Shown here one piece after another: positions 1-45,978 of a stretch of DNA of 45,978 nucleotides. The translations under genes were made by a program, and so were the position numbers. The notes under the pieces are model-generated. The model ran no database searches, was not told where the DNA came from, and was given only the letters and a program-made list of their open reading frames with translations. The number at the start of each line of letters is the position of its first letter. Position 1 is the stretch's first letter. The DNA is from a virus. The stretch is from IMG/VR virus record IMGVR_UViG_3300020060_000004, positions 1 through 45,978 of that record. One strand, 5' to 3'.

Positions 1-127
1 CTGTACCTATAATAGGCCCTGGCTATTTAGTAGGATCGTCCACTGCTTGATCAGCCGGTACGATTTTCTTCTTAAGCCTTTTGTTGATTACCGCCTGCCT
101 AGCAGCAGGATCAGTTGGCTTCTTGTC
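1..127. repeat. Terminal direct repeat, left copy
   Basis: The first 127 bases are repeated without mismatch at 45852-45978. The genome is therefore circular as assembled, or has a short terminal redundancy, with a unit length of 45,851 bp. The repeat lies inside the end of a leftward gene (23-277). The gene order of the leftward operon continues naturally across the junction into the scaffold gene. A length of exactly 127 equals a common maximum k-mer size of short-read assemblers, so I favour an assembly overlap over a packaged terminal repeat. Confidence 0.95.
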
Positions 128-277
128 GAGATTAGCAGGCTTTCCAGGCATTGTGCTGGATAACTTACTAAATGCTGCGTTATTAGTTTCTTCTTCTGCG
201 CCATCTTCACTAGACTTACGACGCCTGCCCATACCACCGAATAGGCCCGTAAGTTCATCAGCCGTTAAATATGCCAT
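23..277 (-). CDS. Small hypothetical protein between tail protein and scaffold
   Basis: This gene encodes an 84-residue hydrophilic protein starting at ATG 277, with an AGGGA Shine-Dalgarno about ten bases upstream. Residues 18-30 are rich in Arg, Lys, Asp and Glu (GRRRKSSEDGAEEE), and the C-terminal half is basic and helical (INKRLKKK). There is no membrane segment or recognised domain. It sits in the late leftward operon, downstream of the fibre-like protein at 288-848. After circularisation it is immediately upstream of the scaffold gene (start at 45834). A minor virion or assembly role is plausible from position only. Confidence 0.7.
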   Translation of the reverse strand: MAYLTADELTGLFGGMGRRRKSSEDGAEEETNNAAFSKLSSTMPGKPANLDKKPTDPAARQAVINKRLKKKIVPADQAVDDPTK

Positions 278-287
278 AACTTAGTCC

Positions 288-848
288 CTATACGTCAGTA
301 ATGATAGAAGCAGGTCCAAGGTCAGTAACTTCAGTAAACGTATCGATACCAGCACCGATAGTAATAGTACCTGTACCATCGTATCTAGCCATCGTTAAGA
401 CGTAAGTCTTAGCTGCTGTAACTCCTGGTTTGTACAAAAAAGCCATAGTCCAGTGATAAGGGTCACCTGAGTTAAGCCTAAATGTAACTGGTTGCATCTG
501 AATAGCGCCAACTAGGTTAGTATCCCTAATACGGAAAATAGCTCTATCATTGACAATAGAGTTAGTATAGTTGAACCTAAATTCAACCTTATAAACTCTA
601 CCAGCTACATAAGCGATAGACCCAGTATCCACGCCACCAAGAATCTCAACAGCACCACCAGCAGTAGTAACCGGTAAGCCCGTACCAGGAGAGTACCGCT
701 TACCTCCCATAGTACGGACGTTCGCTTGCGCACCTAAGGCATAAGCGTCGACCTTATCCATATTAGCGTTAAGGTCAGTCAGAACGCTAACAAAGTCGTT
801 GGGGTCTGGCTTATACAGTTGGAGAAGCGGAGTACTAGTTCCCGGCAC
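288..848 (-). CDS. Putative minor tail or receptor-binding protein
   Basis: This is a 186-residue protein with a GTG start at 848, supported by a GGAGAAGGG ribosome site just upstream. The N-terminus (about 8-35) reads LYKPDPNDFVSV then LNANMDKVDAYA. This pattern is common at the base of phage tail fibres and minor structural proteins, where a short helix precedes a beta-rich region. The rest (about 40-186) is Gly-, Thr- and Val-rich and looks like a beta-sandwich. It overlaps the preceding small gene by 14 bases. The assignment as a surface or fibre component is inferred from composition and the late-operon position. Confidence 0.55.
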   Translation of the reverse strand: MPGTSTPLLQLYKPDPNDFVSVLTDLNANMDKVDAYALGAQANVRTMGGKRYSPGTGLPVTTAGGAVEILGGVDTGSIAYVAGRVYKVEFRFNYTNSIVNDRAIFRIRDTNLVGAIQMQPVTFRLNSGDPYHWTMAFLYKPGVTAAKTYVLTMARYDGTGTITIGAGIDTFTEVTDLGPASIITDV

Positions 849-990
849 TTCCCTTCTCCTTAGTCTTGTCCATCTGTGCTAAGCGACGTTTTGCCGCTGC
901 TGAATGGTCGCCCTTTTTCTTCTTCTTCTTGAAGCCCCCAGAAGGAACTTCTTTACCCATACTCTTTAAGAAGTCCTGGGAGTTTACCAT
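835..990 (-). CDS. Small basic protein (51 aa)
   Basis: This short gene starts at ATG 990, overlapping the stop of the upstream gene in a TAATG arrangement, and ends with TAG at 835. The product is 51 residues and strongly basic, with a run of six lysines near residues 21-26 and later KRRLAQMDK. It fills what would otherwise be the only gap in this part of the late operon. Both junctions (TAATG at the start, 14-base overlap at the end) suggest translational coupling. Its function is unknown; a small nucleic-acid-binding head component is one possibility. Confidence 0.6.
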   Translation of the reverse strand: MVNSQDFLKSMGKEVPSGGFKKKKKKGDHSAAAKRRLAQMDKTKEKGSAGN

Positions 991-1472
991 TAGACACCTG
1001 TCGGGTCGTTGATGAGACGGAACGCGTAAACCTTGTCGTTCTGCGTCATCTGAGCTAATCTAACAGCTGAGTACAGCGTAGCGTTGAACGCCGTAAGAGC
1101 CGCATCTAATGATGCTTCGTCATCAACACCAGATGAATCTACTAACATAGCCTTATCTGTAGATACAGTAGCTACAGCAGCAGCGGGGGTAAACGTTACA
1201 GGAGTACCGGTAGCACCGATAGCAGTAACCGTAAAGATAGTGAATTCCTTCGGAACACCCGCCGCGTTCTGAAGCATAAAACGGTCACCTAGGCGTGCAA
1301 CATTAACACCAGTGTTAAGGACAGCAACTGCTCCAACTAACGTAGTAGTAGAACCACCTGCGTTACAAGTAAACAGAAGTCCTAATACCGTGTGATTGAA
1401 TGTATCACCGAAAGGCTTACGCCGCTTATCAACATAAGAAGCATCTACCATAGAACCAATTTGATGTGCCAT
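990..1472 (-). CDS. Hypothetical virion protein
   Basis: This 160-residue protein begins MAHQIGSMVDASYVDKRR, followed by an Ala-, Thr-, Val- and Gly-rich region (about 30-120) typical of beta-structured capsid or decoration proteins. A helical C-terminus contains AFNATLYSAVRLAQM. Its start overlaps the portal stop by one base, and its stop overlaps the next gene. No family is recognised. Position directly after portal suggests a head decoration or connector role, but this is inference. Confidence 0.6.
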   Translation of the reverse strand: MAHQIGSMVDASYVDKRRKPFGDTFNHTVLGLLFTCNAGGSTTTLVGAVAVLNTGVNVARLGDRFMLQNAAGVPKEFTIFTVTAIGATGTPVTFTPAAAVATVSTDKAMLVDSSGVDDEASLDAALTAFNATLYSAVRLAQMTQNDKVYAFRLINDPTGV

Positions 1473-3784
1473 TACTGTGGGCCTCCTGACTGTAACTGCG
1501 GCATTGGATTAGGTCCTGGCTGTCCTTGGCCAGGAGGCATAGGCGGTTGCCCGTCTCCACCCTTAGCAATATTCTGATCAATCATCTCTCCGCCTTCTCC
1601 TCCACCAGGAGGCATTGGCATACCATCCGGTCCCATCTGCGGAGGTAACCCAGCAGCAACAGACGGATTCATAGTCTGCTGTTCAATACCGATTGCCATT
1701 ACGTGCTGCATTACGTGCTGCTCGAACAGAGCCTTAGTTTCCTCAGGCAGGTTCTCGAATGCTTGTCCCTTACGGAACTGGTTATGGTATTCGATATGAA
1801 TCTTGTGGTTATCCCACGTGTTAACGGGAACGATAAGCGGGAACGGAGGCATAGGAGCAGGAGCCGGGGGCTGACCCATCATAGCAGCCATCGGGTCCAT
1901 TTCAGGCGACTGCTGTAACGCATTAGGATCAGGCAAACCATTAGGCTGCATACCTGGCTGCATAGGATCCATAGAGTTGGGATCCATAGGCGCACCAAGT
2001 TGCGTAACATCTGCCATAGGATCAACTTCAGGTTGGAAGCTAGCCGCATACTCAGCTAACGTTTCCGGAGTTGCCTTAGACATACGCAAGTTCTCGCGCT
2101 GTGCCTGACGCTGATCAGTTTGAATCTGTTCGTAGATCTTATTAATGCCGCCCATGTCCATAACTTCAAGTCCCTTTTCGGGACTAATGAAGCCCATCTT
2201 CATGAGATCCATAATAAGAGCCTGCTTAGCTGCCTTACTAACAGGCAGAGCCGAGCCAGCTTCAATACGAAGGTCTGTGTTATCCCCTAAGTCAGAACCC
2301 TTAAAGGTCATGACGTCGAAAGATCCATTATCTCCAGTGACACGAATAAGCCGCTCAGTAGTCCAGTAATCCTTAACGAGCGCAAGAGACAAACGAGCCG
2401 TCTTCTCGATACACTCTTCTAAGGAATCAAACGTAGGACTGAGGTTAGACTCATCTCTTTCCTGTAGATAAGAGATTGCAGTAGCAGCAGTAACTCCCGG
2501 AGGTGCTCCACCCTTAGACACGTCATGCTGTCCTGCAATATCTTCCCAGTCCTTCTTAATCCTGTCCTGTTCTTCTAGAACATAGCTAGGAAGAGGAGTA
2601 AGAGGAATAGGCTTAGGCGGATCCATACCAGGCGTGTAAAGAACTACTAAGCCTGGCTCTGAGGTAATCTTGCTTGGATCTACAGAACCGCGAGCAGCGC
2701 TAAGTTGAGGCTTAGCCATACGGTTCTTGGCTTCAATGATCTGTCCACGCGTACGGTTATACTCACGCTGTAACGGGATTAGATCTACAGAAGAAGAGTC
2801 GCTATAGAACTTACCACTGGGGATGTGATCGAGCTTGGCAAATGGGTACTTCCCATGCTTATAAGGAAGCTCACCGAAAGCCTGTACGATCTTGTCACCA
2901 ATGACAGTAAAGAACGCACCCTCAGGGAACATCTTATGCTGTCCAGGCTTAACCCATACCTCTAGCACTAAGACTGACTGCTGCTTATTGTTCTGTGAAG
3001 AACCAGCAGTAAGGTTAAGGTACGAAGGTTCTAGAACGTCATTAGCATCCGCAGTACCTCCACCAGCAATCTTAGTCCCGTCCATAGCCTCAGGGAAGTT
3101 CATTGCTACCCACTCAGGCGACTTAGTCTGAGCGTGAATAAGGAAAGGCTGATTCTCAATCTCCTGCTCTAGGAAGTCAGGAACTAAGACATGGAACGGA
3201 GTCTCTGACGCATAGCAAACGTCACCTAGTGGCGCACCAGTAGTTTCATCCTTAGGACCACCACTAGCATCCCACCAGGTCTTAATGAATCCGTTACCGC
3301 AAACCTGATTCCACCATACAGCTTGTCTGATTAAGAACTTAAGCTTGTGCTCAATGTAAAGATTCTCCCAGACAGCCTCACCGGCCATAGCCGCGTACAT
3401 ATCCCTATCCTCAGCAGAGGCGGGAACAATACTAGCAGTAGGCTTGTTATTAGTGAGTGCTGCGATCTCATGCCTAATAGTAGGACGAATTAGATTGATT
3501 ACTGGACGGGCGCGATAGTACGGAGCCGGAGGAGTCCACAACTTAGTACTAGCGCCTGTGCCTGCATCTGGCCTAAGAATTGCAACGTTCTGCTTACCAA
3601 AAAAGAACGCCAGGTTAATATACCACTGACGTTCAATAGGTACACGCGCGTTACGAATAGCCTTATACTGGGACTTAGCCCACGACACCATAGCATCGTG
3701 CTGTTTAATGGCAGCCTTAGTACTACCTAGGTCCAACGCTGCGTCAGCGGTATTAACATCTGACCCAGATAAGGTTGCGGTCAC
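1472..3784 (-). CDS. Portal protein
   Basis: This is a 770-residue protein starting at GTG 3784, sharing bases with the upstream TAG stop. The N-terminal helical region includes a Trp-rich segment (WAKSQYKAIRNARVPIERQW). It is followed by the portal-like core INLIRPTIRHEIAALTNNKP and a later VDLIPLQREYNRTRGQIIE helix, as in large podovirus-type portals. Residues about 590-770 form a Pro-, Met- and Gln-rich tail. The protein would form the dodecameric ring through which DNA is packaged and ejected. It lies between TerL and scaffold/capsid, as expected. The low-complexity C-terminus is longer than in many portals and may be the barrel or an internal tail. Confidence 0.88.
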   Translation of the reverse strand: MTATLSGSDVNTADAALDLGSTKAAIKQHDAMVSWAKSQYKAIRNARVPIERQWYINLAFFFGKQNVAILRPDAGTGASTKLWTPPAPYYRARPVINLIRPTIRHEIAALTNNKPTASIVPASAEDRDMYAAMAGEAVWENLYIEHKLKFLIRQAVWWNQVCGNGFIKTWWDASGGPKDETTGAPLGDVCYASETPFHVLVPDFLEQEIENQPFLIHAQTKSPEWVAMNFPEAMDGTKIAGGGTADANDVLEPSYLNLTAGSSQNNKQQSVLVLEVWVKPGQHKMFPEGAFFTVIGDKIVQAFGELPYKHGKYPFAKLDHIPSGKFYSDSSSVDLIPLQREYNRTRGQIIEAKNRMAKPQLSAARGSVDPSKITSEPGLVVLYTPGMDPPKPIPLTPLPSYVLEEQDRIKKDWEDIAGQHDVSKGGAPPGVTAATAISYLQERDESNLSPTFDSLEECIEKTARLSLALVKDYWTTERLIRVTGDNGSFDVMTFKGSDLGDNTDLRIEAGSALPVSKAAKQALIMDLMKMGFISPEKGLEVMDMGGINKIYEQIQTDQRQAQRENLRMSKATPETLAEYAASFQPEVDPMADVTQLGAPMDPNSMDPMQPGMQPNGLPDPNALQQSPEMDPMAAMMGQPPAPAPMPPFPLIVPVNTWDNHKIHIEYHNQFRKGQAFENLPEETKALFEQHVMQHVMAIGIEQQTMNPSVAAGLPPQMGPDGMPMPPGGGEGGEMIDQNIAKGGDGQPPMPPGQGQPGPNPMPQLQSGGPQ

Positions 3785-4200
3785 TATTTCTCCAGACCTG
3801 CATCGAGGCCGCCAAGACCAATACCATCTAAGAAATCAGCTAACTCATCACTGTTTTCAGTCTCCAGTGTATCACCCAGACCAATGGATCCGCCCAGCAG
3901 TTCTAATCTTGCTGCTTCGGAAACATCGTCATGCGCAATATATTCGTCTGTATTAGATGTCTGAGGAGAAGTCGTCAGAGCTGAGATTGTGGAGAAGGTC
4001 GGAAGATCCCCCGCTTGCATCCTGTTTAGGAGCATCTGCTTTTCTTGCATTAAGCTTGTCATTAGATTTGCCTGAATCTTTTGCTGGGAGAGGCGTTCCG
4101 CTTGTCCCTGTTCCATTAGCTTCTTGACTACGTAACCCAGGATCACGGCTAGTGCTAGCACCACCACTAATAAGAGCCCTAAAGTTACGTACATCATTTC
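3784..4200 (-). CDS. Membrane-anchored small protein overlapping zinc protein gene
   Basis: This protein of about 138 residues has a strong N-terminal membrane helix (YVTLGLLLVVVLALAVILGY), then a Gln-rich coiled coil and an acidic tail. An ATG also exists at 4212. However, ATG 4200 has a GAGGAA ribosome site (4203-4208) at good spacing, so I prefer it. The first 248 bases lie in another frame of the gene at 3953-4516. Its stop overlaps the portal start by one base. The membrane helix and coil resemble small virion or lysis accessory proteins, but no family is recognised. Confidence 0.6.
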   Translation of the reverse strand, partial: EMMYVTLGLLLVVVLALAVILGYVVKKLMEQGQAERLSQQKIQANLMTSLMQEKQMLLNRMQAGDLPTFSTISALTTSPQTSNTDEYIAHDDVSEAARLELLGGSIGLGDTLETENSDELADFLDGIGLGGLDAGLEK

Positions 4201-4516
4201 GAAGTTCCTCATTCTCTTCTTCTAGCTTAACACTCTCATCGGTTAATTCTTCATAAGCCTTCTCTAAAGCTAGTACGTCCTTTTTCTGTACCATACCTAA
4301 CTGCATAGCCATCTCACGAACACAGTCTACACAGAGATAAAGATTACCGAAAAACTCTAAGTCTAGATCGCAATTGAAGAACTCTAAGTCAACGAGGTTA
4401 CCAGCTATAGTGGCATACCCACGCGAACACGTAGCACACTTGTGCGGTAATAACTGCAACGGTCCCTGAATAATAAGGAAACGTGATTGAGCAGAATACT
4501 CAGGTACGAAAGTCAT
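3953..4516 (-). CDS. Zinc-binding coiled-coil protein
   Basis: This is a 187-residue protein in two parts. Residues about 25-70 contain two CxxC pairs (CATC and CVDC), a likely zinc site. Residues about 75-115 form a Glu- and Lys-rich coiled coil (EEENEELRNDVRNF). Residues about 116-187 are Ser-, Gly-, Asp- and Lys-rich and probably disordered. That last part is encoded in DNA that also encodes the membrane protein at 3784-4200 in another frame. It lies between TerL and portal in the late operon. Function is unknown. Confidence 0.7.
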   Translation of the reverse strand: MTFVPEYSAQSRFLIIQGPLQLLPHKCATCSRGYATIAGNLVDLEFFNCDLDLEFFGNLYLCVDCVREMAMQLGMVQKKDVLALEKAYEELTDESVKLEEENEELRNDVRNFRALISGGASTSRDPGLRSQEANGTGTSGTPLPAKDSGKSNDKLNARKADAPKQDASGGSSDLLHNLSSDDFSSDI

Positions 4517-4550
4517 TTATTTCCGCCTGTCGTCTCATCGCCTGTGATCA

Positions 4551-6101
4551 TTAGTTCCAGCCACCTACTGTTTCATCAATGTGCGACCACTCAGTATTGC
4601 CTTGTGGCCTAAGAAGATTAGTATCAATATACCTTGGTCCTACAGGAACGGCCGTGGCCTGTAAAGCGGCGGCCACTGCTTCATTACCTGGTCTAGTCTT
4701 AAGATTCCCATTCTGGGGGATGTACAGCTCTGGCATGAGGCTAAAGAAGTAACGTGCTGAGTCTGGAGCGTGATCATCTTTCTTATGGATCTCTTCACGT
4801 ACGTTGTTCTCGTGCCTAAGCTTAGCTGAGTTGTATGTCTTCCACTTAACTCGTTGAATCTCACGAAGTAGATTAGTACAATTCTCAGTGATTACCCACT
4901 GCCCTGTACCTAGGTAGGCGTTCATCTTGTTGATACCGATACTGACATCATTATTGCCTAGGACAATCGGGATGCCATGCTTCATGTAGGCAAGCTTGAT
5001 GCTATCACCTGTGACGCCTTGGCGTTGGGTGATCGCGGGATCTCCTACATAGATTGAAGGGTGCACTCGTTCTGGATAACCATTGTGCTCAAGTACCTGC
5101 TTGGCGAATACTTCAACGACTGTTTCATTAGCGTAGATCTCATCGTAGGTAACGACGAAGCTTTTCCCTTGAGCATTGGGGGGACTAACGGCGTGCCAGA
5201 GCCAAGCAGTGGGGTTATTAAATCCATGGTCAAGGGACGCATAGTGTGTCCATCCCTTAAGCTTCCTAAGCTTTTCTGGAGTGAGAGGGTTAATAACATT
5301 TCTAAGGACATTGAAGTTCTTAAAAGCGAGTCCACCAATATTGACGAACTGTCCTTGCTTACGCGCTTTCCTGTCGTTCTCATCGAGGTCACCGATTACC
5401 TCTTCGATCTCCGCACTACTGATATAAGGATTCTCTGCCGTATCAATCATAGTGACACCGATACGACCACCAGGTACTAAGCCAGGAATATAAATCTCGT
5501 CATAAACCCACGTCATACCCATAACTGGTGTCATAGTCATCCACCAGTCGCCCTCAGTATCGACTAGTCGCATACGACACTCAGTATAGATTTCCTTAGG
5601 TGGCTCTTCATCGAAGTGGATAAAGTGACGAGAAGTACCTGCGAATTTATCAACGTCCTGATCATAGGACATAAGCTCACACGTACTGCCATTAGCTAGT
5701 GTCAGAAAACGGTCAGCCTTCTGGTAGCTATCTTCCCAAGAGCCGTTAATCAATTCAGAGGGAGGTAACCACTTCTGAAGCTCTGGGATAATAACTTGCT
5801 TAACACCCTCGTGAAAAGATGTAGTTACGATCCTTCCGCGAATGGGAGCTGGCGGTACGCGGAGATAAGGGTGCTGACCTCTAAGTCGCCAGATATCTTC
5901 GACAGTGCCGCCAACTGTCTTACCGCTTCTGTTACCACCGATGTAGAGACGTCCTCGTGAGGGGTCTGTGTGAAATTGTACTTGCTTATCGTGGGGCTTG
6001 TATCCGAAGATGGTGGGCCTTGAAACTGCACGATTCAATCCATCCTTAAATTGGAGTAATAGATCTTCTACAGAGGTGGTCTCCTCCTTACGTTTAGCCA
6101 T
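4551..6101 (-). CDS. terL: Terminase large subunit
   Basis: This is the 516-residue packaging motor. Walker A is GGNRSGKT at residues 55-62. The Walker B plus catalytic acid is FIHFDEEPP near residue 160. The C-terminal nuclease domain begins around YASLDHGFNNPTAW and includes YVGDPAI, supplying the acidic metal-binding residues of the RNase H-like fold. It acts with the portal to translocate DNA and cut it at the end of packaging. Start ATG 6101 overlaps the upstream stop. The length matches typical TerL. The nuclease type (headful or site-specific) cannot be told from this reading. Confidence 0.95.
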   Translation of the reverse strand: MAKRKEETTSVEDLLLQFKDGLNRAVSRPTIFGYKPHDKQVQFHTDPSRGRLYIGGNRSGKTVGGTVEDIWRLRGQHPYLRVPPAPIRGRIVTTSFHEGVKQVIIPELQKWLPPSELINGSWEDSYQKADRFLTLANGSTCELMSYDQDVDKFAGTSRHFIHFDEEPPKEIYTECRMRLVDTEGDWWMTMTPVMGMTWVYDEIYIPGLVPGGRIGVTMIDTAENPYISSAEIEEVIGDLDENDRKARKQGQFVNIGGLAFKNFNVLRNVINPLTPEKLRKLKGWTHYASLDHGFNNPTAWLWHAVSPPNAQGKSFVVTYDEIYANETVVEVFAKQVLEHNGYPERVHPSIYVGDPAITQRQGVTGDSIKLAYMKHGIPIVLGNNDVSIGINKMNAYLGTGQWVITENCTNLLREIQRVKWKTYNSAKLRHENNVREEIHKKDDHAPDSARYFFSLMPELYIPQNGNLKTRPGNEAVAAALQATAVPVGPRYIDTNLLRPQGNTEWSHIDETVGGWN

Positions 6102-6376
6102 TATAACTTCTCTACTGTAATCCTGTAACCATTGGCAAGATAGTCACCAATATCAGGTGTAGGCGACAATTCTGATTTACGTAACTGAATACTTACGTCT
6201 AAAACAGAACCATCTGGCAAGGTAGCTGATCCTGTTAAACTCTTGGAAAAATTCTCTACAGGATAGGTACTTCCAACAGTAGGGTTGATAAACTTTCTAT
6301 TACCTCCAATACTCTGACTGTGACTAGCAACAAAACCATTAGACGAATCGAATTCAACCTGAATTTCAATACTCAT
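6101..6376 (-). CDS. Hypothetical structural protein (91 aa)
   Basis: This 91-residue protein is rich in beta-forming residues and Ser/Gly (GSATLPDGSVLDVSIQLRKS). Start ATG 6376 overlaps the stop of the upstream gene and its stop overlaps the TerL start, so it is tightly coupled. No domain is recognised. A small head or tail component is possible by position only. Confidence 0.65.
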   Translation of the reverse strand: MSIEIQVEFDSSNGFVASHSQSIGGNRKFINPTVGSTYPVENFSKSLTGSATLPDGSVLDVSIQLRKSELSPTPDIGDYLANGYRITVEKL

Positions 6377-6693
6377 TACGGTACCTCCGTAAAGTCCACA
6401 AACCTATGAAGCATATCAATTATATTAAGAATCTTCTGTGCATCCGAAACAGCCGTGTGCAATTGAAGCTTACGACCTCGCCCAATTAAAGCACTACCAG
6501 CACCGTCATGCGCATGATCACCAGGACTAGCCTGATTGTGACCAATACCTAGTGTATGGTGAATCGCACCTGTAGATGCGTCCGTATCCGCACGCTCGTG
6601 AAACTGTCCTACTGTCCTAGGATCCGGAGCTGTACTTGTCTTCTCTTTTCTTATAGGCCCAAAAGGATCTCCATCTACTACTGCGCCTGCCAT
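6376..6693 (-). CDS. Histidine-rich small structural protein
   Basis: This 105-residue protein contains the motif HHTLGIGHNQASPGDHAHDG in its middle. N-Q-x-x-x-G-D-H-x-H-D/N-G strings are common in phage fibre, tail-spike and head-fibre proteins, where the His residues can coordinate metal. It starts 16 bases inside the end of the gene at 6678-6947 and is followed with overlap by the 91-residue gene. A surface or trimeric fibre role is a reasonable inference. Its placement beside TerL rather than among tail genes is unusual. Confidence 0.65.
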   Translation of the reverse strand: MAGAVVDGDPFGPIRKEKTSTAPDPRTVGQFHERADTDASTGAIHHTLGIGHNQASPGDHAHDGAGSALIGRGRKLQLHTAVSDAQKILNIIDMLHRFVDFTEVP

Positions 6694-6947
6694 GGGTTAA
6701 CCTCACTAGTCTCTGACGTCGGAACCTTAATAGTGTTTTCTTCCTGCCAATCCTTAATCTCTTTGATCGTTTCCAGGATCTTATCCAGGTGTTCTTGAGG
6801 ACTACCCACCTGATGACACATAAACCAATACGAGTTAAGCATCGGAACCATTAAGGCATCTTGTGCCCTAAACACGAAAACTGGTTCGTCTTCCTTAATG
6901 TCCCCGTTCTCAAAGCTAACCCTGCCGTACTTACTATCTAATCCCAC
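6678..6947 (-). CDS. Hypothetical protein (89 aa)
   Basis: This 89-residue, mostly helical acidic protein contains FVFRAQDALMVPMLNSYWF and HLDKILETIKEIKDWQEEN. It begins after the noncoding hairpin at 6983-6995 and overlaps the start of the next gene by 16 bases. No domain is recognised. It lies in the packaging part of the late operon. Confidence 0.65.
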   Translation of the reverse strand: MGLDSKYGRVSFENGDIKEDEPVFVFRAQDALMVPMLNSYWFMCHQVGSPQEHLDKILETIKEIKDWQEENTIKVPTSETSEVNPWQAQ

Positions 6948-6982
6948 TACGTACTCCTAACTCTATTCTTTTAATCTACAGG

Positions 6983-6995
6983 GGGGCTACGCCCC
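6983..6995. other. GC-rich hairpin next to CTGTAGA motif
   Basis: GGGGC-TAC-GCCCC forms a short perfect stem in the gap between two late genes, directly beside a TCTACAG motif (6975-6981). There is no clear uridine tract on the transcribed minus strand, so it may be a pausing or processing element rather than a full terminator. Confidence 0.4.
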
Positions 6996-7006
6996 GGCCG
7001 TCGGGA

Positions 7007-7126
7007 TTATTGGGCGTTGACCTTAAGCCAGTCATTAAGCTCTGCCGTGAACTCCGCGAGCTGGACTGCGTCAGAGTAGTCGATTGTATTCAGGCTCAAT
7101 AACTGCTTGGGCAAGTCGCCTACCAT
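7007..7126 (-). CDS. Possible small ORF overlapping end of the small-terminase-like gene
   Basis: A 39-codon frame begins at ATG 7126, inside the 3' end of the upstream gene, and ends at 7007. Its second half (TIDYSDAVQLAEFTAELNDW) has protein-like composition and lies outside the upstream gene, filling most of the gap before the next gene. I see no convincing ribosome site. It could be a small coupled gene, or a C-terminal extension of the upstream protein reached by frameshift. Confidence 0.35.
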   Translation of the reverse strand: MVGDLPKQLLSLNTIDYSDAVQLAEFTAELNDWLKVNAQ

Positions 7127-7748
7127 TAATGATTGCGTCGAAGTCATTACTAAGATCAGCCAAGACCTCAGGGTCCTTAACGCGCCGCTGAATCGATTCG
7201 ATAATCTGCGCCACGACAAGCTTGAGGTTTTGAGTGTTCCCCTCACCTGAATTGTATCGCCCTGTGAGTTCGTAATAGAATTTGATAGCCTGTGTTTCGC
7301 CATTGGCAATCGCCGTCCTTAAGCCATTCTGTGCTTCGGCAATAGTGTCCTCGAAGCTGTCACTAGCAGACTGTAATACGAATTCCTTAAACTGCTTATC
7401 GCGCATCCACGCATTCCACTGCGTAGTCGTACACCCTACTTCTTTCAGCTTCGTCTGTAACGTCCGTCGATCGTGAACGTCTAGGAATTTAGTCGCCGCC
7501 GCGATCTGACTTGCCGTGAATTGTGACGGCTTCCCTTTAAGCTCCACGTGCATTACTACCCCACGCGCGTGCATAGCGAAGATAAACGTACCGTTCACCA
7601 TTAACGCAGGCATGTCTTCGTCAGGGAACGTTCTTTCCAGTTCACCTAACGTCGGAAACGTCTTACGACGCAGCCAGTACTCTTCACAGTAGTTCACAAT
7701 GTCTAGCTGGTCGCCTGTTAAAGGCACTCGCTTAACTTCAGTACTCAT
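7071..7748 (-). CDS. Putative small terminase (helix-turn-helix)
   Basis: This 225-residue protein is the first gene of the leftward operon. The central part (about 75-150) has the layout of phage small-terminase DNA-binding proteins: FTASQIAAATKFLDVHDRR, then a helix-turn-helix-like LKEVGCTTTQWNAWMRDKQF, then a helix (about FVLQSASDSFEDTIAEAQ). The N-terminus resembles an unrelated winged-helix-like segment (LGELERTFPDEDMP). It would recognise phage DNA and load TerL. Gene order fits, although several small genes separate it from terL. A general DNA-binding regulator remains possible. Confidence 0.65.
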   Translation of the reverse strand: MSTEVKRVPLTGDQLDIVNYCEEYWLRRKTFPTLGELERTFPDEDMPALMVNGTFIFAMHARGVVMHVELKGKPSQFTASQIAAATKFLDVHDRRTLQTKLKEVGCTTTQWNAWMRDKQFKEFVLQSASDSFEDTIAEAQNGLRTAIANGETQAIKFYYELTGRYNSGEGNTQNLKLVVAQIIESIQRRVKDPEVLADLSNDFDAIINGRRLAQAVIEPEYNRLL

Positions 7749-7817
7749 GTGCTCGATCCTCCTAATTACAGCATAGCACTGGTTATCTACAGAAGGGGCA
7801 TGGCTCCGCCACCAAAA

Positions 7818-7870
7818 CCCTGGTCAGGTACTCTATTTAAGCTACATACGGTCCTAGCCCCTGGTCAGGT
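7818..7870. repeat. 12-bp direct repeat CCCTGGTCAGGT
   Basis: CCCTGGTCAGGT occurs at 7818-7829 and again at 7859-7870, 41 bases apart start to start, about four helical turns. It would lie in the leader of the leftward operon. It could be a paired protein-binding site or part of an RNA structure. Confidence 0.7.
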
Positions 7871-7917
7871 TGATTGGGAGGCCGGTAACGAGACACTAAA
7901 TAGAGCAAATGGGGCTA
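7831..7917. other. Interleaved inverted repeats in late-operon leader
   Basis: CTCTATTTA (7831-7839) pairs with TAAATAGAG (7897-7905). TAGCCCC (7855-7861) pairs with GGGGCTA (7911-7917). The arms alternate A-B-A'-B', the order needed for a pseudoknot if transcribed. No folding program was run. Confidence 0.5.
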
Positions 7918-8051
7918 AGAAACGGACATATCGGTAGTCCAGATCGGATGCGGGGTGGGTCAGAGGGACCCTCGCCAAAGGCTCTCAGGACTAATTTATT
8001 AGGTATTTGGTCCTATTTTAGGTATAGATTAGCAGAAAAATTTTAGAGGTA

Positions 8052-8080
8052 AGTATAAAGGGCAATAGGATTCCTGAAAA
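8052..8080 (-). promoter_or_regulatory. Possible leftward late promoter
   Basis: On the minus strand a -35-like TTTTCA (8080-8075) is separated by 17 bases from a good -10 TATACT (8057-8052). Transcription would start near 8045, giving a leader of about 300 bases before the first late gene. The -10 is strong and the -35 weak, so an activator may be needed. Confidence 0.4.
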
Positions 8081-8211
8081 ATTTGAGAGTGTAAGGTATC
8101 CAAACCCCAAACAAACCCGATGGAAAACCCTTGCAACATGATCTTCACAGTGCGTTAATCACTAACATTCGGCCGGAGTTGGTGATCTTTTAACATAGAT
8201 CAACTAATACT

Positions 8212-8296
8212 GTCCATAATGGACGGACAATGTGGACTGTCCACTAAGGACATCCAATGTAGACAGACACAAAGGACTGTCGCGTTAGGACGTCCT
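8212..8296. promoter_or_regulatory. Tandem palindromes (operator or origin sites)
   Basis: Three palindromes share GTCC/GGAC arms: GTCCATAATGGAC (8212-8224), GTGGACTGTCCAC (8232-8244) and AGGACGTCCT (8287-8296). Further GGAC half-sites lie between them. Centres are about 20 and 53 bases apart, close to whole helical turns. They lie between the opposed promoters, as operators or initiator-binding sites would. Confidence 0.55.
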
Positions 8297-8358
8297 TAGT
8301 AGACGCTTGCCGTATGTGATCATGTGTGTACGTAAGGTAAGCCTCACCTAAGCATTGG

Positions 8359-8386
8359 TTGACATAATGCCATTCATTAGTACGAT
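8359..8386 (+). promoter_or_regulatory. Rightward early promoter
   Basis: TTGACA (8359-8364) is followed after 16 bases by TACGAT (8381-8386), matching the sigma-A-type TTGACA / TANNNT pattern seen upstream of other rightward genes here. A second TTGACA at 8411-8416 may give a tandem start closer to the first gene. Confidence 0.55.
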
Positions 8387-8483
8387 TGAGTGAACGTTCG
8401 GCATTAACTATTGACACAGCTCGGCACTAAGAGCTTACTGAGACAGCACAACGACGTGCACCCCACTAGTGAAGGGCTCTCTA

Positions 8484-8837
8484 ATGAGTAAATACGCCGC
8501 ATCCATGCGCAACCTGGACTCCGTTACGGCTCCCGTGAGGCCAATCGTTAAGGCTACTGACCCCAGTAAGCAGCCGTCTGCCTTGCTGCGCCACATGCTT
8601 AACAGCAATGAGAACATCTACAAGTCTGGCGTTAGCGATGGCATGACTGCGGCAAGGTCTACTGAACACTTGCCGGGTCAGCCTAATGCTCGCGTTAGCC
8701 GCTACTTGAGCAGCTACAAATACCACCTCATGGTGTGCAACGCGTACAACAGGGGAGTCTATGGCCTTGAGAATGTCGCCTTCTCACAGGGTTTCGTTGC
8801 TGGCTGGACTGCAATCACCTCAGGCGCAGTCGCTTAA
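8484..8837 (+). CDS. First early gene, hypothetical
   Basis: This gene encodes a 117-residue protein. The frame opens at GTG 8469, but ATG 8484 has an AAGGGC ribosome site seven bases upstream and the GTG lies in the TAGTGA motif seen before many genes here, so I chose ATG. The sequence is helical and neutral to basic, with Tyr-rich SRYLSSYKYHLMVCNAYNRG and FSQGFVAGW. No domain is recognised. As the first rightward gene behind a strong promoter it is a likely immediate-early host-takeover protein, but that is inference. Confidence 0.65.
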   Translation: MSKYAASMRNLDSVTAPVRPIVKATDPSKQPSALLRHMLNSNENIYKSGVSDGMTAARSTEHLPGQPNARVSRYLSSYKYHLMVCNAYNRGVYGLENVAFSQGFVAGWTAITSGAVA

Positions 8838-8880
8838 TCCCTGCACAATCAGAGCTTTATCTACAGAAAAGAGCAAGACA

Positions 8881-9129
8881 ATGCGGATCACTACCCTCAA
8901 GCCGAGCCACGAATTCCTTTGCAGCCACCGCGTCACGGCCACTCCGGTCATCATTCACCACACTCTTAAGCACAACCCGGGCTTGTTGGAGGGTGTTGTG
9001 ATGGCCATTAGCTACGCGCTTAGTGTCATCCTTGGACACGACGCAAGCGGTTTCGTAGCGGCTGGTTACGCATTCTCTACCGTCATTCGAGTCAAGGTTC
9101 TGCACAAGACTCACCACTCCGAGGTCTAG
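8881..9129 (+). CDS. Small early hypothetical protein
   Basis: This 82-residue protein starts at ATG 8881. The open frame extends upstream but overlaps the previous gene there, and AAAGAG precedes this ATG. It has a His-rich N-terminal half (HHTLKHNPG) and a moderately hydrophobic centre (AISYALSVILGHDASGF) that might be a membrane helix or an amphipathic one. It is followed by a strong terminator hairpin. Function unknown. Confidence 0.55.
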   Translation: MRITTLKPSHEFLCSHRVTATPVIIHHTLKHNPGLLEGVVMAISYALSVILGHDASGFVAAGYAFSTVIRVKVLHKTHHSEV

Positions 9130-9175
9130 ATAGCCTCCGCACAGTCCACAACTTAATGAAAGCTTAGCTTGACAT

Positions 9176-9210
9176 AACGCCCCCCTGTTGATCATGAACA
9201 GGGGGGCGTT
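9176..9210. terminator. Strong hairpin terminator
   Basis: AACGCCCCCCTGTT (9176-9189) pairs perfectly with AACAGGGGGGCGTT (9197-9210) around a seven-base loop. The 14-bp GC-rich stem directly follows the first early gene pair. A uridine tract is lacking, so it may work as the tract-poor terminators common in Actinobacteria do. Confidence 0.75.
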
Positions 9211-9320
9211 CGTCGTGCGCTGACCGCCTCAGGAGGGCACCGCGCTGGCCCCTGAGGCCGCCGCTGAGAGCCTGACCAGCTGTTCGGATGGAATCGGGCC
9301 TACACCCGATCCCGCTAAGG
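9211..9320 (+). other. GC-rich structured intergenic segment, possible small RNA
   Basis: This noncoding stretch is far more GC-rich than its surroundings. It contains GCCTCAGG...CCTGAGGC arms and the hairpin ATCGGG-CCTACA-CCCGAT near its end. It lies between a terminator and the gene at 9342. No start codon with a ribosome site is seen inside it. It could be a small RNA or a leader. Confidence 0.35.
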
Positions 9321-9341
9321 ATTTAGTGTATGGTCTAGTGC

Positions 9342-9536
9342 ATGAAGCAAACCACTAAGCACAAGCTGTACTTCAAATCAGGCAATAACGAGGCCAATTT
9401 CTCGTATGACAAGAAGAGCGAGTTGGTAGATATGATCCACGCACTAGGCTTTGAAATTAGTAAAGACTTGCCGAACACGGGAGAGATGGGAGATCGTAGC
9501 AATTTCATCTCTTGGAGCATTTATACAATTGATTAA
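9342..9536 (+). CDS. Small hypothetical protein (64 aa)
   Basis: This 64-residue protein starts at ATG 9342. A TATGGT hexamer (9329-9334) lies only eight bases upstream and there is no ribosome site, so the mRNA may be leaderless or nearly so. The product is hydrophilic (KHKLYFKSGNNEANFSYDKK, then ELVDMIHALGFEIS) with no recognised domain. It is alone between noncoding segments. Confidence 0.5.
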   Translation: MKQTTKHKLYFKSGNNEANFSYDKKSELVDMIHALGFEISKDLPNTGEMGDRSNFISWSIYTID

Positions 9537-9891
9537 TGATAGCGCTAAGGATAGGTTATTTGGCTATACAAATGTATATCAGTTAATCCCAATACCAGCA
9601 CCTAATGCAGCTCAGGCTATAACGTTCCTTATATAGCCTGATAGCTGTGGTTTAGGTAACTTAACTACCCGTACGAAGATCAACAAATCAGCGCATAACC
9701 GCAGGTCAGAGGCATGATCATCTTCTTCTCAATTCCACAATGGACAGTGAAGAAACTAAATACACACCCTGAAAGAAGTGTAACAAGTCTCTGACCAGGG
9801 CTTTTACCAAGATCCAAAACGGTGTTTTGAACCAACCTTTACACAGTGGGTAAAAATTAATGTTTTTCATTATTTAGTAATATACTAAGAG
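9537..9891. other. 355-base noncoding gap
   Basis: No convincing gene was found. The stretch is AT-rich and contains two simple hairpins: CAGGCTAT / ATAGCCTG (9613-9640), which could end transcription from the gene at 9342, and CAAAAC-GGT-GTTTTG (9815-9829). The end carries the -10-like TATACT (9881-9886) just before the next gene. Confidence 0.5.
9613..9640. terminator. Hairpin, possible terminator
   Basis: CAGGCTAT (9613-9620) pairs with ATAGCCTG (9633-9640) around a 12-base loop, about 75 bases after the stop codon of the gene at 9342. No uridine tract follows. Confidence 0.35.
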
Positions 9892-9990
9892 ATGAGTCAG
9901 GGAATACTTGCCGCTGAGGGGTTGTTCTTCCCTGTAGATAGAGCTTATGTGCTAGCTAGTATGGCTCGGGAATACCTGAGGGTGTGCTAA
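9892..9990 (+). CDS. Very small protein (32 aa), possibly leaderless
   Basis: ATG 9892 opens a 32-codon frame (beginning MSQGILAAEGLFFPVDRAY) that ends in TAA overlapping the next ATG (TAATG at 9988-9992). The hexamer TATACT at 9881-9886 is a good -10 box whose predicted start site falls on or beside the ATG, which suggests a leaderless message. The coupling to the next gene argues that the frame is real. Confidence 0.45.
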   Translation: MSQGILAAEGLFFPVDRAYVLASMAREYLRVC

Positions 9991-10241
9991 TGTTGGAGAT
10001 AGTGAAGGAAGGTAAGACAGTGGACAACCACAAGCTACTGAGTGACTACAGTGTTAAGGGTCACATATCAATGACTTGCGAGTGTGGATGGAAAGGCTCT
10101 CGGCACACAGTCAGTAAGGACGGGCATTACATGGCTCTTTGTGATGGTACTACCCATCTAGAGGATGAGCTTGCTAAGGCTAAGCAACTATTAGACAAGG
10201 CACAGCTTGACTATGGATACGTGCCGTTGCTTGCCCTGTAG
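9990..10241 (+). CDS. Small zinc-ribbon-like protein
   Basis: This 83-residue protein starts at ATG 9990, overlapping the previous stop. The centre holds CECGWKGSRHTVSKDGHY, with Cys and His ligands for a possible zinc site, followed by a helical C-terminus. The stop TAG lies inside a CTGTAGA motif (10236-10242). Function unknown. Confidence 0.6.
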   Translation: MLEIVKEGKTVDNHKLLSDYSVKGHISMTCECGWKGSRHTVSKDGHYMALCDGTTHLEDELAKAKQLLDKAQLDYGYVPLLAL

Positions 10242-10356
10242 ACCCCTCTAAGAGGTCCGGGAATACATCACCGCCCCGCAGTGTTCTACTCAGTGCAAGA
10301 GCTTAGAAGCCCTCTGAGCCGGTCGTAGACCGCCAAGACTTCTCTTCTCTTAAGAG

Positions 10357-10385
10357 TTGACAGACAGACAGACATCCTGTAAGGT
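10357..10385 (+). promoter_or_regulatory. Promoter of the 10445 gene
   Basis: TTGACA (10357-10362), 17 bases, then TAAGGT (10380-10385): a perfect -35 and a TANNNT -10. The predicted start near 10392 gives a leader of about 50 bases containing an AAGGA ribosome site before GTG 10445. Confidence 0.75.
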
Positions 10386-10444
10386 TGGAGACAACAACAA
10401 GCCAGCACCACCTACCGACTACCAGTAGATAAGGAACACACATA

Positions 10445-11173
10445 GTGAGTACTGCAATCGACCTCCCGACCTCTGCCACTTACACGGGTCCGGATACCAC
10501 TTCTTCCAAGCTCATCGCGGCTATGGAATCCCAGATCACCGAGTACAACGCACAGCTTGCAAAGCTGGAAGCGGCGTCCGGTGACAAGGACAAGGCAATC
10601 GCCGCGTTCATCGCTTCGACTGAAGACGAAGAGATCGCTAAGCTTCGCGCCGCAGTGGCTCAGGCTACCGAGCGTATGCGGGCTAAGGCTGCGACTCTCG
10701 TCAGTACCGAAACGCTGAGCGATGAGGCTAAGGCTAAGCTCATCGAAGAGCTTAAGACGCTCCGTAAGGACGTTAACGACAAGCGTTCCGCAGTCGAGAT
10801 GATCAACGAGACGTTGGCCATCGATAAGGAAGGCGTGTCCAAGGCTCTGGAGTCCATTCCGGCGCTGCGTCACATCCCTACCGGTACTTCCGGTGCTACG
10901 GGTCCGCGTGTCCGTGCATTCGTTACCGTCACAGGTGGAAACTTCACTACGCCCCAGAAGTACGATGGTCTTAGCAAGGCCGCTCAGGCTTTGCAGGGTG
11001 AGACTTCTGACTTGCAAAAGGCTTACGCTCAGGCTGCGGGTGTCGAGGTTGCCAACATCACGAAGGTTGACACTTCGCTCACCTTCGAGTACACTCCTCG
11101 TGCAGGTGGCGTTACCTACCAGGTGCACACTCAGCCCAAGCCCAAGCCGGTTAAGGTTGAAGCCGGTAAGTAA
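10445..11173 (+). CDS. Coiled-coil early protein, probably highly expressed
   Basis: This 242-residue protein starts at GTG 10445 behind a strong promoter and AAGGA. Residues about 25-140 are Ala-, Glu- and Lys-rich coiled coil (ESQITEYNAQLAKLEAASGD, ATERMRAKAATL). Residues about 150-235 are a beta-rich segment, and the C-terminus is KPKPVKVEAGK. Codon use is richer in C-ending codons than its neighbours, the pattern of a highly expressed gene. No family is recognised. It stands alone as a monocistronic unit, which fits an abundant early DNA- or host-binding protein. Confidence 0.65.
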   Translation: MSTAIDLPTSATYTGPDTTSSKLIAAMESQITEYNAQLAKLEAASGDKDKAIAAFIASTEDEEIAKLRAAVAQATERMRAKAATLVSTETLSDEAKAKLIEELKTLRKDVNDKRSAVEMINETLAIDKEGVSKALESIPALRHIPTGTSGATGPRVRAFVTVTGGNFTTPQKYDGLSKAAQALQGETSDLQKAYAQAAGVEVANITKVDTSLTFEYTPRAGGVTYQVHTQPKPKPVKVEAGK

Positions 11174-11258
11174 GTTTCCGGACCGTCTCTAAGTCCTGGC
11201 TAAGAGCTGTGATCCGTCACTAGCTCAAGAGTCCAGTCGTGAGCGTACCGGTTAGGTT

Positions 11259-11286
11259 GTACTAGTACCCTCGACAGTACTAGTAC
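11259..11286. promoter_or_regulatory. Paired GTACTAGTAC palindromes
   Basis: The self-complementary decamer GTACTAGTAC occurs at 11259-11268 and 11277-11286, centres 18 bases apart. The two copies can also pair with each other as a hairpin. They lie between a highly expressed gene and the next promoter, so they may be an operator or a terminator. Confidence 0.55.
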
Positions 11287-11321
11287 TTCCTTGCCTGTAG
11301 GCTAGTCAGTGTCAGCTAAGG

Positions 11322-11350
11322 TTGACCTCCTGTAGGTAGGCCCATATAGT
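11322..11350 (+). promoter_or_regulatory. Promoter of the 11364-12552 gene cluster
   Basis: TTGACC (11322-11327), 17 bases, then TATAGT (11345-11350). The predicted start lies about 7 bases before ATG 11364, so the first message is leaderless or almost so. Confidence 0.7.
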
Positions 11351-11363
11351 GAATGGGATAGTA

Positions 11364-11507
11364 ATGGATCGTTGTCCTTTCTGTACAGGTCGCGAAACGC
11401 TCATCCAAGCGCTCAAAGAACAGCTTGCCAGACTCGAACGTCTTAACGAGACGTGTCCTGTCGGTAGGCTTGAGTCTATCACCGTGTTACGAGGTGAGCT
11501 TAAGTGA
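11364..11507 (+). CDS. Small CPFC zinc-knuckle coiled-coil protein (47 aa)
   Basis: ATG 11364 opens a 47-residue frame: MDRCPFCTGRETL, a Leu-heptad helix, then a third Cys. The CxxC pair suggests metal binding. Its stop overlaps the next GTG by four bases (GTGA). The strong promoter immediately upstream supports the start. Confidence 0.6.
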   Translation: MDRCPFCTGRETLIQALKEQLARLERLNETCPVGRLESITVLRGELK

Positions 11508-11758
11508 CGACAACTCACGGCACACCCGCTAAAGAGGCTCACAACGCTGACGTAATGGCTAAGCAGTATCGCACCGCAATGTGGTTCATGCTTAAGAAAA
11601 TGGGCAGAGTTGATGAAGCTAATTCCCGTAACAGTGAGGCTGTAGCTAAACGCTTGCGACACTACTACTGGGAACGTGCTGTCGACTTCGCCCGTATGGC
11701 TACCGTTAACCAACGTCTCGCTGCATACCACCGTAGTTGGACTGGTGAACATGACTAA
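11504..11758 (+). CDS. Small hypothetical protein (84 aa)
   Basis: This 84-residue basic helical protein has a GTG start at 11504 that overlaps the previous stop (GTGA). It contains QYRTAMWFMLKKMGRVDEAN and AKRLRHYYWERAVDFARMAT. There is no cysteine and no recognised domain. It is the second gene of a run of small coupled genes. Confidence 0.6.
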   Translation: MTTTHGTPAKEAHNADVMAKQYRTAMWFMLKKMGRVDEANSRNSEAVAKRLRHYYWERAVDFARMATVNQRLAAYHRSWTGEHD

Positions 11759-11960
11759 ACCCACCGGTGACGAAGAAGACGACGTTAGGCACTGGCACCA
11801 ATTCGACTACTACGGTGGCAACAAGGTGTCTAGTCACTACGTCACTGAGCATTTTGTGCAAGAGCTACGTGAACATGCCGAAGCTAATCAGTTTGATGTT
11901 GTGATCACTAAGCTCCCCGACTACCAACAGGGTAAGGTCTTTCCTGTAGATAAGGATTAA
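11751..11960 (+). CDS. Small acidic hypothetical protein (69 aa)
   Basis: The open frame runs from 11676, but ATG 11751, overlapping the previous stop by eight bases, is the sensible start. The product is acidic at the N-terminus (GDEEDDVRHWHQFDYYGG) and then has a mixed fold (FDVVITKLPDYQQ). No domain is recognised. Confidence 0.55.
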   Translation: MTKPTGDEEDDVRHWHQFDYYGGNKVSSHYVTEHFVQELREHAEANQFDVVITKLPDYQQGKVFPVDKD

Positions 11961-11963
11961 CAC

Positions 11964-12173
11964 ATGTCTTGGCAAGTTCGTACCGCAGAGGGTCGACAGG
12001 GTTTCGTTCTCTACAATACCGCTAACAAGCGGTTCTTGGATCGGCTGGAAGACGCTACGGCAGTCACTTCGTGGGCTGCTAAGCTTTTCGAGTCGCCCAA
12101 GGAAGCGAAGAAGTTCCGTCACGTGAACAAGCTTGCTAAGGCAGGCAAGCCCGCTCCATTCGATGAGGGCTAG
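11964..12173 (+). CDS. Small basic hypothetical protein (69 aa)
   Basis: This 69-residue protein starts at ATG 11964, three bases after the previous stop. The sequence (RFLDRLEDATAVTSWAAKLF, then KEAKKFRHVNKLAKAGK) suggests a compact alpha-beta fold with a basic C-terminus. Its stop shares a base with the next GTG start. Function unknown. Confidence 0.6.
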   Translation: MSWQVRTAEGRQGFVLYNTANKRFLDRLEDATAVTSWAAKLFESPKEAKKFRHVNKLAKAGKPAPFDEG

Positions 12174-12361
12174 TGTTTATCAAAGGTGACCCAATCACTG
12201 CGGTAAGCAAGGCATTACCGAAGCTTAGCTATTCTGGTATAGTGAAGGTAGCAATAAGGGACGGTATTGCAGACTACTACTCCTTCGAAGATCCTATGCT
12301 TCACGTTACGTACACAGTAAGTACCGAATTCTTCGACATACTAGACGGAATAGGACAGTAA
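12173..12361 (+). CDS. Small hypothetical protein (62 aa)
   Basis: The GTG start at 12173 overlaps the previous TAG. The 62-residue product alternates beta-type segments (SYSGIVKVAIRDGIADYYSF and HVTYTVSTEFFD). No domain is recognised. It is coupled in the same small-gene cluster. Confidence 0.55.
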   Translation: MFIKGDPITAVSKALPKLSYSGIVKVAIRDGIADYYSFEDPMLHVTYTVSTEFFDILDGIGQ

Positions 12362-12363
12362 TC

Positions 12364-12552
12364 ATGGGACTCGCGGAACGGCGTAAGAAAGACGGCGCAA
12401 TGGCGGCCTACATGAAGAAAAACGGAGTGGACCGCCGTACGATGGCGTGCCCGCGCTGCCACGGAACCATCGGGATCGGTACCAAGCCGCTCCTGAGCCA
12501 CCTGAACACGTGCACGGGCCGTCGTAAGGCCGTCCGCCGCGTGAACAGCTGA
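12364..12552 (+). CDS. Small zinc-finger protein
   Basis: This 62-residue basic protein starts at ATG 12364 with AGGA about ten bases upstream. It contains a C-x2-C ... H-x3-C pattern (CPRCHGTIGIGTKPLL then SHLNTC), a classic zinc-finger spacing, flanked by Arg-rich ends (RRKAVRRVNS). Base composition is clearly more GC-rich than neighbouring genes, which suggests recent acquisition from a high-GC actinobacterial source. A DNA- or RNA-binding regulator is likely. Confidence 0.65.
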   Translation: MGLAERRKKDGAMAAYMKKNGVDRRTMACPRCHGTIGIGTKPLLSHLNTCTGRRKAVRRVNS

Positions 12553-12581
12553 TAGATTTCGCCTTAGTGCGAGAGACTTAC

Positions 12582-12606
12582 CCCTAGATTGTGATGCCAT
12601 CTAGGG
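12582..12606. terminator. Hairpin after the small-gene cluster
   Basis: CCCTAGAT (12582-12589) pairs with ATCTAGGG (12599-12606) around a nine-base loop, 30 bases after the zinc-finger stop. No uridine tract follows. It probably ends the 11364-12552 unit. Confidence 0.5.
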
Positions 12607-12641
12607 TTAGGTCCCTAATACTAATAGTGAAAGGGTAGGAT

Positions 12642-13247
12642 GTGGTAAAGCAGGTACAATACGGTAGACCATCTATGAGGGATGATGTAGAAACCTTTAT
12701 CGGTGACTCGCCTTATCCTGTATCCCTAAGGCAGATTTGTAAAGGTATATCTTGCTCGCGCAAGACTGCTATTAAACACACTACAGATCTCATTAACGAA
12801 GGTACAGTTACTCGCAAAGAAGATGCTACAGGTACCTATCTATATTGGTCCTCTAGTAAAAATCTTACAGTGCGAGATAATCCGACTCAACAACCTAGTG
12901 AAGTATTGCTTAAAATCAAACAGCTGTCAGAACGTTTATCTACAGAGAAGTGGACTCCTGTAGTAGCTAAGGGATACCACGTGTATCCTGAGGTGTTGGC
13001 TTCTTTGCTACATGAAGCGGCTGATCAGCTTAAGGGAATGCCTAGCGATCAATTACAATTAGATCATCTTAAGACGAAACTCTCTGAGTATTACAAGTAC
13101 GTAAAAAACTTAGAGAAAATGCTGAATGGAATGCTTACGCTTCCCGATTTGTGGGATCGCAAGAATCTAGGTAAATTCATATCTGATCTTAGACTGAGTC
13201 CCGAAGACCTAGAGGAGAGATCAGAGGCTATCAGGCATTACAACTAA
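12642..13247 (+). CDS. Winged-helix DNA-binding regulator
   Basis: This 201-residue protein has a GTG start at 12642 behind AAAGGGTAGGA. Residues about 10-70 form a winged helix-turn-helix: YPVSLRQICKGISCSRKTAI as the HTH, then DLINEGTVTRKEDATGTYLY as the wing. Residues about 85-200 are helical (a Leu-rich coiled coil around LKTKLSEYYKYVKNLEKM), probably for dimerisation. It lies alone between a terminator and a promoter, like a control gene. It may bind the palindromes elsewhere in the genome, but nothing here shows that. Confidence 0.65.
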   Translation: MVKQVQYGRPSMRDDVETFIGDSPYPVSLRQICKGISCSRKTAIKHTTDLINEGTVTRKEDATGTYLYWSSSKNLTVRDNPTQQPSEVLLKIKQLSERLSTEKWTPVVAKGYHVYPEVLASLLHEAADQLKGMPSDQLQLDHLKTKLSEYYKYVKNLEKMLNGMLTLPDLWDRKNLGKFISDLRLSPEDLEERSEAIRHYN

Positions 13248-13251
13248 TCCC

Positions 13252-13280
13252 TTGACAGGGATAGATGATCATGGTAAGCT
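13252..13280 (+). promoter_or_regulatory. Promoter before the SNF2 cluster
   Basis: TTGACA (13252-13257), 17 bases, then TAAGCT (13275-13280). The sequence around the -10 (TGGTAAGCTGTAC) resembles that at 20720 (TGGTACGCTGGGC). The leader before ATG 13308 contains TAGTGA (13289-13294). Confidence 0.7.
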
Positions 13281-13307
13281 GTACCTCATAGTGAGAAAAG
13301 GTGCAAG

Positions 13308-13559
13308 ATGAGCAAGCTTAGTGAAGTCGCACAAGTTCCCGTCGTCGTTCGTGGTGGCAGTATCATCATGGAAAACGATGACTTGCTGAAACTCAACGAT
13401 AAGGCGCTACAGCTCTTGGCTAACACACTTCAAGGTACCGTTGCGTATAAGAAGAAGCGCATCATTTACACAGATCTTGAAGTCGAGTTGTGTACACGCC
13501 ATGGCTGTTACCGTCCAGCTGTTAAGGACAAGCTTACGTGTTCGGATCACCCGGCATGA
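13308..13559 (+). CDS. Small zinc-binding protein (83 aa)
   Basis: This 83-residue protein starts at ATG 13308. The C-terminus holds a Cys/His cluster (CTRHGCYRPAVKDKLTCSDH) typical of small phage zinc proteins. The N-terminal 50 residues form a short helical region. The stop overlaps the next ATG by four bases (ATGA). Likely a nucleic-acid-binding accessory. Confidence 0.65.
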   Translation: MSKLSEVAQVPVVVRGGSIIMENDDLLKLNDKALQLLANTLQGTVAYKKKRIIYTDLEVELCTRHGCYRPAVKDKLTCSDHPA

Positions 13560-14038
13560 CTTATGAGCAGAGCCTTAACAAAGGATGGATCAGTGTTAGC
13601 GGTGATGTACTCTACATCGTAGTAGATGGTATTGAGTCTACCTTAGACATGGCTGACGAGGATAGTATGTGTCTTAGGCAACTATTTCACGTACAGACGC
13701 CTATCATGCACGATTTCTGTAAGGCTTACTTCCATGATGCAAGGCCATTCACTCTAGAAGATGAGAAGCTTTGGCTTGCTACTGGGGAAGAGCCGTACAA
13801 CCTCGTGTATGAGAACTGGGTAGACAATTGGCGGGAACCTATGACTCTATCCTGTCTCTGCTGTGCTGTAGAGTATCCTAAGCCTACAGGAGAGGATGTT
13901 GATTCTCTTAGGTGGGAGTACTGTGAAGACTGCGGGATTACGCGTTGTGATTTGGATATCAATAATGATCTGTCATGTCCTAACTTGTTGTCACGTAAGC
14001 GTGCCCGGCTAATGAAGCTTAAGTTGGAGGGAGGGTAA
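13556..14038 (+). CDS. Cysteine-rich hypothetical protein (160 aa)
   Basis: The frame is open from 13538, but ATG 13556 overlaps the previous TGA (ATGA) and is preferred. The N-terminal half is acidic and aromatic (WISVSGDVLYIVVDGIE). The C-terminal half has CLCC, CEDCG and further Cys residues that could bind zinc, and ends in a basic helix. The gene ends four bases before the SNF2 helicase start, so the two are probably cotranslated. Confidence 0.6.
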   Translation: MTYEQSLNKGWISVSGDVLYIVVDGIESTLDMADEDSMCLRQLFHVQTPIMHDFCKAYFHDARPFTLEDEKLWLATGEEPYNLVYENWVDNWREPMTLSCLCCAVEYPKPTGEDVDSLRWEYCEDCGITRCDLDINNDLSCPNLLSRKRARLMKLKLEGG

Positions 14039-14041
14039 GCG

Positions 14042-15988
14042 ATGAGCCGCAAGGATGATCTGCTTAAGCAAATTAGTGAGCTGTCAGGCAAGCAAGCCAT
14101 GCAAGAGATTGACGTCATGATGCTTGGGCCTAAGGCTGCTGCTGCTAAGCAAATGAAAACAGATCTTGAGAAAACCCTTGCGGCTATTCGTAAGCAGTTC
14201 GAAGAAGCTAGCGAGGCTTACTCTACCGTTCGTGAAGAACTTAGCGATAAAGAGCGTGCGCTTAAGGCTGCTAAGCTAGAAGAAGCTGCCCTTAGACGTG
14301 AGCTGTCACGTGAGCTTGATGCAGAAGCTATCAACACTCGATACCTTGAAGAAGTCGAGGCGTTCAGACAGCGCTGCCTTGAAGCTCCCTGGCGTAAAGA
14401 AAACCGTTCGGATGGAATCGGCGCTAAGCATCACCAGATTGAAGGCGCTATCCATCTTGCCATTAGTCAGAAGGCAATCCTTGGAGACAAGCTAGGGCTT
14501 GGCAAGTCGCTTACTAGCATCATCTATAGTGACTTCGTGATGTCCGAGCGGTCTATCCTTGTCACACAGTCTGACCTTATGGGTAACATCATCCGTGAGA
14601 TTCAGCTATGGGCGCCGCATAGGCAGGCTATCCAGCTTGGACATATGACGCGTGGCCAGCGTGACAACGTTATCCATATCCTTAAGTCTGTCCCTGCCTT
14701 CACGCTAGTCATTAACTATGAGGCGTGGCGTCACGATCCACTGCTCATCCCTAAGCTTAACGAGCTTGACATTGATACCCTTATCATGGATGAGGCGCAC
14801 AACTTTAAGAATGTGACTAGTGATGCCTTCATTGGTGTTAAGGCTCTAGCATTTGCTAACAACTACTGTGCGTGTGGCGCACCGGATATCGAGCCGTGTA
14901 AGCGCAATGAGGTTCACACCTTCTGTAGAAACTGTGACCAGCACGGGCTAGTTAGCGAGTTTTCTACAGTTAAGAACGTGCTCCCTATGACGGGAACGCC
15001 TATTCTTAACAAGCCACAAGAGTTCTTCCCGATGCTTCACATCGTTGACCCTGAGAACTTCCCTAGTGAGCGTACATTCTTGTTTGATTTCTGTAGAAAA
15101 GATACATTTAGCGGTCATTGGGGATGGAAAACAGGAGGTATTCCGACTCTTCTTAAGAAGGTTGGTCCGCGCTTCCTTGCTCGTGATAAGACAATGGCAG
15201 GAATTGAGCTTCCCCCGGCAGCTGAGACTAAGCACGTGCTGCCTAAAGAAGAGTTCATGGCTAAGTATCCTAAGCAGTACGAGGCTTATGAGCAAGTACG
15301 TAAGTACGCACAGTTGGTTATGGACCCTGATAGTGAATCGGTCATGGCCATTGGTGAACGCATTACCGTTCTGCTTAGACTAAGGCAAGTGCTTACCTGG
15401 CCAGCGGCTATTGAGCTTAAGGTCAAGGATAAAGAGGGCAACTACCTCATGTCTGAATACCTTGACGTGCACGAGTCATGGAAGGTTGATAGAGCAGAAG
15501 AACTACTTAAGGAATTCGTTGAGGGCGGTGAACGCTGTATGCTGTTCTCGCAATTCAAAGCGCCACTACATGTTCTACAGGAAAGATTAGGACCGCGCGC
15601 TGTTGTATACGATGGTACGACTTCTCATAGTGATAAGCAACTCATTCAGCTTGATTTTGACCAGCGTACTGCCCCTGCAAAGCCTAGATGGGATATTGCT
15701 CTGGTTAATTACAAGGCTGGTGGCGCTGGTCTCAACTTTACAGGTGCCAGTCAGACTGTGATTATGGACCGGGAATGGAATCCTGGTAAAGAAGATCAGG
15801 CTAAGGGCAGAACTAATCGAATGGGCCAAACGCGTAGTACTGGCGTTGACTTCCTGCACGTTGAGTCTTCTGTAGATACATGGCTTGACGACTTGCATGA
15901 AGAGAAGCTAGATATCATTAACGGTTTCCAGAACGAACAACAGATCATGCAGAGCCTTTATGATGCCATTAGGGACGGTGAAGTATGA
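14042..15988 (+). CDS. SNF2-family DNA helicase/translocase
   Basis: This is a 648-residue superfamily 2 ATPase. Residues 1-105 are a coiled coil not usual in short phage SNF2 proteins. Walker A is GDKLGLGKS near 147, and the DEAH-type box is MDEAH near 248. About 277-300 is a Cys-rich insertion (CACG, C, C, CRNC) that probably binds zinc. Motif III is MTGTPILN, and the C-terminal RecA lobe has NYKAGGAGLNFTGAS and GRTNRMGQ. Such enzymes track along double-stranded DNA to remodel proteins or branched DNA during replication or repair. Its stop overlaps the next ATG (ATGA). Confidence 0.92.
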   Translation: MSRKDDLLKQISELSGKQAMQEIDVMMLGPKAAAAKQMKTDLEKTLAAIRKQFEEASEAYSTVREELSDKERALKAAKLEEAALRRELSRELDAEAINTRYLEEVEAFRQRCLEAPWRKENRSDGIGAKHHQIEGAIHLAISQKAILGDKLGLGKSLTSIIYSDFVMSERSILVTQSDLMGNIIREIQLWAPHRQAIQLGHMTRGQRDNVIHILKSVPAFTLVINYEAWRHDPLLIPKLNELDIDTLIMDEAHNFKNVTSDAFIGVKALAFANNYCACGAPDIEPCKRNEVHTFCRNCDQHGLVSEFSTVKNVLPMTGTPILNKPQEFFPMLHIVDPENFPSERTFLFDFCRKDTFSGHWGWKTGGIPTLLKKVGPRFLARDKTMAGIELPPAAETKHVLPKEEFMAKYPKQYEAYEQVRKYAQLVMDPDSESVMAIGERITVLLRLRQVLTWPAAIELKVKDKEGNYLMSEYLDVHESWKVDRAEELLKEFVEGGERCMLFSQFKAPLHVLQERLGPRAVVYDGTTSHSDKQLIQLDFDQRTAPAKPRWDIALVNYKAGGAGLNFTGASQTVIMDREWNPGKEDQAKGRTNRMGQTRSTGVDFLHVESSVDTWLDDLHEEKLDIINGFQNEQQIMQSLYDAIRDGEV

Positions 15989-16065
15989 TTTACGGTTTGT
16001 GTAAAGTAGAAGGATGTGAAAAGTCTAAACACGCCCGTGATCTATGGATGGAATCACAAGCCTAA
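15985..16065 (+). CDS. Tiny Cys-containing ORF, possibly 5' part of the next gene
   Basis: ATG 15985 overlaps the SNF2 stop (ATGA) and opens a 26-codon frame, MIYGLCKVEGCEKSKHARD and on. CxxxxC followed by HARDLW resembles the start of phage zinc proteins. The zinc domain continues in another frame from about 16045. Either this is a small gene overlapping its neighbour, or one gene is split by a frameshift. Confidence 0.4.
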   Translation: MIYGLCKVEGCEKSKHARDLWMESQA

Positions 16066-16258
16066 GAAAACAGGTATCTCTTTCTGTTCTAGAGATCACG
16101 CAATCACGGGCTATAACGTCAATGATTCAGGAGGCTGTAGGGCGTGCTCAGTATCTAGATTTTGGGCTAAGCGTAATAACAAGTTCAACGATGATCCGAT
16201 CGTACTAGCTAGAGCCGATAGGCTTTACGAAGAGTATAAGGAGATAGACAGTGGCTGA
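16016..16258 (+). CDS. Small zinc-binding protein (HNH-like knuckle)
   Basis: This 80-residue protein has GTG 16016 with AGAAGGA just upstream. It contains FCSRDHAITGYNVNDSGGCR then ACSVSRFWAKR, the C-x2-x-H ... C-x2-C pattern found at the head of many phage HNH-type and zinc-knuckle proteins. It lacks a following HNH catalytic half, so it is probably a binding protein rather than a nuclease. It overlaps the tiny ORF at 15985 in a different frame, and its end overlaps the next GTG. Confidence 0.55.
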   Translation: MKSLNTPVIYGWNHKPKKTGISFCSRDHAITGYNVNDSGGCRACSVSRFWAKRNNKFNDDPIVLARADRLYEEYKEIDSG

Positions 16259-16355
16259 ATCAGAAGCACAGAAGGCAGCTCGTGAGCTTAATGAAGCTCT
16301 TGCAAAAGACCTCAAAGACGCTGAAGAAGAAGCTAAGAAAAAGGAAGGCAAATAA
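16251..16355 (+). CDS. Small charged peptide (34 aa)
   Basis: GTG 16251 overlaps the end of the previous gene, and AAGGAGATA precedes it. The 34-residue product is almost entirely a charged helix (LAKDLKDAEEEAKKKEGK). The stop overlaps the next ATG (TAATG). Tight coupling on both sides supports expression. Confidence 0.5.
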   Translation: MAESEAQKAARELNEALAKDLKDAEEEAKKKEGK

Positions 16356-16513
16356 TGGGCAAAGAAAGTGACAGGGCTGAGCAAGCACGAATAGCTAAAT
16401 CAGCAGAGGTAGCTAGGCAACAGCGTCAAGCTTCGGAGTCGCGCTTAATGCAGCAACGTTTGCGAGCTCTGGAATTGCAAAAGGAGCAGGAGAAGAAAAA
16501 TAAGAATGGCTAG
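16355..16513 (+). CDS. Small basic helical peptide (52 aa)
   Basis: ATG 16355 overlaps the previous TAA. The 52-residue product is Arg-, Gln- and Lys-rich and helical (ARIAKSAEVARQQRQASES, then LQKEQEKKNKNG). It ends overlapping the next ATG. No domain is recognised; a nucleic-acid-binding helix is plausible. Confidence 0.5.
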   Translation: MGKESDRAEQARIAKSAEVARQQRQASESRLMQQRLRALELQKEQEKKNKNG

Positions 16514-16658
16514 AGCACCTAAGCCTTCGAGCCGAGTAGAAAAGGAAAACAGAGCGGAGAACACTCGAAAGCACAAGGAGCAGAAACAAGAAGAGAAGAC
16601 CTCTAAGACAGAAGATAAGCACAAGCCCGGAGATACACAAGGATTTGAGGTTAGCTAA
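16506..16658 (+). CDS. Small highly charged peptide (50 aa)
   Basis: ATG 16506 lies inside the end of the previous gene, with AGGAGAAG upstream. The 50-residue product is dominated by Lys, Glu and Arg (VEKENRAENTRKHKEQKQEE) and is probably disordered. The stop shares a base with the next ATG. Confidence 0.5.
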   Translation: MARAPKPSSRVEKENRAENTRKHKEQKQEEKTSKTEDKHKPGDTQGFEVS

Positions 16659-16867
16659 TGGATGAAAACATCGCAGAATCAAAAGAAGCCGACTGTAAGT
16701 GCGATAAGCACGTCTTTAGCAACGAAGATACTATGCGTATCCACGCTATCGACTTCGCTCTTAAAAAGAAAGATACTACTATCTTTAGCAATAAGGATGA
16801 GGCGCCTTCTGCTGAGGATATAGTTAAAGATGCAAAGGTGTTCTACGAATTTCTAACCAAAGGGTAA
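16658..16867 (+). CDS. Small acidic hypothetical protein (69 aa)
   Basis: ATG 16658 overlaps the previous stop. The 69-residue product has CKCDKH near residue 14 and an alpha-beta-like core (MRIHAIDFALKKKDTTIFS). It is the last of four overlapping short genes. Confidence 0.55.
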   Translation: MDENIAESKEADCKCDKHVFSNEDTMRIHAIDFALKKKDTTIFSNKDEAPSAEDIVKDAKVFYEFLTKG

Positions 16868-16870
16868 CAA

Positions 16871-17101
16871 GTGTCTGCTACGCAACCACGAGGCAAGAAG
16901 GGATCAGGTGATGGAGGTTTACTAAAGCTAACTCCTGATTGGTTAAAGAACCCCGAGGCATTCGAGAGGCCGTTACCTGAAGGTGCTAAAGATTTAACCA
17001 AACCTAGTGATGGTATTAAAATTACATGCAAGGCATGCGGTTTATCAGTTCACCCAAATAATACAAGTTGCCCCCACTGTAGTGAAGGATTTAGACCATG
17101 A
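16871..17101 (+). CDS. Zinc-ribbon protein (76 aa)
   Basis: The GTG start is at 16871. The N-terminus is Gly/Lys-rich and disordered. The C-terminus carries a two-pair zinc ribbon: CKACGLSVHPNNTSCPHC. The stop overlaps the next ATG (ATGA). Zinc ribbons of this kind occur in small nucleic-acid-binding or adaptor proteins. Confidence 0.65.
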   Translation: MSATQPRGKKGSGDGGLLKLTPDWLKNPEAFERPLPEGAKDLTKPSDGIKITCKACGLSVHPNNTSCPHCSEGFRP

Positions 17102-17376
17102 CTCTTCCAAGTCGTACTGTCGGTGCTATCGAGATTATCGACCGACTTCCCGTCCTGCTTAGCAATCTCCTTCACCGTAAGGGAGTCTCTGCTATCGAGT
17201 TCGCCAAGCTTATCGGGATGAGTTCTTCGTGGACTCACCGCCTGTTGCATGGCGAGTCGGACGTTAACATCAAGCTCGCTACCCTTAGCACTATCCTTAA
17301 GTGGATCGGTGAGAACGACCCGTCTAACAGCGTCCTTCGTTACCTGAAGACGCAAGAGAAGAGAGCTACTAAGTGA
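17098..17376 (+). CDS. Helix-turn-helix (Cro/XRE-like) protein
   Basis: This 92-residue protein starts at ATG 17098, overlapping the previous stop. Residues about 18-70 match the XRE pattern: LLHRKGVSAIEFAKLIGMSS (first helices and HTH), SWTHRLLHGESDVN (recognition helix and turn), then LATLSTILKWIGEND. It probably binds an operator as a dimer. It is embedded in an accessory cluster rather than beside an integrase, so it is more likely a local regulator than a lysogeny repressor. Confidence 0.7.
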   Translation: MTLPSRTVGAIEIIDRLPVLLSNLLHRKGVSAIEFAKLIGMSSSWTHRLLHGESDVNIKLATLSTILKWIGENDPSNSVLRYLKTQEKRATK

Positions 17377-17657
17377 AGAAGAAAATCGCAATCATCATCG
17401 CTGCTACGGCTCTAGTATTTGGGCTTACTGCTTGCGACTCTGCTACTAAGAACGATGCACCAGAGGTAGCCGCTCCGCTTACCGAACCGGCAGAGGTCTA
17501 CGCTATGCCTGACGGCTTTAGCAACTTCGCTAGTCGCTGTGACGGTCACGGTAATCGTGTCTATACCGTCTACCGTTCATGGGCCAGGGATACTACTGCT
17601 CCCGTGTATGGCGCTATCACCGTTGTTCCACAAGATCCGAGTTGCAGAGGTAAGTAA
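17373..17657 (+). CDS. Lipoprotein, possible superinfection exclusion factor
   Basis: This 94-residue protein has GTG 17373 overlapping the previous stop. The N-terminus has KKK, a hydrophobic stretch (IAIIIAATALVFGLTAC) and a lipobox LTAC with Cys at about residue 21, so it should be exported and lipid-anchored. The mature part has two further Cys residues that could form a disulfide. Phage lipoproteins expressed during infection commonly block DNA entry of competing phages. That role here is inference, supported by the accessory setting. Confidence 0.65.
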   Translation: MKKKIAIIIAATALVFGLTACDSATKNDAPEVAAPLTEPAEVYAMPDGFSNFASRCDGHGNRVYTVYRSWARDTTAPVYGAITVVPQDPSCRGK

Positions 17658-17660
17658 CTA

Positions 17661-17888
17661 ATGGACTTTAGTCTACAGAAAGAAGAGAATGGGGCGTGGT
17701 CGGTTAACGCTAAGGAAGAAGGAGAGGAAGACGTACTAGTTTGCATGTGCCCTACAGAAAGATTGGCCGAACTAGTTGTCGACTCACTTCAGGGAGAAGA
17801 TGAGCGATATAGAATTAGCCAAGAGGTTAAGACAGCTTCTCTTCCTGTAGATCACGATCAACCGTTTACATCTTTTGTGAGGGATTAA
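17661..17888 (+). CDS. Small acidic hypothetical protein (75 aa)
   Basis: ATG 17661 is three bases after the previous stop. The acidic product (EENGAWSVNAKEEGEED, then CMCPTERLAELVVDSL) has a CMC pair and a helix. Its stop shares a base with the next ATG. No domain is recognised. Confidence 0.6.
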   Translation: MDFSLQKEENGAWSVNAKEEGEEDVLVCMCPTERLAELVVDSLQGEDERYRISQEVKTASLPVDHDQPFTSFVRD

Positions 17889-18373
17889 TGAAGATTCTTA
17901 TGCTATTTGCTAGAGTGTGGATAGTTTTCTTATTCTTTGTGGCTTTGTTCGGTGGAAGTATTACAGCGGTAGCATGCTTCCTGTATATTTATCAAGAGTA
18001 CGGGCCGTGGTTTGGCTCGGGCTGCTTAGTAGTTATCTATCTGACATTCTTGGTAGCAGCTATCATTATGGAAAGGAGGATTAAGCGTGAAAAGGATGCA
18101 AAAGATCAGGAGACTATTGATAAGTTTACTGTCGATAGGGATCCTGCTAGCCACGGGGATACTGGCTTTGGACTCTTCCAATTCATTAACAGAACCACTC
18201 CAGTACCCTGGTCCGGGGATTATCAAACTGATGAACCCGTTTCAGGATATATCTCTGACACCGACCTTGACGCCTATCGCCGTGCCGAACGAAAACGACT
18301 GCTTGCCGAGCAACGCTCACGCGGCATCCGCCGTGATGACGGTACAGAAGAAGTGAAAGAACATGACGGATAG
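17888..18373 (+). CDS. Two-helix membrane protein
   Basis: This 161-residue protein starts at ATG 17888, overlapping the previous stop. Two membrane helices lie at about 8-35 (ARVWIVFLFFVALFGG) and 45-62 (GCLVVIYLTFLVAAIIM). A long charged tail follows, with DAYRRAERKRLLAEQRSRG near the end. The DNA for the tail also holds another gene in a different frame (18087-18356). Together with the lipoprotein two genes earlier it suggests a small envelope-directed cluster. Function unknown. Confidence 0.65.
   Translation: MKILMLFARVWIVFLFFVALFGGSITAVACFLYIYQEYGPWFGSGCLVVIYLTFLVAAIIMERRIKREKDAKDQETIDKFTVDRDPASHGDTGFGLFQFINRTTPVPWSGDYQTDEPVSGYISDTDLDAYRRAERKRLLAEQRSRGIRRDDGTEEVKEHDG
18087..18356 (+). 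CDS. Nested membrane protein in alternate frame
   Basis: This 89-residue frame lies wholly inside the gene at 17888-18373. It opens with GTG 18087, seven bases after a near-perfect Shine-Dalgarno AAAGGAGG (18072-18079). The product has a basic start (KRMQKIRR), one membrane helix or signal (LLISLLSIGILLATGILAL) and a Pro-rich outer part (PLQYPGPG, LTPTLTPIAVP). A fully nested, Pro-rich membrane protein recalls Rz1-type spanins, but there is no lipobox Cys and the host is probably Gram-positive. The ribosome site is the best evidence that it is expressed. Confidence 0.5.
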   Translation: MKRMQKIRRLLISLLSIGILLATGILALDSSNSLTEPLQYPGPGIIKLMNPFQDISLTPTLTPIAVPNENDCLPSNAHAASAVMTVQKK

Positions 18374-18564
18374 AGACGTCTAAACGGTTGCAGGTCCCTC
18401 AGCGGTGTGTCATACTGGTACCAGTTCCCTCCCACAGAGTTCGGAAACGGTGGGAGCAGGTAGAGACACATGATCGTTAGTTGAGGGACCGGCGGTCGCA
18501 GTAGTTTCCCGTTCCACCGTTTCCGAGCAAGACCCCTAACAATAGTGAAAATAGGAGAATATAA
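18374..18564 (+). ncRNA. Highly structured intergenic region, possible RNA element
   Basis: This stretch has several long inverted repeats: GGTCCCTCA (18393-18401) with TGAGGGACC (18482-18490), CGGAAACGGTGG (18442-18453) with CCACCGTTTCCG (18514-18525), CTCCCAC (18429-18435) with GTGGGAG (18450-18456), and the palindrome CTGGTACCAG (18415-18424). The first two pairs interleave, so a pseudoknot or alternative folds are possible. It ends just before the ribosome site of the gene at 18565. It could be a small RNA, a leader switch or a protein-binding site. Confidence 0.5.
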
Positions 18565-18987
18565 GTGTCTAACGACATGCGTCCAATGGAAATGCCTAAT
18601 ACTTATGAAGGGGCTAGGGACGGCTATACCTTAGTTCTTCGGAGTCTTAAGGATTATCTGAAGGGTGCCATCAAGGCTATCGCAGAGATCGATAGTAAGA
18701 AGGACAAGCCTTGCTCTTGTGGTAAGTACCACGATCCTATCGAGCGAGTGCAGGCTATCTATGCTCATGCACTGGTGTCTGTTAACAAGACTACTGAGAC
18801 TAACATGGATCAGCTTACTAAGGACGTCATGGGTGTAGACGCAAGTAAGCTTCGCAGTAACGATCCTAAGGTTATCCTTGATGTTTTGGGGGAAACTCTC
18901 CAGAACCTTATGGGTAAGCAGATGGCTGCTAACGAGCCGACCAATCACGAAGAGAACAACAAGCCAGAAGGTCAGACCTACAGCTGA
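18565..18987 (+). CDS. Hypothetical protein with small zinc motif (140 aa)
   Basis: This 140-residue protein has a GTG start at 18565 with GGAGAA upstream. The central region has CSCGKYHDPIERVQAIYAHA, a possible Cys/His metal site, within a helical protein; the C-terminus is disordered (NEPTNHEENNKPEGQ). It directly follows the structured intergenic region, which may control it. No family is recognised. Confidence 0.6.
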   Translation: MSNDMRPMEMPNTYEGARDGYTLVLRSLKDYLKGAIKAIAEIDSKKDKPCSCGKYHDPIERVQAIYAHALVSVNKTTETNMDQLTKDVMGVDASKLRSNDPKVILDVLGETLQNLMGKQMAANEPTNHEENNKPEGQTYS

Positions 18988-19004
18988 GTGCTAGACTGGT
19001 CTCT

Positions 19005-19466
19005 ATGACAGACTTCGTAGCGTGTGTGAGTTGTGCCCGTGGCTTCTATGAGGAGTGCGGGCACACTCCACCTATCTTACCTCCACAAGCTCTTAGTGAT
19101 GAGCGTAATGGGAATAGGAAAGCCGATAGTGATATTGGAACTAGTGCTGGAAGAAAGAGAGCTGCGGCGGCTTACCAGATTGATAAAGGTGAAGCTTGCG
19201 AGTGGCGAGGACTCACTAATTGTGGCGGAGGTCTCCATCCTATTATCGGATGCATTAATGGCTTACAGGTTCATAGACACCACGGTCCAATTAAAAATAC
19301 CTCTCACAATGAGTCAGGCAACATACATCTTATCTGTGTTCGATGCCATAACATATGGCACGCTAAAAATGACCCTTACTATATAGAAGAAGCTTACGCA
19401 GTACTCCCTCATAAGCCTGAGATTATTGAAGATAAGTACTACCAAATAGTGATGAAGGGGAAGTAA
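19005..19466 (+). CDS. HNH endonuclease
   Basis: This 153-residue protein starts at ATG 19005. The N-terminus has a Cys-containing segment (CVSCARGFYEECGHTPP), and the C-terminal half has the HNH core: LQVHRHHGPIKNTSHNESGN then IHLICVRCHNIWHAKNDPYY. HH, N and H provide the metal and catalytic residues, and CxxC gives the zinc knuckle. Phage HNH enzymes nick or cut DNA, in homing, packaging or recombination. It is not next to terL, so packaging is less likely. Its stop overlaps the next ATG. Confidence 0.8.
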   Translation: MTDFVACVSCARGFYEECGHTPPILPPQALSDERNGNRKADSDIGTSAGRKRAAAAYQIDKGEACEWRGLTNCGGGLHPIIGCINGLQVHRHHGPIKNTSHNESGNIHLICVRCHNIWHAKNDPYYIEEAYAVLPHKPEIIEDKYYQIVMKGK

Positions 19467-19795
19467 TGCTGTACACAAGTAGAGAAATGTGGCAGTCCCT
19501 TAAGGATGAGGATATTGAAAACATGCCTAACGGTACCAGTAGTCGTAAGCGCTATAACAGCAAGCATGTAGGGCCTACTAACCACAAGACTGTTAACAAG
19601 TTCAAGGATGTATTCCTTACGGCTAAGGATGCTAAGCGGTATCTTACAGATAACGAGATCACTAACATGGATGCCTATCCGTGCTACTGGACTGATACAT
19701 ATGAGGCAGGACCAAATGGCCCGCTTCACTTTCATGTAGGGAGACGTAGACAAAATGGACAAGCAAGTAGCAATGTACCTAAGAGATCTAGCTAA
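19466..19795 (+). CDS. Hypothetical protein (109 aa)
   Basis: ATG 19466 overlaps the HNH stop (TAATG). The product is basic and hydrophilic, with KDVFLTAKDAKRYLTDNEIT and ending NGPLHFHVGRRRQNG. No family is recognised. Its 3' end overlaps the small gene at 19755 by 41 bases in another frame. Confidence 0.6.
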   Translation: MLYTSREMWQSLKDEDIENMPNGTSSRKRYNSKHVGPTNHKTVNKFKDVFLTAKDAKRYLTDNEITNMDAYPCYWTDTYEAGPNGPLHFHVGRRRQNGQASSNVPKRSS

Positions 19796-19934
19796 GAATC
19801 AACAGCTTCTTGCTGAATTTATAGATGTGCTATTAATTGCTTACGGACCTGACTACAAGGCTAAGCTCACGCAAGTACAAGAAGGGCAACACTACCTATA
19901 CAGGGAACTCGATGAGCTCTACAACTCTTTGTGA
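19755..19934 (+). CDS. Small helical protein (59 aa)
   Basis: ATG 19755 opens a 59-codon frame ending in TGA at 19934. The product is a helical protein (YLRDLAKNQQLLAEFIDVLL, then YLYRELDELYNSL) with heptad-like spacing. It overlaps both neighbours in different frames. The coherent amphipathic pattern supports it as a real gene. Confidence 0.5.
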   Translation: MDKQVAMYLRDLAKNQQLLAEFIDVLLIAYGPDYKAKLTQVQEGQHYLYRELDELYNSL

Positions 19935-20205
19935 TAGAAATACAGAAATGACTAAGTGTCTCAACTCTCTGTTTGGTTTCGTACAGATGCGTAGAGGCGG
20001 CCCTGTACTACGGCTCTGTAGAAAGCACTTAGACAAGTATCTAGACGCGTGTGACGGTCTTAATAAAGAGCCTGTTCGCTTATGTATTATGTCTAGGGAA
20101 ATGGAGAGAAATAAGACTTACGTAGAGTACACTCACGTTACTAGAATCAGATACACTGGATTTTATCGAGATTTAGAATGGAGCAGAGATGACCGAAGAG
20201 TATAA
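19912..20205 (+). CDS. Small basic Cys-containing protein (97 aa)
   Basis: The open frame extends upstream, but ATG 19912 has AGGGAA just before it. The basic product has four Cys residues in the first half (LCDRNTEMTKC, LRLCRKHL, DAC), a possible zinc fold, and a C-terminus rich in Arg and Tyr. It overlaps the previous small gene by 23 bases and the next gene by 17. Function unknown. Confidence 0.5.
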   Translation: MSSTTLCDRNTEMTKCLNSLFGFVQMRRGGPVLRLCRKHLDKYLDACDGLNKEPVRLCIMSREMERNKTYVEYTHVTRIRYTGFYRDLEWSRDDRRV

Positions 20206-20692
20206 GAATCCATTTCCTGGACAGACGCTACGTAAAGTAGACATCTGGTCTAACGAATATCAACAGTATCGTGAAGAAGTAATTCCTAGCGGAATTGAAC
20301 AGGCACAGATCGTCTGTTCTGATATGTGGGTTCCACTAGAGCCGGGTTATTACGCCGGTACTCAACTAGAGGGTATGGAGTCTAAGCATCACCGTGCCGA
20401 TAGGGATAGTCACAAGCCAATCCTAGATATCGACTTTCCTGCTAAGCTTGTACCTTCATCTACAGAAGGGCATTTCCATCTGTACTTGGATAAAGAGCTT
20501 AGCTGGGAGCAGTACGAGAAGCTTCTCAGAGCATTGGCTGATGCTGGAATTATCGAACAAGGCTATGCTAATGCTTCTATCGAACGTCGTTACAGTGCGG
20601 CTCGTTTGCCTTGGGTTAAGAAGGAAGTAAATCTAGAGCCCAACAAAACGCCAGACTTCTCTATAGGAGAGGCTGACGACGGGCCGTTTTAA
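20189..20692 (+). CDS. Possible minimal AEP-like protein
   Basis: This 167-residue protein starts at ATG 20189. The centre (about 80-105) has LDIDFPAKLVPSSTEGHFHL, that is D-x-D followed by S-x-x-G-x-H. This spacing resembles catalytic motifs I and II of archaeo-eukaryotic primases. It continues with YLDKELSWEQYEKLLRALAD. A third metal ligand is not obvious, so it may be an inactive or divergent relative. The gene sits directly before the replication/recombination block. AEP homology is my inference from motif spacing; the family is uncertain. Confidence 0.4.
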   Translation: MTEEYKNPFPGQTLRKVDIWSNEYQQYREEVIPSGIEQAQIVCSDMWVPLEPGYYAGTQLEGMESKHHRADRDSHKPILDIDFPAKLVPSSTEGHFHLYLDKELSWEQYEKLLRALADAGIIEQGYANASIERRYSAARLPWVKKEVNLEPNKTPDFSIGEADDGPF

Positions 20693-20696
20693 TCAC

Positions 20697-20725
20697 TTGA
20701 CAGGCTCAGAATCGTGTGGTACGCT
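20697..20725 (+). promoter_or_regulatory. Promoter of the recombination genes
   Basis: TTGACA (20697-20702), 17 bases, then TACGCT (20720-20725). It overlaps the region just after the stop at 20692 and drives the Cas4-like, Sak4-like and SSB-like genes. Confidence 0.7.
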
Positions 20726-20776
20726 GGGCATACAGGTTCCCTCACCTGCATTTGTGACACAGAATAGTGAGACCTA

Positions 20777-21679
20777 GTGAAGAAGATCAGCGGTACAGAA
20801 GTCGGTATGTTTAACACCTGCCAGCGACAGCACTATTATCGCTTTGGTTTAGACATCGAACCTCGCTTTGGTAACTTGGGTCCAGCACTGACTCGCGGCA
20901 TCATTGGTCACATGGCACTAGATGCTTACTATACTCTTATGCAGAAGGGTTACACAGTAGAGCAGTGTCGAGAGGCAGCCTATGACGTAATCACTACAAA
21001 GCTAATCGAGTTAGTGTCGTACGACCCAGACGATACAGCTAAGATGAAAATTATTGCTCAGTTGAAAGTACTAATCGCTGGGTACGTCGATCACTACAAA
21101 GAAGAGCCGTTCGAGGTATTACAAGTAGAGAAGTTTTACTCGGCGAAGGTAAGTGATGATGCTGAACACAATATGCGTCTTGATTTGCTTATTCAGTTTA
21201 CAAGCGGTCAATATCGTGGCGACTTGTGTGTCGTAGATTCAAAGTTCTTGTACAACTTTAAAACTGATAGAGAAATCAACATGGACAGCCAGCTTCCTAG
21301 GTATATTAAAACGCTTAAGGAAAATGGAATCACTGTCACCAAAGGAATGTTTAACCAGCTAAGGTATAGGCAGCTTAAGAATCCAGCTCCGCAAGATGTT
21401 TACCGCCGAGCCATGGTAAAGCCGACCACCACTAGGATAGACAAGATTTGGGCAGAGCAAGAACAGAACGTAGAAAATATTTATAGGCTTAAGGCTCTTC
21501 CTGTAGATGAATGGTCTCGCAAAGCAACTCGTAATATGGGACCCTTTACCTGTAAGTACTGTCCCTTCGCTTCACTGTGTGACAAAGAACTCGAAAATAC
21601 TAACATCAAAAATACACTCACCATGGATTACCAGCCTAATACATACGGATACGTAGACTTAGCCCTAGAGGATGCATAG
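20777..21679 (+). CDS. Cas4/RecB-like PD-(D/E)XK nuclease with Fe-S cluster
   Basis: This 300-residue protein has GTG 20777. Fe-S ligands appear as an N-terminal Cys (FNTCQRQHYYRFG, about residue 14) and a C-terminal trio CKYCPFASLC (about 258-267), as in Cas4/AddB-type nucleases. The nuclease core includes MRLDLLIQF and LCVVDSKF (about 134-155), giving D and D-x-K. Such phage enzymes resect DNA ends for recombination. It is followed, with overlap, by the Sak4-like ATPase and the SSB-like protein, forming a recombination module. It is unlinked to any CRISPR array here. Confidence 0.85.
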   Translation: MKKISGTEVGMFNTCQRQHYYRFGLDIEPRFGNLGPALTRGIIGHMALDAYYTLMQKGYTVEQCREAAYDVITTKLIELVSYDPDDTAKMKIIAQLKVLIAGYVDHYKEEPFEVLQVEKFYSAKVSDDAEHNMRLDLLIQFTSGQYRGDLCVVDSKFLYNFKTDREINMDSQLPRYIKTLKENGITVTKGMFNQLRYRQLKNPAPQDVYRRAMVKPTTTRIDKIWAEQEQNVENIYRLKALPVDEWSRKATRNMGPFTCKYCPFASLCDKELENTNIKNTLTMDYQPNTYGYVDLALEDA

Positions 21680-22464
21680 TGGATCAGAAGATGTTAGAAG
21701 CCTTAGAGAGGCAACGTAAGCCTATGTCTATCGCTGAGGAAGAGAGGCTGTTCCGTGGTATCCTTTACGGTGACTTCGGAGCGGGGAAGACTTCTCTAGC
21801 CGCAGAGATTGTTAGGGTAATTGGTGGGGATGCGTGCTGGATTACTACTGACTCAGCATGGGTAGTTCTGGATAAGTTTCCGGATCTACAGGAAAAGATC
21901 CATCGGCTCCCGTACACTGGCTTCTCTCAGCTACGATCCATTGCGGAAGCTCACGACGAAGGTATTGAACCGTATTCTAAGTTCAAGACCCTAGTGTGGG
22001 ACACAGTTTCTACTAGTACTCAGAACACTCTGACTAAACTAGTGGAGAAGGGGGAGTATTTCCCCCAGCAACAACTCTCTCGTGAGCTTGAAGGTTATCC
22101 GCAGTATAGGATGGCTGAGCGAGGGATGACGAAAACAGTAGAGGCACTACGTAACTCAAAACTAAACATTATATTCATTGCACATGTTAGACTACCTAAC
22201 GAAAACGATGAGAAAAAAGGCAAGTACGCAATTCGTCCTAACATGCCTGAAGCTAGTTATAAGGTAATCGCTCAAGAGTCTCAACTCATTGGCTATCTTC
22301 ATAAGCCTAAGAAAAGTGACGACCGTTTGCTACAGGTTGAAGGCACACTTACGGAGGCAGCAAAATCACAAATCCCGACGATTCCGGAAACGACTTACAA
22401 AGTCGAATCGATTCCGCCCCTGATACAGCAGTGGATGAGTGGCAGCTATCGGACGACGAACTAA
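21679..22464 (+). CDS. Sak4-like RecA-fold recombinase/ATPase
   Basis: This 261-residue protein has GTG 21679 overlapping the previous stop. Walker A is GDFGAGKTS (about 31-39) and Walker B is FKTLVWDTVS (about 103-112). Later FIAHVR is the sensor-like strand. This minimal RecA core without extra domains is typical of Sak4 single-strand annealing proteins, usually paired with an SSB, as here. It would promote recombination-dependent replication. A RAD55-like or DnaB-loader ATPase is the alternative. Confidence 0.8.
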   Translation: MDQKMLEALERQRKPMSIAEEERLFRGILYGDFGAGKTSLAAEIVRVIGGDACWITTDSAWVVLDKFPDLQEKIHRLPYTGFSQLRSIAEAHDEGIEPYSKFKTLVWDTVSTSTQNTLTKLVEKGEYFPQQQLSRELEGYPQYRMAERGMTKTVEALRNSKLNIIFIAHVRLPNENDEKKGKYAIRPNMPEASYKVIAQESQLIGYLHKPKKSDDRLLQVEGTLTEAAKSQIPTIPETTYKVESIPPLIQQWMSGSYRTTN

Positions 22465-22493
22465 CCGAGTATCAAGAGAAGAAAGAAAAGGCA

Positions 22494-23039
22494 ATGGTAG
22501 AAGAGTTCGATGACGATGACATCTTCGGTGGACTAGATGTTAGCGACGTAAGCGACGATCCCTTCAAGGTTGACGACGACACTTATCCCTGTGAAGTTAC
22601 TTCCTGTAAGGTCGAAACAAACGAAATGGGTAAGCGTTACCTTTACCTGAACTGGAAGATTAACACGCCTGGCGAGCCCTTCGATAAGGTCGGCCTACGG
22701 AACCGTTTAGAGATCTTCCCGTTCGATGCTAATGGCAAGCCGGTGCCTAAGGAACTTTGGGATGCTGACGTCATTCGGGGAATGGCTAACTTCATGAAGC
22801 TTCTGAGGGAAGGTTTCGATCTCTCGGAGGGTGAGCGTAACAAGTTCTCTCCGAAGATGGCCGTTGGTACAGAGATGTACTGTGTGGTTAAGAACCGTCC
22901 GTCTAAGACGGAAGGCGATACGCGTGTATTCGCTAACGTCGTCGCTACTCTTTCCCCGCGACTGTTCGCGGAGAGGGATACTAGCAACGGTTCACGTGGT
23001 CAGGCTGCCGATCAGGTTGCTTCTGACTTAGGCATGTAA
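22494..23039 (+). CDS. Single-stranded DNA-binding-like protein
   Basis: The frame is open from GTG 22431, which overlaps the previous gene. ATG 22494 has GAAAAGG upstream and starts at the acidic region (MVEEFDDDDIFGGLDVSD), so I prefer it, giving 181 residues. The core (about 25-150) looks like an OB-type fold: YPCEVTSCKVETNEMGKRYL, YLNWKIN, then GTEMYCVVKNRPSK. Position directly after the Sak4-like gene supports an SSB-like or DUF669-like partner. Confidence 0.65.
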   Translation: MVEEFDDDDIFGGLDVSDVSDDPFKVDDDTYPCEVTSCKVETNEMGKRYLYLNWKINTPGEPFDKVGLRNRLEIFPFDANGKPVPKELWDADVIRGMANFMKLLREGFDLSEGERNKFSPKMAVGTEMYCVVKNRPSKTEGDTRVFANVVATLSPRLFAERDTSNGSRGQAADQVASDLGM

Positions 23040-23163
23040 TAACTGTGGGGATCCGGCTAGCATCTCGATAAATACCGAGTGCAGCACAGTAAGTGGGTAA
23101 GCCGGTAAGCGTGTAAGGTGGGCAAGGCACGTTCAACTAAACAACTAGAGAGAAAGAGATATA

Positions 23164-23406
23164 GTGACTACAGCAGAGTATGGCATGTCCTTTAGTGAGG
23201 CTCTGGAAGCCCTTAAGGAAGGCGAGCAAGTTACCCGTAAGGGTTGGAACGGTAAAGGCATGTACCTGGAACTCCAGGTACCTGACGCTAACTCGAAGAT
23301 GTCTCGCCCTTACATCTTCATGAGTACTGTTAATAAGGAACTTGTTCCTTGGGTTGCCTCGCAGTCTGATCTTCTTGAAGAAGATTGGCGTACTCTAGAA
23401 GAGTAG
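23164..23406 (+). CDS. tad2: Tad2-like anti-Thoeris protein (DUF2829)
   Basis: This 80-residue protein has a GTG start at 23164. It shows the DUF2829/Tad2 layout: MSFSEALEALKEGEQVTRKG, WNGKGMYLELQVP, RPYIFMST, then VPWVASQSDLLEEDW. Proteins of this family bind and sequester the cyclic ADP-ribose-type signal of Thoeris and so block the defence. An alternative start is ATG 23182. A hairpin (23408-23427) follows the stop. Family membership is clear from the motifs. The actual ligand and anti-defence activity are inferred. Confidence 0.85.
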   Translation: MTTAEYGMSFSEALEALKEGEQVTRKGWNGKGMYLELQVPDANSKMSRPYIFMSTVNKELVPWVASQSDLLEEDWRTLEE

Positions 23407-23407
23407 T

Positions 23408-23427
23408 CTCTGCGCGGCAACGCAGAG
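23408..23427. terminator. Hairpin after the Tad2-like gene
   Basis: CTCTGCG (23408-23414) pairs with CGCAGAG (23421-23427) around a six-base loop, immediately after the stop codon. It lacks a uridine tract. Confidence 0.5.
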
Positions 23428-23494
23428 ATAGAGCGCAGTTGCCTATATTCTAGTGTGCGCTAGTTATAGGAGTTTGTACAGCTAGGACGCTCCG

Positions 23495-23525
23495 GTCTAC
23501 AGGTTCCATGGGCGGGCCTGTAGAC
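23495..23525. other. Inverted pair of CTGTAGA motifs before tRNA
   Basis: GTCTACAGG (23495-23503) and CCTGTAGAC (23517-23525) form a perfect 9-bp inverted repeat made of two CTGTAGA motifs facing each other. It lies 11 bases upstream of the first tRNA. It could be a protein-binding pair, a processing hairpin or a terminator. Confidence 0.65.
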
Positions 23526-23536
23526 TGTCCTAGTAA

Positions 23537-23609
23537 GCCCCGTTAGCTCAGTATGGTACGAGCGCATCTCCTAGAGGTGAGGCCGCCGGTTCGATCCCGG
23601 TACGGGGCA
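23537..23609 (+). tRNA. tRNA, anticodon uncertain (CCT Arg or CTA)
   Basis: Acceptor GCCCCGT pairs with ACGGGGC, the D stem is GCTC/GAGC and the T arm is GCCGG-TTCGATC-CCGGT, so this is a genuine tRNA fold. The anticodon arm is irregular. CATC/GGTG encloses the seven-base loop TCCTAGA, which would give anticodon CTA with C at position 33. Reading the loop as CTCCTAG gives CCT with a proper T33 but a poor stem. CCT would read AGG and match the other rare-codon tRNAs here. CTA would read amber codons. Confidence 0.75.
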
Positions 23610-23750
23610 CGGAAGTATAGTGAGGGCGTGGTCAGGTCCTAGGTCCTACTCCACCACGTGATGCCAATGTCTCCCGTAGTATTAGAGTACTCAGAGAGAA
23701 ACATAGCTATACTGACCTCCCTTAAGGTACCGTGAAACGCCTTAAGGTGA

Positions 23751-23824
23751 GGCCCCGTATCCCAATTGGCAGAGGAATTCGACTTAAAATCGAATAGTTG
23801 TCGGTTCGAGTCCGACCGGGGCTA
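23751..23824 (+). tRNA. tRNA-Leu (anticodon TAA)
   Basis: Acceptor GGCCCCG pairs with CGGGGCT. The anticodon arm is TTCGA-CTTAAAA-TCGAA with anticodon TAA, and the T arm is GTCGG-TTCGAGT-CCGAC. The variable loop is only five bases (TAGTT), although bacterial leucine tRNAs normally have a long variable arm; short-armed versions occur in phages. It would read TTA, a rare codon in high-GC actinobacteria. Confidence 0.9.
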
Positions 23825-23848
23825 CGCAAATAGAGAAAGGATTAACTG

Positions 23849-24451
23849 GTGAATCAGCGTGAAGAACTAGAGAATCTGTATAAGCAATACGCCAGTGATC
23901 CTGTATTCGCAGATCTAAGACAACCTGGAATTGAATTAGTACCTGGCAGAGGACCGCTTAACCCTGACATCATGCTTATCGGAGAAGCTCCAGGCGAGAT
24001 GGAGAATGCTAATAGACTGGCATTCGTAGGTAAGGCAGGCAACAACTTAACTATGCTTCTACAGAGGGCAGGGATTGATCCCTATAATGTCTTCCTTACT
24101 AACGTAGTTAAGTACTGGCCTAAGTCTCCTGTCAAGTACCGTAAGCGAATCAATAAAGAAGAGAACTTCACTTATGAAGAAGCTGACGCGTCCGACGGTT
24201 ACTTACAAGAAGAGATTCGGATCGTTGCCCCCAAGATTGTGGGTCTTCTTGGTAGATTCCCCTTACAGGCAATTTACCCTGAAAAGACCGAAGTTTTTAG
24301 AGATCACGGTCTACTTCTAGACGACAAATACGTTGTGCTGTACCACCCGGCGGTGCTAAACTATGATCCGTCACCCACGAGAAAAGCTCTCCTACAGGGG
24401 GGCTACAACAAGCTCAAGGAGTACTTAGATGAACGAGCTGCCGTTAGGTAA
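23849..24451 (+). CDS. Uracil-DNA glycosylase, family 4-like
   Basis: This 200-residue protein has GTG 23849 behind AAAGG. Motif 1 is GEAPGEMENANRLAFVGKAG (about 47-66) and motif 2 is LYHPAVLNYDPSP (about 163-175), both typical of the family 4/5 fold. The four Cys residues that hold the Fe-S cluster of classical family 4 enzymes are absent, so it is a cluster-less variant. It would remove uracil from DNA, protecting the phage genome against deamination. It lies between two tRNAs and the Acb2-like gene, and overlaps the latter by 23 bases. Confidence 0.85.
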   Translation: MNQREELENLYKQYASDPVFADLRQPGIELVPGRGPLNPDIMLIGEAPGEMENANRLAFVGKAGNNLTMLLQRAGIDPYNVFLTNVVKYWPKSPVKYRKRINKEENFTYEEADASDGYLQEEIRIVAPKIVGLLGRFPLQAIYPEKTEVFRDHGLLLDDKYVVLYHPAVLNYDPSPTRKALLQGGYNKLKEYLDERAAVR

Positions 24452-24683
24452 CACCGATCCTAGTACGTTATCTGCTGATGAAATGCAGCAGATTAACGGG
24501 TTCAAAAAGGCTGAGAGAGCATTTGCTCAGTTACTTAAGGATCGTATGGACTGGCTAGCTCAGAACGGTCAGTCTCGCAGTGAGGGAATGCGTCAGTTAG
24601 CACTCGCTCGTACTGCCTTAGAAGATGCGTCTATGCACGCAAGCCGTTCCATCTTCTTACCGAAGACCGTATGGGATGAGTAA
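24429..24683 (+). CDS. Acb2-like cyclic-nucleotide sponge (anti-CBASS)
   Basis: This 84-residue protein starts at ATG 24429, overlapping the UDG end. It shows the small helical-hairpin layout of the Acb2/Tad1 hairpin family: STLSADEMQQINGFKKAERA, a middle helix AQLLKDRMDWLAQNG, then LALARTALEDASMHASRSIF with LP after it. Acb2 proteins bind cyclic di- and trinucleotides, and some Thoeris signals, and so silence CBASS. The match is by pattern only. A Tad2-like gene one kilobase upstream strengthens the anti-defence reading. Confidence 0.6.
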   Translation: MNELPLGNTDPSTLSADEMQQINGFKKAERAFAQLLKDRMDWLAQNGQSRSEGMRQLALARTALEDASMHASRSIFLPKTVWDE

Positions 24684-25636
24684 TGTCAGAACTGCTCGAA
24701 TACAACGATCTCATAGAAGTACTACAGACATGTGATCCGCGCGTAGCAAGAATCCGACTATCTAGAGACCACAACCAATACACAACGATCCTTACTGTAG
24801 AAGTCAAATTAATCTCTGATCCAGTTAGCTTCATTAAACTGGCTTGGTATGACATATCTCAAAAATCAATGCAAACACTGATTAAAGCTCTTACTGGCCA
24901 GATTAAAGACGCGTGTGACTCAATACTTCCTCTTGATGGCCCTGAAATCCTTAAGTGTAATTTTTCATCAGACAACGCAACAGCCCATTGGTTAGCTCTT
25001 GAATCTATTAGTAGTTGGTATGAAAAAACTTTTTATGAGTATGTAGCGTATCAACACAAGATTCACGCAGCGGTAGGCATAATTGTAAACACTAAGAATA
25101 GCCTTAAAAAAGATCATATAATGCCTACCCTGTACCAGTTTTTAACTAAAGAAGAACAGACACACGCACAGTATCACCAGGCTAAACTTGATGAGTATAT
25201 TTTCGATGTAGAGCAAAAGGCAAAAGAAGCTAAAGAAAAAGCTTACGCTAAAATGCTTGAGGCTCAGAAAGCTAAAGAACAGTCTATTGCTTATAAGAAT
25301 AATCTGTACAAGCAGTCGCCTGAGTGGATGAAGCACCAGTCTATGTGGGGCGAGTACGGCCCACAGTACGACAAGAGTGAGAACCAACTAAGCTCCGGGG
25401 CGCATGAGTTGTTTAACAGCGTTCCCGGTTTGAAGGAGAAGGTTAAGTGTCCCAAGTGTCATGTGACTAGGGATCTTTTCAATCTCATTCAACATATTAA
25501 CGACAATCCAGATTCCCATCACATGACGCGTAACGATATCGCTGATTGGCTTGAGTCTTTGGATGTCAACTTAGAGATACAGATGGGAGATACGCCCAAT
25601 GTTAACGAACGAGACGGCCAATGGCACGACCTCTAA
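24683..25636 (+). CDS. Hypothetical protein with coiled coil and C-terminal zinc finger
   Basis: This 317-residue protein starts at ATG 24683, sharing a base with the previous stop. The N-terminal 130 residues are a mixed fold. Residues about 150-215 form a Lys-, Glu- and Ala-rich coiled coil (QKAKEAKEKAYAKMLEAQ). The C-terminal region (about 250-285) has CPKCHVTRDLFNLIQHINDN then a His pair, a possible zinc finger. It is AT-richer than its neighbours. It directly follows the Acb2-like gene, so an anti-defence or host-takeover role is possible but unsupported. Confidence 0.6.
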   Translation: MSELLEYNDLIEVLQTCDPRVARIRLSRDHNQYTTILTVEVKLISDPVSFIKLAWYDISQKSMQTLIKALTGQIKDACDSILPLDGPEILKCNFSSDNATAHWLALESISSWYEKTFYEYVAYQHKIHAAVGIIVNTKNSLKKDHIMPTLYQFLTKEEQTHAQYHQAKLDEYIFDVEQKAKEAKEKAYAKMLEAQKAKEQSIAYKNNLYKQSPEWMKHQSMWGEYGPQYDKSENQLSSGAHELFNSVPGLKEKVKCPKCHVTRDLFNLIQHINDNPDSHHMTRNDIADWLESLDVNLEIQMGDTPNVNERDGQWHDL

Positions 25637-25838
25637 GGTTGACCAGAAGGCCGACGAGCTTAAGGAAATGCTTGGCGAGATCGAGATGGGTGTCCTTGCT
25701 GCCCCTCTTACGCTTGCTGACCTTATCCGTGAAGGCACGCGGGTCACCGGTGAGACCACTGGTTGGGGTAACGGCCTTAACGCCTGCGCCCTTGGCGCGG
25801 CTGTAATCTCGGCCAAGGCACGAGATATCCTCAAGTAG
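25599..25838 (+). CDS. Small Ala/Gly-rich hypothetical protein (79 aa)
   Basis: ATG 25599 overlaps the end of the previous gene by 38 bases. The C-terminal part (LADLIREGTRVTGETTGWG, then ALGAAVISAKARDILK) resembles small phage proteins with a conserved helical core, but I do not recognise the family. More GC-rich than the preceding gene. Confidence 0.55.
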   Translation: MLTNETANGTTSKVDQKADELKEMLGEIEMGVLAAPLTLADLIREGTRVTGETTGWGNGLNACALGAAVISAKARDILK

Positions 25839-25901
25839 TACTGGTGGTGCCCTCTAATCAGACAGGGTAATGAGTACTCAAAGACTAACAGCCACTTAGG
25901 G

Positions 25902-25972
25902 TCTACAGGAAAGTGACGTAAGCACAGTACTACGTTAACGCTGGTTCTATGTCCGGGCGGCTTTCCTGTAGA
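25902..25972. other. Second inverted pair of CTGTAGA motifs before tRNA
   Basis: TCTACAGGAAAG (25902-25913) and CTTTCCTGTAGA (25961-25972) are a perfect 12-bp inverted repeat, each arm containing the CTGTAGA motif. The right arm ends four bases before the third tRNA, the same arrangement as at 23495-23525. Confidence 0.65.
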
Positions 25973-25976
25973 TCAA

Positions 25977-26049
25977 ACCTCATTAGCTCAGTGGATAGAG
26001 CAAGGGCTTTCTAATCCCTAGGTCGCAGGTTCGAGTCCTGTATGAGGTG
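25977..26049 (+). tRNA. tRNA-Arg (anticodon TCT)
   Basis: Acceptor ACCTCAT pairs with ATGAGGT, the D stem is GCTC/GAGC, the anticodon arm is AGGGC-TTTCTAA-TCCCT with anticodon TCT, and the T arm is GCAGG-TTCGAGT-CCTGT. One mismatch (C-T) closes the anticodon stem. It reads AGA, a rare codon in high-GC actinobacteria. The long frame of the next gene begins inside this tRNA, which shows that its true start is downstream. Confidence 0.9.
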
Positions 26050-26077
26050 CTTAAACTGTTACGAAAGGAAGTGGTCC

Positions 26078-27811
26078 GTGGGGAGTGTTCAAGAACTGAG
26101 TCCTTACACGGATCTTGGTAGGTTTTTTGACACTATGTACGGTATCGCCAATGGCTATGCGTACAGTGCTACAAAGAATCCAGAGACAGGAGCATTCAAT
26201 CAATACTACTTTTCTTGGCCCAAAGAGCGAGAAAAGCTCATCGCTCACTGCATCGCGTATACTGACACAGTTGAAGTCTATTACTCCCCCGCACTCTTTA
26301 AGCGACCGGGAGCTAAAAAGGAGGACTTTCTCGGCACTTACTTCGTCTGGGCAGAGTTTGACGGGAACGCTCCAGACACTATTAGTGGAATACCATCGCC
26401 ATCACTTAAAGTCCGATCAAGTACCGATCGAAATCAACATTGGTATTGGCGACTTGACCATTTTGAAACTCGAATTGATGTCGTTGAAGCGATTTCTCAG
26501 AAAATCACGTATCATGCTGAAGGCGACCTCTCAGTATGGAACGTCAACCGAGTACTACGACCTCCCGGAACCAAGCATCACGAGAGTGGCCTTCTTGTTA
26601 GCGAAATATATCGTGACATTAAACCCACTCCAAATGAATCCTTCTCGGGGCTTCCTGATATACCAACAAGCCTCAACCAAGAAGTAGATACTACTAACGT
26701 TCCGTCTCCTGTACTAGTCATGATGAAGTATCCGTTTAATCAAGATGAGACGGACTTCTTTATCACTCCCTCTATGGCTAAGGGAGACGAGAAAAAAGGT
26801 GTCAAGGGACGCTCTAGTGCACTAACTAAGTTCGCCCATATCTGTATTGAGAAAGGCATGGCTAACGTAGAAGCTCTCTCACTACTGTTAGTCCTAGATA
26901 ACCGTTGGGGTAAGTTTAAGAACCGGTCTGACCAGAAAGAACGCCTAGTCGGGATTATTAACCACGTACGCTCTAGGCATCCTGTAGACCCAATTACTGA
27001 GGATCTACAGAAAGAACATGCCTTTAAGGTATACACTTATGATGAGTTCATTAACTCAGAGATTAAGATGGAGTGGCAAGTGGAGAATCTTCTACAGAAG
27101 AAGGGTTCCCTTATTGTCACGGGAGCGCCTAACGTAGGTAAATCCCAGCTATCTCTCCGGTTCGCAGAAAAGGCAGCACGAGGCCAGGACTTCTTACAAT
27201 GGAAGATTCCTAAGCCTATGAAGATTCTAGTCATTTCAATGGAGATGCAGTTTGAAGAGCTAAACTTCCTAATGAAAGCAATGGACATCGAGCAAAATGA
27301 GGACTTGCGTGCAAACCTACTTATATCGGCTCCTGGTCATAGCGTCAAGCTCAACGACAAAGCACGCCAGGCGGAGCTTAATCGAATCATTGAAGAATTC
27401 CAGCCTGACGGTGCTATTTTCGACTCTTTTGGTATGGCTATTAACGATGACATGTCTTCGGACAAAATCATTCTGGAAACATTCGATTACATTAATGGAA
27501 CCCTACGAGACGAATACGGGCTCTTTACCTGGTTCATCCACCACAATCGGAAAGCACAGGTTGGGAACCGCAAACCCAATAAGCTTGACGACATGTATGG
27601 TAATCAATACATCGGTGCTAACATCAACACCGGAATCGGACTGTACGGTACGCCCAAAGGGATCGAAGTCTCCTGCCTTAAACTCCGAATGGCTAAGAAG
27701 TTTAACACCTTTCTCGTCAGGCGAACAGACAAACTTGATTTCGAAGTACTCGAAGGTTTCGTAGCCGACGACGATATTCCTATTATGGGAGGCTTCCAAG
27801 ATGAAATCTGA
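26078..27811 (+). CDS. PrimPol-helicase (primase/helicase)
   Basis: The open frame begins in the tRNA, but GTG 26078 with GAAAGGAAG upstream gives a proper 577-residue protein. The N-terminal part (about 1-210) resembles AEP PrimPol: FVWAEFDGN, then RSSTDRNQHWYWRLDHF and NRVLRPPGTKHH. The C-terminal part is a RecA-fold replicative helicase: Walker A GAPNVGKS (about 348-355), SMEMQFEEL and Walker B DGAIFDSFGMA (about 443-453). It would prime and unwind at the replication fork. The stop overlaps the polymerase start by 11 bases. Confidence 0.82.
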   Translation: MGSVQELSPYTDLGRFFDTMYGIANGYAYSATKNPETGAFNQYYFSWPKEREKLIAHCIAYTDTVEVYYSPALFKRPGAKKEDFLGTYFVWAEFDGNAPDTISGIPSPSLKVRSSTDRNQHWYWRLDHFETRIDVVEAISQKITYHAEGDLSVWNVNRVLRPPGTKHHESGLLVSEIYRDIKPTPNESFSGLPDIPTSLNQEVDTTNVPSPVLVMMKYPFNQDETDFFITPSMAKGDEKKGVKGRSSALTKFAHICIEKGMANVEALSLLLVLDNRWGKFKNRSDQKERLVGIINHVRSRHPVDPITEDLQKEHAFKVYTYDEFINSEIKMEWQVENLLQKKGSLIVTGAPNVGKSQLSLRFAEKAARGQDFLQWKIPKPMKILVISMEMQFEELNFLMKAMDIEQNEDLRANLLISAPGHSVKLNDKARQAELNRIIEEFQPDGAIFDSFGMAINDDMSSDKIILETFDYINGTLRDEYGLFTWFIHHNRKAQVGNRKPNKLDDMYGNQYIGANINTGIGLYGTPKGIEVSCLKLRMAKKFNTFLVRRTDKLDFEVLEGFVADDDIPIMGGFQDEI

Positions 27812-29564
27812 TACATACGTCTCGGAGGCTGATCTACAGGAACATCTAGAGCTTATAGATAAGGCCCCTTCCGTTGCTGTAGATACAGAGGGAACACTTA
27901 CTCACCCATATAGCCAGACTTGGGGGCTTAGTCTCTCAGCTTTCGGTAAGGCTGAATACTATGCCTTCAATCACCAGATTGATCCGCACAACAACCTCCC
28001 TAAGGAGTGGCTCGGCAAGATTAAGATGTGCCTTGAAAATCACCCACGCGTAGTCATGCACCACGCTAAGCACGATATCAAGGCATTGCGTAACTTAGAC
28101 ATCGACCTGTACGATAGGTCCTTCAATTGCACTATGATGAAGGCCCATATGGTTGATGAGAATTACGCTTCTAAGGCTCTAGACTGGATGTCCCGCCACT
28201 TTGGGGGAGAGCCTAAGCGTAATGATGAAGTAATGGATAAGGTTAAGAAGGCGTTCGGATGGGGTTACATCCCTGTAGAGATTATCCGTCCGTACGGCGC
28301 TAATGACGCACTAATTACAGAGGAACTAGACAATAAGCTTGAGCCTAAGTTTGAAGTTCAGTTTCCAGAGCGTAAAGCGCCGGACCTCTGGGAACATGAG
28401 CGAGCTTTTACGAAGTTTCTTATCGACATTGAAGATAACGGTATTCTCATTGACCAGGACCTGGCACAGAGAGAGTACGAGCGTGGCACTAAAAAGATGG
28501 CGGAGTTAAGGTCCTCTCTTGGCTTTAACCCTGGCAGTACTAAAGACTTAGGCCGTGTTCTAATTGAAGAGCTTGGTTTGCCTGTAGTGAAGCGAACTAA
28601 GACTAACGCCCCAAGCTTCGACAAGTATGCAATGGAAGAATATGACAGACTTCTTTCACAAACTAACGACTCTAGAGCCAGGCGAATCTTGGAATATCGC
28701 GGATGGCAAAAGACCACTTCCTCAAACTACCGACCTTATCTTGAATTGCTTGGGCCAGATGGACGCCTACGACCTAACTATAAGCAGCATGGAACGCATA
28801 CGGGACGTCTGTCATGCGAATTACCTAACCTTCAGCAGATACCCAAGCAGTCAGCTAAGGATTGGAACGGTAATCTCAAGGCTGCATTCATTGTCGACGT
28901 CGGCAGGACAGCTTGGGAGTTTGATTACTCTCAGCTTGAATTCCGACTTGGCGCAGCCTACGGACGAGTACAGCAACTTATCGATATCTTCGCTGATGCA
29001 GGCCGTGATGTCTTTAGCGAGATCGCTAAGACTCTCGGAATGGGACGTCAACAAGTCAAAACCCTTGTTTACACTATTCAGTTCGGGGGCGGTGCAAACC
29101 GAATTCACCAAGTCTTCGAGGTCTCTATAGCTGAGGCTCAGAAGATTATTAAGAACTTCTACAAGCAGTATGCTGGTTTGCAGAAGATTGCCGCTATGGC
29201 TCAAGCTAAGGCTTGGCAGAATGGCTACGTCACTTATTGGACTGGGCGTAGGCGGCACTTTGTGAATCTACAGAAAGAGGCGCACAAAGCGTTTAACTCT
29301 GTGATTCAGGGGGGCGCATTTGAGATTACTAAGCGCCAGATGGTCCGTCTTAGGGAAGAGGGGCTACACAACGATGAGTGTAAGATTGACCTTCAAGTCC
29401 ACGACTCTATCAGGGTCGACGTTGAGGAAGGTAAAGAACATATCTATATTCCAGAGATTAAGCGCGTACTTGAAGACGTCAAGAAGCATAAAGACTTTGG
29501 AGTCGACTTTAGAATCGACATCCACAAATGGAACACTGACGAAAAGTATGAACTCGCCGCGTAA
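27801..29564 (+). CDS. polA: DNA polymerase, family A
   Basis: This 587-residue protein starts at ATG 27801. The N-terminal 3'-5' exonuclease carries VAVDTEGTL (about 25-33) and MHHAKHDIKAL. Polymerase motif A is FDYSQLEFRLGA (about 374), motif B is RQQVKTLVYTIQFGGG (about 415-430) and motif C is LQVHDSIRVD (about 530). There is no 5'-3' exonuclease domain, as in other phage enzymes. In the O-helix the position equal to E. coli Phe762 is Tyr and the one equal to Tyr766 is Phe, a T7-like change affecting sugar selection. It lies directly after the helicase-primase. Confidence 0.93.
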   Translation: MKSDTYVSEADLQEHLELIDKAPSVAVDTEGTLTHPYSQTWGLSLSAFGKAEYYAFNHQIDPHNNLPKEWLGKIKMCLENHPRVVMHHAKHDIKALRNLDIDLYDRSFNCTMMKAHMVDENYASKALDWMSRHFGGEPKRNDEVMDKVKKAFGWGYIPVEIIRPYGANDALITEELDNKLEPKFEVQFPERKAPDLWEHERAFTKFLIDIEDNGILIDQDLAQREYERGTKKMAELRSSLGFNPGSTKDLGRVLIEELGLPVVKRTKTNAPSFDKYAMEEYDRLLSQTNDSRARRILEYRGWQKTTSSNYRPYLELLGPDGRLRPNYKQHGTHTGRLSCELPNLQQIPKQSAKDWNGNLKAAFIVDVGRTAWEFDYSQLEFRLGAAYGRVQQLIDIFADAGRDVFSEIAKTLGMGRQQVKTLVYTIQFGGGANRIHQVFEVSIAEAQKIIKNFYKQYAGLQKIAAMAQAKAWQNGYVTYWTGRRRHFVNLQKEAHKAFNSVIQGGAFEITKRQMVRLREEGLHNDECKIDLQVHDSIRVDVEEGKEHIYIPEIKRVLEDVKKHKDFGVDFRIDIHKWNTDEKYELAA

Positions 29565-29691
29565 AGTACTTACTAAGACTGGTTGGGTCTGGTACCGTCA
29601 AGATGATGGCAAGTACTGGACGCTCGGATGCAAGAAGCACAGGACATTAGCTTACCTTCTCAAGAAATACGGAATAGAGGCAGTACGATGA
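29548..29691 (+). CDS. Small basic protein (47 aa)
   Basis: ATG 29548 lies 17 bases inside the polymerase end. The frame extends far upstream, but there it only shadows the polymerase. The product (KVLTKTGWVWYRQDDGKYW, then CKKHRTLAYLLKKYG) is basic and aromatic. The stop overlaps the next ATG (ATGA). Function unknown. Confidence 0.55.
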   Translation: MNSPRKVLTKTGWVWYRQDDGKYWTLGCKKHRTLAYLLKKYGIEAVR

Positions 29692-29948
29692 GCGTTGACA
29701 CTCCAGAAGGTCTGTTCGAAGGTCTAGTAGAGGGACCTGTAACGGAAGAATACGATGGTGCTAAGCAGTATCAATCTACACTGGGACAGATTGAACAATA
29801 CAAAGAAGACCTTATTCATCAGCGTGAGTACGCAATTAAGATGAGCGATAGACACGTCGAAGAAGCTAGGGCTTGGCGATCCACTGCTAGCGCTATCACT
29901 GAATTCTTGCACGATGAAAACCGCGATAAAGGAATGGCAGAGGGCTGA
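29688..29948 (+). CDS. Small helical hypothetical protein (86 aa)
   Basis: ATG 29688 overlaps the previous TGA. The acidic N-terminus (TPEGLFEGLVEGPVTEEYDG) is followed by a long helix (LGQIEQYKEDLIHQREYAIK). It ends overlapping the next ATG. Possibly a coiled-coil partner of the resolvase that follows. Confidence 0.6.
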   Translation: MSVDTPEGLFEGLVEGPVTEEYDGAKQYQSTLGQIEQYKEDLIHQREYAIKMSDRHVEEARAWRSTASAITEFLHDENRDKGMAEG

Positions 29949-30418
29949 TGAACGACCTAACTTATGTCTCGTTCGACCCCGGGGGTCGTTCTGTAGATAG
30001 GACTCATGGGGTCTGTACGTGGGATGAGTTAGGTAACCTCATGATGATGTACACGATGAATATGGAAGAGTTGGATGCTTTTCTTATAGAGTGCGAGAAG
30101 TATCCAACTCTTACCACGTTTATCTACGAAGGCTACGCTATCAGAAAGGATCATTTACAGTGGCACGCGGGATCGAAAGTAGAGACAGCGCAGACGATCG
30201 GGGCGATCAAGAGTGCGGGCCGAAGGATGTCTTTAATCCTTGTAGAGCAACCGGCAAGCATTTTGGGCACTGCCCCAAATTGGTCTGGGATGCCGATGCC
30301 AAAAAACCACAGGATCAGCCACGGTCCCAGCGCTTACAATCACGGGTACTACTATCTGTACAAGACACTGGGAATTCTCAAGCCTAGGGTGTTGGAACGC
30401 TTAAAGAAGAAGGGCTAG
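29948..30418 (+). CDS. RuvC-like Holliday junction resolvase
   Basis: This 156-residue protein starts at ATG 29948. RNase H-fold motifs are VSFDPGGRS (first Asp, about residue 10), TFIYEGYA (Glu, about 61), KVETAQTIGAIKSAG and a C-terminal SAYNHGYYYLY. In related resolvases the last region has an Asp (H-x-x-D-A); here Ser occupies that place (HGPSAYNHG), so one metal ligand may be supplied differently or lost. It would resolve branched DNA before packaging and is the last but one gene of the replication block. Confidence 0.7.
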   Translation: MNDLTYVSFDPGGRSVDRTHGVCTWDELGNLMMMYTMNMEELDAFLIECEKYPTLTTFIYEGYAIRKDHLQWHAGSKVETAQTIGAIKSAGRRMSLILVEQPASILGTAPNWSGMPMPKNHRISHGPSAYNHGYYYLYKTLGILKPRVLERLKKKG

Positions 30419-30420
30419 GT

Positions 30421-30909
30421 ATGCCTAGACAATCACAACAGCAGAGAATAGAGAAAGCCCTAACTGCTGCTGCTAAAGCTTTAGGTGTAGAAACAGAAGA
30501 TCTAGACGTCAAGCGGGACGATCCTGAACACCTTGAAGATAAGATGCTGGACGCCCAAGCTGTCGTTGACTATTTCACTAAGTCAAAGGGCTTTAAGGAA
30601 ATCCCCTGTAGAGAATGCGGGATGATCTTTGCTTACAATTGGTATTTCGATGGCATTAAGTACTGTAGCCCTCACTGCCTTAAGCTGAGTCTTGAAAAGA
30701 TTGGTATTGTGTGGGATCTAGAACGGCCAGCAGCTCGGCGGTGGTCTCAAAGCCGTCCTGCGATAATTCCTCCACCAGCTCTAGAGATTCTGAAACAGAT
30801 AATGCCTGAGAAGATAGAACAGTCTTCTCCAGTCCTATCGTTAGTGGTGCCTCCAGAAGACCCGCCTCCTGATACAACTGACGGACTGTTAGCTTTATTA
30901 TTGGGTTAG
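30421..30909 (+). CDS. Zinc-knuckle protein with Pro-rich tail
   Basis: This 162-residue protein starts at ATG 30421, three bases after the resolvase. The N-terminus is helical. Residues about 62-85 have IPCRECGMIFAYNWYFDGIK then YCSPHC, a four-Cys zinc knuckle. The C-terminus (about 105-162) is Pro-rich (PAIIPPPALEILKQIMPE, VVPPEDPPPDTTDG). Its last 230 bases are antisense to the 3' part of whiB. It is the last rightward gene. Confidence 0.65.
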   Translation: MPRQSQQQRIEKALTAAAKALGVETEDLDVKRDDPEHLEDKMLDAQAVVDYFTKSKGFKEIPCRECGMIFAYNWYFDGIKYCSPHCLKLSLEKIGIVWDLERPAARRWSQSRPAIIPPPALEILKQIMPEKIEQSSPVLSLVVPPEDPPPDTTDGLLALLLG

Positions 30910-31129
30910 TCTTCTTACGCTCATCGTGAGAAGTACCCCCCCAGATACCAGTAAGATATTCATGCGCAAGGGCGTACGATTTGCAGAGTCCTCTTACAGG
31001 ACAATCACTGCAAAACGTACGCCCTTTTGCTACGCCTGCTGTACCTCTAGGAAAGAAAATACTGTCGTATTCTTCGCTTCCCAGATTCTTACACTTAGCC
31101 CGCTGAGACCAACTCTGAATACTCTCCAT
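30680..31129 (-). CDS. whiB: WhiB-family transcriptional regulator
   Basis: This 149-residue protein starts at ATG 31129. Residues 1-75 have the WhiB features: four Cys at 13, 40, 43 and 49 (FCSDCPVRGLC) that bind a 4Fe-4S cluster, and the G-I/V-W-G-G turn (LTGIWGGTSHDERKK) at about 61-75. WhiB proteins bind the host sigma factor and redirect transcription, and phage versions can interfere with host WhiB function. Residues about 76-149 are an extra tail encoded opposite the gene at 30421-30909. It is the last gene of the leftward unit, directly after the endolysin. Confidence 0.88.
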   Translation of the reverse strand: MESIQSWSQRAKCKNLGSEEYDSIFFPRGTAGVAKGRTFCSDCPVRGLCKSYALAHEYLTGIWGGTSHDERKKTNPIIKLTVRQLYQEAGLLEAPLTIGLEKTVLSSQALSVSESLELVEELSQDGFETTAELLAVLDPTQYQSFQDSA

Positions 31130-31159
31130 AGGAGAATATTACCTTGATCTACAGGGCTG

Positions 31160-31999
31160 TCAAGCAGTTTCGGGAACAAATTTCAGCGCTGAGAGCCTTT
31201 CTACGACTTTGTCAGCCAAGAGGTCATAGTCTACCTCAGGGGTAACAAGCGTTAATCCCTCTACTTCGCCCTTAATGTCACGGAGAAGCTTAACGGGATC
31301 AGCCGCCATAGTGGAGTACAGACGAACGTAGTTCGCGTCCCCACCATTAGGATCCATTCCTTCTTTAAGGAAGCCATAAGTAACCAGACGCTGGATAATT
31401 AAATCTGCGTCTGCTGCTGTAATAGCCATATTTTCCACCATTCTATTGTACGGAGTAATTCCACGATTTCGATCTACAGAACCGATAATGCCTGGCACGG
31501 TACCGCTACTAGTGTATTGATGTAAGTCAAACGCCCCTGTAGGATTAGCTCCATATCTAGCTAACCAGATATAAGTATTTGGGACTGCTCTAAGAATAGG
31601 TTCTCTAAGAGAGTTCATCATACTTTGATTAGCATAAAAACAAGGCTGATAGCCACGCTTCTCAATCTGATTCAAGAAATCTATAGAGAAACTAAGAGCA
31701 TGTTCATCTGGTACAAACGGACTCTCTAAGTCCAAAGCAGGTGCTAAGTCCGTAGCTCCATAAGCTAGGCACCTGTCCACGATGAGATTAGCCTGTGCTA
31801 TTGGGTCTCCGAATTGCGCGTAGTGGTAGCCACCCACGGCAATGTTATGAGTTCTGAAACCGTTGACATACCCATAATCTTCTCGGGTAGTGACCCCATC
31901 CGAGAGTTTGACATAAGCGAATTCGATACCTGCTGCTCTGACTTTAGCGAAATCGGTGATCTTGTTGTACTTGCCATAGACGTCTACGCCTTCACTCAT
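31160..31999 (-). CDS. GH25 lysozyme-type endolysin
   Basis: This 279-residue protein starts at ATG 31999. The GH25 catalytic domain covers about residues 1-200: GVDVYGKY (first Asp), FAYVKLSDG, LAPALDLES (catalytic Asp/Glu pair, about 90) and DLHQYTSSG. The C-terminal 80 residues may bind the cell wall or oligomerise. It cleaves the MurNAc-GlcNAc bond of peptidoglycan for lysis. No LysB-type mycolate esterase was seen, which hints at a host without a mycolate outer layer. The start overlaps the holin-like gene by four bases. Confidence 0.9.
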   Translation of the reverse strand: MSEGVDVYGKYNKITDFAKVRAAGIEFAYVKLSDGVTTREDYGYVNGFRTHNIAVGGYHYAQFGDPIAQANLIVDRCLAYGATDLAPALDLESPFVPDEHALSFSIDFLNQIEKRGYQPCFYANQSMMNSLREPILRAVPNTYIWLARYGANPTGAFDLHQYTSSGTVPGIIGSVDRNRGITPYNRMVENMAITAADADLIIQRLVTYGFLKEGMDPNGGDANYVRLYSTMAADPVKLLRDIKGEVEGLTLVTPEVDYDLLADKVVERLSALKFVPETA

Positions 32000-32316
32000 A
32001 GGACTTCATTTTCTTGTAGTTCCTTGTCTCTTTTAACGACTCTAGTAAGATGCAAGAACGCAAAGTACCGATAAACTAATGCCGCTGTTAGAGCAGTAAA
32101 GAGGAATAAGCGAATTAGCTGGCGTCCCGGGATGTTGGGGAAAGCGGCTACAATTAAATACCAAACGTAGAAGATACCATCGCAAGCTGCCAGAATGATA
32201 AGCATCTTGCCAAAGGGACTCTTCCACCATCCTTTTTGAGTCTTAATGTAAGTAAACACCAAACCAAAGCTGGCTAGCGCCCCCAGTACCAAAAGGATGA
32301 CGAAATAAAGCGTCAC
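31996..32316 (-). CDS. Holin-like membrane protein
   Basis: This 106-residue protein has three membrane helices: FVILLVLGALASFGLVFTYI (about 5-24), about 38-60 (IILAACDGIFYVWYLIVAAF) and about 70-90 (FLFTALTAALVYRYFAFLHL). A short charged tail (KRDKELQENEVL) follows. The size, helix number and position immediately before the endolysin fit a holin, which makes membrane lesions for lysin release. Confidence 0.7.
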   Translation of the reverse strand: MTLYFVILLVLGALASFGLVFTYIKTQKGWWKSPFGKMLIILAACDGIFYVWYLIVAAFPNIPGRQLIRLFLFTALTAALVYRYFAFLHLTRVVKRDKELQENEVL

Positions 32317-32318
32317 CT

Positions 32319-32513
32319 TTACCTCCTATCTTGAACCATTTGCAAATAGAGCCGCTTTCCTAAGTTGTTTTCCTGTAGATGCCTCTGCAAGTCCTCTACG
32401 AGTTTATCTACTTTGGGGCGCTTCTCTTCTATTTTCTTCTTCTCTTCTTCTAACGATTCTACTTCGGCTTCTAGCCGCTCTTGTTCCACACATTTCCTCC
32501 TCCATAACTTCAC
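32319..32513 (-). CDS. Small coiled-coil protein (64 aa)
   Basis: This 64-residue protein is almost wholly a charged coiled coil (LEAEVESLEEEKKKIEEKRP). It overlaps the upstream membrane protein end by four bases and ends three bases before the holin-like gene. It may be an antiholin partner or a lysis accessory, judged by position only. Confidence 0.55.
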   Translation of the reverse strand: MKLWRRKCVEQERLEAEVESLEEEKKKIEEKRPKVDKLVEDLQRHLQENNLGKRLYLQMVQDRR

Positions 32514-32767
32514 TCTATTGTCTCCTTACGGAGTTCACTATTCGTGGGGAGCTGATTAAAGAACCTATTAAGCAAGGTCCCCGTTATCTCCATTTTTTGG
32601 TTCTGTAGAGTCAGCTCCATGATTATAGCTTCTTGTGTCTCTACCTTAGTTTCTAGTACCTGAATCTTAGCATTTTTGGCACTAGTTCTACTAAGAAAAA
32701 CAGGAGTCACTACACCTGCAACCACAGACACAATAGCGATCATGATGCTAATGCTTGTAGCGTTCAC
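32510..32767 (-). CDS. Membrane-coiled-coil lysis accessory protein
   Basis: This 85-residue protein has an N-terminal membrane helix (ISIMIAIVSVVAGVVTPVFL), then a coiled coil (KIQVLETKVETQEAIIMELT). One helix plus a coil is common for phage small lysis or holin-regulating proteins. It lies between the virion transglycosylase and the holin-endolysin genes. Confidence 0.55.
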   Translation of the reverse strand: MNATSISIMIAIVSVVAGVVTPVFLSRTSAKNAKIQVLETKVETQEAIIMELTLQNQKMEITGTLLNRFFNQLPTNSELRKETIE

Positions 32768-32768
32768 T

Positions 32769-33605
32769 CTAGTACCAGTTGTGAGATAGATGGAACGCTA
32801 AAGCCTTAGCCGGGGTTCCATAACGAGCCTTAATATATCTAGCCATCGCTTCCACCTGTAGCTTAGGATCACTAGTTTTAGCGATGCCGTACCCACCCCA
32901 CGTACTATTAAGGAACTGCCCAATACCATAGGCAGTAGACGTGGGATTTTGTGCATTGTTATTCCAGCCTGATTCCTTCATACCCAGCGTATACCAAGCA
33001 CCCATTTGACCAGGATCAGACCAACCGTAATTAGGTGCAATAGCTTGAGCGAATGCAAAGTTAGCACGCGGGTTAGACGGCACACTACCCATCTGTCCGC
33101 CACCACCGGTAGGACTACCGAAGATAGATCCGCCTTTATAGGATCCACCACTACCAGCAGCAATACCTGGTGTTTGTACTTGTTGATTAGCTAACTCTGC
33201 TGCCGCTCTAGCTCTAATAGCAGCTGATCTAGCAGCAGCTGCTGCCGTCTGCTGATTACCCATGTCAGTAATAGAACCTAACATGTCATAGTAACCTTGG
33301 AAGTTAGCAGGATTAGCATTAGAAGAATCAACAGCGTTAACACGTGCACCTGGCTCAAGCTTAGGTGGTTGCGCACGGTTAGCATACTTCTCTAGCTGCT
33401 GAGCGAAATAGTCACCAGTTAACGGTTGCTGTTCTTGCTGCCCTGGCTGACCTTCCATACCGAAGATGCTTGCATCTACAGGATTAGTAGCTCCCTGACG
33501 TGCGGCATAAAAGTCTTCATCGGTAAGTTTCTTACGTTTTCTAGGTAAGACAACAACGCCAGGTTGACCGTCAGTCGGCTTGAATATCGGGTTCAAAATA
33601 GCCAT
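32769..33605 (-). CDS. Virion-associated lytic transglycosylase
   Basis: This 278-residue protein has about 180 disordered, Gln- and Ala-rich residues, then an SLT-type lysozyme domain: WYTLGMKESGWNNNAQNPTS (catalytic Glu in KESGW), TAYGIGQFLNSTWGGYG and the closing MARYIKARYGTPAKA. It probably cuts peptidoglycan during DNA entry rather than lysis, because it lies beside the internal protein genes and lacks a signal peptide. The upstream giant gene ends two bases before its start. Confidence 0.82.
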   Translation of the reverse strand: MAILNPIFKPTDGQPGVVVLPRKRKKLTDEDFYAARQGATNPVDASIFGMEGQPGQQEQQPLTGDYFAQQLEKYANRAQPPKLEPGARVNAVDSSNANPANFQGYYDMLGSITDMGNQQTAAAAARSAAIRARAAAELANQQVQTPGIAAGSGGSYKGGSIFGSPTGGGGQMGSVPSNPRANFAFAQAIAPNYGWSDPGQMGAWYTLGMKESGWNNNAQNPTSTAYGIGQFLNSTWGGYGIAKTSDPKLQVEAMARYIKARYGTPAKALAFHLSHNWY

Positions 33606-33607
33606 TG

Positions 33608-36600
33608 CTATCCTCCCATCTTCTCACGAAGTTCACTCAGGAAGTCAGTCTTAGCAGCTTTCTTAGCAGCTTGAATCGGAGCGTTAGCTTCATACTGAGC
33701 AGACTTAACGTACTGTCCAGTTCCCTTAATACCGAGACCAGTAAGCCAGTTAACTACTGCTTCCTTACCAGACTGATTACCACTGAGGTCAGCACGCTTA
33801 GTCTGGCCACCAGTAGGCGTTAACCCTGTCATGCCCTGAACAGCACTCCAGAGCGGTATCTGCTCCCCCATGTACTGCGAAAGCGCGCCAGGGGCAGCCT
33901 CAGGGCCAGTAATCGGCTCTCCGGTGAACGTCTTCCTGCCCGTGATCATGGTCTCAAGCGGGATCTGGACTAGTGGAGTAAGGCTACTACCGATAGTCTT
34001 ACCGGGGTGTTGTAACTCTTGCATAAGCGAAGCAATAGGATTAAGTCCAACGCCTGCTTGTACATAGCCCGGTACTGCTTGATTACTGAATTTACCTAAT
34101 GCACCGTCTGGTAAGCCAATAGGACCAACGCCTTCATTCCTAAGCCACTCAGGGAACATCTGATCTACAGGGAAGGGCTGGTCTCGGCTCGTGTCAATCC
34201 CCTGAGCTGATTGTAACGCCTCACCGATCTTAGACGGTAAGACTGTGATACGGGGATTCATTACCATGCCCTCTAGCAGTACTGGCGTGCTCTTACGCAT
34301 CCAGCTATAGAAGGGAATGATACGACGCATCACGTTACGCTCAAAAGCAGTTAAGTCAATACCACTTGGATGGAACTTACGAGACCTGCGTGAAGCTTCC
34401 TCGAAGATCTTAGGTAAGTCACTGCCACGAGACTTCATAACAACATCAATAAAGTGAGCAAGCCGTGTGTTGTGCGACTCTAGCTCACTAGCACCGCGTG
34501 CTAAGCCAGCTATCTTGCCACCTAATGGATTTTGTAGACTAACGCCACCTCTTGCTTGTCCCAAGTCGATGATATCTTCCAAAGTTTTGACATGTTCAAA
34601 GAGGCCCTTTTGATGAGCCACTGCCGCAATTTGCTCGGCAGTAAATTTGACTCCAGATTTATTAGAGAATAGAGTCTGGCCAGGCAGAGGCGCCAACTCC
34701 CTCTTAGAAACAGCGCCAATCTCCACCATCTTATCGATATCCTGCATCGTTTCATAGGCACCCTTCATCTGGCGCTGTACTCGTAATGCCAACTTGTAAG
34801 GCTTAACGGAGACAACACCATCTAACATACCCATGTAAACGTCACCAATGAGGTTACGGATATGATGTGCTGGCCTGTAGATCGTAGCTAAGGTCTTCCA
34901 GGAACTAAGCACTTTATCATAGAGCCTAAGCGCAGCTCGGTTCTCAGGAGTTCCTAGCGTCCAGTCCTTGACCACTCTAGGAATCTGCTTAGCAATCTCT
35001 GGCGGGAAGTGGTATCCAGCTAAGTAAGGGTGACCCTCAATCTTAGTAGTGAATCCCTTTCCGTAGACAGAGCTACCGAAGCGTTCTCCCATGTCCTCAA
35101 AGAGAGCCTTCTCACGCGTGGCTTGTTCCATGGCCTGCATAGACTTGTACATCCACTCAGCAGGATCCATCTTACCAATATCGTGTGCTCTCCAGCTGTC
35201 TAGCCAGTCAGTACCCTTAGAGAAGTCCATCTTCTCACCAGTAAAAGCACTGTCAAACTTATGCGACTTAGAGAACTGGAACTGAGTTCCATAGCGTCGC
35301 ATCCACTTGTTAAGCATATCTCTGTCAACGCCACTGCGAATGAGCACAGATGATCCTGAGACTTTGCTTAATAAATCGTCCATCATGACCTTAATACCCT
35401 TGGTCAGTTCGACGATTCTTGCAGTGCTTGCAACTCCAGTTCCTTGTGCAAGTCTAAAAGCTTCCGCACGTTCACCGGCGTCATAGCCGGTAAACATCTT
35501 ATTAAGTACTTTTCCTCTGGCTTCTGCCGTAGCTGCTGCCGAAGCAATTGCATTGAGGCTCTCTGCTCTAAGGTCCTGTTGTCCAAACCACGTTGCAACA
35601 CGGCCCATAACCGCTTCAACGGCTTTATTGTCATTCTGTGCCCACTTGGGAATTACGCCTAAATCTTTCTCCAGCGCTAACGTAAGCGCATGGTTAACTT
35701 TGAGGTTCTGCTTACCTGTAGCTACAACCTCGTCAATCTGCTTAGCCATTTGTTCTGTCTTGATGTACGCAGCAGACTTACCTGAGTTGATAGCTTCGTT
35801 AACTAGCTTGTCAGTAGCCTTGGCACCAGCAGGAGATAGAGTATCTTGGGCTACGTATTTACTGAAGTCCTTAAGGAACTTGTCCCAGTTCTTAGTCTGT
35901 ACGTCAGAGATACCGCTAGCACCAGGCTTAGTAGCTGCCTTGGAATCTGCTATAGCATCAACGATCTTCTTTGCGGGAATACTGTCAGTGATAGCACCTC
36001 TGGCGCGCAGTCTCTCAACGGCGCCGCTAATTTCGCTTCCTGCTTTGAGTTCGGTACCAAATTCGCGGAGATGCTGATCTGTAACGTTAATACCACGGAT
36101 GGCTAAATCGTCCATAACGCTAGACAGGTTTACATTCTCACCAGTACCAATGCGAGGGATCTTACCGGCTTCCATAAGCTTAGATTCAGAAGCCTGGTAA
36201 ATCTTCCTAGTGTTGTCATAGATATCAGATTGTACCTTGGCGGCGTCGCGACCTTTCCTAAACACCATTTGCTCAGCTTTAGCCTTAGCACTGTACCAGA
36301 GCTTTACTTGCTGCTTTGCATTCAGTGTATCCGGGTGTGTTTTATTCAGTGTTGCACTAGCCTTCTCCGGATTAAACTTAGCCAAAATCTCATCGGCAAA
36401 TTTATTATGGATAGGTGCTAGCTTTAACTTAGGGACCGGCGCAAGCTTAAGAGCGTCAGCAATGTTTCCATCAGCTAACCCTGCTACAATCTTTGTTGCC
36501 TTCTCAGCTGTAGCAATCTTCACAGCCTCACGTGTCTTCTTGACATTTAAGCCAGGAAGATTAAACGCTAATTGGCCGGGAACTTCTTTATCTACAGGAA

Positions 36601-37348
36601 GGGCAGTAGGTTCGTCTATCTTATTACGGATCTCATCAGGAATCGTGATCTTAGGCTTGCTAGCCGGTAAGCCAGGGAAGTCTAAAACACTCTGCGGAGT
36701 CGTAAAGCCAGGCTTAGTCTTAAGAGGTTCCGGAATTACTGGTAGGTCTACAGGAGCCTTCAACGCCTCGGGAAGTTTTACTTCAGGCTTAGAAGCTAAA
36801 CCAAAGTTCTCTGGGACGAGGGGTTCACCAGAGCGAAGCATCTTCTCAGCGGCGGGCAGCTCACTAACAGCCTTCTCAGCTTTACCTAATCCAGTAGCTC
36901 CCTTAATACCCTTAAAAACTTTACCGATAGCTGCCCCAGGAATATAAGTCGTGGGGTCTAACAAAATGTCCAAGGCTAGGCCAGCAATGGCGGTGTCTCC
37001 ACCACGGGGATTACCACTACCGGGCCTAGCCAGGACATCCTGGAAGGTTGTCTTCTGAGTCCCCGCTAAACCACTCATGGCAGACGCGAGAGGATTAGGG
37101 TTAGGCTGGTCTAAGAAGTCCTTCACAGTATTAGCAATAGCGTAGTTGGGACGGGAAAGAACGTCGAAAATCTTACTCATCCATGACGGATCGTTCTTAA
37201 CATCTCCAGGCCCACTAGCCTTGCTTGATTGGGAGTTTAAGAGAATGTACTTAGCAACGTCAGCACTTTTAACCCCTAAAGGCTTACCGCCTAGGGGTTG
37301 TTTTAAGTAATTCTTGAGAGTCTCGTTAGCAAACTCAGGAATTGCCAT
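33608..37348 (-). CDS. Giant internal virion / ejection protein
   Basis: This 1246-residue protein is the largest in the genome. The N-terminal 250 residues include LDILLDPTTYIPGAAIGK, a pattern found in large phage minor-head or internal proteins. The rest is mostly helical, with RPAHHIRNLIGDVYMGMLDG and RRIIPFYSWMRKSTPVLLEG. In podoviruses such proteins form the internal core and are ejected into the cell to build a channel. It lies between the Gln-rich proteins and the virion transglycosylase, as an ejection cassette would. Confidence 0.72.
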   Translation of the reverse strand: MAIPEFANETLKNYLKQPLGGKPLGVKSADVAKYILLNSQSSKASGPGDVKNDPSWMSKIFDVLSRPNYAIANTVKDFLDQPNPNPLASAMSGLAGTQKTTFQDVLARPGSGNPRGGDTAIAGLALDILLDPTTYIPGAAIGKVFKGIKGATGLGKAEKAVSELPAAEKMLRSGEPLVPENFGLASKPEVKLPEALKAPVDLPVIPEPLKTKPGFTTPQSVLDFPGLPASKPKITIPDEIRNKIDEPTALPVDKEVPGQLAFNLPGLNVKKTREAVKIATAEKATKIVAGLADGNIADALKLAPVPKLKLAPIHNKFADEILAKFNPEKASATLNKTHPDTLNAKQQVKLWYSAKAKAEQMVFRKGRDAAKVQSDIYDNTRKIYQASESKLMEAGKIPRIGTGENVNLSSVMDDLAIRGINVTDQHLREFGTELKAGSEISGAVERLRARGAITDSIPAKKIVDAIADSKAATKPGASGISDVQTKNWDKFLKDFSKYVAQDTLSPAGAKATDKLVNEAINSGKSAAYIKTEQMAKQIDEVVATGKQNLKVNHALTLALEKDLGVIPKWAQNDNKAVEAVMGRVATWFGQQDLRAESLNAIASAAATAEARGKVLNKMFTGYDAGERAEAFRLAQGTGVASTARIVELTKGIKVMMDDLLSKVSGSSVLIRSGVDRDMLNKWMRRYGTQFQFSKSHKFDSAFTGEKMDFSKGTDWLDSWRAHDIGKMDPAEWMYKSMQAMEQATREKALFEDMGERFGSSVYGKGFTTKIEGHPYLAGYHFPPEIAKQIPRVVKDWTLGTPENRAALRLYDKVLSSWKTLATIYRPAHHIRNLIGDVYMGMLDGVVSVKPYKLALRVQRQMKGAYETMQDIDKMVEIGAVSKRELAPLPGQTLFSNKSGVKFTAEQIAAVAHQKGLFEHVKTLEDIIDLGQARGGVSLQNPLGGKIAGLARGASELESHNTRLAHFIDVVMKSRGSDLPKIFEEASRRSRKFHPSGIDLTAFERNVMRRIIPFYSWMRKSTPVLLEGMVMNPRITVLPSKIGEALQSAQGIDTSRDQPFPVDQMFPEWLRNEGVGPIGLPDGALGKFSNQAVPGYVQAGVGLNPIASLMQELQHPGKTIGSSLTPLVQIPLETMITGRKTFTGEPITGPEAAPGALSQYMGEQIPLWSAVQGMTGLTPTGGQTKRADLSGNQSGKEAVVNWLTGLGIKGTGQYVKSAQYEANAPIQAAKKAAKTDFLSELREKMGG

Positions 37349-37354
37349 CCGCGC

Positions 37355-38650
37355 CTACCCTCTACCGAAGTACTGTAACGCCGCATCCCTTAGTGCGTTA
37401 ATCTCTGGTCCGGATAATCCTTGCTGCCTGGCCTGCTCTACAATCTGCTCAGCCTTAGCCTCAGGAGTAGCGTTAGAACCTGTCTGCGGGTCTAGTCCAC
37501 TCTTGATAAGGCCCTGGCTTAAGCCACCAACGAAAGTATCTAAGCCTCGCTGCGCAGCACCCTGGTCCAAGCCGAGAGACATCAGATACTTAGGTACGTC
37601 CTGTAGAGTCTTAACACCTGTAGTCTTATTCAATCCAGCCATCTTAACCTGCGCATCTAGTGCGTCAGAATTAAGTCCACGGCCTAAGTTGATAGACGCT
37701 AGGAAGTTGTTAAAGTCAGACTGACTGCGATCGAGAGCATTCTTCTGAGATTGCTGTTGCATCTGGCTCTTATTAGCAGTATAAGCCTGAGCCTTAGCAG
37801 CCTCGTTAGCGCCAATCTTGTCATTGTACTGATTCAGTAATTCGGTAAGCTGAGACATGATGTCAGCCGACCTCTGGGTACCCTCAGTACGAGCCATAGA
37901 GCTACCCTTTTGGGCGTAGTCTACTGCTCCTTGCTTCTCCGTCGTAAGCGCCGCCGCTTGGGTTTGTTTATCAGTATTAGAGCGATTGACAAAGTACTCT
38001 TTGTCACGGGCTTGTCCTGGAGTAATACCAGGAGCTGCCGCTTGAATGTTAAGGCGCTGGAATAAGTCCTCTTGCTGCTTCTGAGTATCATTGTACTGTT
38101 GCTCAATCCCAGAGTTTAGCTGGTCATACTGCTGATTACTCTTACCAGTAGTCTCATCATAGTTCTTCTGAATGCCAGGAATATCTCCCTGCAAAGAACC
38201 ACCAAGCTGGTTAAAGATGTCAATGACACTCTTCTGGTTCTGTTCTCCACGACGCGTCGCTGCCGCCGCTTGGCTGCGTAAGCCAGCGATAACCGGGTCA
38301 TACTGCGCACTTGCTGCCGCCCTAGCGCCTTCCTCAATGCCCGAATCATTCATATAACGACTTGGGTCAGAGAGTGCTCTAAGTTGGTCTAGGATGCTAT
38401 CTGTAGATGACTGATCTTCATCACCGCTAGCAAACGGACTCATGCTGTCAATTAAGCCAGTAGTGGGATACTTGTAGCTAGGAGAAGGCAGTGGGTTACC
38501 GGCATAAGCCCTAGTAATCGGCTTTCTGCCATTGAACAGAGGGCTATTCTTAACAAATTGGTTAGCTTGTGCTTGAAATCCCTCGTTCTGCATAAAGCCG
38601 AGATTCGCAGAAGGCCGAAGAAGCTCAAGGGCATCAGTAACCCAAGACAT
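37355..38650 (-). CDS. Gln-rich internal virion protein
   Basis: This 431-residue protein is rich in Gln, Ala, Asn and Ser, with long amphipathic helices (AAAATRRGEQNQKSVIDIFN, YNDTQKQQEDLFQRLNIQA). There is no signal peptide or membrane helix. Composition and position between the giant protein and smaller Gln-rich genes suggest an internal core component ejected with DNA. It ends six bases before the giant gene start. Confidence 0.6.
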   Translation of the reverse strand: MSWVTDALELLRPSANLGFMQNEGFQAQANQFVKNSPLFNGRKPITRAYAGNPLPSPSYKYPTTGLIDSMSPFASGDEDQSSTDSILDQLRALSDPSRYMNDSGIEEGARAAASAQYDPVIAGLRSQAAAATRRGEQNQKSVIDIFNQLGGSLQGDIPGIQKNYDETTGKSNQQYDQLNSGIEQQYNDTQKQQEDLFQRLNIQAAAPGITPGQARDKEYFVNRSNTDKQTQAAALTTEKQGAVDYAQKGSSMARTEGTQRSADIMSQLTELLNQYNDKIGANEAAKAQAYTANKSQMQQQSQKNALDRSQSDFNNFLASINLGRGLNSDALDAQVKMAGLNKTTGVKTLQDVPKYLMSLGLDQGAAQRGLDTFVGGLSQGLIKSGLDPQTGSNATPEAKAEQIVEQARQQGLSGPEINALRDAALQYFGRG

Positions 38651-38652
38651 AA

Positions 38653-39252
38653 TTAGACTCCGTACTGCTCCGCGCGCCTACGAATAGCCGCTTCTCTGGC
38701 TGCCTGCTGCTGCAAAGTCTGCTGACTCTGGTAGCGACCTTGTTCCTGGTCTAACGAGCTCATAGCTTCGGTCTTCTTACGACCTAATTCCTGTGAACGA
38801 GTATCAAACTCAGTGTTGTACTTACCGACTGCATCACCATAGAGACCGGAGCGAATCATTCCGCGTGCGCCGAAGTCATCTTCCATGTTATCCAGATCTA
38901 AGACCTTCTGATCACCCATCGCCTTAGACGATGCGTTGTAATCAGACTCCATGGTTCCCTTACGTCTAGTAACGTCAGCTAAGAACTGCTGAAGTGCGTT
39001 ACTAAAGTCACGCATTTGCTGATTATAGCCGGTATCCTGGTTAAGGAAGGTATTCAAGTCAGGAGCAGCAGGGGCTGTAGGAGCACCACCAGAAGGAACA
39101 CCACCAGTTGCCTGGTAGCGGCCTGAATTAGTAGCAGCTGCCTTCTTCACGATAGTAGAAGACGCCTTAGGTTTAGTAACCATGTTAGTACCGGCGCCAG
39201 CAGCGGCAGTAACGCGACTCGCCGAATTAGTCGGATCGCCGAAAATAGACAT
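38653..39252 (-). CDS. Gln-rich small internal virion protein
   Basis: This 199-residue protein has an N-terminal third of low complexity (Ala, Gly, Pro) and then a helical part with DFSNALQQFLADVTRRKGT and SLDQEQGRYQSQQTLQQQAA. It resembles the neighbouring 431-residue protein in composition, and both may belong to the ejected core. It overlaps the upstream gene by one base. Confidence 0.6.
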   Translation of the reverse strand: MSIFGDPTNSASRVTAAAGAGTNMVTKPKASSTIVKKAAATNSGRYQATGGVPSGGAPTAPAAPDLNTFLNQDTGYNQQMRDFSNALQQFLADVTRRKGTMESDYNASSKAMGDQKVLDLDNMEDDFGARGMIRSGLYGDAVGKYNTEFDTRSQELGRKKTEAMSSLDQEQGRYQSQQTLQQQAAREAAIRRRAEQYGV

Positions 39253-39473
39253 TACACACTCCTTTGAGCGTTAGCAGAGGCGTAGTCGCCCTTTTGAGTA
39301 GCCTTTAACTTATTCAAGATGGCCTGACGCCTAGCCGCTGCCCTTGCATCTCGTTCTCTGTAACCTTGTTTATCTACAGGGCCGTTAGTAGGGTTTGGCC
39401 TACCTCCACCATAGACTCGGTTACCGACCAGGTAAGGAGCTACAGAAGCCTGCTGTCTGCTTAAGTAAGCCAT
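39252..39473 (-). CDS. Small basic structural protein (73 aa)
   Basis: This 73-residue Arg- and Gln-rich protein (YLSRQQASVAPYLVGNRVYG, RERDARAAARRQAILNKLKA) overlaps both neighbours by one base. No domain is recognised. It probably belongs with the internal virion proteins. Confidence 0.6.
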   Translation of the reverse strand: MAYLSRQQASVAPYLVGNRVYGGGRPNPTNGPVDKQGYRERDARAAARRQAILNKLKATQKGDYASANAQRSV

Positions 39474-41638
39474 TATGTAAGCCCCTTAGAGACTCCTTGT
39501 TTCACGGCCGTAACGATGCTCATCGTAAACAGTCTAGCAGGCCCATCCCCTGTAGATCCATCAGTTATTAACTGGACAGAGAAATTGATCTGCCTATATC
39601 GTAATGATTTCAAGAACTTCACGAAACGTCTAGCTGTGCCAGTCTGGGTCATGACAACTGTCGTTACCCCAGAAGATGCAGTAATAGGCTGTGCCCACGT
39701 CTGTAACTGATTCCATCTGTAAGCCGTTAGCTGAGCCCACGTTACAGAGAAAGATACAGTAATAGGCGCAACTGTTCCTACAATATTTCTGTTAGTAATA
39801 ACATCCGCTCCCCACCACCATAATCGCTTATACTGGTTAGGCACAGCCATATCAAAATTCTTAGTTTTAACTACACAAGTGATGTCAGCTTTTACGTTAA
39901 GCATGTTAGCAATAGCAATGTTATCGAACTGCACATTTGGAGTAACGTTAGTATTAGGTCCAGAAATGAACGACCCAATGCGCAACCCTCCAACTGTGAA
40001 AGTAGCGTCAACAGCTGACACCATATAAGCCATTGGCTCAGGTAGAGACGCCTTCCACATCTTAGCAGAGATAGTAGTACCATTGAGCCTAAATCTAAAC
40101 TGATACTTCTCGGCAGCTGCATACGTACCTGGAACTGCGGCAGTACCCAATAACGTAGCAGCACCGCCTACTACCTTGTAGATATCAAGGGAAGCATTAC
40201 CAACTAGATTATAGTTAGCTCGCATGAGATATGCATCAGAAGTACCAGCCGGTGCTACTCTTGCCCACGCATCTACTGTATAGACTCCACCTAATGCTAC
40301 TGCTGACATAGTGGCATCAAACGTGATATCTACAGCAGAGAACTGATCGTTGAGCTGACCTAGTACTGTAACACCTTTAGCTGCGTGTGTAATACGTCCG
40401 GTCCCGGCTGAAACTGACAGCTGGCTAGCTACACCGCCATCTTGCAACCAAGTTTGACCAGTGTTAGTTACGCCCCACGCGTTAGCTACTGTCCTCTCAA
40501 AGGTGTCAGTAATAGTGGGAGTAGGATCCATAGTCTGTTCAAAGGTCGTTGCTGTAGATTTATCGAACAGCTGAATCATAGTACGATAGGCTAAGATAGA
40601 TGAGCCTGCGTACCATTCGTCACCTGTAGTTAAATGAATGGCGACAACAGGACCAAAGTACTTAAGACGATCTCGTGCGCTAGTCCATTCCGACCAAGTC
40701 CTAGTACGGAGACCATACACATAAATACGAGAAAAATAACGAGCGATAAGCTTGTCGCCGACCAGGGCGAGGAATTCCTTTTCCGCCGCAAACGGCGATG
40801 GCGTTGTTTGGTCGTTGACAAAGGCTACCTTAGTGTTAAGACGGTTAAAGTCTAGGTTGATGATCTCATAGACCCAACCGTTGTGAAGTACGTAAACCTG
40901 GTTCTCATAGTTAATGACACAGTTAGACGTATCGACACCGATCGTCTCACTGATGCGCTTAACGGTAGCGTCTTCGGGACGGATATCATAAGCCAAAATG
41001 TACGAAGATTCATTTTTAAACAGAAGTAGGTTATCCTGATATACATTTACATCGATTAGGAAAGTTCCATCGCCCTGGCCAATATCAATAAAATTTGCAG
41101 GCGGCCATACGTCGAAGTTTCCAGCGTTAGTAAATGATACTCTTGATGTGTTAGCAGTAGCTGCAATACCAGGTACGACAAACAGGCGCTCTTTATGAAT
41201 TGCACAGGCACCACCTTGCGGAATAGCTGCAACAGCTACAAAACCACCAGAAGGATCCCACTTACCACCAGGATTAGCAGAACCAGGAGCTGATACTAGG
41301 TAGACCTTATCGGCGTACTGTACTGCACAAGAGGCACGGAAAGTAGTAGTGATGACGCTCCATACTCCATTGAGATATGAAAAGACACCGTTGCTATTAC
41401 TACCGATAAGATAGTGGACGTTGTTAAAGACACCTTCACATAACAGTACGATTCGTTCTGTGAAGCTTGAGTGTCCGTCTCGTTCCAACAGAGGGGGGCG
41501 ACTAACAAGAGATCCATCAATGTCTAAGTCCAGGTTAGTACTGGTTACCAATTCGGCATCAGCAATAGCGGTGGGGTCAGAACCTAAGTTCAAGCCACCG
41601 ATAAATGGACCTAGTCGAAGATTGTTACCACCAGACAT
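39473..41638 (-). CDS. Tail nozzle (beta-propeller) protein
   Basis: This 721-residue protein begins LRLGPFIGGLNLGSDPTAIA, an opening found in podovirus tail nozzle proteins. It continues with repeated beta-blade-like segments to about 330 (VLLCEGVFNNVHYLIGSNSN, IHKERLFVVPGI, YVYGLRTRTWSEW). A beta-sandwich-like insertion follows (about 390-560), perhaps carbohydrate-binding, and then a return to the propeller. It would form the hexameric tip below the adaptor. It follows the gp4-like adaptor gene, the usual order. Confidence 0.75.
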   Translation of the reverse strand: MSGGNNLRLGPFIGGLNLGSDPTAIADAELVTSTNLDLDIDGSLVSRPPLLERDGHSSFTERIVLLCEGVFNNVHYLIGSNSNGVFSYLNGVWSVITTTFRASCAVQYADKVYLVSAPGSANPGGKWDPSGGFVAVAAIPQGGACAIHKERLFVVPGIAATANTSRVSFTNAGNFDVWPPANFIDIGQGDGTFLIDVNVYQDNLLLFKNESSYILAYDIRPEDATVKRISETIGVDTSNCVINYENQVYVLHNGWVYEIINLDFNRLNTKVAFVNDQTTPSPFAAEKEFLALVGDKLIARYFSRIYVYGLRTRTWSEWTSARDRLKYFGPVVAIHLTTGDEWYAGSSILAYRTMIQLFDKSTATTFEQTMDPTPTITDTFERTVANAWGVTNTGQTWLQDGGVASQLSVSAGTGRITHAAKGVTVLGQLNDQFSAVDITFDATMSAVALGGVYTVDAWARVAPAGTSDAYLMRANYNLVGNASLDIYKVVGGAATLLGTAAVPGTYAAAEKYQFRFRLNGTTISAKMWKASLPEPMAYMVSAVDATFTVGGLRIGSFISGPNTNVTPNVQFDNIAIANMLNVKADITCVVKTKNFDMAVPNQYKRLWWWGADVITNRNIVGTVAPITVSFSVTWAQLTAYRWNQLQTWAQPITASSGVTTVVMTQTGTARRFVKFLKSLRYRQINFSVQLITDGSTGDGPARLFTMSIVTAVKQGVSKGLT

Positions 41639-41641
41639 CTT

Positions 41642-42298
41642 CTACCACTGATCTTCCGCTAATACCGTAATTGTGGGATACGTAGCTTCTTCTTTCCAGT
41701 CATCTCGACCACGAAGAACCCTAAGATCTCCTGCGATCTGTTGGCCCTTAGCACCTACTGCGTCCCAGTCTTCATCCATCTCATACGCGTAAGCGAGACA
41801 CATGCGGACAATAGTGGGATGATAAACCTCAGGCAGCTCAGGAATGTCTACATCAGATGCAACCAATATTGGCTTACGATTGTAGTAGATCTTCATAGCT
41901 GCTGCGAGATTATGATCAGGAGGGAAGAACAAAGTAATCTTATTTGCAAAGATCATATAGCAAATAGGAGTACCGTTACGAGAAGTGTTACCGTCCCAGC
42001 TACCGATGTACTCATTAAACTCGTTAATCGAGTAGCCCTTGAGCTGAGTATAAGCTACTTCTCCGGGAGCTTTATAAGACAGGCTGCGGAAGATAAGAGT
42101 ATCTACAGGAAGGGAATACTCAGCCTGCCCGGCTACTGATGCTGAGACAGCCGAAGCCTCGAATAAGCCTTCATTCTCCTTAGCAATTTCCATCTGCGCA
42201 TCGTTGATATAACGAATCAGATCAGTATCATCGATCTGTACACCTGACTCATCACCGAACGCCCGCTTAACGCGTGTCTTAATCTCCCCAACGTTCAT
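41642..42298 (-). CDS. Head-tail adaptor (gp4-like)
   Basis: This 218-residue protein has an N-terminal helical region typical of P22 gp4-like / T7 gp11-like adaptors: VGEIKTRVKRAFGDESG, DTDLIRYINDAQMEIAKENE. A beta-rich middle (AGQAEYSLPVDTLIFRSLSY) precedes a C-terminal helix (IVRMCLAYAYEMDEDWDAVG). It would dock under the portal and hold the nozzle. It is immediately followed by the nozzle gene. Confidence 0.8.
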   Translation of the reverse strand: MNVGEIKTRVKRAFGDESGVQIDDTDLIRYINDAQMEIAKENEGLFEASAVSASVAGQAEYSLPVDTLIFRSLSYKAPGEVAYTQLKGYSINEFNEYIGSWDGNTSRNGTPICYMIFANKITLFFPPDHNLAAAMKIYYNRKPILVASDVDIPELPEVYHPTIVRMCLAYAYEMDEDWDAVGAKGQQIAGDLRVLRGRDDWKEEATYPTITVLAEDQW

Positions 42299-42754
42299 TT
42301 ATATTCTGTTCCTCTCATCGTCCATCTTGATGAGCTTACCTGTAGATTCGTCCTTACCCATCTTCAGGTAGTTAATCTTACTGCGGTGAAGGAACTCAGC
42401 CTTATCCATCTCTTCTTCGTACTGATCCATACGAGCTTTCTGTTCCATCAATGTCTTAGCATTGTTCATAGCCTCTAAGCGAGTGAGAACGTCACCGTGC
42501 TTGTTATCAGCCATAAACAAACCGGTAAGTATATCCTCTGGGCTATCTAACTCACTGGCATATGTGACGATGTGCTGAGTCTGATTATCGAAGATTACGT
42601 AGGGCTTACGGTCATCACGAGTACGCTTATCGGGCGGGATCCACATAAGCTGTAGATTGTGATCGTAATCTTGGATGAGCCTAGCTAAGCGCTCAAACCC
42701 CTCATTGACCCATTGACCGTCATCTGTAGGAATGAAAACCATGCTATCCACCAT
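42299..42754 (-). CDS. Hypothetical virion protein (151 aa)
   Basis: This 151-residue protein has an N-terminal half that mentions a beta-strand-like segment (RKPYVIFDNQTQHIVTYASE). The C-terminal half is a charged helix (MDQYEEEMDKAEFLHRSKIN). It overlaps the upstream DUF4082 gene by 11 bases and abuts the adaptor gene. It may be a connector or chaperone. Confidence 0.6.
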   Translation of the reverse strand: MVDSMVFIPTDDGQWVNEGFERLARLIQDYDHNLQLMWIPPDKRTRDDRKPYVIFDNQTQHIVTYASELDSPEDILTGLFMADNKHGDVLTRLEAMNNAKTLMEQKARMDQYEEEMDKAEFLHRSKINYLKMGKDESTGKLIKMDDERNRI

Positions 42755-43478
42755 TCGCTATAAGTTTACACAATCTCCAGTAATGAACTGCTGGAGTTGC
42801 GTCAGTCTTAGTAATGACTGTTTGACCACCAAAGGCAAGTGTCAGTACCATGAGATCCACATTAGAGATCTTCTGAGGTTCTACTAAGCTCAATTGCGTT
42901 AACATACGTTGTCTAGCAATATCCGCTACTGATCCTACCACGCCGCCCCCTCCCGGGGTGTCTGTAATAATTACGTCAACCCAGAAATTACCTCCACCAA
43001 ATGTGGAAGTAGGATAAATTAGAGCGCCCCCAGTAGTGAAAGAATCCTGGCCGTCTTGCGAATTAGCTGAATCCACAATATGGAGAGGACCATTAATGAT
43101 CCCACCAAATCCAGCACCAGGAGATACAAAGTAGCCACTAGTAGCTGTGTAATTAGTAGGGAAGAATATAGTACCTTTATAATGTTGGTTCTGCGTTAGT
43201 CCTACAGGAAGGGCCAAATCCTTACGCTGCCAGCCTATCCCTGCTAACGCTTCGAATTTTGCATCAGTCCCGGCAACTGCTGAACCTACTCCAGGTCCGT
43301 CAATTTTATAGCAACGTGCATCAGGCAATCCTAAGATGCCTACGTCTCCTCTGTAGAATCTAAATCCCTTAAAATAGAGATTAGGTTGATCTACAAAGAA
43401 CTCAACGCCAAGCGAAATAGGCACATCGGAAGCAAGGGTGTTAGGACCATTGCCTACGAAGCCTACCCACTCAGTCAT
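42744..43478 (-). CDS. DUF4082-domain virion protein
   Basis: This 244-residue protein has a core (about 20-185) that matches DUF4082: GVEFFVDQPNLYFKGFRFYR, FPTNYTATSGYFVSPGAGFG, then TGGALIYPTSTFGGGNFWVD. DUF4082 is a beta-sandwich domain usually found next to carbohydrate-active modules. On a phage particle it is a strong candidate for sugar or receptor binding. A small helical tail (about 195-244) may attach it to the virion. It follows the terminator hairpin at 43497-43528. Confidence 0.75.
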   Translation of the reverse strand: MTEWVGFVGNGPNTLASDVPISLGVEFFVDQPNLYFKGFRFYRGDVGILGLPDARCYKIDGPGVGSAVAGTDAKFEALAGIGWQRKDLALPVGLTQNQHYKGTIFFPTNYTATSGYFVSPGAGFGGIINGPLHIVDSANSQDGQDSFTTGGALIYPTSTFGGGNFWVDVIITDTPGGGGVVGSVADIARQRMLTQLSLVEPQKISNVDLMVLTLAFGGQTVITKTDATPAVHYWRLCKLIANGG

Positions 43479-43489
43479 CTAATCTCCTT

Positions 43490-43528
43490 ACAAAGAAAGG
43501 AGGAGTACGCGGGATCGCACTCCTCCTT
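43490..43528 (-). terminator. Intrinsic terminator/attenuator after capsid genes
   Basis: On the minus strand AAGGAGGAGT (43528-43519) pairs with ACTCCTCCTT (43506-43497) and is followed by the U-rich TTTCTTTG. It lies between the capsid-side gene (43545-43817) and the DUF4082 gene. It would reduce downstream expression so that capsid and scaffold mRNA is more abundant than tail mRNA. Confidence 0.8.
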
Positions 43529-43544
43529 CCTAGCTTCTTAGCTC

Positions 43545-43817
43545 TTACTTCCGATCTTCTTCGAGATCCTGGAATAAGCTAAGCTGTTCTTCGTCCTTAG
43601 GATCTTCCGCCTGAGGAGGATCCGTATCTTCTACCAACGGAACCGAACGGTTCTCGTTCTGGTAAGAAGTGCTGTCGACTGCATAGTCCTTAGGAGCGGC
43701 AGCAATGCCTAACCGCTCACAGACCTGATCGAGACGGCTAAGACCAAGCGCATCATAAAGATACGCTAGGTTCTTAGCCTGAGCGGTATCGTAGTTACTC
43801 CAGTCACGCCCTGCCAT
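43545..43817 (-). CDS. Small acidic protein after capsid
   Basis: This 90-residue protein has a helical N-terminus (YDTAQAKNLAYLYDALGLSR) and a strongly acidic C-terminus (EDTDPPQAEDPKDEEQLS). It begins 11 bases after the capsid stop and ends before the terminator. A head accessory role is plausible. No family is recognised. Confidence 0.6.
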   Translation of the reverse strand: MAGRDWSNYDTAQAKNLAYLYDALGLSRLDQVCERLGIAAAPKDYAVDSTSYQNENRSVPLVEDTDPPQAEDPKDEEQLSLFQDLEEDRK

Positions 43818-43828
43818 GTTAGAACTCC

Positions 43829-45046
43829 TTAACCTTCGATAAGGTCGGACAGTAACCCATGCGAGTTACGCCGGTGAGTACCAAGCTGGCAGTACTTGAA
43901 CATCATGCACTGGTACGCGTCATAGCTACCAGCGGCATCGATGATTCGCTGCCAGTTAGAACCGTCGCGGTTCATGAAGGACCAGTCGCCTTCCTGGTAC
44001 AGCTTCAGTTCCTTCTCGTTAATGAAGTACATACGGTTAGGCTGGCAATCGAAGTCCGAGATTACAGGAATCTCGCCATTGTCAGTCGTAAACGCAAGAC
44101 CCTTGAATCCACCAGTGAATTCCTTCGTGTCTGTATAGCGCCTCTGCTGCACTAACAGGTTGAAGTATGCACGGCGAACACCAAGGGATGTGAAGATAAC
44201 CGACGTGCTACCACCTAAGGTACGAACATCGTCGACCATCTTAATCATGAGACCCTCGGAAAGTGCACGAGGAGTACCCGGAGAACCAGTGTTATTGCTA
44301 ACAGTGGCCTTCCACACGGGCTCAACAGTCGGGTCAATGTTGTACAGAGTACCCGTGCTGTTAACGATCTGGCGGAAACCAATGGTTTCCTTACCCTGAG
44401 AAGCACTACGCACCATAACGTCAGTGGCAACGGCAGTACCGTCAGCACCATCGTAGGTGACGACTAAGGTAGCAGTGTTGATTGCCGTGATCTCACGGTT
44501 CTGCACCTTAGGCGTAGCTAACGTAATGTCCCAGATGTCAATCTGCATACCGACTTCGAGATACTGCACAGTGTCAACGGTGACAGTGTTAGCACCATCA
44601 GCGGTAACGGCTGCCAGCGTACCCGCAGAGGTACCATAGATCTGGCGGTTCATGTCCTTAGACAGAGTCTGACGCAGACCCTCTAATTCCTGCGTTAACG
44701 CACTAGCGAACGCCTGGAAGTTCTTGTCTGCCAGTTCCATCGTCTGACCGGTAAGGCTAGCAGCACCGTAAAGGTAAGCTAATCGAACACGAGCAGCCGC
44801 GTACTTCTGGCTCTTCGGGTTGGGGAGGGGCTCGTTCTCATTACGAGCACCAATACCGTGGTTACGGCGAGTACGAATCGGGAAGGCTACGTACTTACCA
44901 CCAACTTCGTTAGTGATACCTTCCGTAGAGTGCTCGATCCGCTTGAGAGTAATAAGGTCACTCTGAAGCTGATCACGCAGACGAGGCTCGTAAACCTCTT
45001 TCAGTAAGTTGTCCACCACCGTCATAGTGGTTGAGCCACCGGCCAT
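43829..45046 (-). CDS. Major capsid protein
   Basis: This 405-residue protein starts MAGGSTTMTVVDNLLKEVYE and continues with features common to HK97-fold coat proteins of actinophages. These include a basic segment (RTRRNHGIGARNENE), a long helix (LADKNFQAFASALTQELEGL), Gly/Thr-rich beta regions and a C-terminal half with a loop (QQRRYTDTKEFTGGFKGLAF). It follows the scaffold gene directly. It forms the icosahedral shell around scaffold and portal. Confidence 0.88.
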   Translation of the reverse strand: MAGGSTTMTVVDNLLKEVYEPRLRDQLQSDLITLKRIEHSTEGITNEVGGKYVAFPIRTRRNHGIGARNENEPLPNPKSQKYAAARVRLAYLYGAASLTGQTMELADKNFQAFASALTQELEGLRQTLSKDMNRQIYGTSAGTLAAVTADGANTVTVDTVQYLEVGMQIDIWDITLATPKVQNREITAINTATLVVTYDGADGTAVATDVMVRSASQGKETIGFRQIVNSTGTLYNIDPTVEPVWKATVSNNTGSPGTPRALSEGLMIKMVDDVRTLGGSTSVIFTSLGVRRAYFNLLVQQRRYTDTKEFTGGFKGLAFTTDNGEIPVISDFDCQPNRMYFINEKELKLYQEGDWSFMNRDGSNWQRIIDAAGSYDAYQCMMFKYCQLGTHRRNSHGLLSDLIEG

Positions 45047-45066
45047 TAGAACCTCACTTTAAGGAG

Positions 45067-45834
45067 TTATTGCTGCTGCTGGGCTTTAGCAGCCGCAAGA
45101 TGTTGAACGACGAAGTCATTAAGCTGACCGTCGCTAACCTTCTTAACATCAAACTTGTTGACGCTAGGCATTCCACCACCGGCACCCATAATAAGCGGCT
45201 TGGGGGAGTACTGCTGTGCAATAGCAGTCTTCATGTCTGCGAACTGTTTTGCTGCATCCATTACAGGAACTCCATTAGCTGCAAGAGCTAACACGAAGCG
45301 TTCATCAAAGTCGCCGTACTGCTTCTTAGCATTAGATAACTCGGAGTCTAACGCCTGTGCTTCTCTTGCTTCTAACTCAGCAGTGTGCTGAGCCTGAATG
45401 ATTTGCGCTACAGTCTGCTGTCCCTGCTCTAACTGCTGAATTCTGGCAGCGATAGCGGGATCTAGCGTCTGAGGTTCACCTTGGCCCTGGCCCTGAGCAG
45501 TAACTTCCGGGGGAGTCTCGCCGAACTTGTAACGTTCTTTAAGCGAGTTGTAAATCATCTCGGGGTCCTCTTGCACCGCTCGCATTAACTGTAATGCAAA
45601 CGCTGCTTCCTGAGGATTACCAGCTGCCGAGATAACATCTTTCCACGGAGCGTACTCTTGCTGTACCTTTGTAAACTTATCCTGCACTCCCTTGTCCCAC
45701 TCAGTGAGTAAAGGAGTGACTTTGTCATGCAATTCCTGAGGAATAACTTCTAAGAAGTTATTCCATGCCGGGTTCTGTCCGTCCCCGGTATCCCCAGTGT
45801 ACCCGTCCGCGCCATCTCCGAGTGGGTGACCCAT
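45067..45834 (-). CDS. Scaffolding protein
   Basis: This 255-residue protein starts at ATG 45834. It is acidic in the first third (ALQLMRAVQEDPEMIYNSLK) and has a Gln-rich coiled coil in the middle (RIQQLEQGQQTVAQIIQAQH). The C-terminus is helical (VKKVSDGQLNDFVVQHLAAA) and Gln-ended, like the coat-binding tail of phage scaffolds. It precedes the major capsid gene by 20 bases, and in the circular map follows the small gene at 23-277. Confidence 0.85.
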   Translation of the reverse strand: MGHPLGDGADGYTGDTGDGQNPAWNNFLEVIPQELHDKVTPLLTEWDKGVQDKFTKVQQEYAPWKDVISAAGNPQEAAFALQLMRAVQEDPEMIYNSLKERYKFGETPPEVTAQGQGQGEPQTLDPAIAARIQQLEQGQQTVAQIIQAQHTAELEAREAQALDSELSNAKKQYGDFDERFVLALAANGVPVMDAAKQFADMKTAIAQQYSPKPLIMGAGGGMPSVNKFDVKKVSDGQLNDFVVQHLAAAKAQQQQ

Positions 45835-45851
45835 AATTTTTTCCTAGTCCG

Positions 45852-45978
45852 CTGTACCTATAATAGGCCCTGGCTATTTAGTAGGATCGTCCACTGCTTG
45901 ATCAGCCGGTACGATTTTCTTCTTAAGCCTTTTGTTGATTACCGCCTGCCTAGCAGCAGGATCAGTTGGCTTCTTGTC
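45852..45978. repeat. Terminal direct repeat, right copy
   Basis: This is the exact copy of 1-127. From 45874 onward it carries a truncated duplicate of the 3' end of the leftward gene at 23-277. That fragment should not be counted as a second gene, because it vanishes once the contig is circularised. Confidence 0.95.

Follow-up and report, generated by a model that had tools for sequence, protein, structure and literature searches.

A dispersed word with lineage-specific dialects in a phage family, proposed as the initiation site of its AEP primase

Which function could keep a seven-base word scattered over an entire phage genome, and which protein would read it? This question is raised by CTGTAGA in the viral sequence of 45,978 nucleotides that was analysed here over its full length (the window). 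We consider it probable that dispersed words of this kind are extended, lineage-specific initiation sites of the phage primase, serving to prime the lagging strand.

Copy number and placement of the word

CTGTAGA/TCTACAG occurs in 60 exact copies in the window (31 CTGTAGA and 29 TCTACAG), close to the approximately 57 that the original prediction had counted by eye, whereas an order-3 Markov background leads to about 9.5 expected copies on both strands. With this background it is the most over-represented of all 7-mers of the window. Its longer form in the window is TTYCCTGTAGAT; under the same model ATCTACAG was seen 37 times (2.5 expected) and ATCTACAGGAA 10 times (0.05 expected). The 51 copies in coding DNA were compared with 300 synonymous-codon shuffles, which preserve the proteins as well as the codon usage and gave a mean of 10.8 copies (sd 3.1) and a maximum of 20. 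Codon bias thus does not account for the motif, as had been claimed from the sequence, and its over-representation is confirmed.

The exact copies on the plus strand are located at 1157-1163, 2462-2468, 6570-6576, 9932-9938, 10236-10242, 11944-11950, 13866-13872, 14923-14929, 15091-15097, 15870-15876, 17845-17851, 20016-20022, 21501-21507, 23518-23524, 24795-24801, 25966-25972, 26982-26988, 27877-27883, 28273-28279, 29991-29997, 30606-30612, 32373-32379, 32603-32609, 34875-34881, 37601-37607, 38401-38407, 39550-39556, 40552-40558, 42340-42346, 42650-42656 and 43351-43357, those at 2462 and 11944 being in the TTTCCTGTAGATAA form. On the minus strand, exact copies are found at 2679-2685, 2784-2790, 6067-6073, 6255-6261, 6975-6981, 7786-7792, 8860-8866, 12939-12945, 14963-14969, 15574-15580, 17672-17678, 20459-20465, 21885-21891, 23496-23502, 24058-24064, 25902-25908, 27004-27010, 27091-27097, 27833-27839, 29267-29273, 31148-31154, 31473-31479, 33475-33481, 34164-34170, 36591-36597, 36747-36753, 39373-39379, 40329-40335 and 42102-42108. 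The example positions given previously agree with these except for 42341, where the correct start is 42340.

With respect to the called genes, 26 sites are sense, 25 are antisense and 9 lie outside genes, in agreement with the earlier statement that there is no strand bias. A density about twice as high in noncoding DNA, which had also been suggested, was not recovered: 9 of 60 sites compare with a noncoding share of about 10% as defined by our own ORF-based gene calls (P = 0.14). This placement bears on the possibility that the sites are bound by a repressor or nucleoid protein. The stoperators of cluster A mycobacteriophages and the dialects of DNA uptake sequences are likewise dispersed words with lineage-specific variants; they have other readers and purposes, and our results on orientation, location and gene association disagree with them. 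Stoperators are orientation-biased and mainly intergenic, whereas 51 of the 60 sites in the window are inside genes and show no orientation to transcription. Stoperators also go with a cognate lysogeny repressor of a temperate phage; among the proteins scanned, which comprised only part of the small orphans, neither an integrase nor such a repressor could be recognised. In addition, the word is present in structurally unrelated phages which share the replication module. A repressor or nucleoid protein as reader is therefore exceedingly unlikely.

The three sparse stretches described previously are present, with gaps of 3283, 2171 and 3784 bp, but the pooled spacing is compatible with a random one (CV 0.94), and regular spacing of all pooled sites in the window was rejected as not distinguishable from random. 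Across genomes, sites on the same strand are on average 0.7-3 kb apart. Their spacing is more even than random, with a Stouffer z of -4.6 against uniform placement and of -2.2 against strand-label shuffles (21 genomes, kinship and coding constraint being ignored in both values); no such evenness was seen in Strzyga or G018. A strand switch of the motif marking an origin was not found in the window. Amber recoding by a CUA tRNA, considered as an explanation for the TAG within the motif, was rejected because there is no sense copy with an in-frame CTG-TAG.

Dialects in relatives and loss together with replication genes

A dispersed CTGT-core word was detected in 22 full or near-full relatives, each using its own dialect, with 28-134 sites per genome. 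These dialects include CTGTAGCG, CTGTCGCG, CTGTGGGA (23 seen, 2.2 expected) and CTGTAAAG (45 seen, 1.8 expected); further ones are CGCTACAG with 56 copies (2.1 expected) and CGCGACAG with 48 (1.1 expected). The search for the same motif in related phages, as proposed originally, hence revealed that a dispersed motif is kept but that its wording differs by dialect. The third base of the GT-N core varies as well, with GTG in several lineages and in unrelated phages and GTA or GTC in others.

In seven relatives (G019-G025) the dispersed CTGT-core word was not found. These genomes are nested in the structural-gene tree, where their sister G027 bears the motif (support 0.997). The N-terminal half of the primase-helicase is gone from all seven, and PolA is present in 21 of the 22 motif-bearing relatives and in none of the seven. 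The remaining family-wide genes are retained in them, and so are those for the terminase-adjacent HTH protein, the terminase, the Cas4-like exonuclease, Sak4, the RuvC-like protein and WhiB. The original prediction of a binding site for a phage protein therefore stands as far as sequence-specific recognition is concerned, but the nucleoid, partition, Chi-like, regulatory and packaging roles listed with it are unsupported, since identifiable candidate readers of those kinds persist where the motif is missing. Priming was absent from that list. Loss affected the primase domain jointly with PolA, and the two are rarely found apart; their roles are separated weakly, by one unrelated phage that has PolA but neither a recognised homologous primase nor the motif.

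A packaging signal could be read by the terminase-adjacent HTH protein (7071-7748, probably the small terminase), a conserved HTH-like DNA-binding protein next to the terminase. However, this protein is retained in all seven motif-less genomes and packaging does not need dozens of evenly spread sites, which leaves this function with a probability close to negligible. Chi-like sites, used by the phage Cas4/RecB-type exonuclease or by a host recombination nuclease, are also short dispersed words, and the window encodes both a Cas4-like exonuclease (20777-21679) and Sak4 (21679-22464). Readers of Chi are nucleases of the RecB/AddA type or Cas4-like, whereas here the Cas4-like nuclease, together with Sak4, persists in seven of seven relatives without the motif, and both strands are used equally. 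Furthermore, Chi is a host-specific word common to the phages of a host, but CTGTGGG, the word of phage Jasmine, is not enriched in two further phages that share its host, Arthrobacter sp. ATCC 21022, and lack the module (12 copies against 8.3 expected and 2 against 3.0). A Chi-like role is thus very unlikely. The same two phages argue against imitation by the phage of a word that the host imposes through uptake, methylation or its own Chi. Dialects do differ among relatives on different hosts, as such imitation would predict, but the word vanishes together with phage genes, and we give this explanation next to no weight.

One further reading frame (30421-30909, 162 aa) seemed to be linked to the motif, with 16 of 22 against 0 of 7 genomes. 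It overlaps the WhiB gene on the opposite strand (30680-31129, Pfam E 2e-15), which is present in motif-less genomes too, and is therefore probably not a gene. Plasmid relatives were searched for and none was found.

A collection scan was run with PolA. In eight structurally unrelated phages of other hosts that share this replication module and have homologous primases, TGTG(G/C) is the hexamer family with the strongest enrichment: CTGTGG, GTGTGG, CCTGTG or CTGTGC ranks first or second among approximately 2,050 hexamers. These are Gordonia phage Cozz, Microbacterium phage Huwbert, Pseudomonas phage PMBT14, Brevundimonas phage Strzyga, Curtobacterium phage Yappy, a Desulfofustis phage and two environmental phages. 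Yappy matches only half of the primase domain and yet carries the word; Quantum and CN1A, which likewise match only half of it, have no such word. Cyanophage S-2L, which has a related PrimPol, was rejected as a further positive because it lacks such a word.

The primase-helicase as candidate reader

The primase-helicase gene (26042-27811, plus strand, 589 aa) matches phrog_10514 'DNA primase' at aa 24-181 and Pfam AAA_25 at aa 342-506. Its product is predicted to consist of an N-terminal AEP primase, a helix-bundle-like region and a C-terminal DnaB/RecA-like ATPase, and we propose it as the reader of the motif. The catalytic domain of AEP (Prim-Pol) type spans about aa 21-205 (26102-26656, plus strand); AlphaFold2 modelled it with a mean pLDDT of 89.7. 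Foldseek matched this model best to the RepB' primase (3h20, E=2e-11) and the cyanophage S-2L PrimPol (6zp9, E=5e-9), and also to the DNA-bound RepB' catalytic domain (3h25, E=7e-8). The residues [DE]105-x-D107, H133 and D162 are conserved across the aligned relatives, position 105 being D or E in nearly all, and the catalytic columns are invariant or nearly so in A3/A5. The N-terminal domain is accordingly modelled as an AEP primase closest to RepB'.

The following helix-bundle-like region (about aa 223-312; 26708-26977, plus strand), for which the model shows helices only, is proposed as the template-recognition part. Comparison of the model with full RepB' gave a 315-column alignment with an rmsd of 18.8 and a differing domain orientation. 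The primase columns most strongly associated with dialect base 3 (G248, E277, F292 and K293) are located in the helix bundle. Ignoring kinship, 7 of 69 helix-bundle columns show a dialect association of z>4, compared to 18 of 1033 elsewhere (Fisher P 0.0005).

PolA, a family A DNA polymerase with 3'-5' exonuclease (27801-29564, plus strand; Pfam DNA_pol_A and DNA_pol_A_exo1), offers an alternative: a co-lost replication component, chiefly PolA or its complex, might read the motif for pausing, restart or a nick-primed start. PolA tracks the motif among the relatives, and the highest dialect-associated column of all is its F570 (z 10.7), this covariation being confounded by ancestry. To our knowledge, no family A polymerase has a template specificity of 7-9 nt. 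Acinetobacter phage SH-Ab 15497 possesses a related PolA, no recognised homologous primase and no such word, and the helix bundle is denser in dialect-associated columns. Recognition of GTG-type motifs is a property of AEP primases (PMC8718748, PMC8076596). Reading by PolA or its complex is hence unlikely.

Priming model and known primase systems

In our priming model, the primase, with its AEP domain and helix bundle, would scan the single-stranded lagging template behind its own helicase. It would recognise GTAGAT in the window and GTGGGA, GTCGCG, GTAGCG, GTAAAG and others in relatives; CTGTAGAT is the template word that the phage primase domain would favour. We infer that the primer begins opposite the T and C directly 5' of GTAGAT (5'-pppA-G...) and then copies the pyrimidine-rich stretch upstream, and PolA would extend it to an Okazaki fragment. 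Since each strand is the lagging template in different forks, sites would be needed on both strands with an Okazaki-like spacing. Selection, acting largely through synonymous changes, may maintain the sites, while the recognition part of the primase would drift and be followed by the sites of the genome, giving rise to dialects.

Bacterial and T7-type primases use trinucleotide template sites (CTG, GTC). As in our model, primer starts are set by short template words, but the words of these primases comprise three bases and belong to another enzyme family, whereas the word described here is long enough for genome-wide enrichment. Among AEP enzymes, ORF904 of the Sulfolobus plasmid pRN1 shows the arrangement of AEP domain, helix bundle and helicase that is predicted here for the phage protein; it needs 5'-GTG, which its helix bundle recognises, and begins the primer at the two bases that precede GTG on the 5' side (PMC8076596). 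This layout recurs in the (C/G)T-GTG-G form of the motif. In contrast to this published GTG, the core in the window is GTA; its lineage has A or C as third base, a site of 8-10 nt and enrichment on both strands genome-wide. The PrimPol of phage NrS-1, a primase-polymerase-helicase of the AEP type, prefers GTGG/GTGA and starts one base 5'; it also uses an 8-nt TTTGGTTA site with a start just 5' (PMC8718748). However, the NrS-1 site occurs in two copies only (PMC7102993) instead of dozens per genome, and PrimPol is itself the replicative polymerase, whereas a separate PolA is present here. RepB' of RSF1010, the closest solved fold, acts at a specific single-strand site, ssiA, whose GTG has been proposed as the point of initiation (PMC4434180), but with one 40-nt hairpin site per strand and for leading-strand replication only.

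Beyond this family, we think it likely that widespread phage AEP primases read lineage words of 7-10 nt, and that dozens of evenly spread copies form a grid of Okazaki starts which co-diversifies with the recognition domain. With such co-diversification, the genome sequence alone would reveal primase specificity, and that of many phage primases could be read without experiment. Priming sites would be mapped out in the sequence of these phage genomes, which would also provide a natural series of pairs of recognition domain and word for studying the reading of single-stranded DNA by AEP enzymes, and an example of selection acting on an entire genome in favour of lagging-strand synthesis. Primase starts are usually known from test-tube work, as three-base words. 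In the open literature we found no earlier report of genome-wide primase sites in phages, subscription papers being outside this search. Priming would also explain a strong k-mer signal which could otherwise be mistaken for regulatory or recombination sites. The pyrimidine tract beside the motif is strong in the window and weak over all genomes, with approximately 63-65% at the three nearest positions.

A dispersed word and its dialects

The most over-represented 7-mer of the window under an order-3 Markov model is CTGTAGA/TCTACAG. Its 45,978 bases contain 60 copies (31 on the plus and 29 on the minus strand), where 9.5 are expected on both strands together. Longer forms of the word are enriched as well, with 37 copies of ATCTACAG against 2.5 expected and 10 of ATCTACAGGAA against 0.05. 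With genes called on the basis of ORFs, 26 copies are sense, 25 antisense and 9 lie outside called genes. The 51 copies in coding DNA compare with a mean of 10.8 (sd 3.1, maximum 20) in 300 synonymous-codon shuffles of the called genes. A higher density in noncoding DNA, which had been part of the original prediction, was not significant (P = 0.14), and the stretches described there as sparse fall within the range of random spacing.

Every full-length or nearly full-length relative with a complete replication module, comprising the primase-helicase (window 26042-27811) and the adjacent family A DNA polymerase PolA (27801-29564), carries its own dominant dispersed CTGT-centred word, the word assigned to each genome having been picked from that same genome. 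These dialects are CTGTAGCG in G001 and G002, CTGTAGA(C) in G005 and G010, CTGTAGG in G012 and ctEqG8, CTGTAGC in G013-G015, CTGTGGC in G016, CTGTCGCG in G018, CTGTCGC in DS1, CTGTGGG in Jasmine and Brad, and CTGTAAAG in Shocker. Among 58 primases, examined at loci that were found via PolA and encode an N-terminal primase, an enriched CTGT-type hexamer was detected nearly throughout, the exceptions being a few short or weak loci. Individual sites turn over: for 7 of the 32 CTGTAG sites in 11 window genes, the relative G005 has a site at the homologous position.

Some of the phages contain additional words. In Shocker (L032), besides CTGTAAAG, a second and very strong dispersed word, TACCCTAA/TTAGGGTA, was found 15 times against 0.04 expected, and a third, CCCTGTCG, 27 times against 3.8; these may be promoters or a primase dialect of older date. 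On top of CTGTGGG, CTATGCTA(C) is enriched in Jasmine and Brad (L033 and L034; 10 copies against 0.7-0.8). In phages L220 and L221, whose CTGTGGG word is modest, CTTTACC/CGGTAAAG is enriched (21 against 4.5).

Co-occurrence of the word with the primase domain

No such word was detected in any of the seven relatives G019-G025, in which the best core hexamer is at rank 81 or worse. A tree built from five structural proteins places them in a single clade among the motif-bearing phages, with G027, which has the word, as sister (support 0.997). Their primase-helicase consists of the C-terminal ATPase half only, the N-terminal primase half being absent, and PolA is missing from all seven; of the 22 genomes with the motif, 21 have PolA, the one exception being a 30-kb fragment. 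Retained in all seven are the other family-wide genes, including those for the HTH/terminase partner, TerL, exonuclease, Sak4, RuvC-like and WhiB proteins, which could read a DNA word. The primase domain and PolA can hardly be separated on the basis of these data.

Since the loss of the word in this clade is a single event, its association with the primase rests also on structurally unrelated phages. Using the primase half as query in protein searches, we obtained phages that differ in structural genes and in host; in eight of these (Cozz, PMBT14, Huwbert, Strzyga, ctuI7215, ctfzr933, a Desulfofustis phage and Yappy) a CTGTGG, GTGTGG, CCTGTG or CTGTGC hexamer is at rank 1 or 2 of about 2,050. 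The word of Jasmine is missing from two phages of its host, Arthrobacter sp. ATCC 21022, without the module. No such word was found in one PolA phage in which no primase homologue was recognised, in Quantum and CN1A, which match half of the primase domain only, or in cyanophage S-2L.

Three further observations concern these phages. In the Brevundimonas phage Strzyga (L171) the strand preference of CTGTGG flips at about 30,283, unlike in other genomes (cumulative range 19, P below 0.001 in 2000 permutations), possibly reflecting an origin or unidirectional replication. Acinetobacter phage SH-Ab 15497 (L177) has 9 copies of CGGTTGCTC/GAGCAACCG against 0.2 expected. In the motif-less G020 and G022 (L125-L127, L130-L132), which lost the primase domain, a weaker dispersed word, ACCGACG/CGTCGGT, is enriched (34 against 9.3 and 27 against 8.6).

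A proposed site of primer initiation

We propose that the word serves as initiation site of the phage primase in lagging-strand priming and infer that the primase itself recognises it directly. The model of residues 1-320 of the primase-helicase (mean pLDDT 89.7) is structurally closest to the RSF1010 primase RepB' (E 2e-11) and the AEP domain of S-2L PrimPol (E 5e-9). The homologous enzyme is gp39 in Jasmine and gp44 in Shocker. At the sequence level the profile gives a weak match to 6zp9 (E 0.01), Pfam RepB_primase is matched by 9 of 33 members, and the catalytic residues follow a conserved [DE]xD...H...D pattern. Columns associated with the third dialect base (z > 4) make up 7 of 69 in the helix-bundle-like region versus 18 of 1033 in the catalytic domain, helicase and PolA, in a test that controls only partly for ancestry and whose strongest single column sits in PolA.

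Published AEP primases use GTG-type template words. The pRN1 primase, whose helix bundle binds GTG, requires this trinucleotide and forms its first dinucleotide on the two bases immediately 5′ (PMC8076596). For NrS-1 PrimPol the preferred words are GTGG and GTGA, and synthesis begins one base 5′ (PMC8718748). A GTG within ssiA, the site of RepB', has been proposed as the starting point there (PMC4434180). The phage words match this layout: in the unrelated phages (C/G)T is followed by GTGG, and in the window CT is followed by GTAGAT. The five nearest positions 5′ of the core are 65-79% pyrimidine in the window, a preference that is weaker in other genomes; such a flank would yield purine-rich primers starting with A-G. 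In 21 related genomes, taken unweighted, same-strand sites average 0.7-3 kb apart and are more evenly spaced than random (z -4.6 relative to uniform placement and -2.2 relative to shuffles of the strand labels). Such a pattern would be expected if the two strands had to be supplied independently with start sites at Okazaki intervals.

The window phage and its other genes

The window is listed in IMG/VR as a virus record, and its closest isolates by capsid are the Arthrobacter phages Jasmine and Adat, Cellulosimicrobium phage DS1 and Microbacterium phage Shocker. In total, 481 capsid relatives were identified. The podovirus Jasmine has terminal repeats of 1,330 bp, and Galaxy alone among the phages of the same study encodes an integrase (PMC5513430). 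Recognised window genes encode a portal protein, terminase, major head protein, SNF2-type helicase, Cas4-like exonuclease, Sak4, uracil-DNA glycosylase, primase-helicase and family A DNA polymerase. A family-wide WhiB-type transcription factor (30680-31129, minus strand) lies where the structural and replication halves meet; the apparent conservation of an ORF on the opposite strand (30421-30909) is due only to this gene.

ARAGORN reported a tRNA with CUA anticodon, labelled tRNA-Pyl, at 23537-23610, possibly an amber suppressor; the Rfam tRNA model gave no match there at the gathering threshold and does match the tRNAs for Leu at 23751 and for Arg at 25977. A gene of the uracil-DNA glycosylase superfamily (23849-24451) adjoins the tRNA cluster. 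The Tad2-like protein encoded at 23164-23406 (Pfam PF11195, E 3e-26) is a candidate anti-Thoeris sponge, and its best relative, in G001, sits in the terminase region instead.

Follow-up and report, generated by a model that had tools for sequence, protein, structure and literature searches.

The closest described relatives of the two proteins considered here are Tad2 (SPO1 Gp34.65, ModTad2, SptTad2) on the one hand and Acb2 and T4 Vs.4 (PF24729, PHROG 717), with the more distant Tad1, on the other. In the review PMC12043709, cyclic-dinucleotide binding of Tad2 is tied to an insertion between β2 and β5, which marks the dinucleotide-binding Tad2 proteins and not the whole PF11195 family. For Vs.4, Tyr8 and Phe82 are described as stacking on the bases and Tyr8, His11, Lys23 and Arg79 as making polar contacts; the Y8A change cuts cGAMP binding more than 5-fold, and the loss is larger with F82A (more than 25-fold). 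A separate site for cyclic trinucleotides is described for Acb2, and the Panoptes guard system is no longer activated by Acb2 with the Y8A change (PMC12657218). Members of both families occur in the 45,978-nt stretch of DNA analysed here (the window), which is a phage of bacteria, an actinophage of Jasminevirus-like type.

A tRNA-bearing interval between replication genes

Replication genes flank a cargo interval with tRNAs in which both sponge-like genes lie; it is composed as follows:

22431..23039, + strand: SSB-like gene (working label), left border of the interval; weak PHROG 378 match (E 0.04), supported by position and family across relatives
23164..23406, + strand: Tad2-like sponge gene, short form, 80 aa, GTG start; PF11195 (E 3.4e-26)
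23537..23610, + strand: tRNA-like gene, anticodon CTA, doubtful; ARAGORN, below the Rfam threshold
23751..23825, + strand: tRNA-Leu(TAA); ARAGORN, reaches the Rfam threshold; frequent in the same interval of relatives
23849..24451, + strand: UDG-superfamily gene, 200 aa, between both sponge genes; PF03167 (E 3.5e-26)
24429..24683, + strand: Acb2/Tad1-hairpin gene, 84 aa; PF24729 (E 2e-11), PHROG 717 (1.4e-8)
24683..25636, + strand: 317-aa gene with a variable, non-conserved N-terminus and a conserved C-terminal domain, the latter in 28 loci besides the window
25599..25838, + strand: 79-aa gene, conserved partner of the 317-aa gene; 20 viral loci
25977..26050, + strand: tRNA-Arg(TCT), 3' of the 317/79-aa genes; ARAGORN, reaches the Rfam threshold
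26042..27811, + strand: primase/helicase-like gene, right border; aligns with annotated primase/helicases of Jasmine-type phages

The layout given in the preliminary description, a gap of about 1 kb with a UDG, tRNAs and two unassigned genes, agrees with the coordinates, PF03167 and ARAGORN: 1,022 nt separate the Tad2-like from the Acb2-like gene, with the UDG gene and two ARAGORN tRNAs between. The UDG gene, which scores under the cut-off of the NCBIfam family-4 model, is overlapped at its end by the first 23 nt of the Acb2-like gene. With its listed start the primase/helicase-like gene shares 9 nt with the tRNA, and it may therefore begin further downstream. Megablast of positions 20000–30000 against phages gave no match. 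Single-protein queries of a viral collection yielded one weak relative for the UDG and none for the Acb2-like, primase and 317-aa proteins; relatives in that collection were recovered with alignment queries instead.

Because of the CTA tRNA, amber recoding was weighed on 59 genes picked by eye, which end in TAA (31), TAG (16) or TGA (12). Reading on from the 16 TAG ends, 13 meet an in-frame stop within 30 codons, one reaches the end of the window and two run into the next gene. Genome-wide recoding was rejected on these counts; amber suppression may still take place at individual sites.

The Tad2-like and Acb2-like proteins

The identity proposed earlier for 23164–23406 was borne out. The reading frame is open, PF11195 is matched at 92 bits (cut-off 25), and solved Tad2 proteins are matched over the whole length at E values of 1.8e-15 (ModTad2) to 4.5e-13, with SPO1 Tad2 at 2.6e-14. 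The core is shorter than in SPO1 Tad2 and ModTad2 at the place where cyclic dinucleotides bind, 32 residues from WNG to WVAS compared with 45 from WNG to W-x-x-S, as counted on the alignments. By this core length, the β2–β5 insertion with its cyclic-dinucleotide site is absent.

The gene at 24429–24683, to which an Acb2/Tad1 helical-hairpin pattern had been ascribed, is likewise an open reading frame and a homologue of that family, with 44.3 bits for PF24729 against a cut-off of 27. A profile made of the protein and 13 relatives matches solved Acb2 at 1.1e-15 and Vs.4 at 6.5e-15, and the hairpin domain of Tad1 distantly (E 3e-4). The predicted structure (pLDDT 82) is a helical hairpin, in which a three-residue helix (11–13) is followed by two long antiparallel helices (16–45 and 52–76). 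In the suggested structural comparison with Acb2, the model resembles T4 Vs.4 and Acb2: these two account for the six best Foldseek matches in the PDB, but with weak E values (0.12–0.36), and in VIA-align unrelated helical hairpins reach the same Z of 9.0. Among viral predicted structures, matches at E 0.016 and worse include named Acb2/Tad1 hairpin proteins. Tad1 is absent among the 50 Foldseek matches shown for the model, which is no evidence against a relation. Solved Tad1 chains have 123–138 residues, compared with 84 here, and the N-terminal β-sheet of Tad1, as presented in PMC12043709, is not found in the model.

The window protein shares with Acb2 or Vs.4 the hairpin domain, the pair of long helices and the majority of the contact and interface residues. 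Counterparts of the Vs.4 contact residues K23, R79, F82 and S74 are kept, and three of the four hexamer-interface residues (L29, A66, A73 and A77) are identical, the position of L29 being Phe, a comparison made at the sequence level only. Tyr8 and His11 have no counterpart. Residues 1–24 contain neither an aromatic residue nor a His, and the TAG codon directly before the ATG means that a longer N-terminus is not open; the Tyr8 position is Tyr or Phe in all other 13 proteins of alignment A8. A missing ligand pocket, named in the preliminary description as an argument against the assignment, is therefore found in part, with Tyr8 and His11 absent and Lys23, Arg79 and Phe82 retained. Because the first two are absent, the protein is filed, from its residues, as a hairpin-family protein and not as a dinucleotide sponge, and for the same reason its ligand range may be shifted.

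Tad2 and hairpin genes in other genomes

Tad2 and Acb2 form a recurrent gene pair. Loci were picked by Tad2 alone (160 loci, the best 80 of 586 and the best 80 of 156), giving 138 distinct clusters. In 15 of these 138 a hairpin gene lies within 5 kb of Tad2, and each of the 15 representatives scores above the Pfam cut-off; the fetched flanks of the other 123 contain none. The recurrence follows from the arrangement of the co-occurring genes: in 13 of the 15 distinct cases the two are direct neighbours (within 60 nt, same strand), with the hairpin gene upstream in four and downstream in nine, against 0.44 expected at random, and none of 20,000 random trials rose above 6. Direct adjacency is seen in phages as well as in prophages, from different hosts, and suggests that phages carry both genes as a set. 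This test replaced an earlier chance estimate (two of four adjacent, P 0.006), which was post hoc and relied on guessed gene numbers in two of the four genomes.

Hairpin genes over the cut-off occur in one of nine Tad2-bearing phage records and Tad2 in one of 37 hairpin-gene records; in the phage group to which the window belongs, the two do not co-occur significantly (Fisher P 0.13). Tad2 appeared shorter when neighboured by a hairpin gene (P 0.004 over 150 measured loci, 9 of 159 being unmeasurable; P 0.33 for viral loci alone), and as the sample was also picked with short Tad2 queries, no claim on length is made.

The window itself has a loose form of the pair, about 1 kb apart and not directly adjacent. 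In Mycobacterium phage MalagasyRose (gp4–gp5) and in an Amycolatopsis prophage pair (L101, L200), a Tad2-like and a hairpin gene also occur together, there directly adjacent, whereas the window has the UDG and two tRNAs between them. MalagasyRose, like the window, has an annotated CTA tRNA beside its pair. A literature search, with most subscription papers outside it, found no paper on a Tad2–Acb2 gene pair.

Readings of the locus

Two small genes of the phage are probably sponge-class counter-defence genes, a Tad2-like one against Thoeris and an Acb2-like one against CBASS-like signals. The Tad2-like protein would most likely bind the ADP-ribose-derived Thoeris signal (gcADPR type) and so withhold this signal from the Thoeris effector. 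For the Acb2-like protein, oligomerisation and binding of cyclic oligonucleotides of CBASS-like systems are most likely, so that the two sponges together would act on two sorts of nucleotide alarm signal. What the analysis shows is the homology, the modelled hairpin fold and the recurrent direct adjacency of the two gene families; that the proteins bind these ligands, assemble as tetramer and hexamer and protect the infecting phage is inferred. Counting against the reading are the missing Tyr8 and His11, the weak Foldseek E values and the tied VIA-align Z, the distance between the two genes in the window, the Tad2 clusters and records that have no hairpin gene, and the non-significant co-occurrence in the window's phage group. 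The tRNAs, the UDG and the 317/79-aa pair lie in the same cargo interval and count here as neighbours rather than as members of the sponge pair.

Clearly less probable, but worth serious thought, is that the Acb2-like protein keeps the fold and the oligomer and does not bind cyclic dinucleotides, having another ligand (for example cyclic trinucleotides) or being decayed. The non-aromatic, His-free N-terminus closed by TAG, the aromatic residue at the Tyr8 position in the other aligned proteins and the effect of Y8A argue for this. Against it stand the four retained contact residues, among them the equivalent of F82, the more harmful of the two to lose, and the intact reading frame. It is quite improbable that the Tad2-like protein works as an AcrIIA7-type anti-CRISPR or on some other target: two solved relatives were deposited as CRISPR inhibitors (8kbi, E 9.7e-12; AcrIIA7 9kzr, E 7.1e-11), but Tad2 proteins are the nearest among the solved relatives, and nucleotide signals are indicated by the pairing with hairpin genes that other phages show.

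That the interval is a tRNA/translation site, with the sponge genes as passengers close together in the window by chance, is doubtful. Of 26 distinct relatives in which the interval is complete, the window counted among them, 18 have tRNAs and one has Tad2, and the closest relatives have the interval without sponge genes; however, hairpin genes occupy it in three other distinct relatives, and direct pairs recur elsewhere. A preference of hairpin genes for the interval (3 of 11 distinct relatives, P 0.01–0.03 by assumed length) was discarded, given small numbers and one contig that is mostly interval. We consider it very unlikely that all of 23164–25838 is an anti-defence island with the 317/79-aa pair as a new anti-defence module, as association had suggested for 24683 and 25599. 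In its favour, all these genes are close together in the window, and tRNAs of phages can act against tRNA-cutting defences (PMC10264068 and PMC13096335). Nevertheless, the proposed co-occurrence with known anti-defence genes did not appear for the two families searched: in the 27 records (counting duplicates) that have the 79-aa family, Tad2 is found in none and hairpin genes in two, more than 40 kb away. Streptomyces phages have the pair between a Ro-like RNA-binding gene, which comes first, and a tRNA. Since it recurs without sponge genes, guilt by association fails, and the two genes do not seem to be part of the sponge set.

Neither gene has a convincing Pfam, PHROG or NCBIfam family match. 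The 79-aa protein is 51–59% identical to Rhodococcus and Streptomyces phage proteins, and its family (6 members) matches no PHROG; in the 317-aa family just two unnamed PHROG families were matched, by one of 18 members each. The 317-aa model (mean pLDDT 61) has no PDB match at E below 1.0, with weak, short zinc-finger-like matches.

A further, rather doubtful proposal is a double-sponge set in which the short Tad2 would take Thoeris signals and the Acb2-type protein CBASS signals, its form here, which lacks the stacking tyrosine, being a natural variant that may block some signals and avoid a Panoptes-like guard.

The tRNA-rich cargo site gathers unrelated modules and shows the limit of guilt by association. 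Single sponges are already known; a recurrent Tad2–Acb2 pair would be two-system coverage of nucleotide signalling packaged as one module. The pair gives a rule for mining, which is to read the gene beside Tad2, and it makes the division of ligands between the two halves directly testable.

The Tad2-like and Acb2-like proteins

The window, a virus record of 45,978 bases, encodes two sponge-family proteins, in a stretch which also contains a UDG-superfamily gene, three tRNAs called by ARAGORN and two unassigned ORFs. The coordinates proposed for both genes in a preliminary description are correct:

23164-23406, plus strand: Tad2-like gene, 80 aa; PF11195, E 3.4e-26, above the curated cut-off
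24429-24683, plus strand: Acb2-like gene, 84 aa; PF24729 (Acb2/Tad1 hairpin), E 2e-11, above the curated cut-off

The Tad2 identity of the first was confirmed by its Pfam match and by matches to the solved proteins ModTad2 (1.8e-15), SPO1 Tad2 (2.6e-14) and SptTad2 (4.5e-13); in two further solved relatives the entry is labelled a CRISPR inhibitor, AcrIIA7 in one case. With the proteins of L101 (an Amycolatopsis prophage), Curiosium, MalagasyRose and the fetched locus L111, which are 55-68% identical to it, the window protein makes up a short-form set with 30 invariant columns. The core from WNG to W-x-A-S spans 32 residues in the window protein, whereas it spans 45 in SPO1 Tad2 and ModTad2, as counted by hand on printed alignments. 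The review PMC12043709 locates the cyclic-dinucleotide site of Tad2 within an insertion between β2 and β5, separate from the gcADPR pockets; because of this location and the short core, we infer that the window's form would bind gcADPR-type ligands and not dinucleotides. In Aeromonas phage Ahp1_CNU-2021 (L114, 1492-3213), a Tad2-like gene adjoins an annotated nicotinamide phosphoribosyltransferase gene, and the two products may act jointly, since NAD+ reconstitution is another anti-Thoeris strategy according to that review (PMC12043709).

The hairpin identity of the second gene also held, both in Pfam and in a two-helix AlphaFold2 model (mean pLDDT 82; helices 16-45 and 52-76). The protein matches PHROG 717 (1.4e-8), to which Vs.4 homologues belong (PMC10097602). 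A single-sequence search of solved structures found Vs.4 weakly (E 0.017), and a profile of the protein with 13 relatives found Acb2 (1.1e-15), Vs.4 (6.5e-15) and Tad1 (3e-4). The top six Foldseek rows against the PDB were all Vs.4 or Acb2, with probability 1.00 and TM-scores of 0.62-0.67 by query, at E-values of 0.12-0.36. VIA-align gave Vs.4 a Z of 9.0, equal to that of unrelated helical hairpins, a fold for which values under about 13 can be common.

In Vs.4, according to PMC10097602, base stacking is provided by Y8 and F82, polar contacts come from Y8, H11, K23 and R79, and mutation at L29, A66, A73 or A77 abolishes oligomers. Absence of the ligand pocket, which had been named as an argument against the assignment, applies in part: read from the alignment with a T4-like Vs.4 (L008), the dinucleotide pocket keeps the equivalents of K23 (K26), R79 (R73), F82 (F76) and S74 (S68), and has lost the aromatic of the Y8 motif and the histidine. 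Residues 1-24 contain no aromatic or His, and no longer N-terminus is open to the ORF, because a TAG codon directly precedes the ATG. All 13 other proteins in a separate family alignment (A8) have Tyr or Phe at the Y8 motif. The Microbacterium homologue L011, like the window protein, may be without it, its alignment with Vs.4 being uncertain there. Among the interface residues, A66 (A60), A73 (A67) and A77 (A71) are kept, and Phe occupies the L29 position. Given the missing counterparts of Y8 and H11, the ligand of the Acb2-like half may have shifted.

The cargo interval, its phage group and its tRNAs

The closest relatives of the window's DNA polymerase are those of Arthrobacter phages such as Casserole and Jasmine (39-40% identity), followed by Cellulosimicrobium phage DS1 (37%), and the gene order exonuclease, AAA, SSB-like, primase/helicase, PolA is common to the window and its relatives; "SSB-like" is a working label based on a weak PHROG match (E 0.04). 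No nucleotide-level similarity to phage records was found for positions 20000-30000. We infer an actinobacterial host. On the minus strand, 30680-31129 resembles a WhiB-type regulator in its motif, and the corresponding region in Jasmine has an annotated WhiB-like gene.

A primase profile retrieved 39 viral loci; together with the window and the relative L030, these fall into 35 distinct clusters when the primases are grouped at 90% identity. In 26 of the clusters, window included, the interval is visible in full, from SSB-like gene to primase, and its length ranges from 46 (Jasmine cluster) to 3,447 bases. It contains tRNAs in 18/26, a UDG in 8/26, the 317/79-residue gene pair in 5/26, hairpin genes in 4/26 and Tad2 in 1/26. 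The hairpin carriers are the window, the L048 cluster, L057 and L058, the last three confirmed by Pfam (E 1.4e-17 to 4.4e-19). Over whole records, a hairpin gene above cut-off occurs in 15 of 43 relatives, near-duplicates counted, and Tad2 in one (the record of L057), outside the interval; co-occurrence of both families inside this phage group is not significant (Fisher P 0.13).

For phage tRNAs in general, a part in overcoming tRNA-cutting defences has been proposed or demonstrated (PMC10264068, PMC13096335 and PMC11555353), and such a role is possible for those of the interval. tRNA genes with a CTA (amber) anticodon were called at:

Window, 23537-23610
Viral locus L019, 6513-6586
Viral locus L028, 1478-1551
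MalagasyRose (L112), 445-529

That of the window may be degenerate, since its position 33 is a C and its anticodon stem contains a mismatch. The tRNA at 23751-23825, called Leu(TAA), is 75 nt long and lacks the long variable arm that leucine tRNAs normally have. In two minus-strand genes, 37355-38650 and 41642-42298, the frame stays open beyond the terminal TAG and runs on into the following gene over at least 300 codons; amber readthrough would fuse their products to the following proteins, and two such cases among 59 genes may be chance.

The neighbouring 317/79-residue gene pair

The two unassigned genes are:

24683-25636, plus strand: 317-aa protein
25599-25838, plus strand: 79-aa protein

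Rhodococcus phage Trina and Streptomyces phages have proteins with 51-59% identity to the 79-aa protein, and a scan with the latter gave 20 viral loci. The 317-aa protein has a C-terminal domain that was found in 28 loci besides the window, several being one phage twice and most selected via the 79-aa protein, and an N-terminus that is neither conserved nor confidently modelled. In loci chosen by the 79-aa protein, the C-terminal domain lies just upstream of the 79-aa gene in all but L034, where both searches match one ORF region. A conserved two-gene module recurs (window; L017-L036, L040-L042), in which a gene with variable N- and conserved C-terminus precedes one for a conserved protein of ~70-80 aa; in large phages of Streptomyces and Rhodococcus it is often close to tRNA genes. 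The Streptomyces phages inspected have a Ro-like RNA-binding gene before the pair and a tRNA after it. The pair is present twice in L033, and L021 (5359-7963) has the C-terminal domain in seven consecutive ORFs. A zinc-finger-like C-x2-C ... H pattern is seen in this domain in the window and several relatives, its Cys are absent from the Streptomyces homologues, and Foldseek matches to zinc fingers are weak.

The libraries searched gave no function for the module. The preliminary description had made both genes anti-defence candidates through guilt by association. Of 27 records that contain the pair (duplicates counted), two have a hairpin gene, >40 kb from the pair in both, and none has Tad2. 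Four relatives (L030, L040, L041, L042; two are short contigs) have the pair in this interval too, with neither sponge family in the record. Since the pair recurs without sponges, anti-defence by association, as judged on these two families, is not supported; the neighbouring genes lead us to guess at a function linked to the handling of tRNA or RNA.

Pairing of Tad2 and hairpin genes

In L101, found via Acb2, Tad2-like and hairpin genes overlap by 4 nt between ORFs that read like terminase and portal genes. In MalagasyRose, found via Tad2, gp4 (PF11195, 3.7e-23) and gp5 (PF24729, 2.4e-22) touch and adjoin the annotated CTA tRNA. The pairing was tested on loci chosen by Tad2 alone, not Acb2, 80 viral and 80 genomic, which lie near the short form because they are the best 80 among 586 confirmed relatives and the best 80 among 156, respectively. 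Their Tad2 proteins form 138 clusters when grouped at 85% identity, counting singletons, and a local profile located Tad2 in 159 of the 160.

In 19/160 loci (15 distinct clusters), Tad2 has a hairpin gene no more than 5 kb away, always on its own strand. The two domains are at most 60 nt apart in 13 of the 15 clusters, with the hairpin upstream in four and downstream in nine, and 282 and 710 nt apart in the others. With random placement, the mean number of adjacent clusters was 0.44 and the maximum over 20,000 trials was 6, against the 13 observed. All 15 cluster representatives passed the PF24729 cut-off, and the five Tad2 neighbours checked passed that of PF11195. The pairing is therefore real and found in either order. 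Adjacent pairs include:

Amycolatopsis eburnea (hairpin protein the same as that of L101)
Mycolicibacterium sphagni
Paenibacillus bouchesdurhonensis
Marinosulfonomonas MAG

The fetched flanks, some of which end at contig ends, hold no hairpin gene in 123 of the 138 clusters. Smaller samples agree that pairing is a minority arrangement: one of nine Tad2-bearing phage records has a hairpin gene above cut-off (another has a match below it), and one of 37 hairpin-gene records has Tad2. Literature searches of open-licence papers turned up no mention of the pair; within that scope, the recurrent Tad2-Acb2 gene pair is the new element. The two sponge proteins of the window most likely work by sequestering Thoeris-type and CBASS-type signals.
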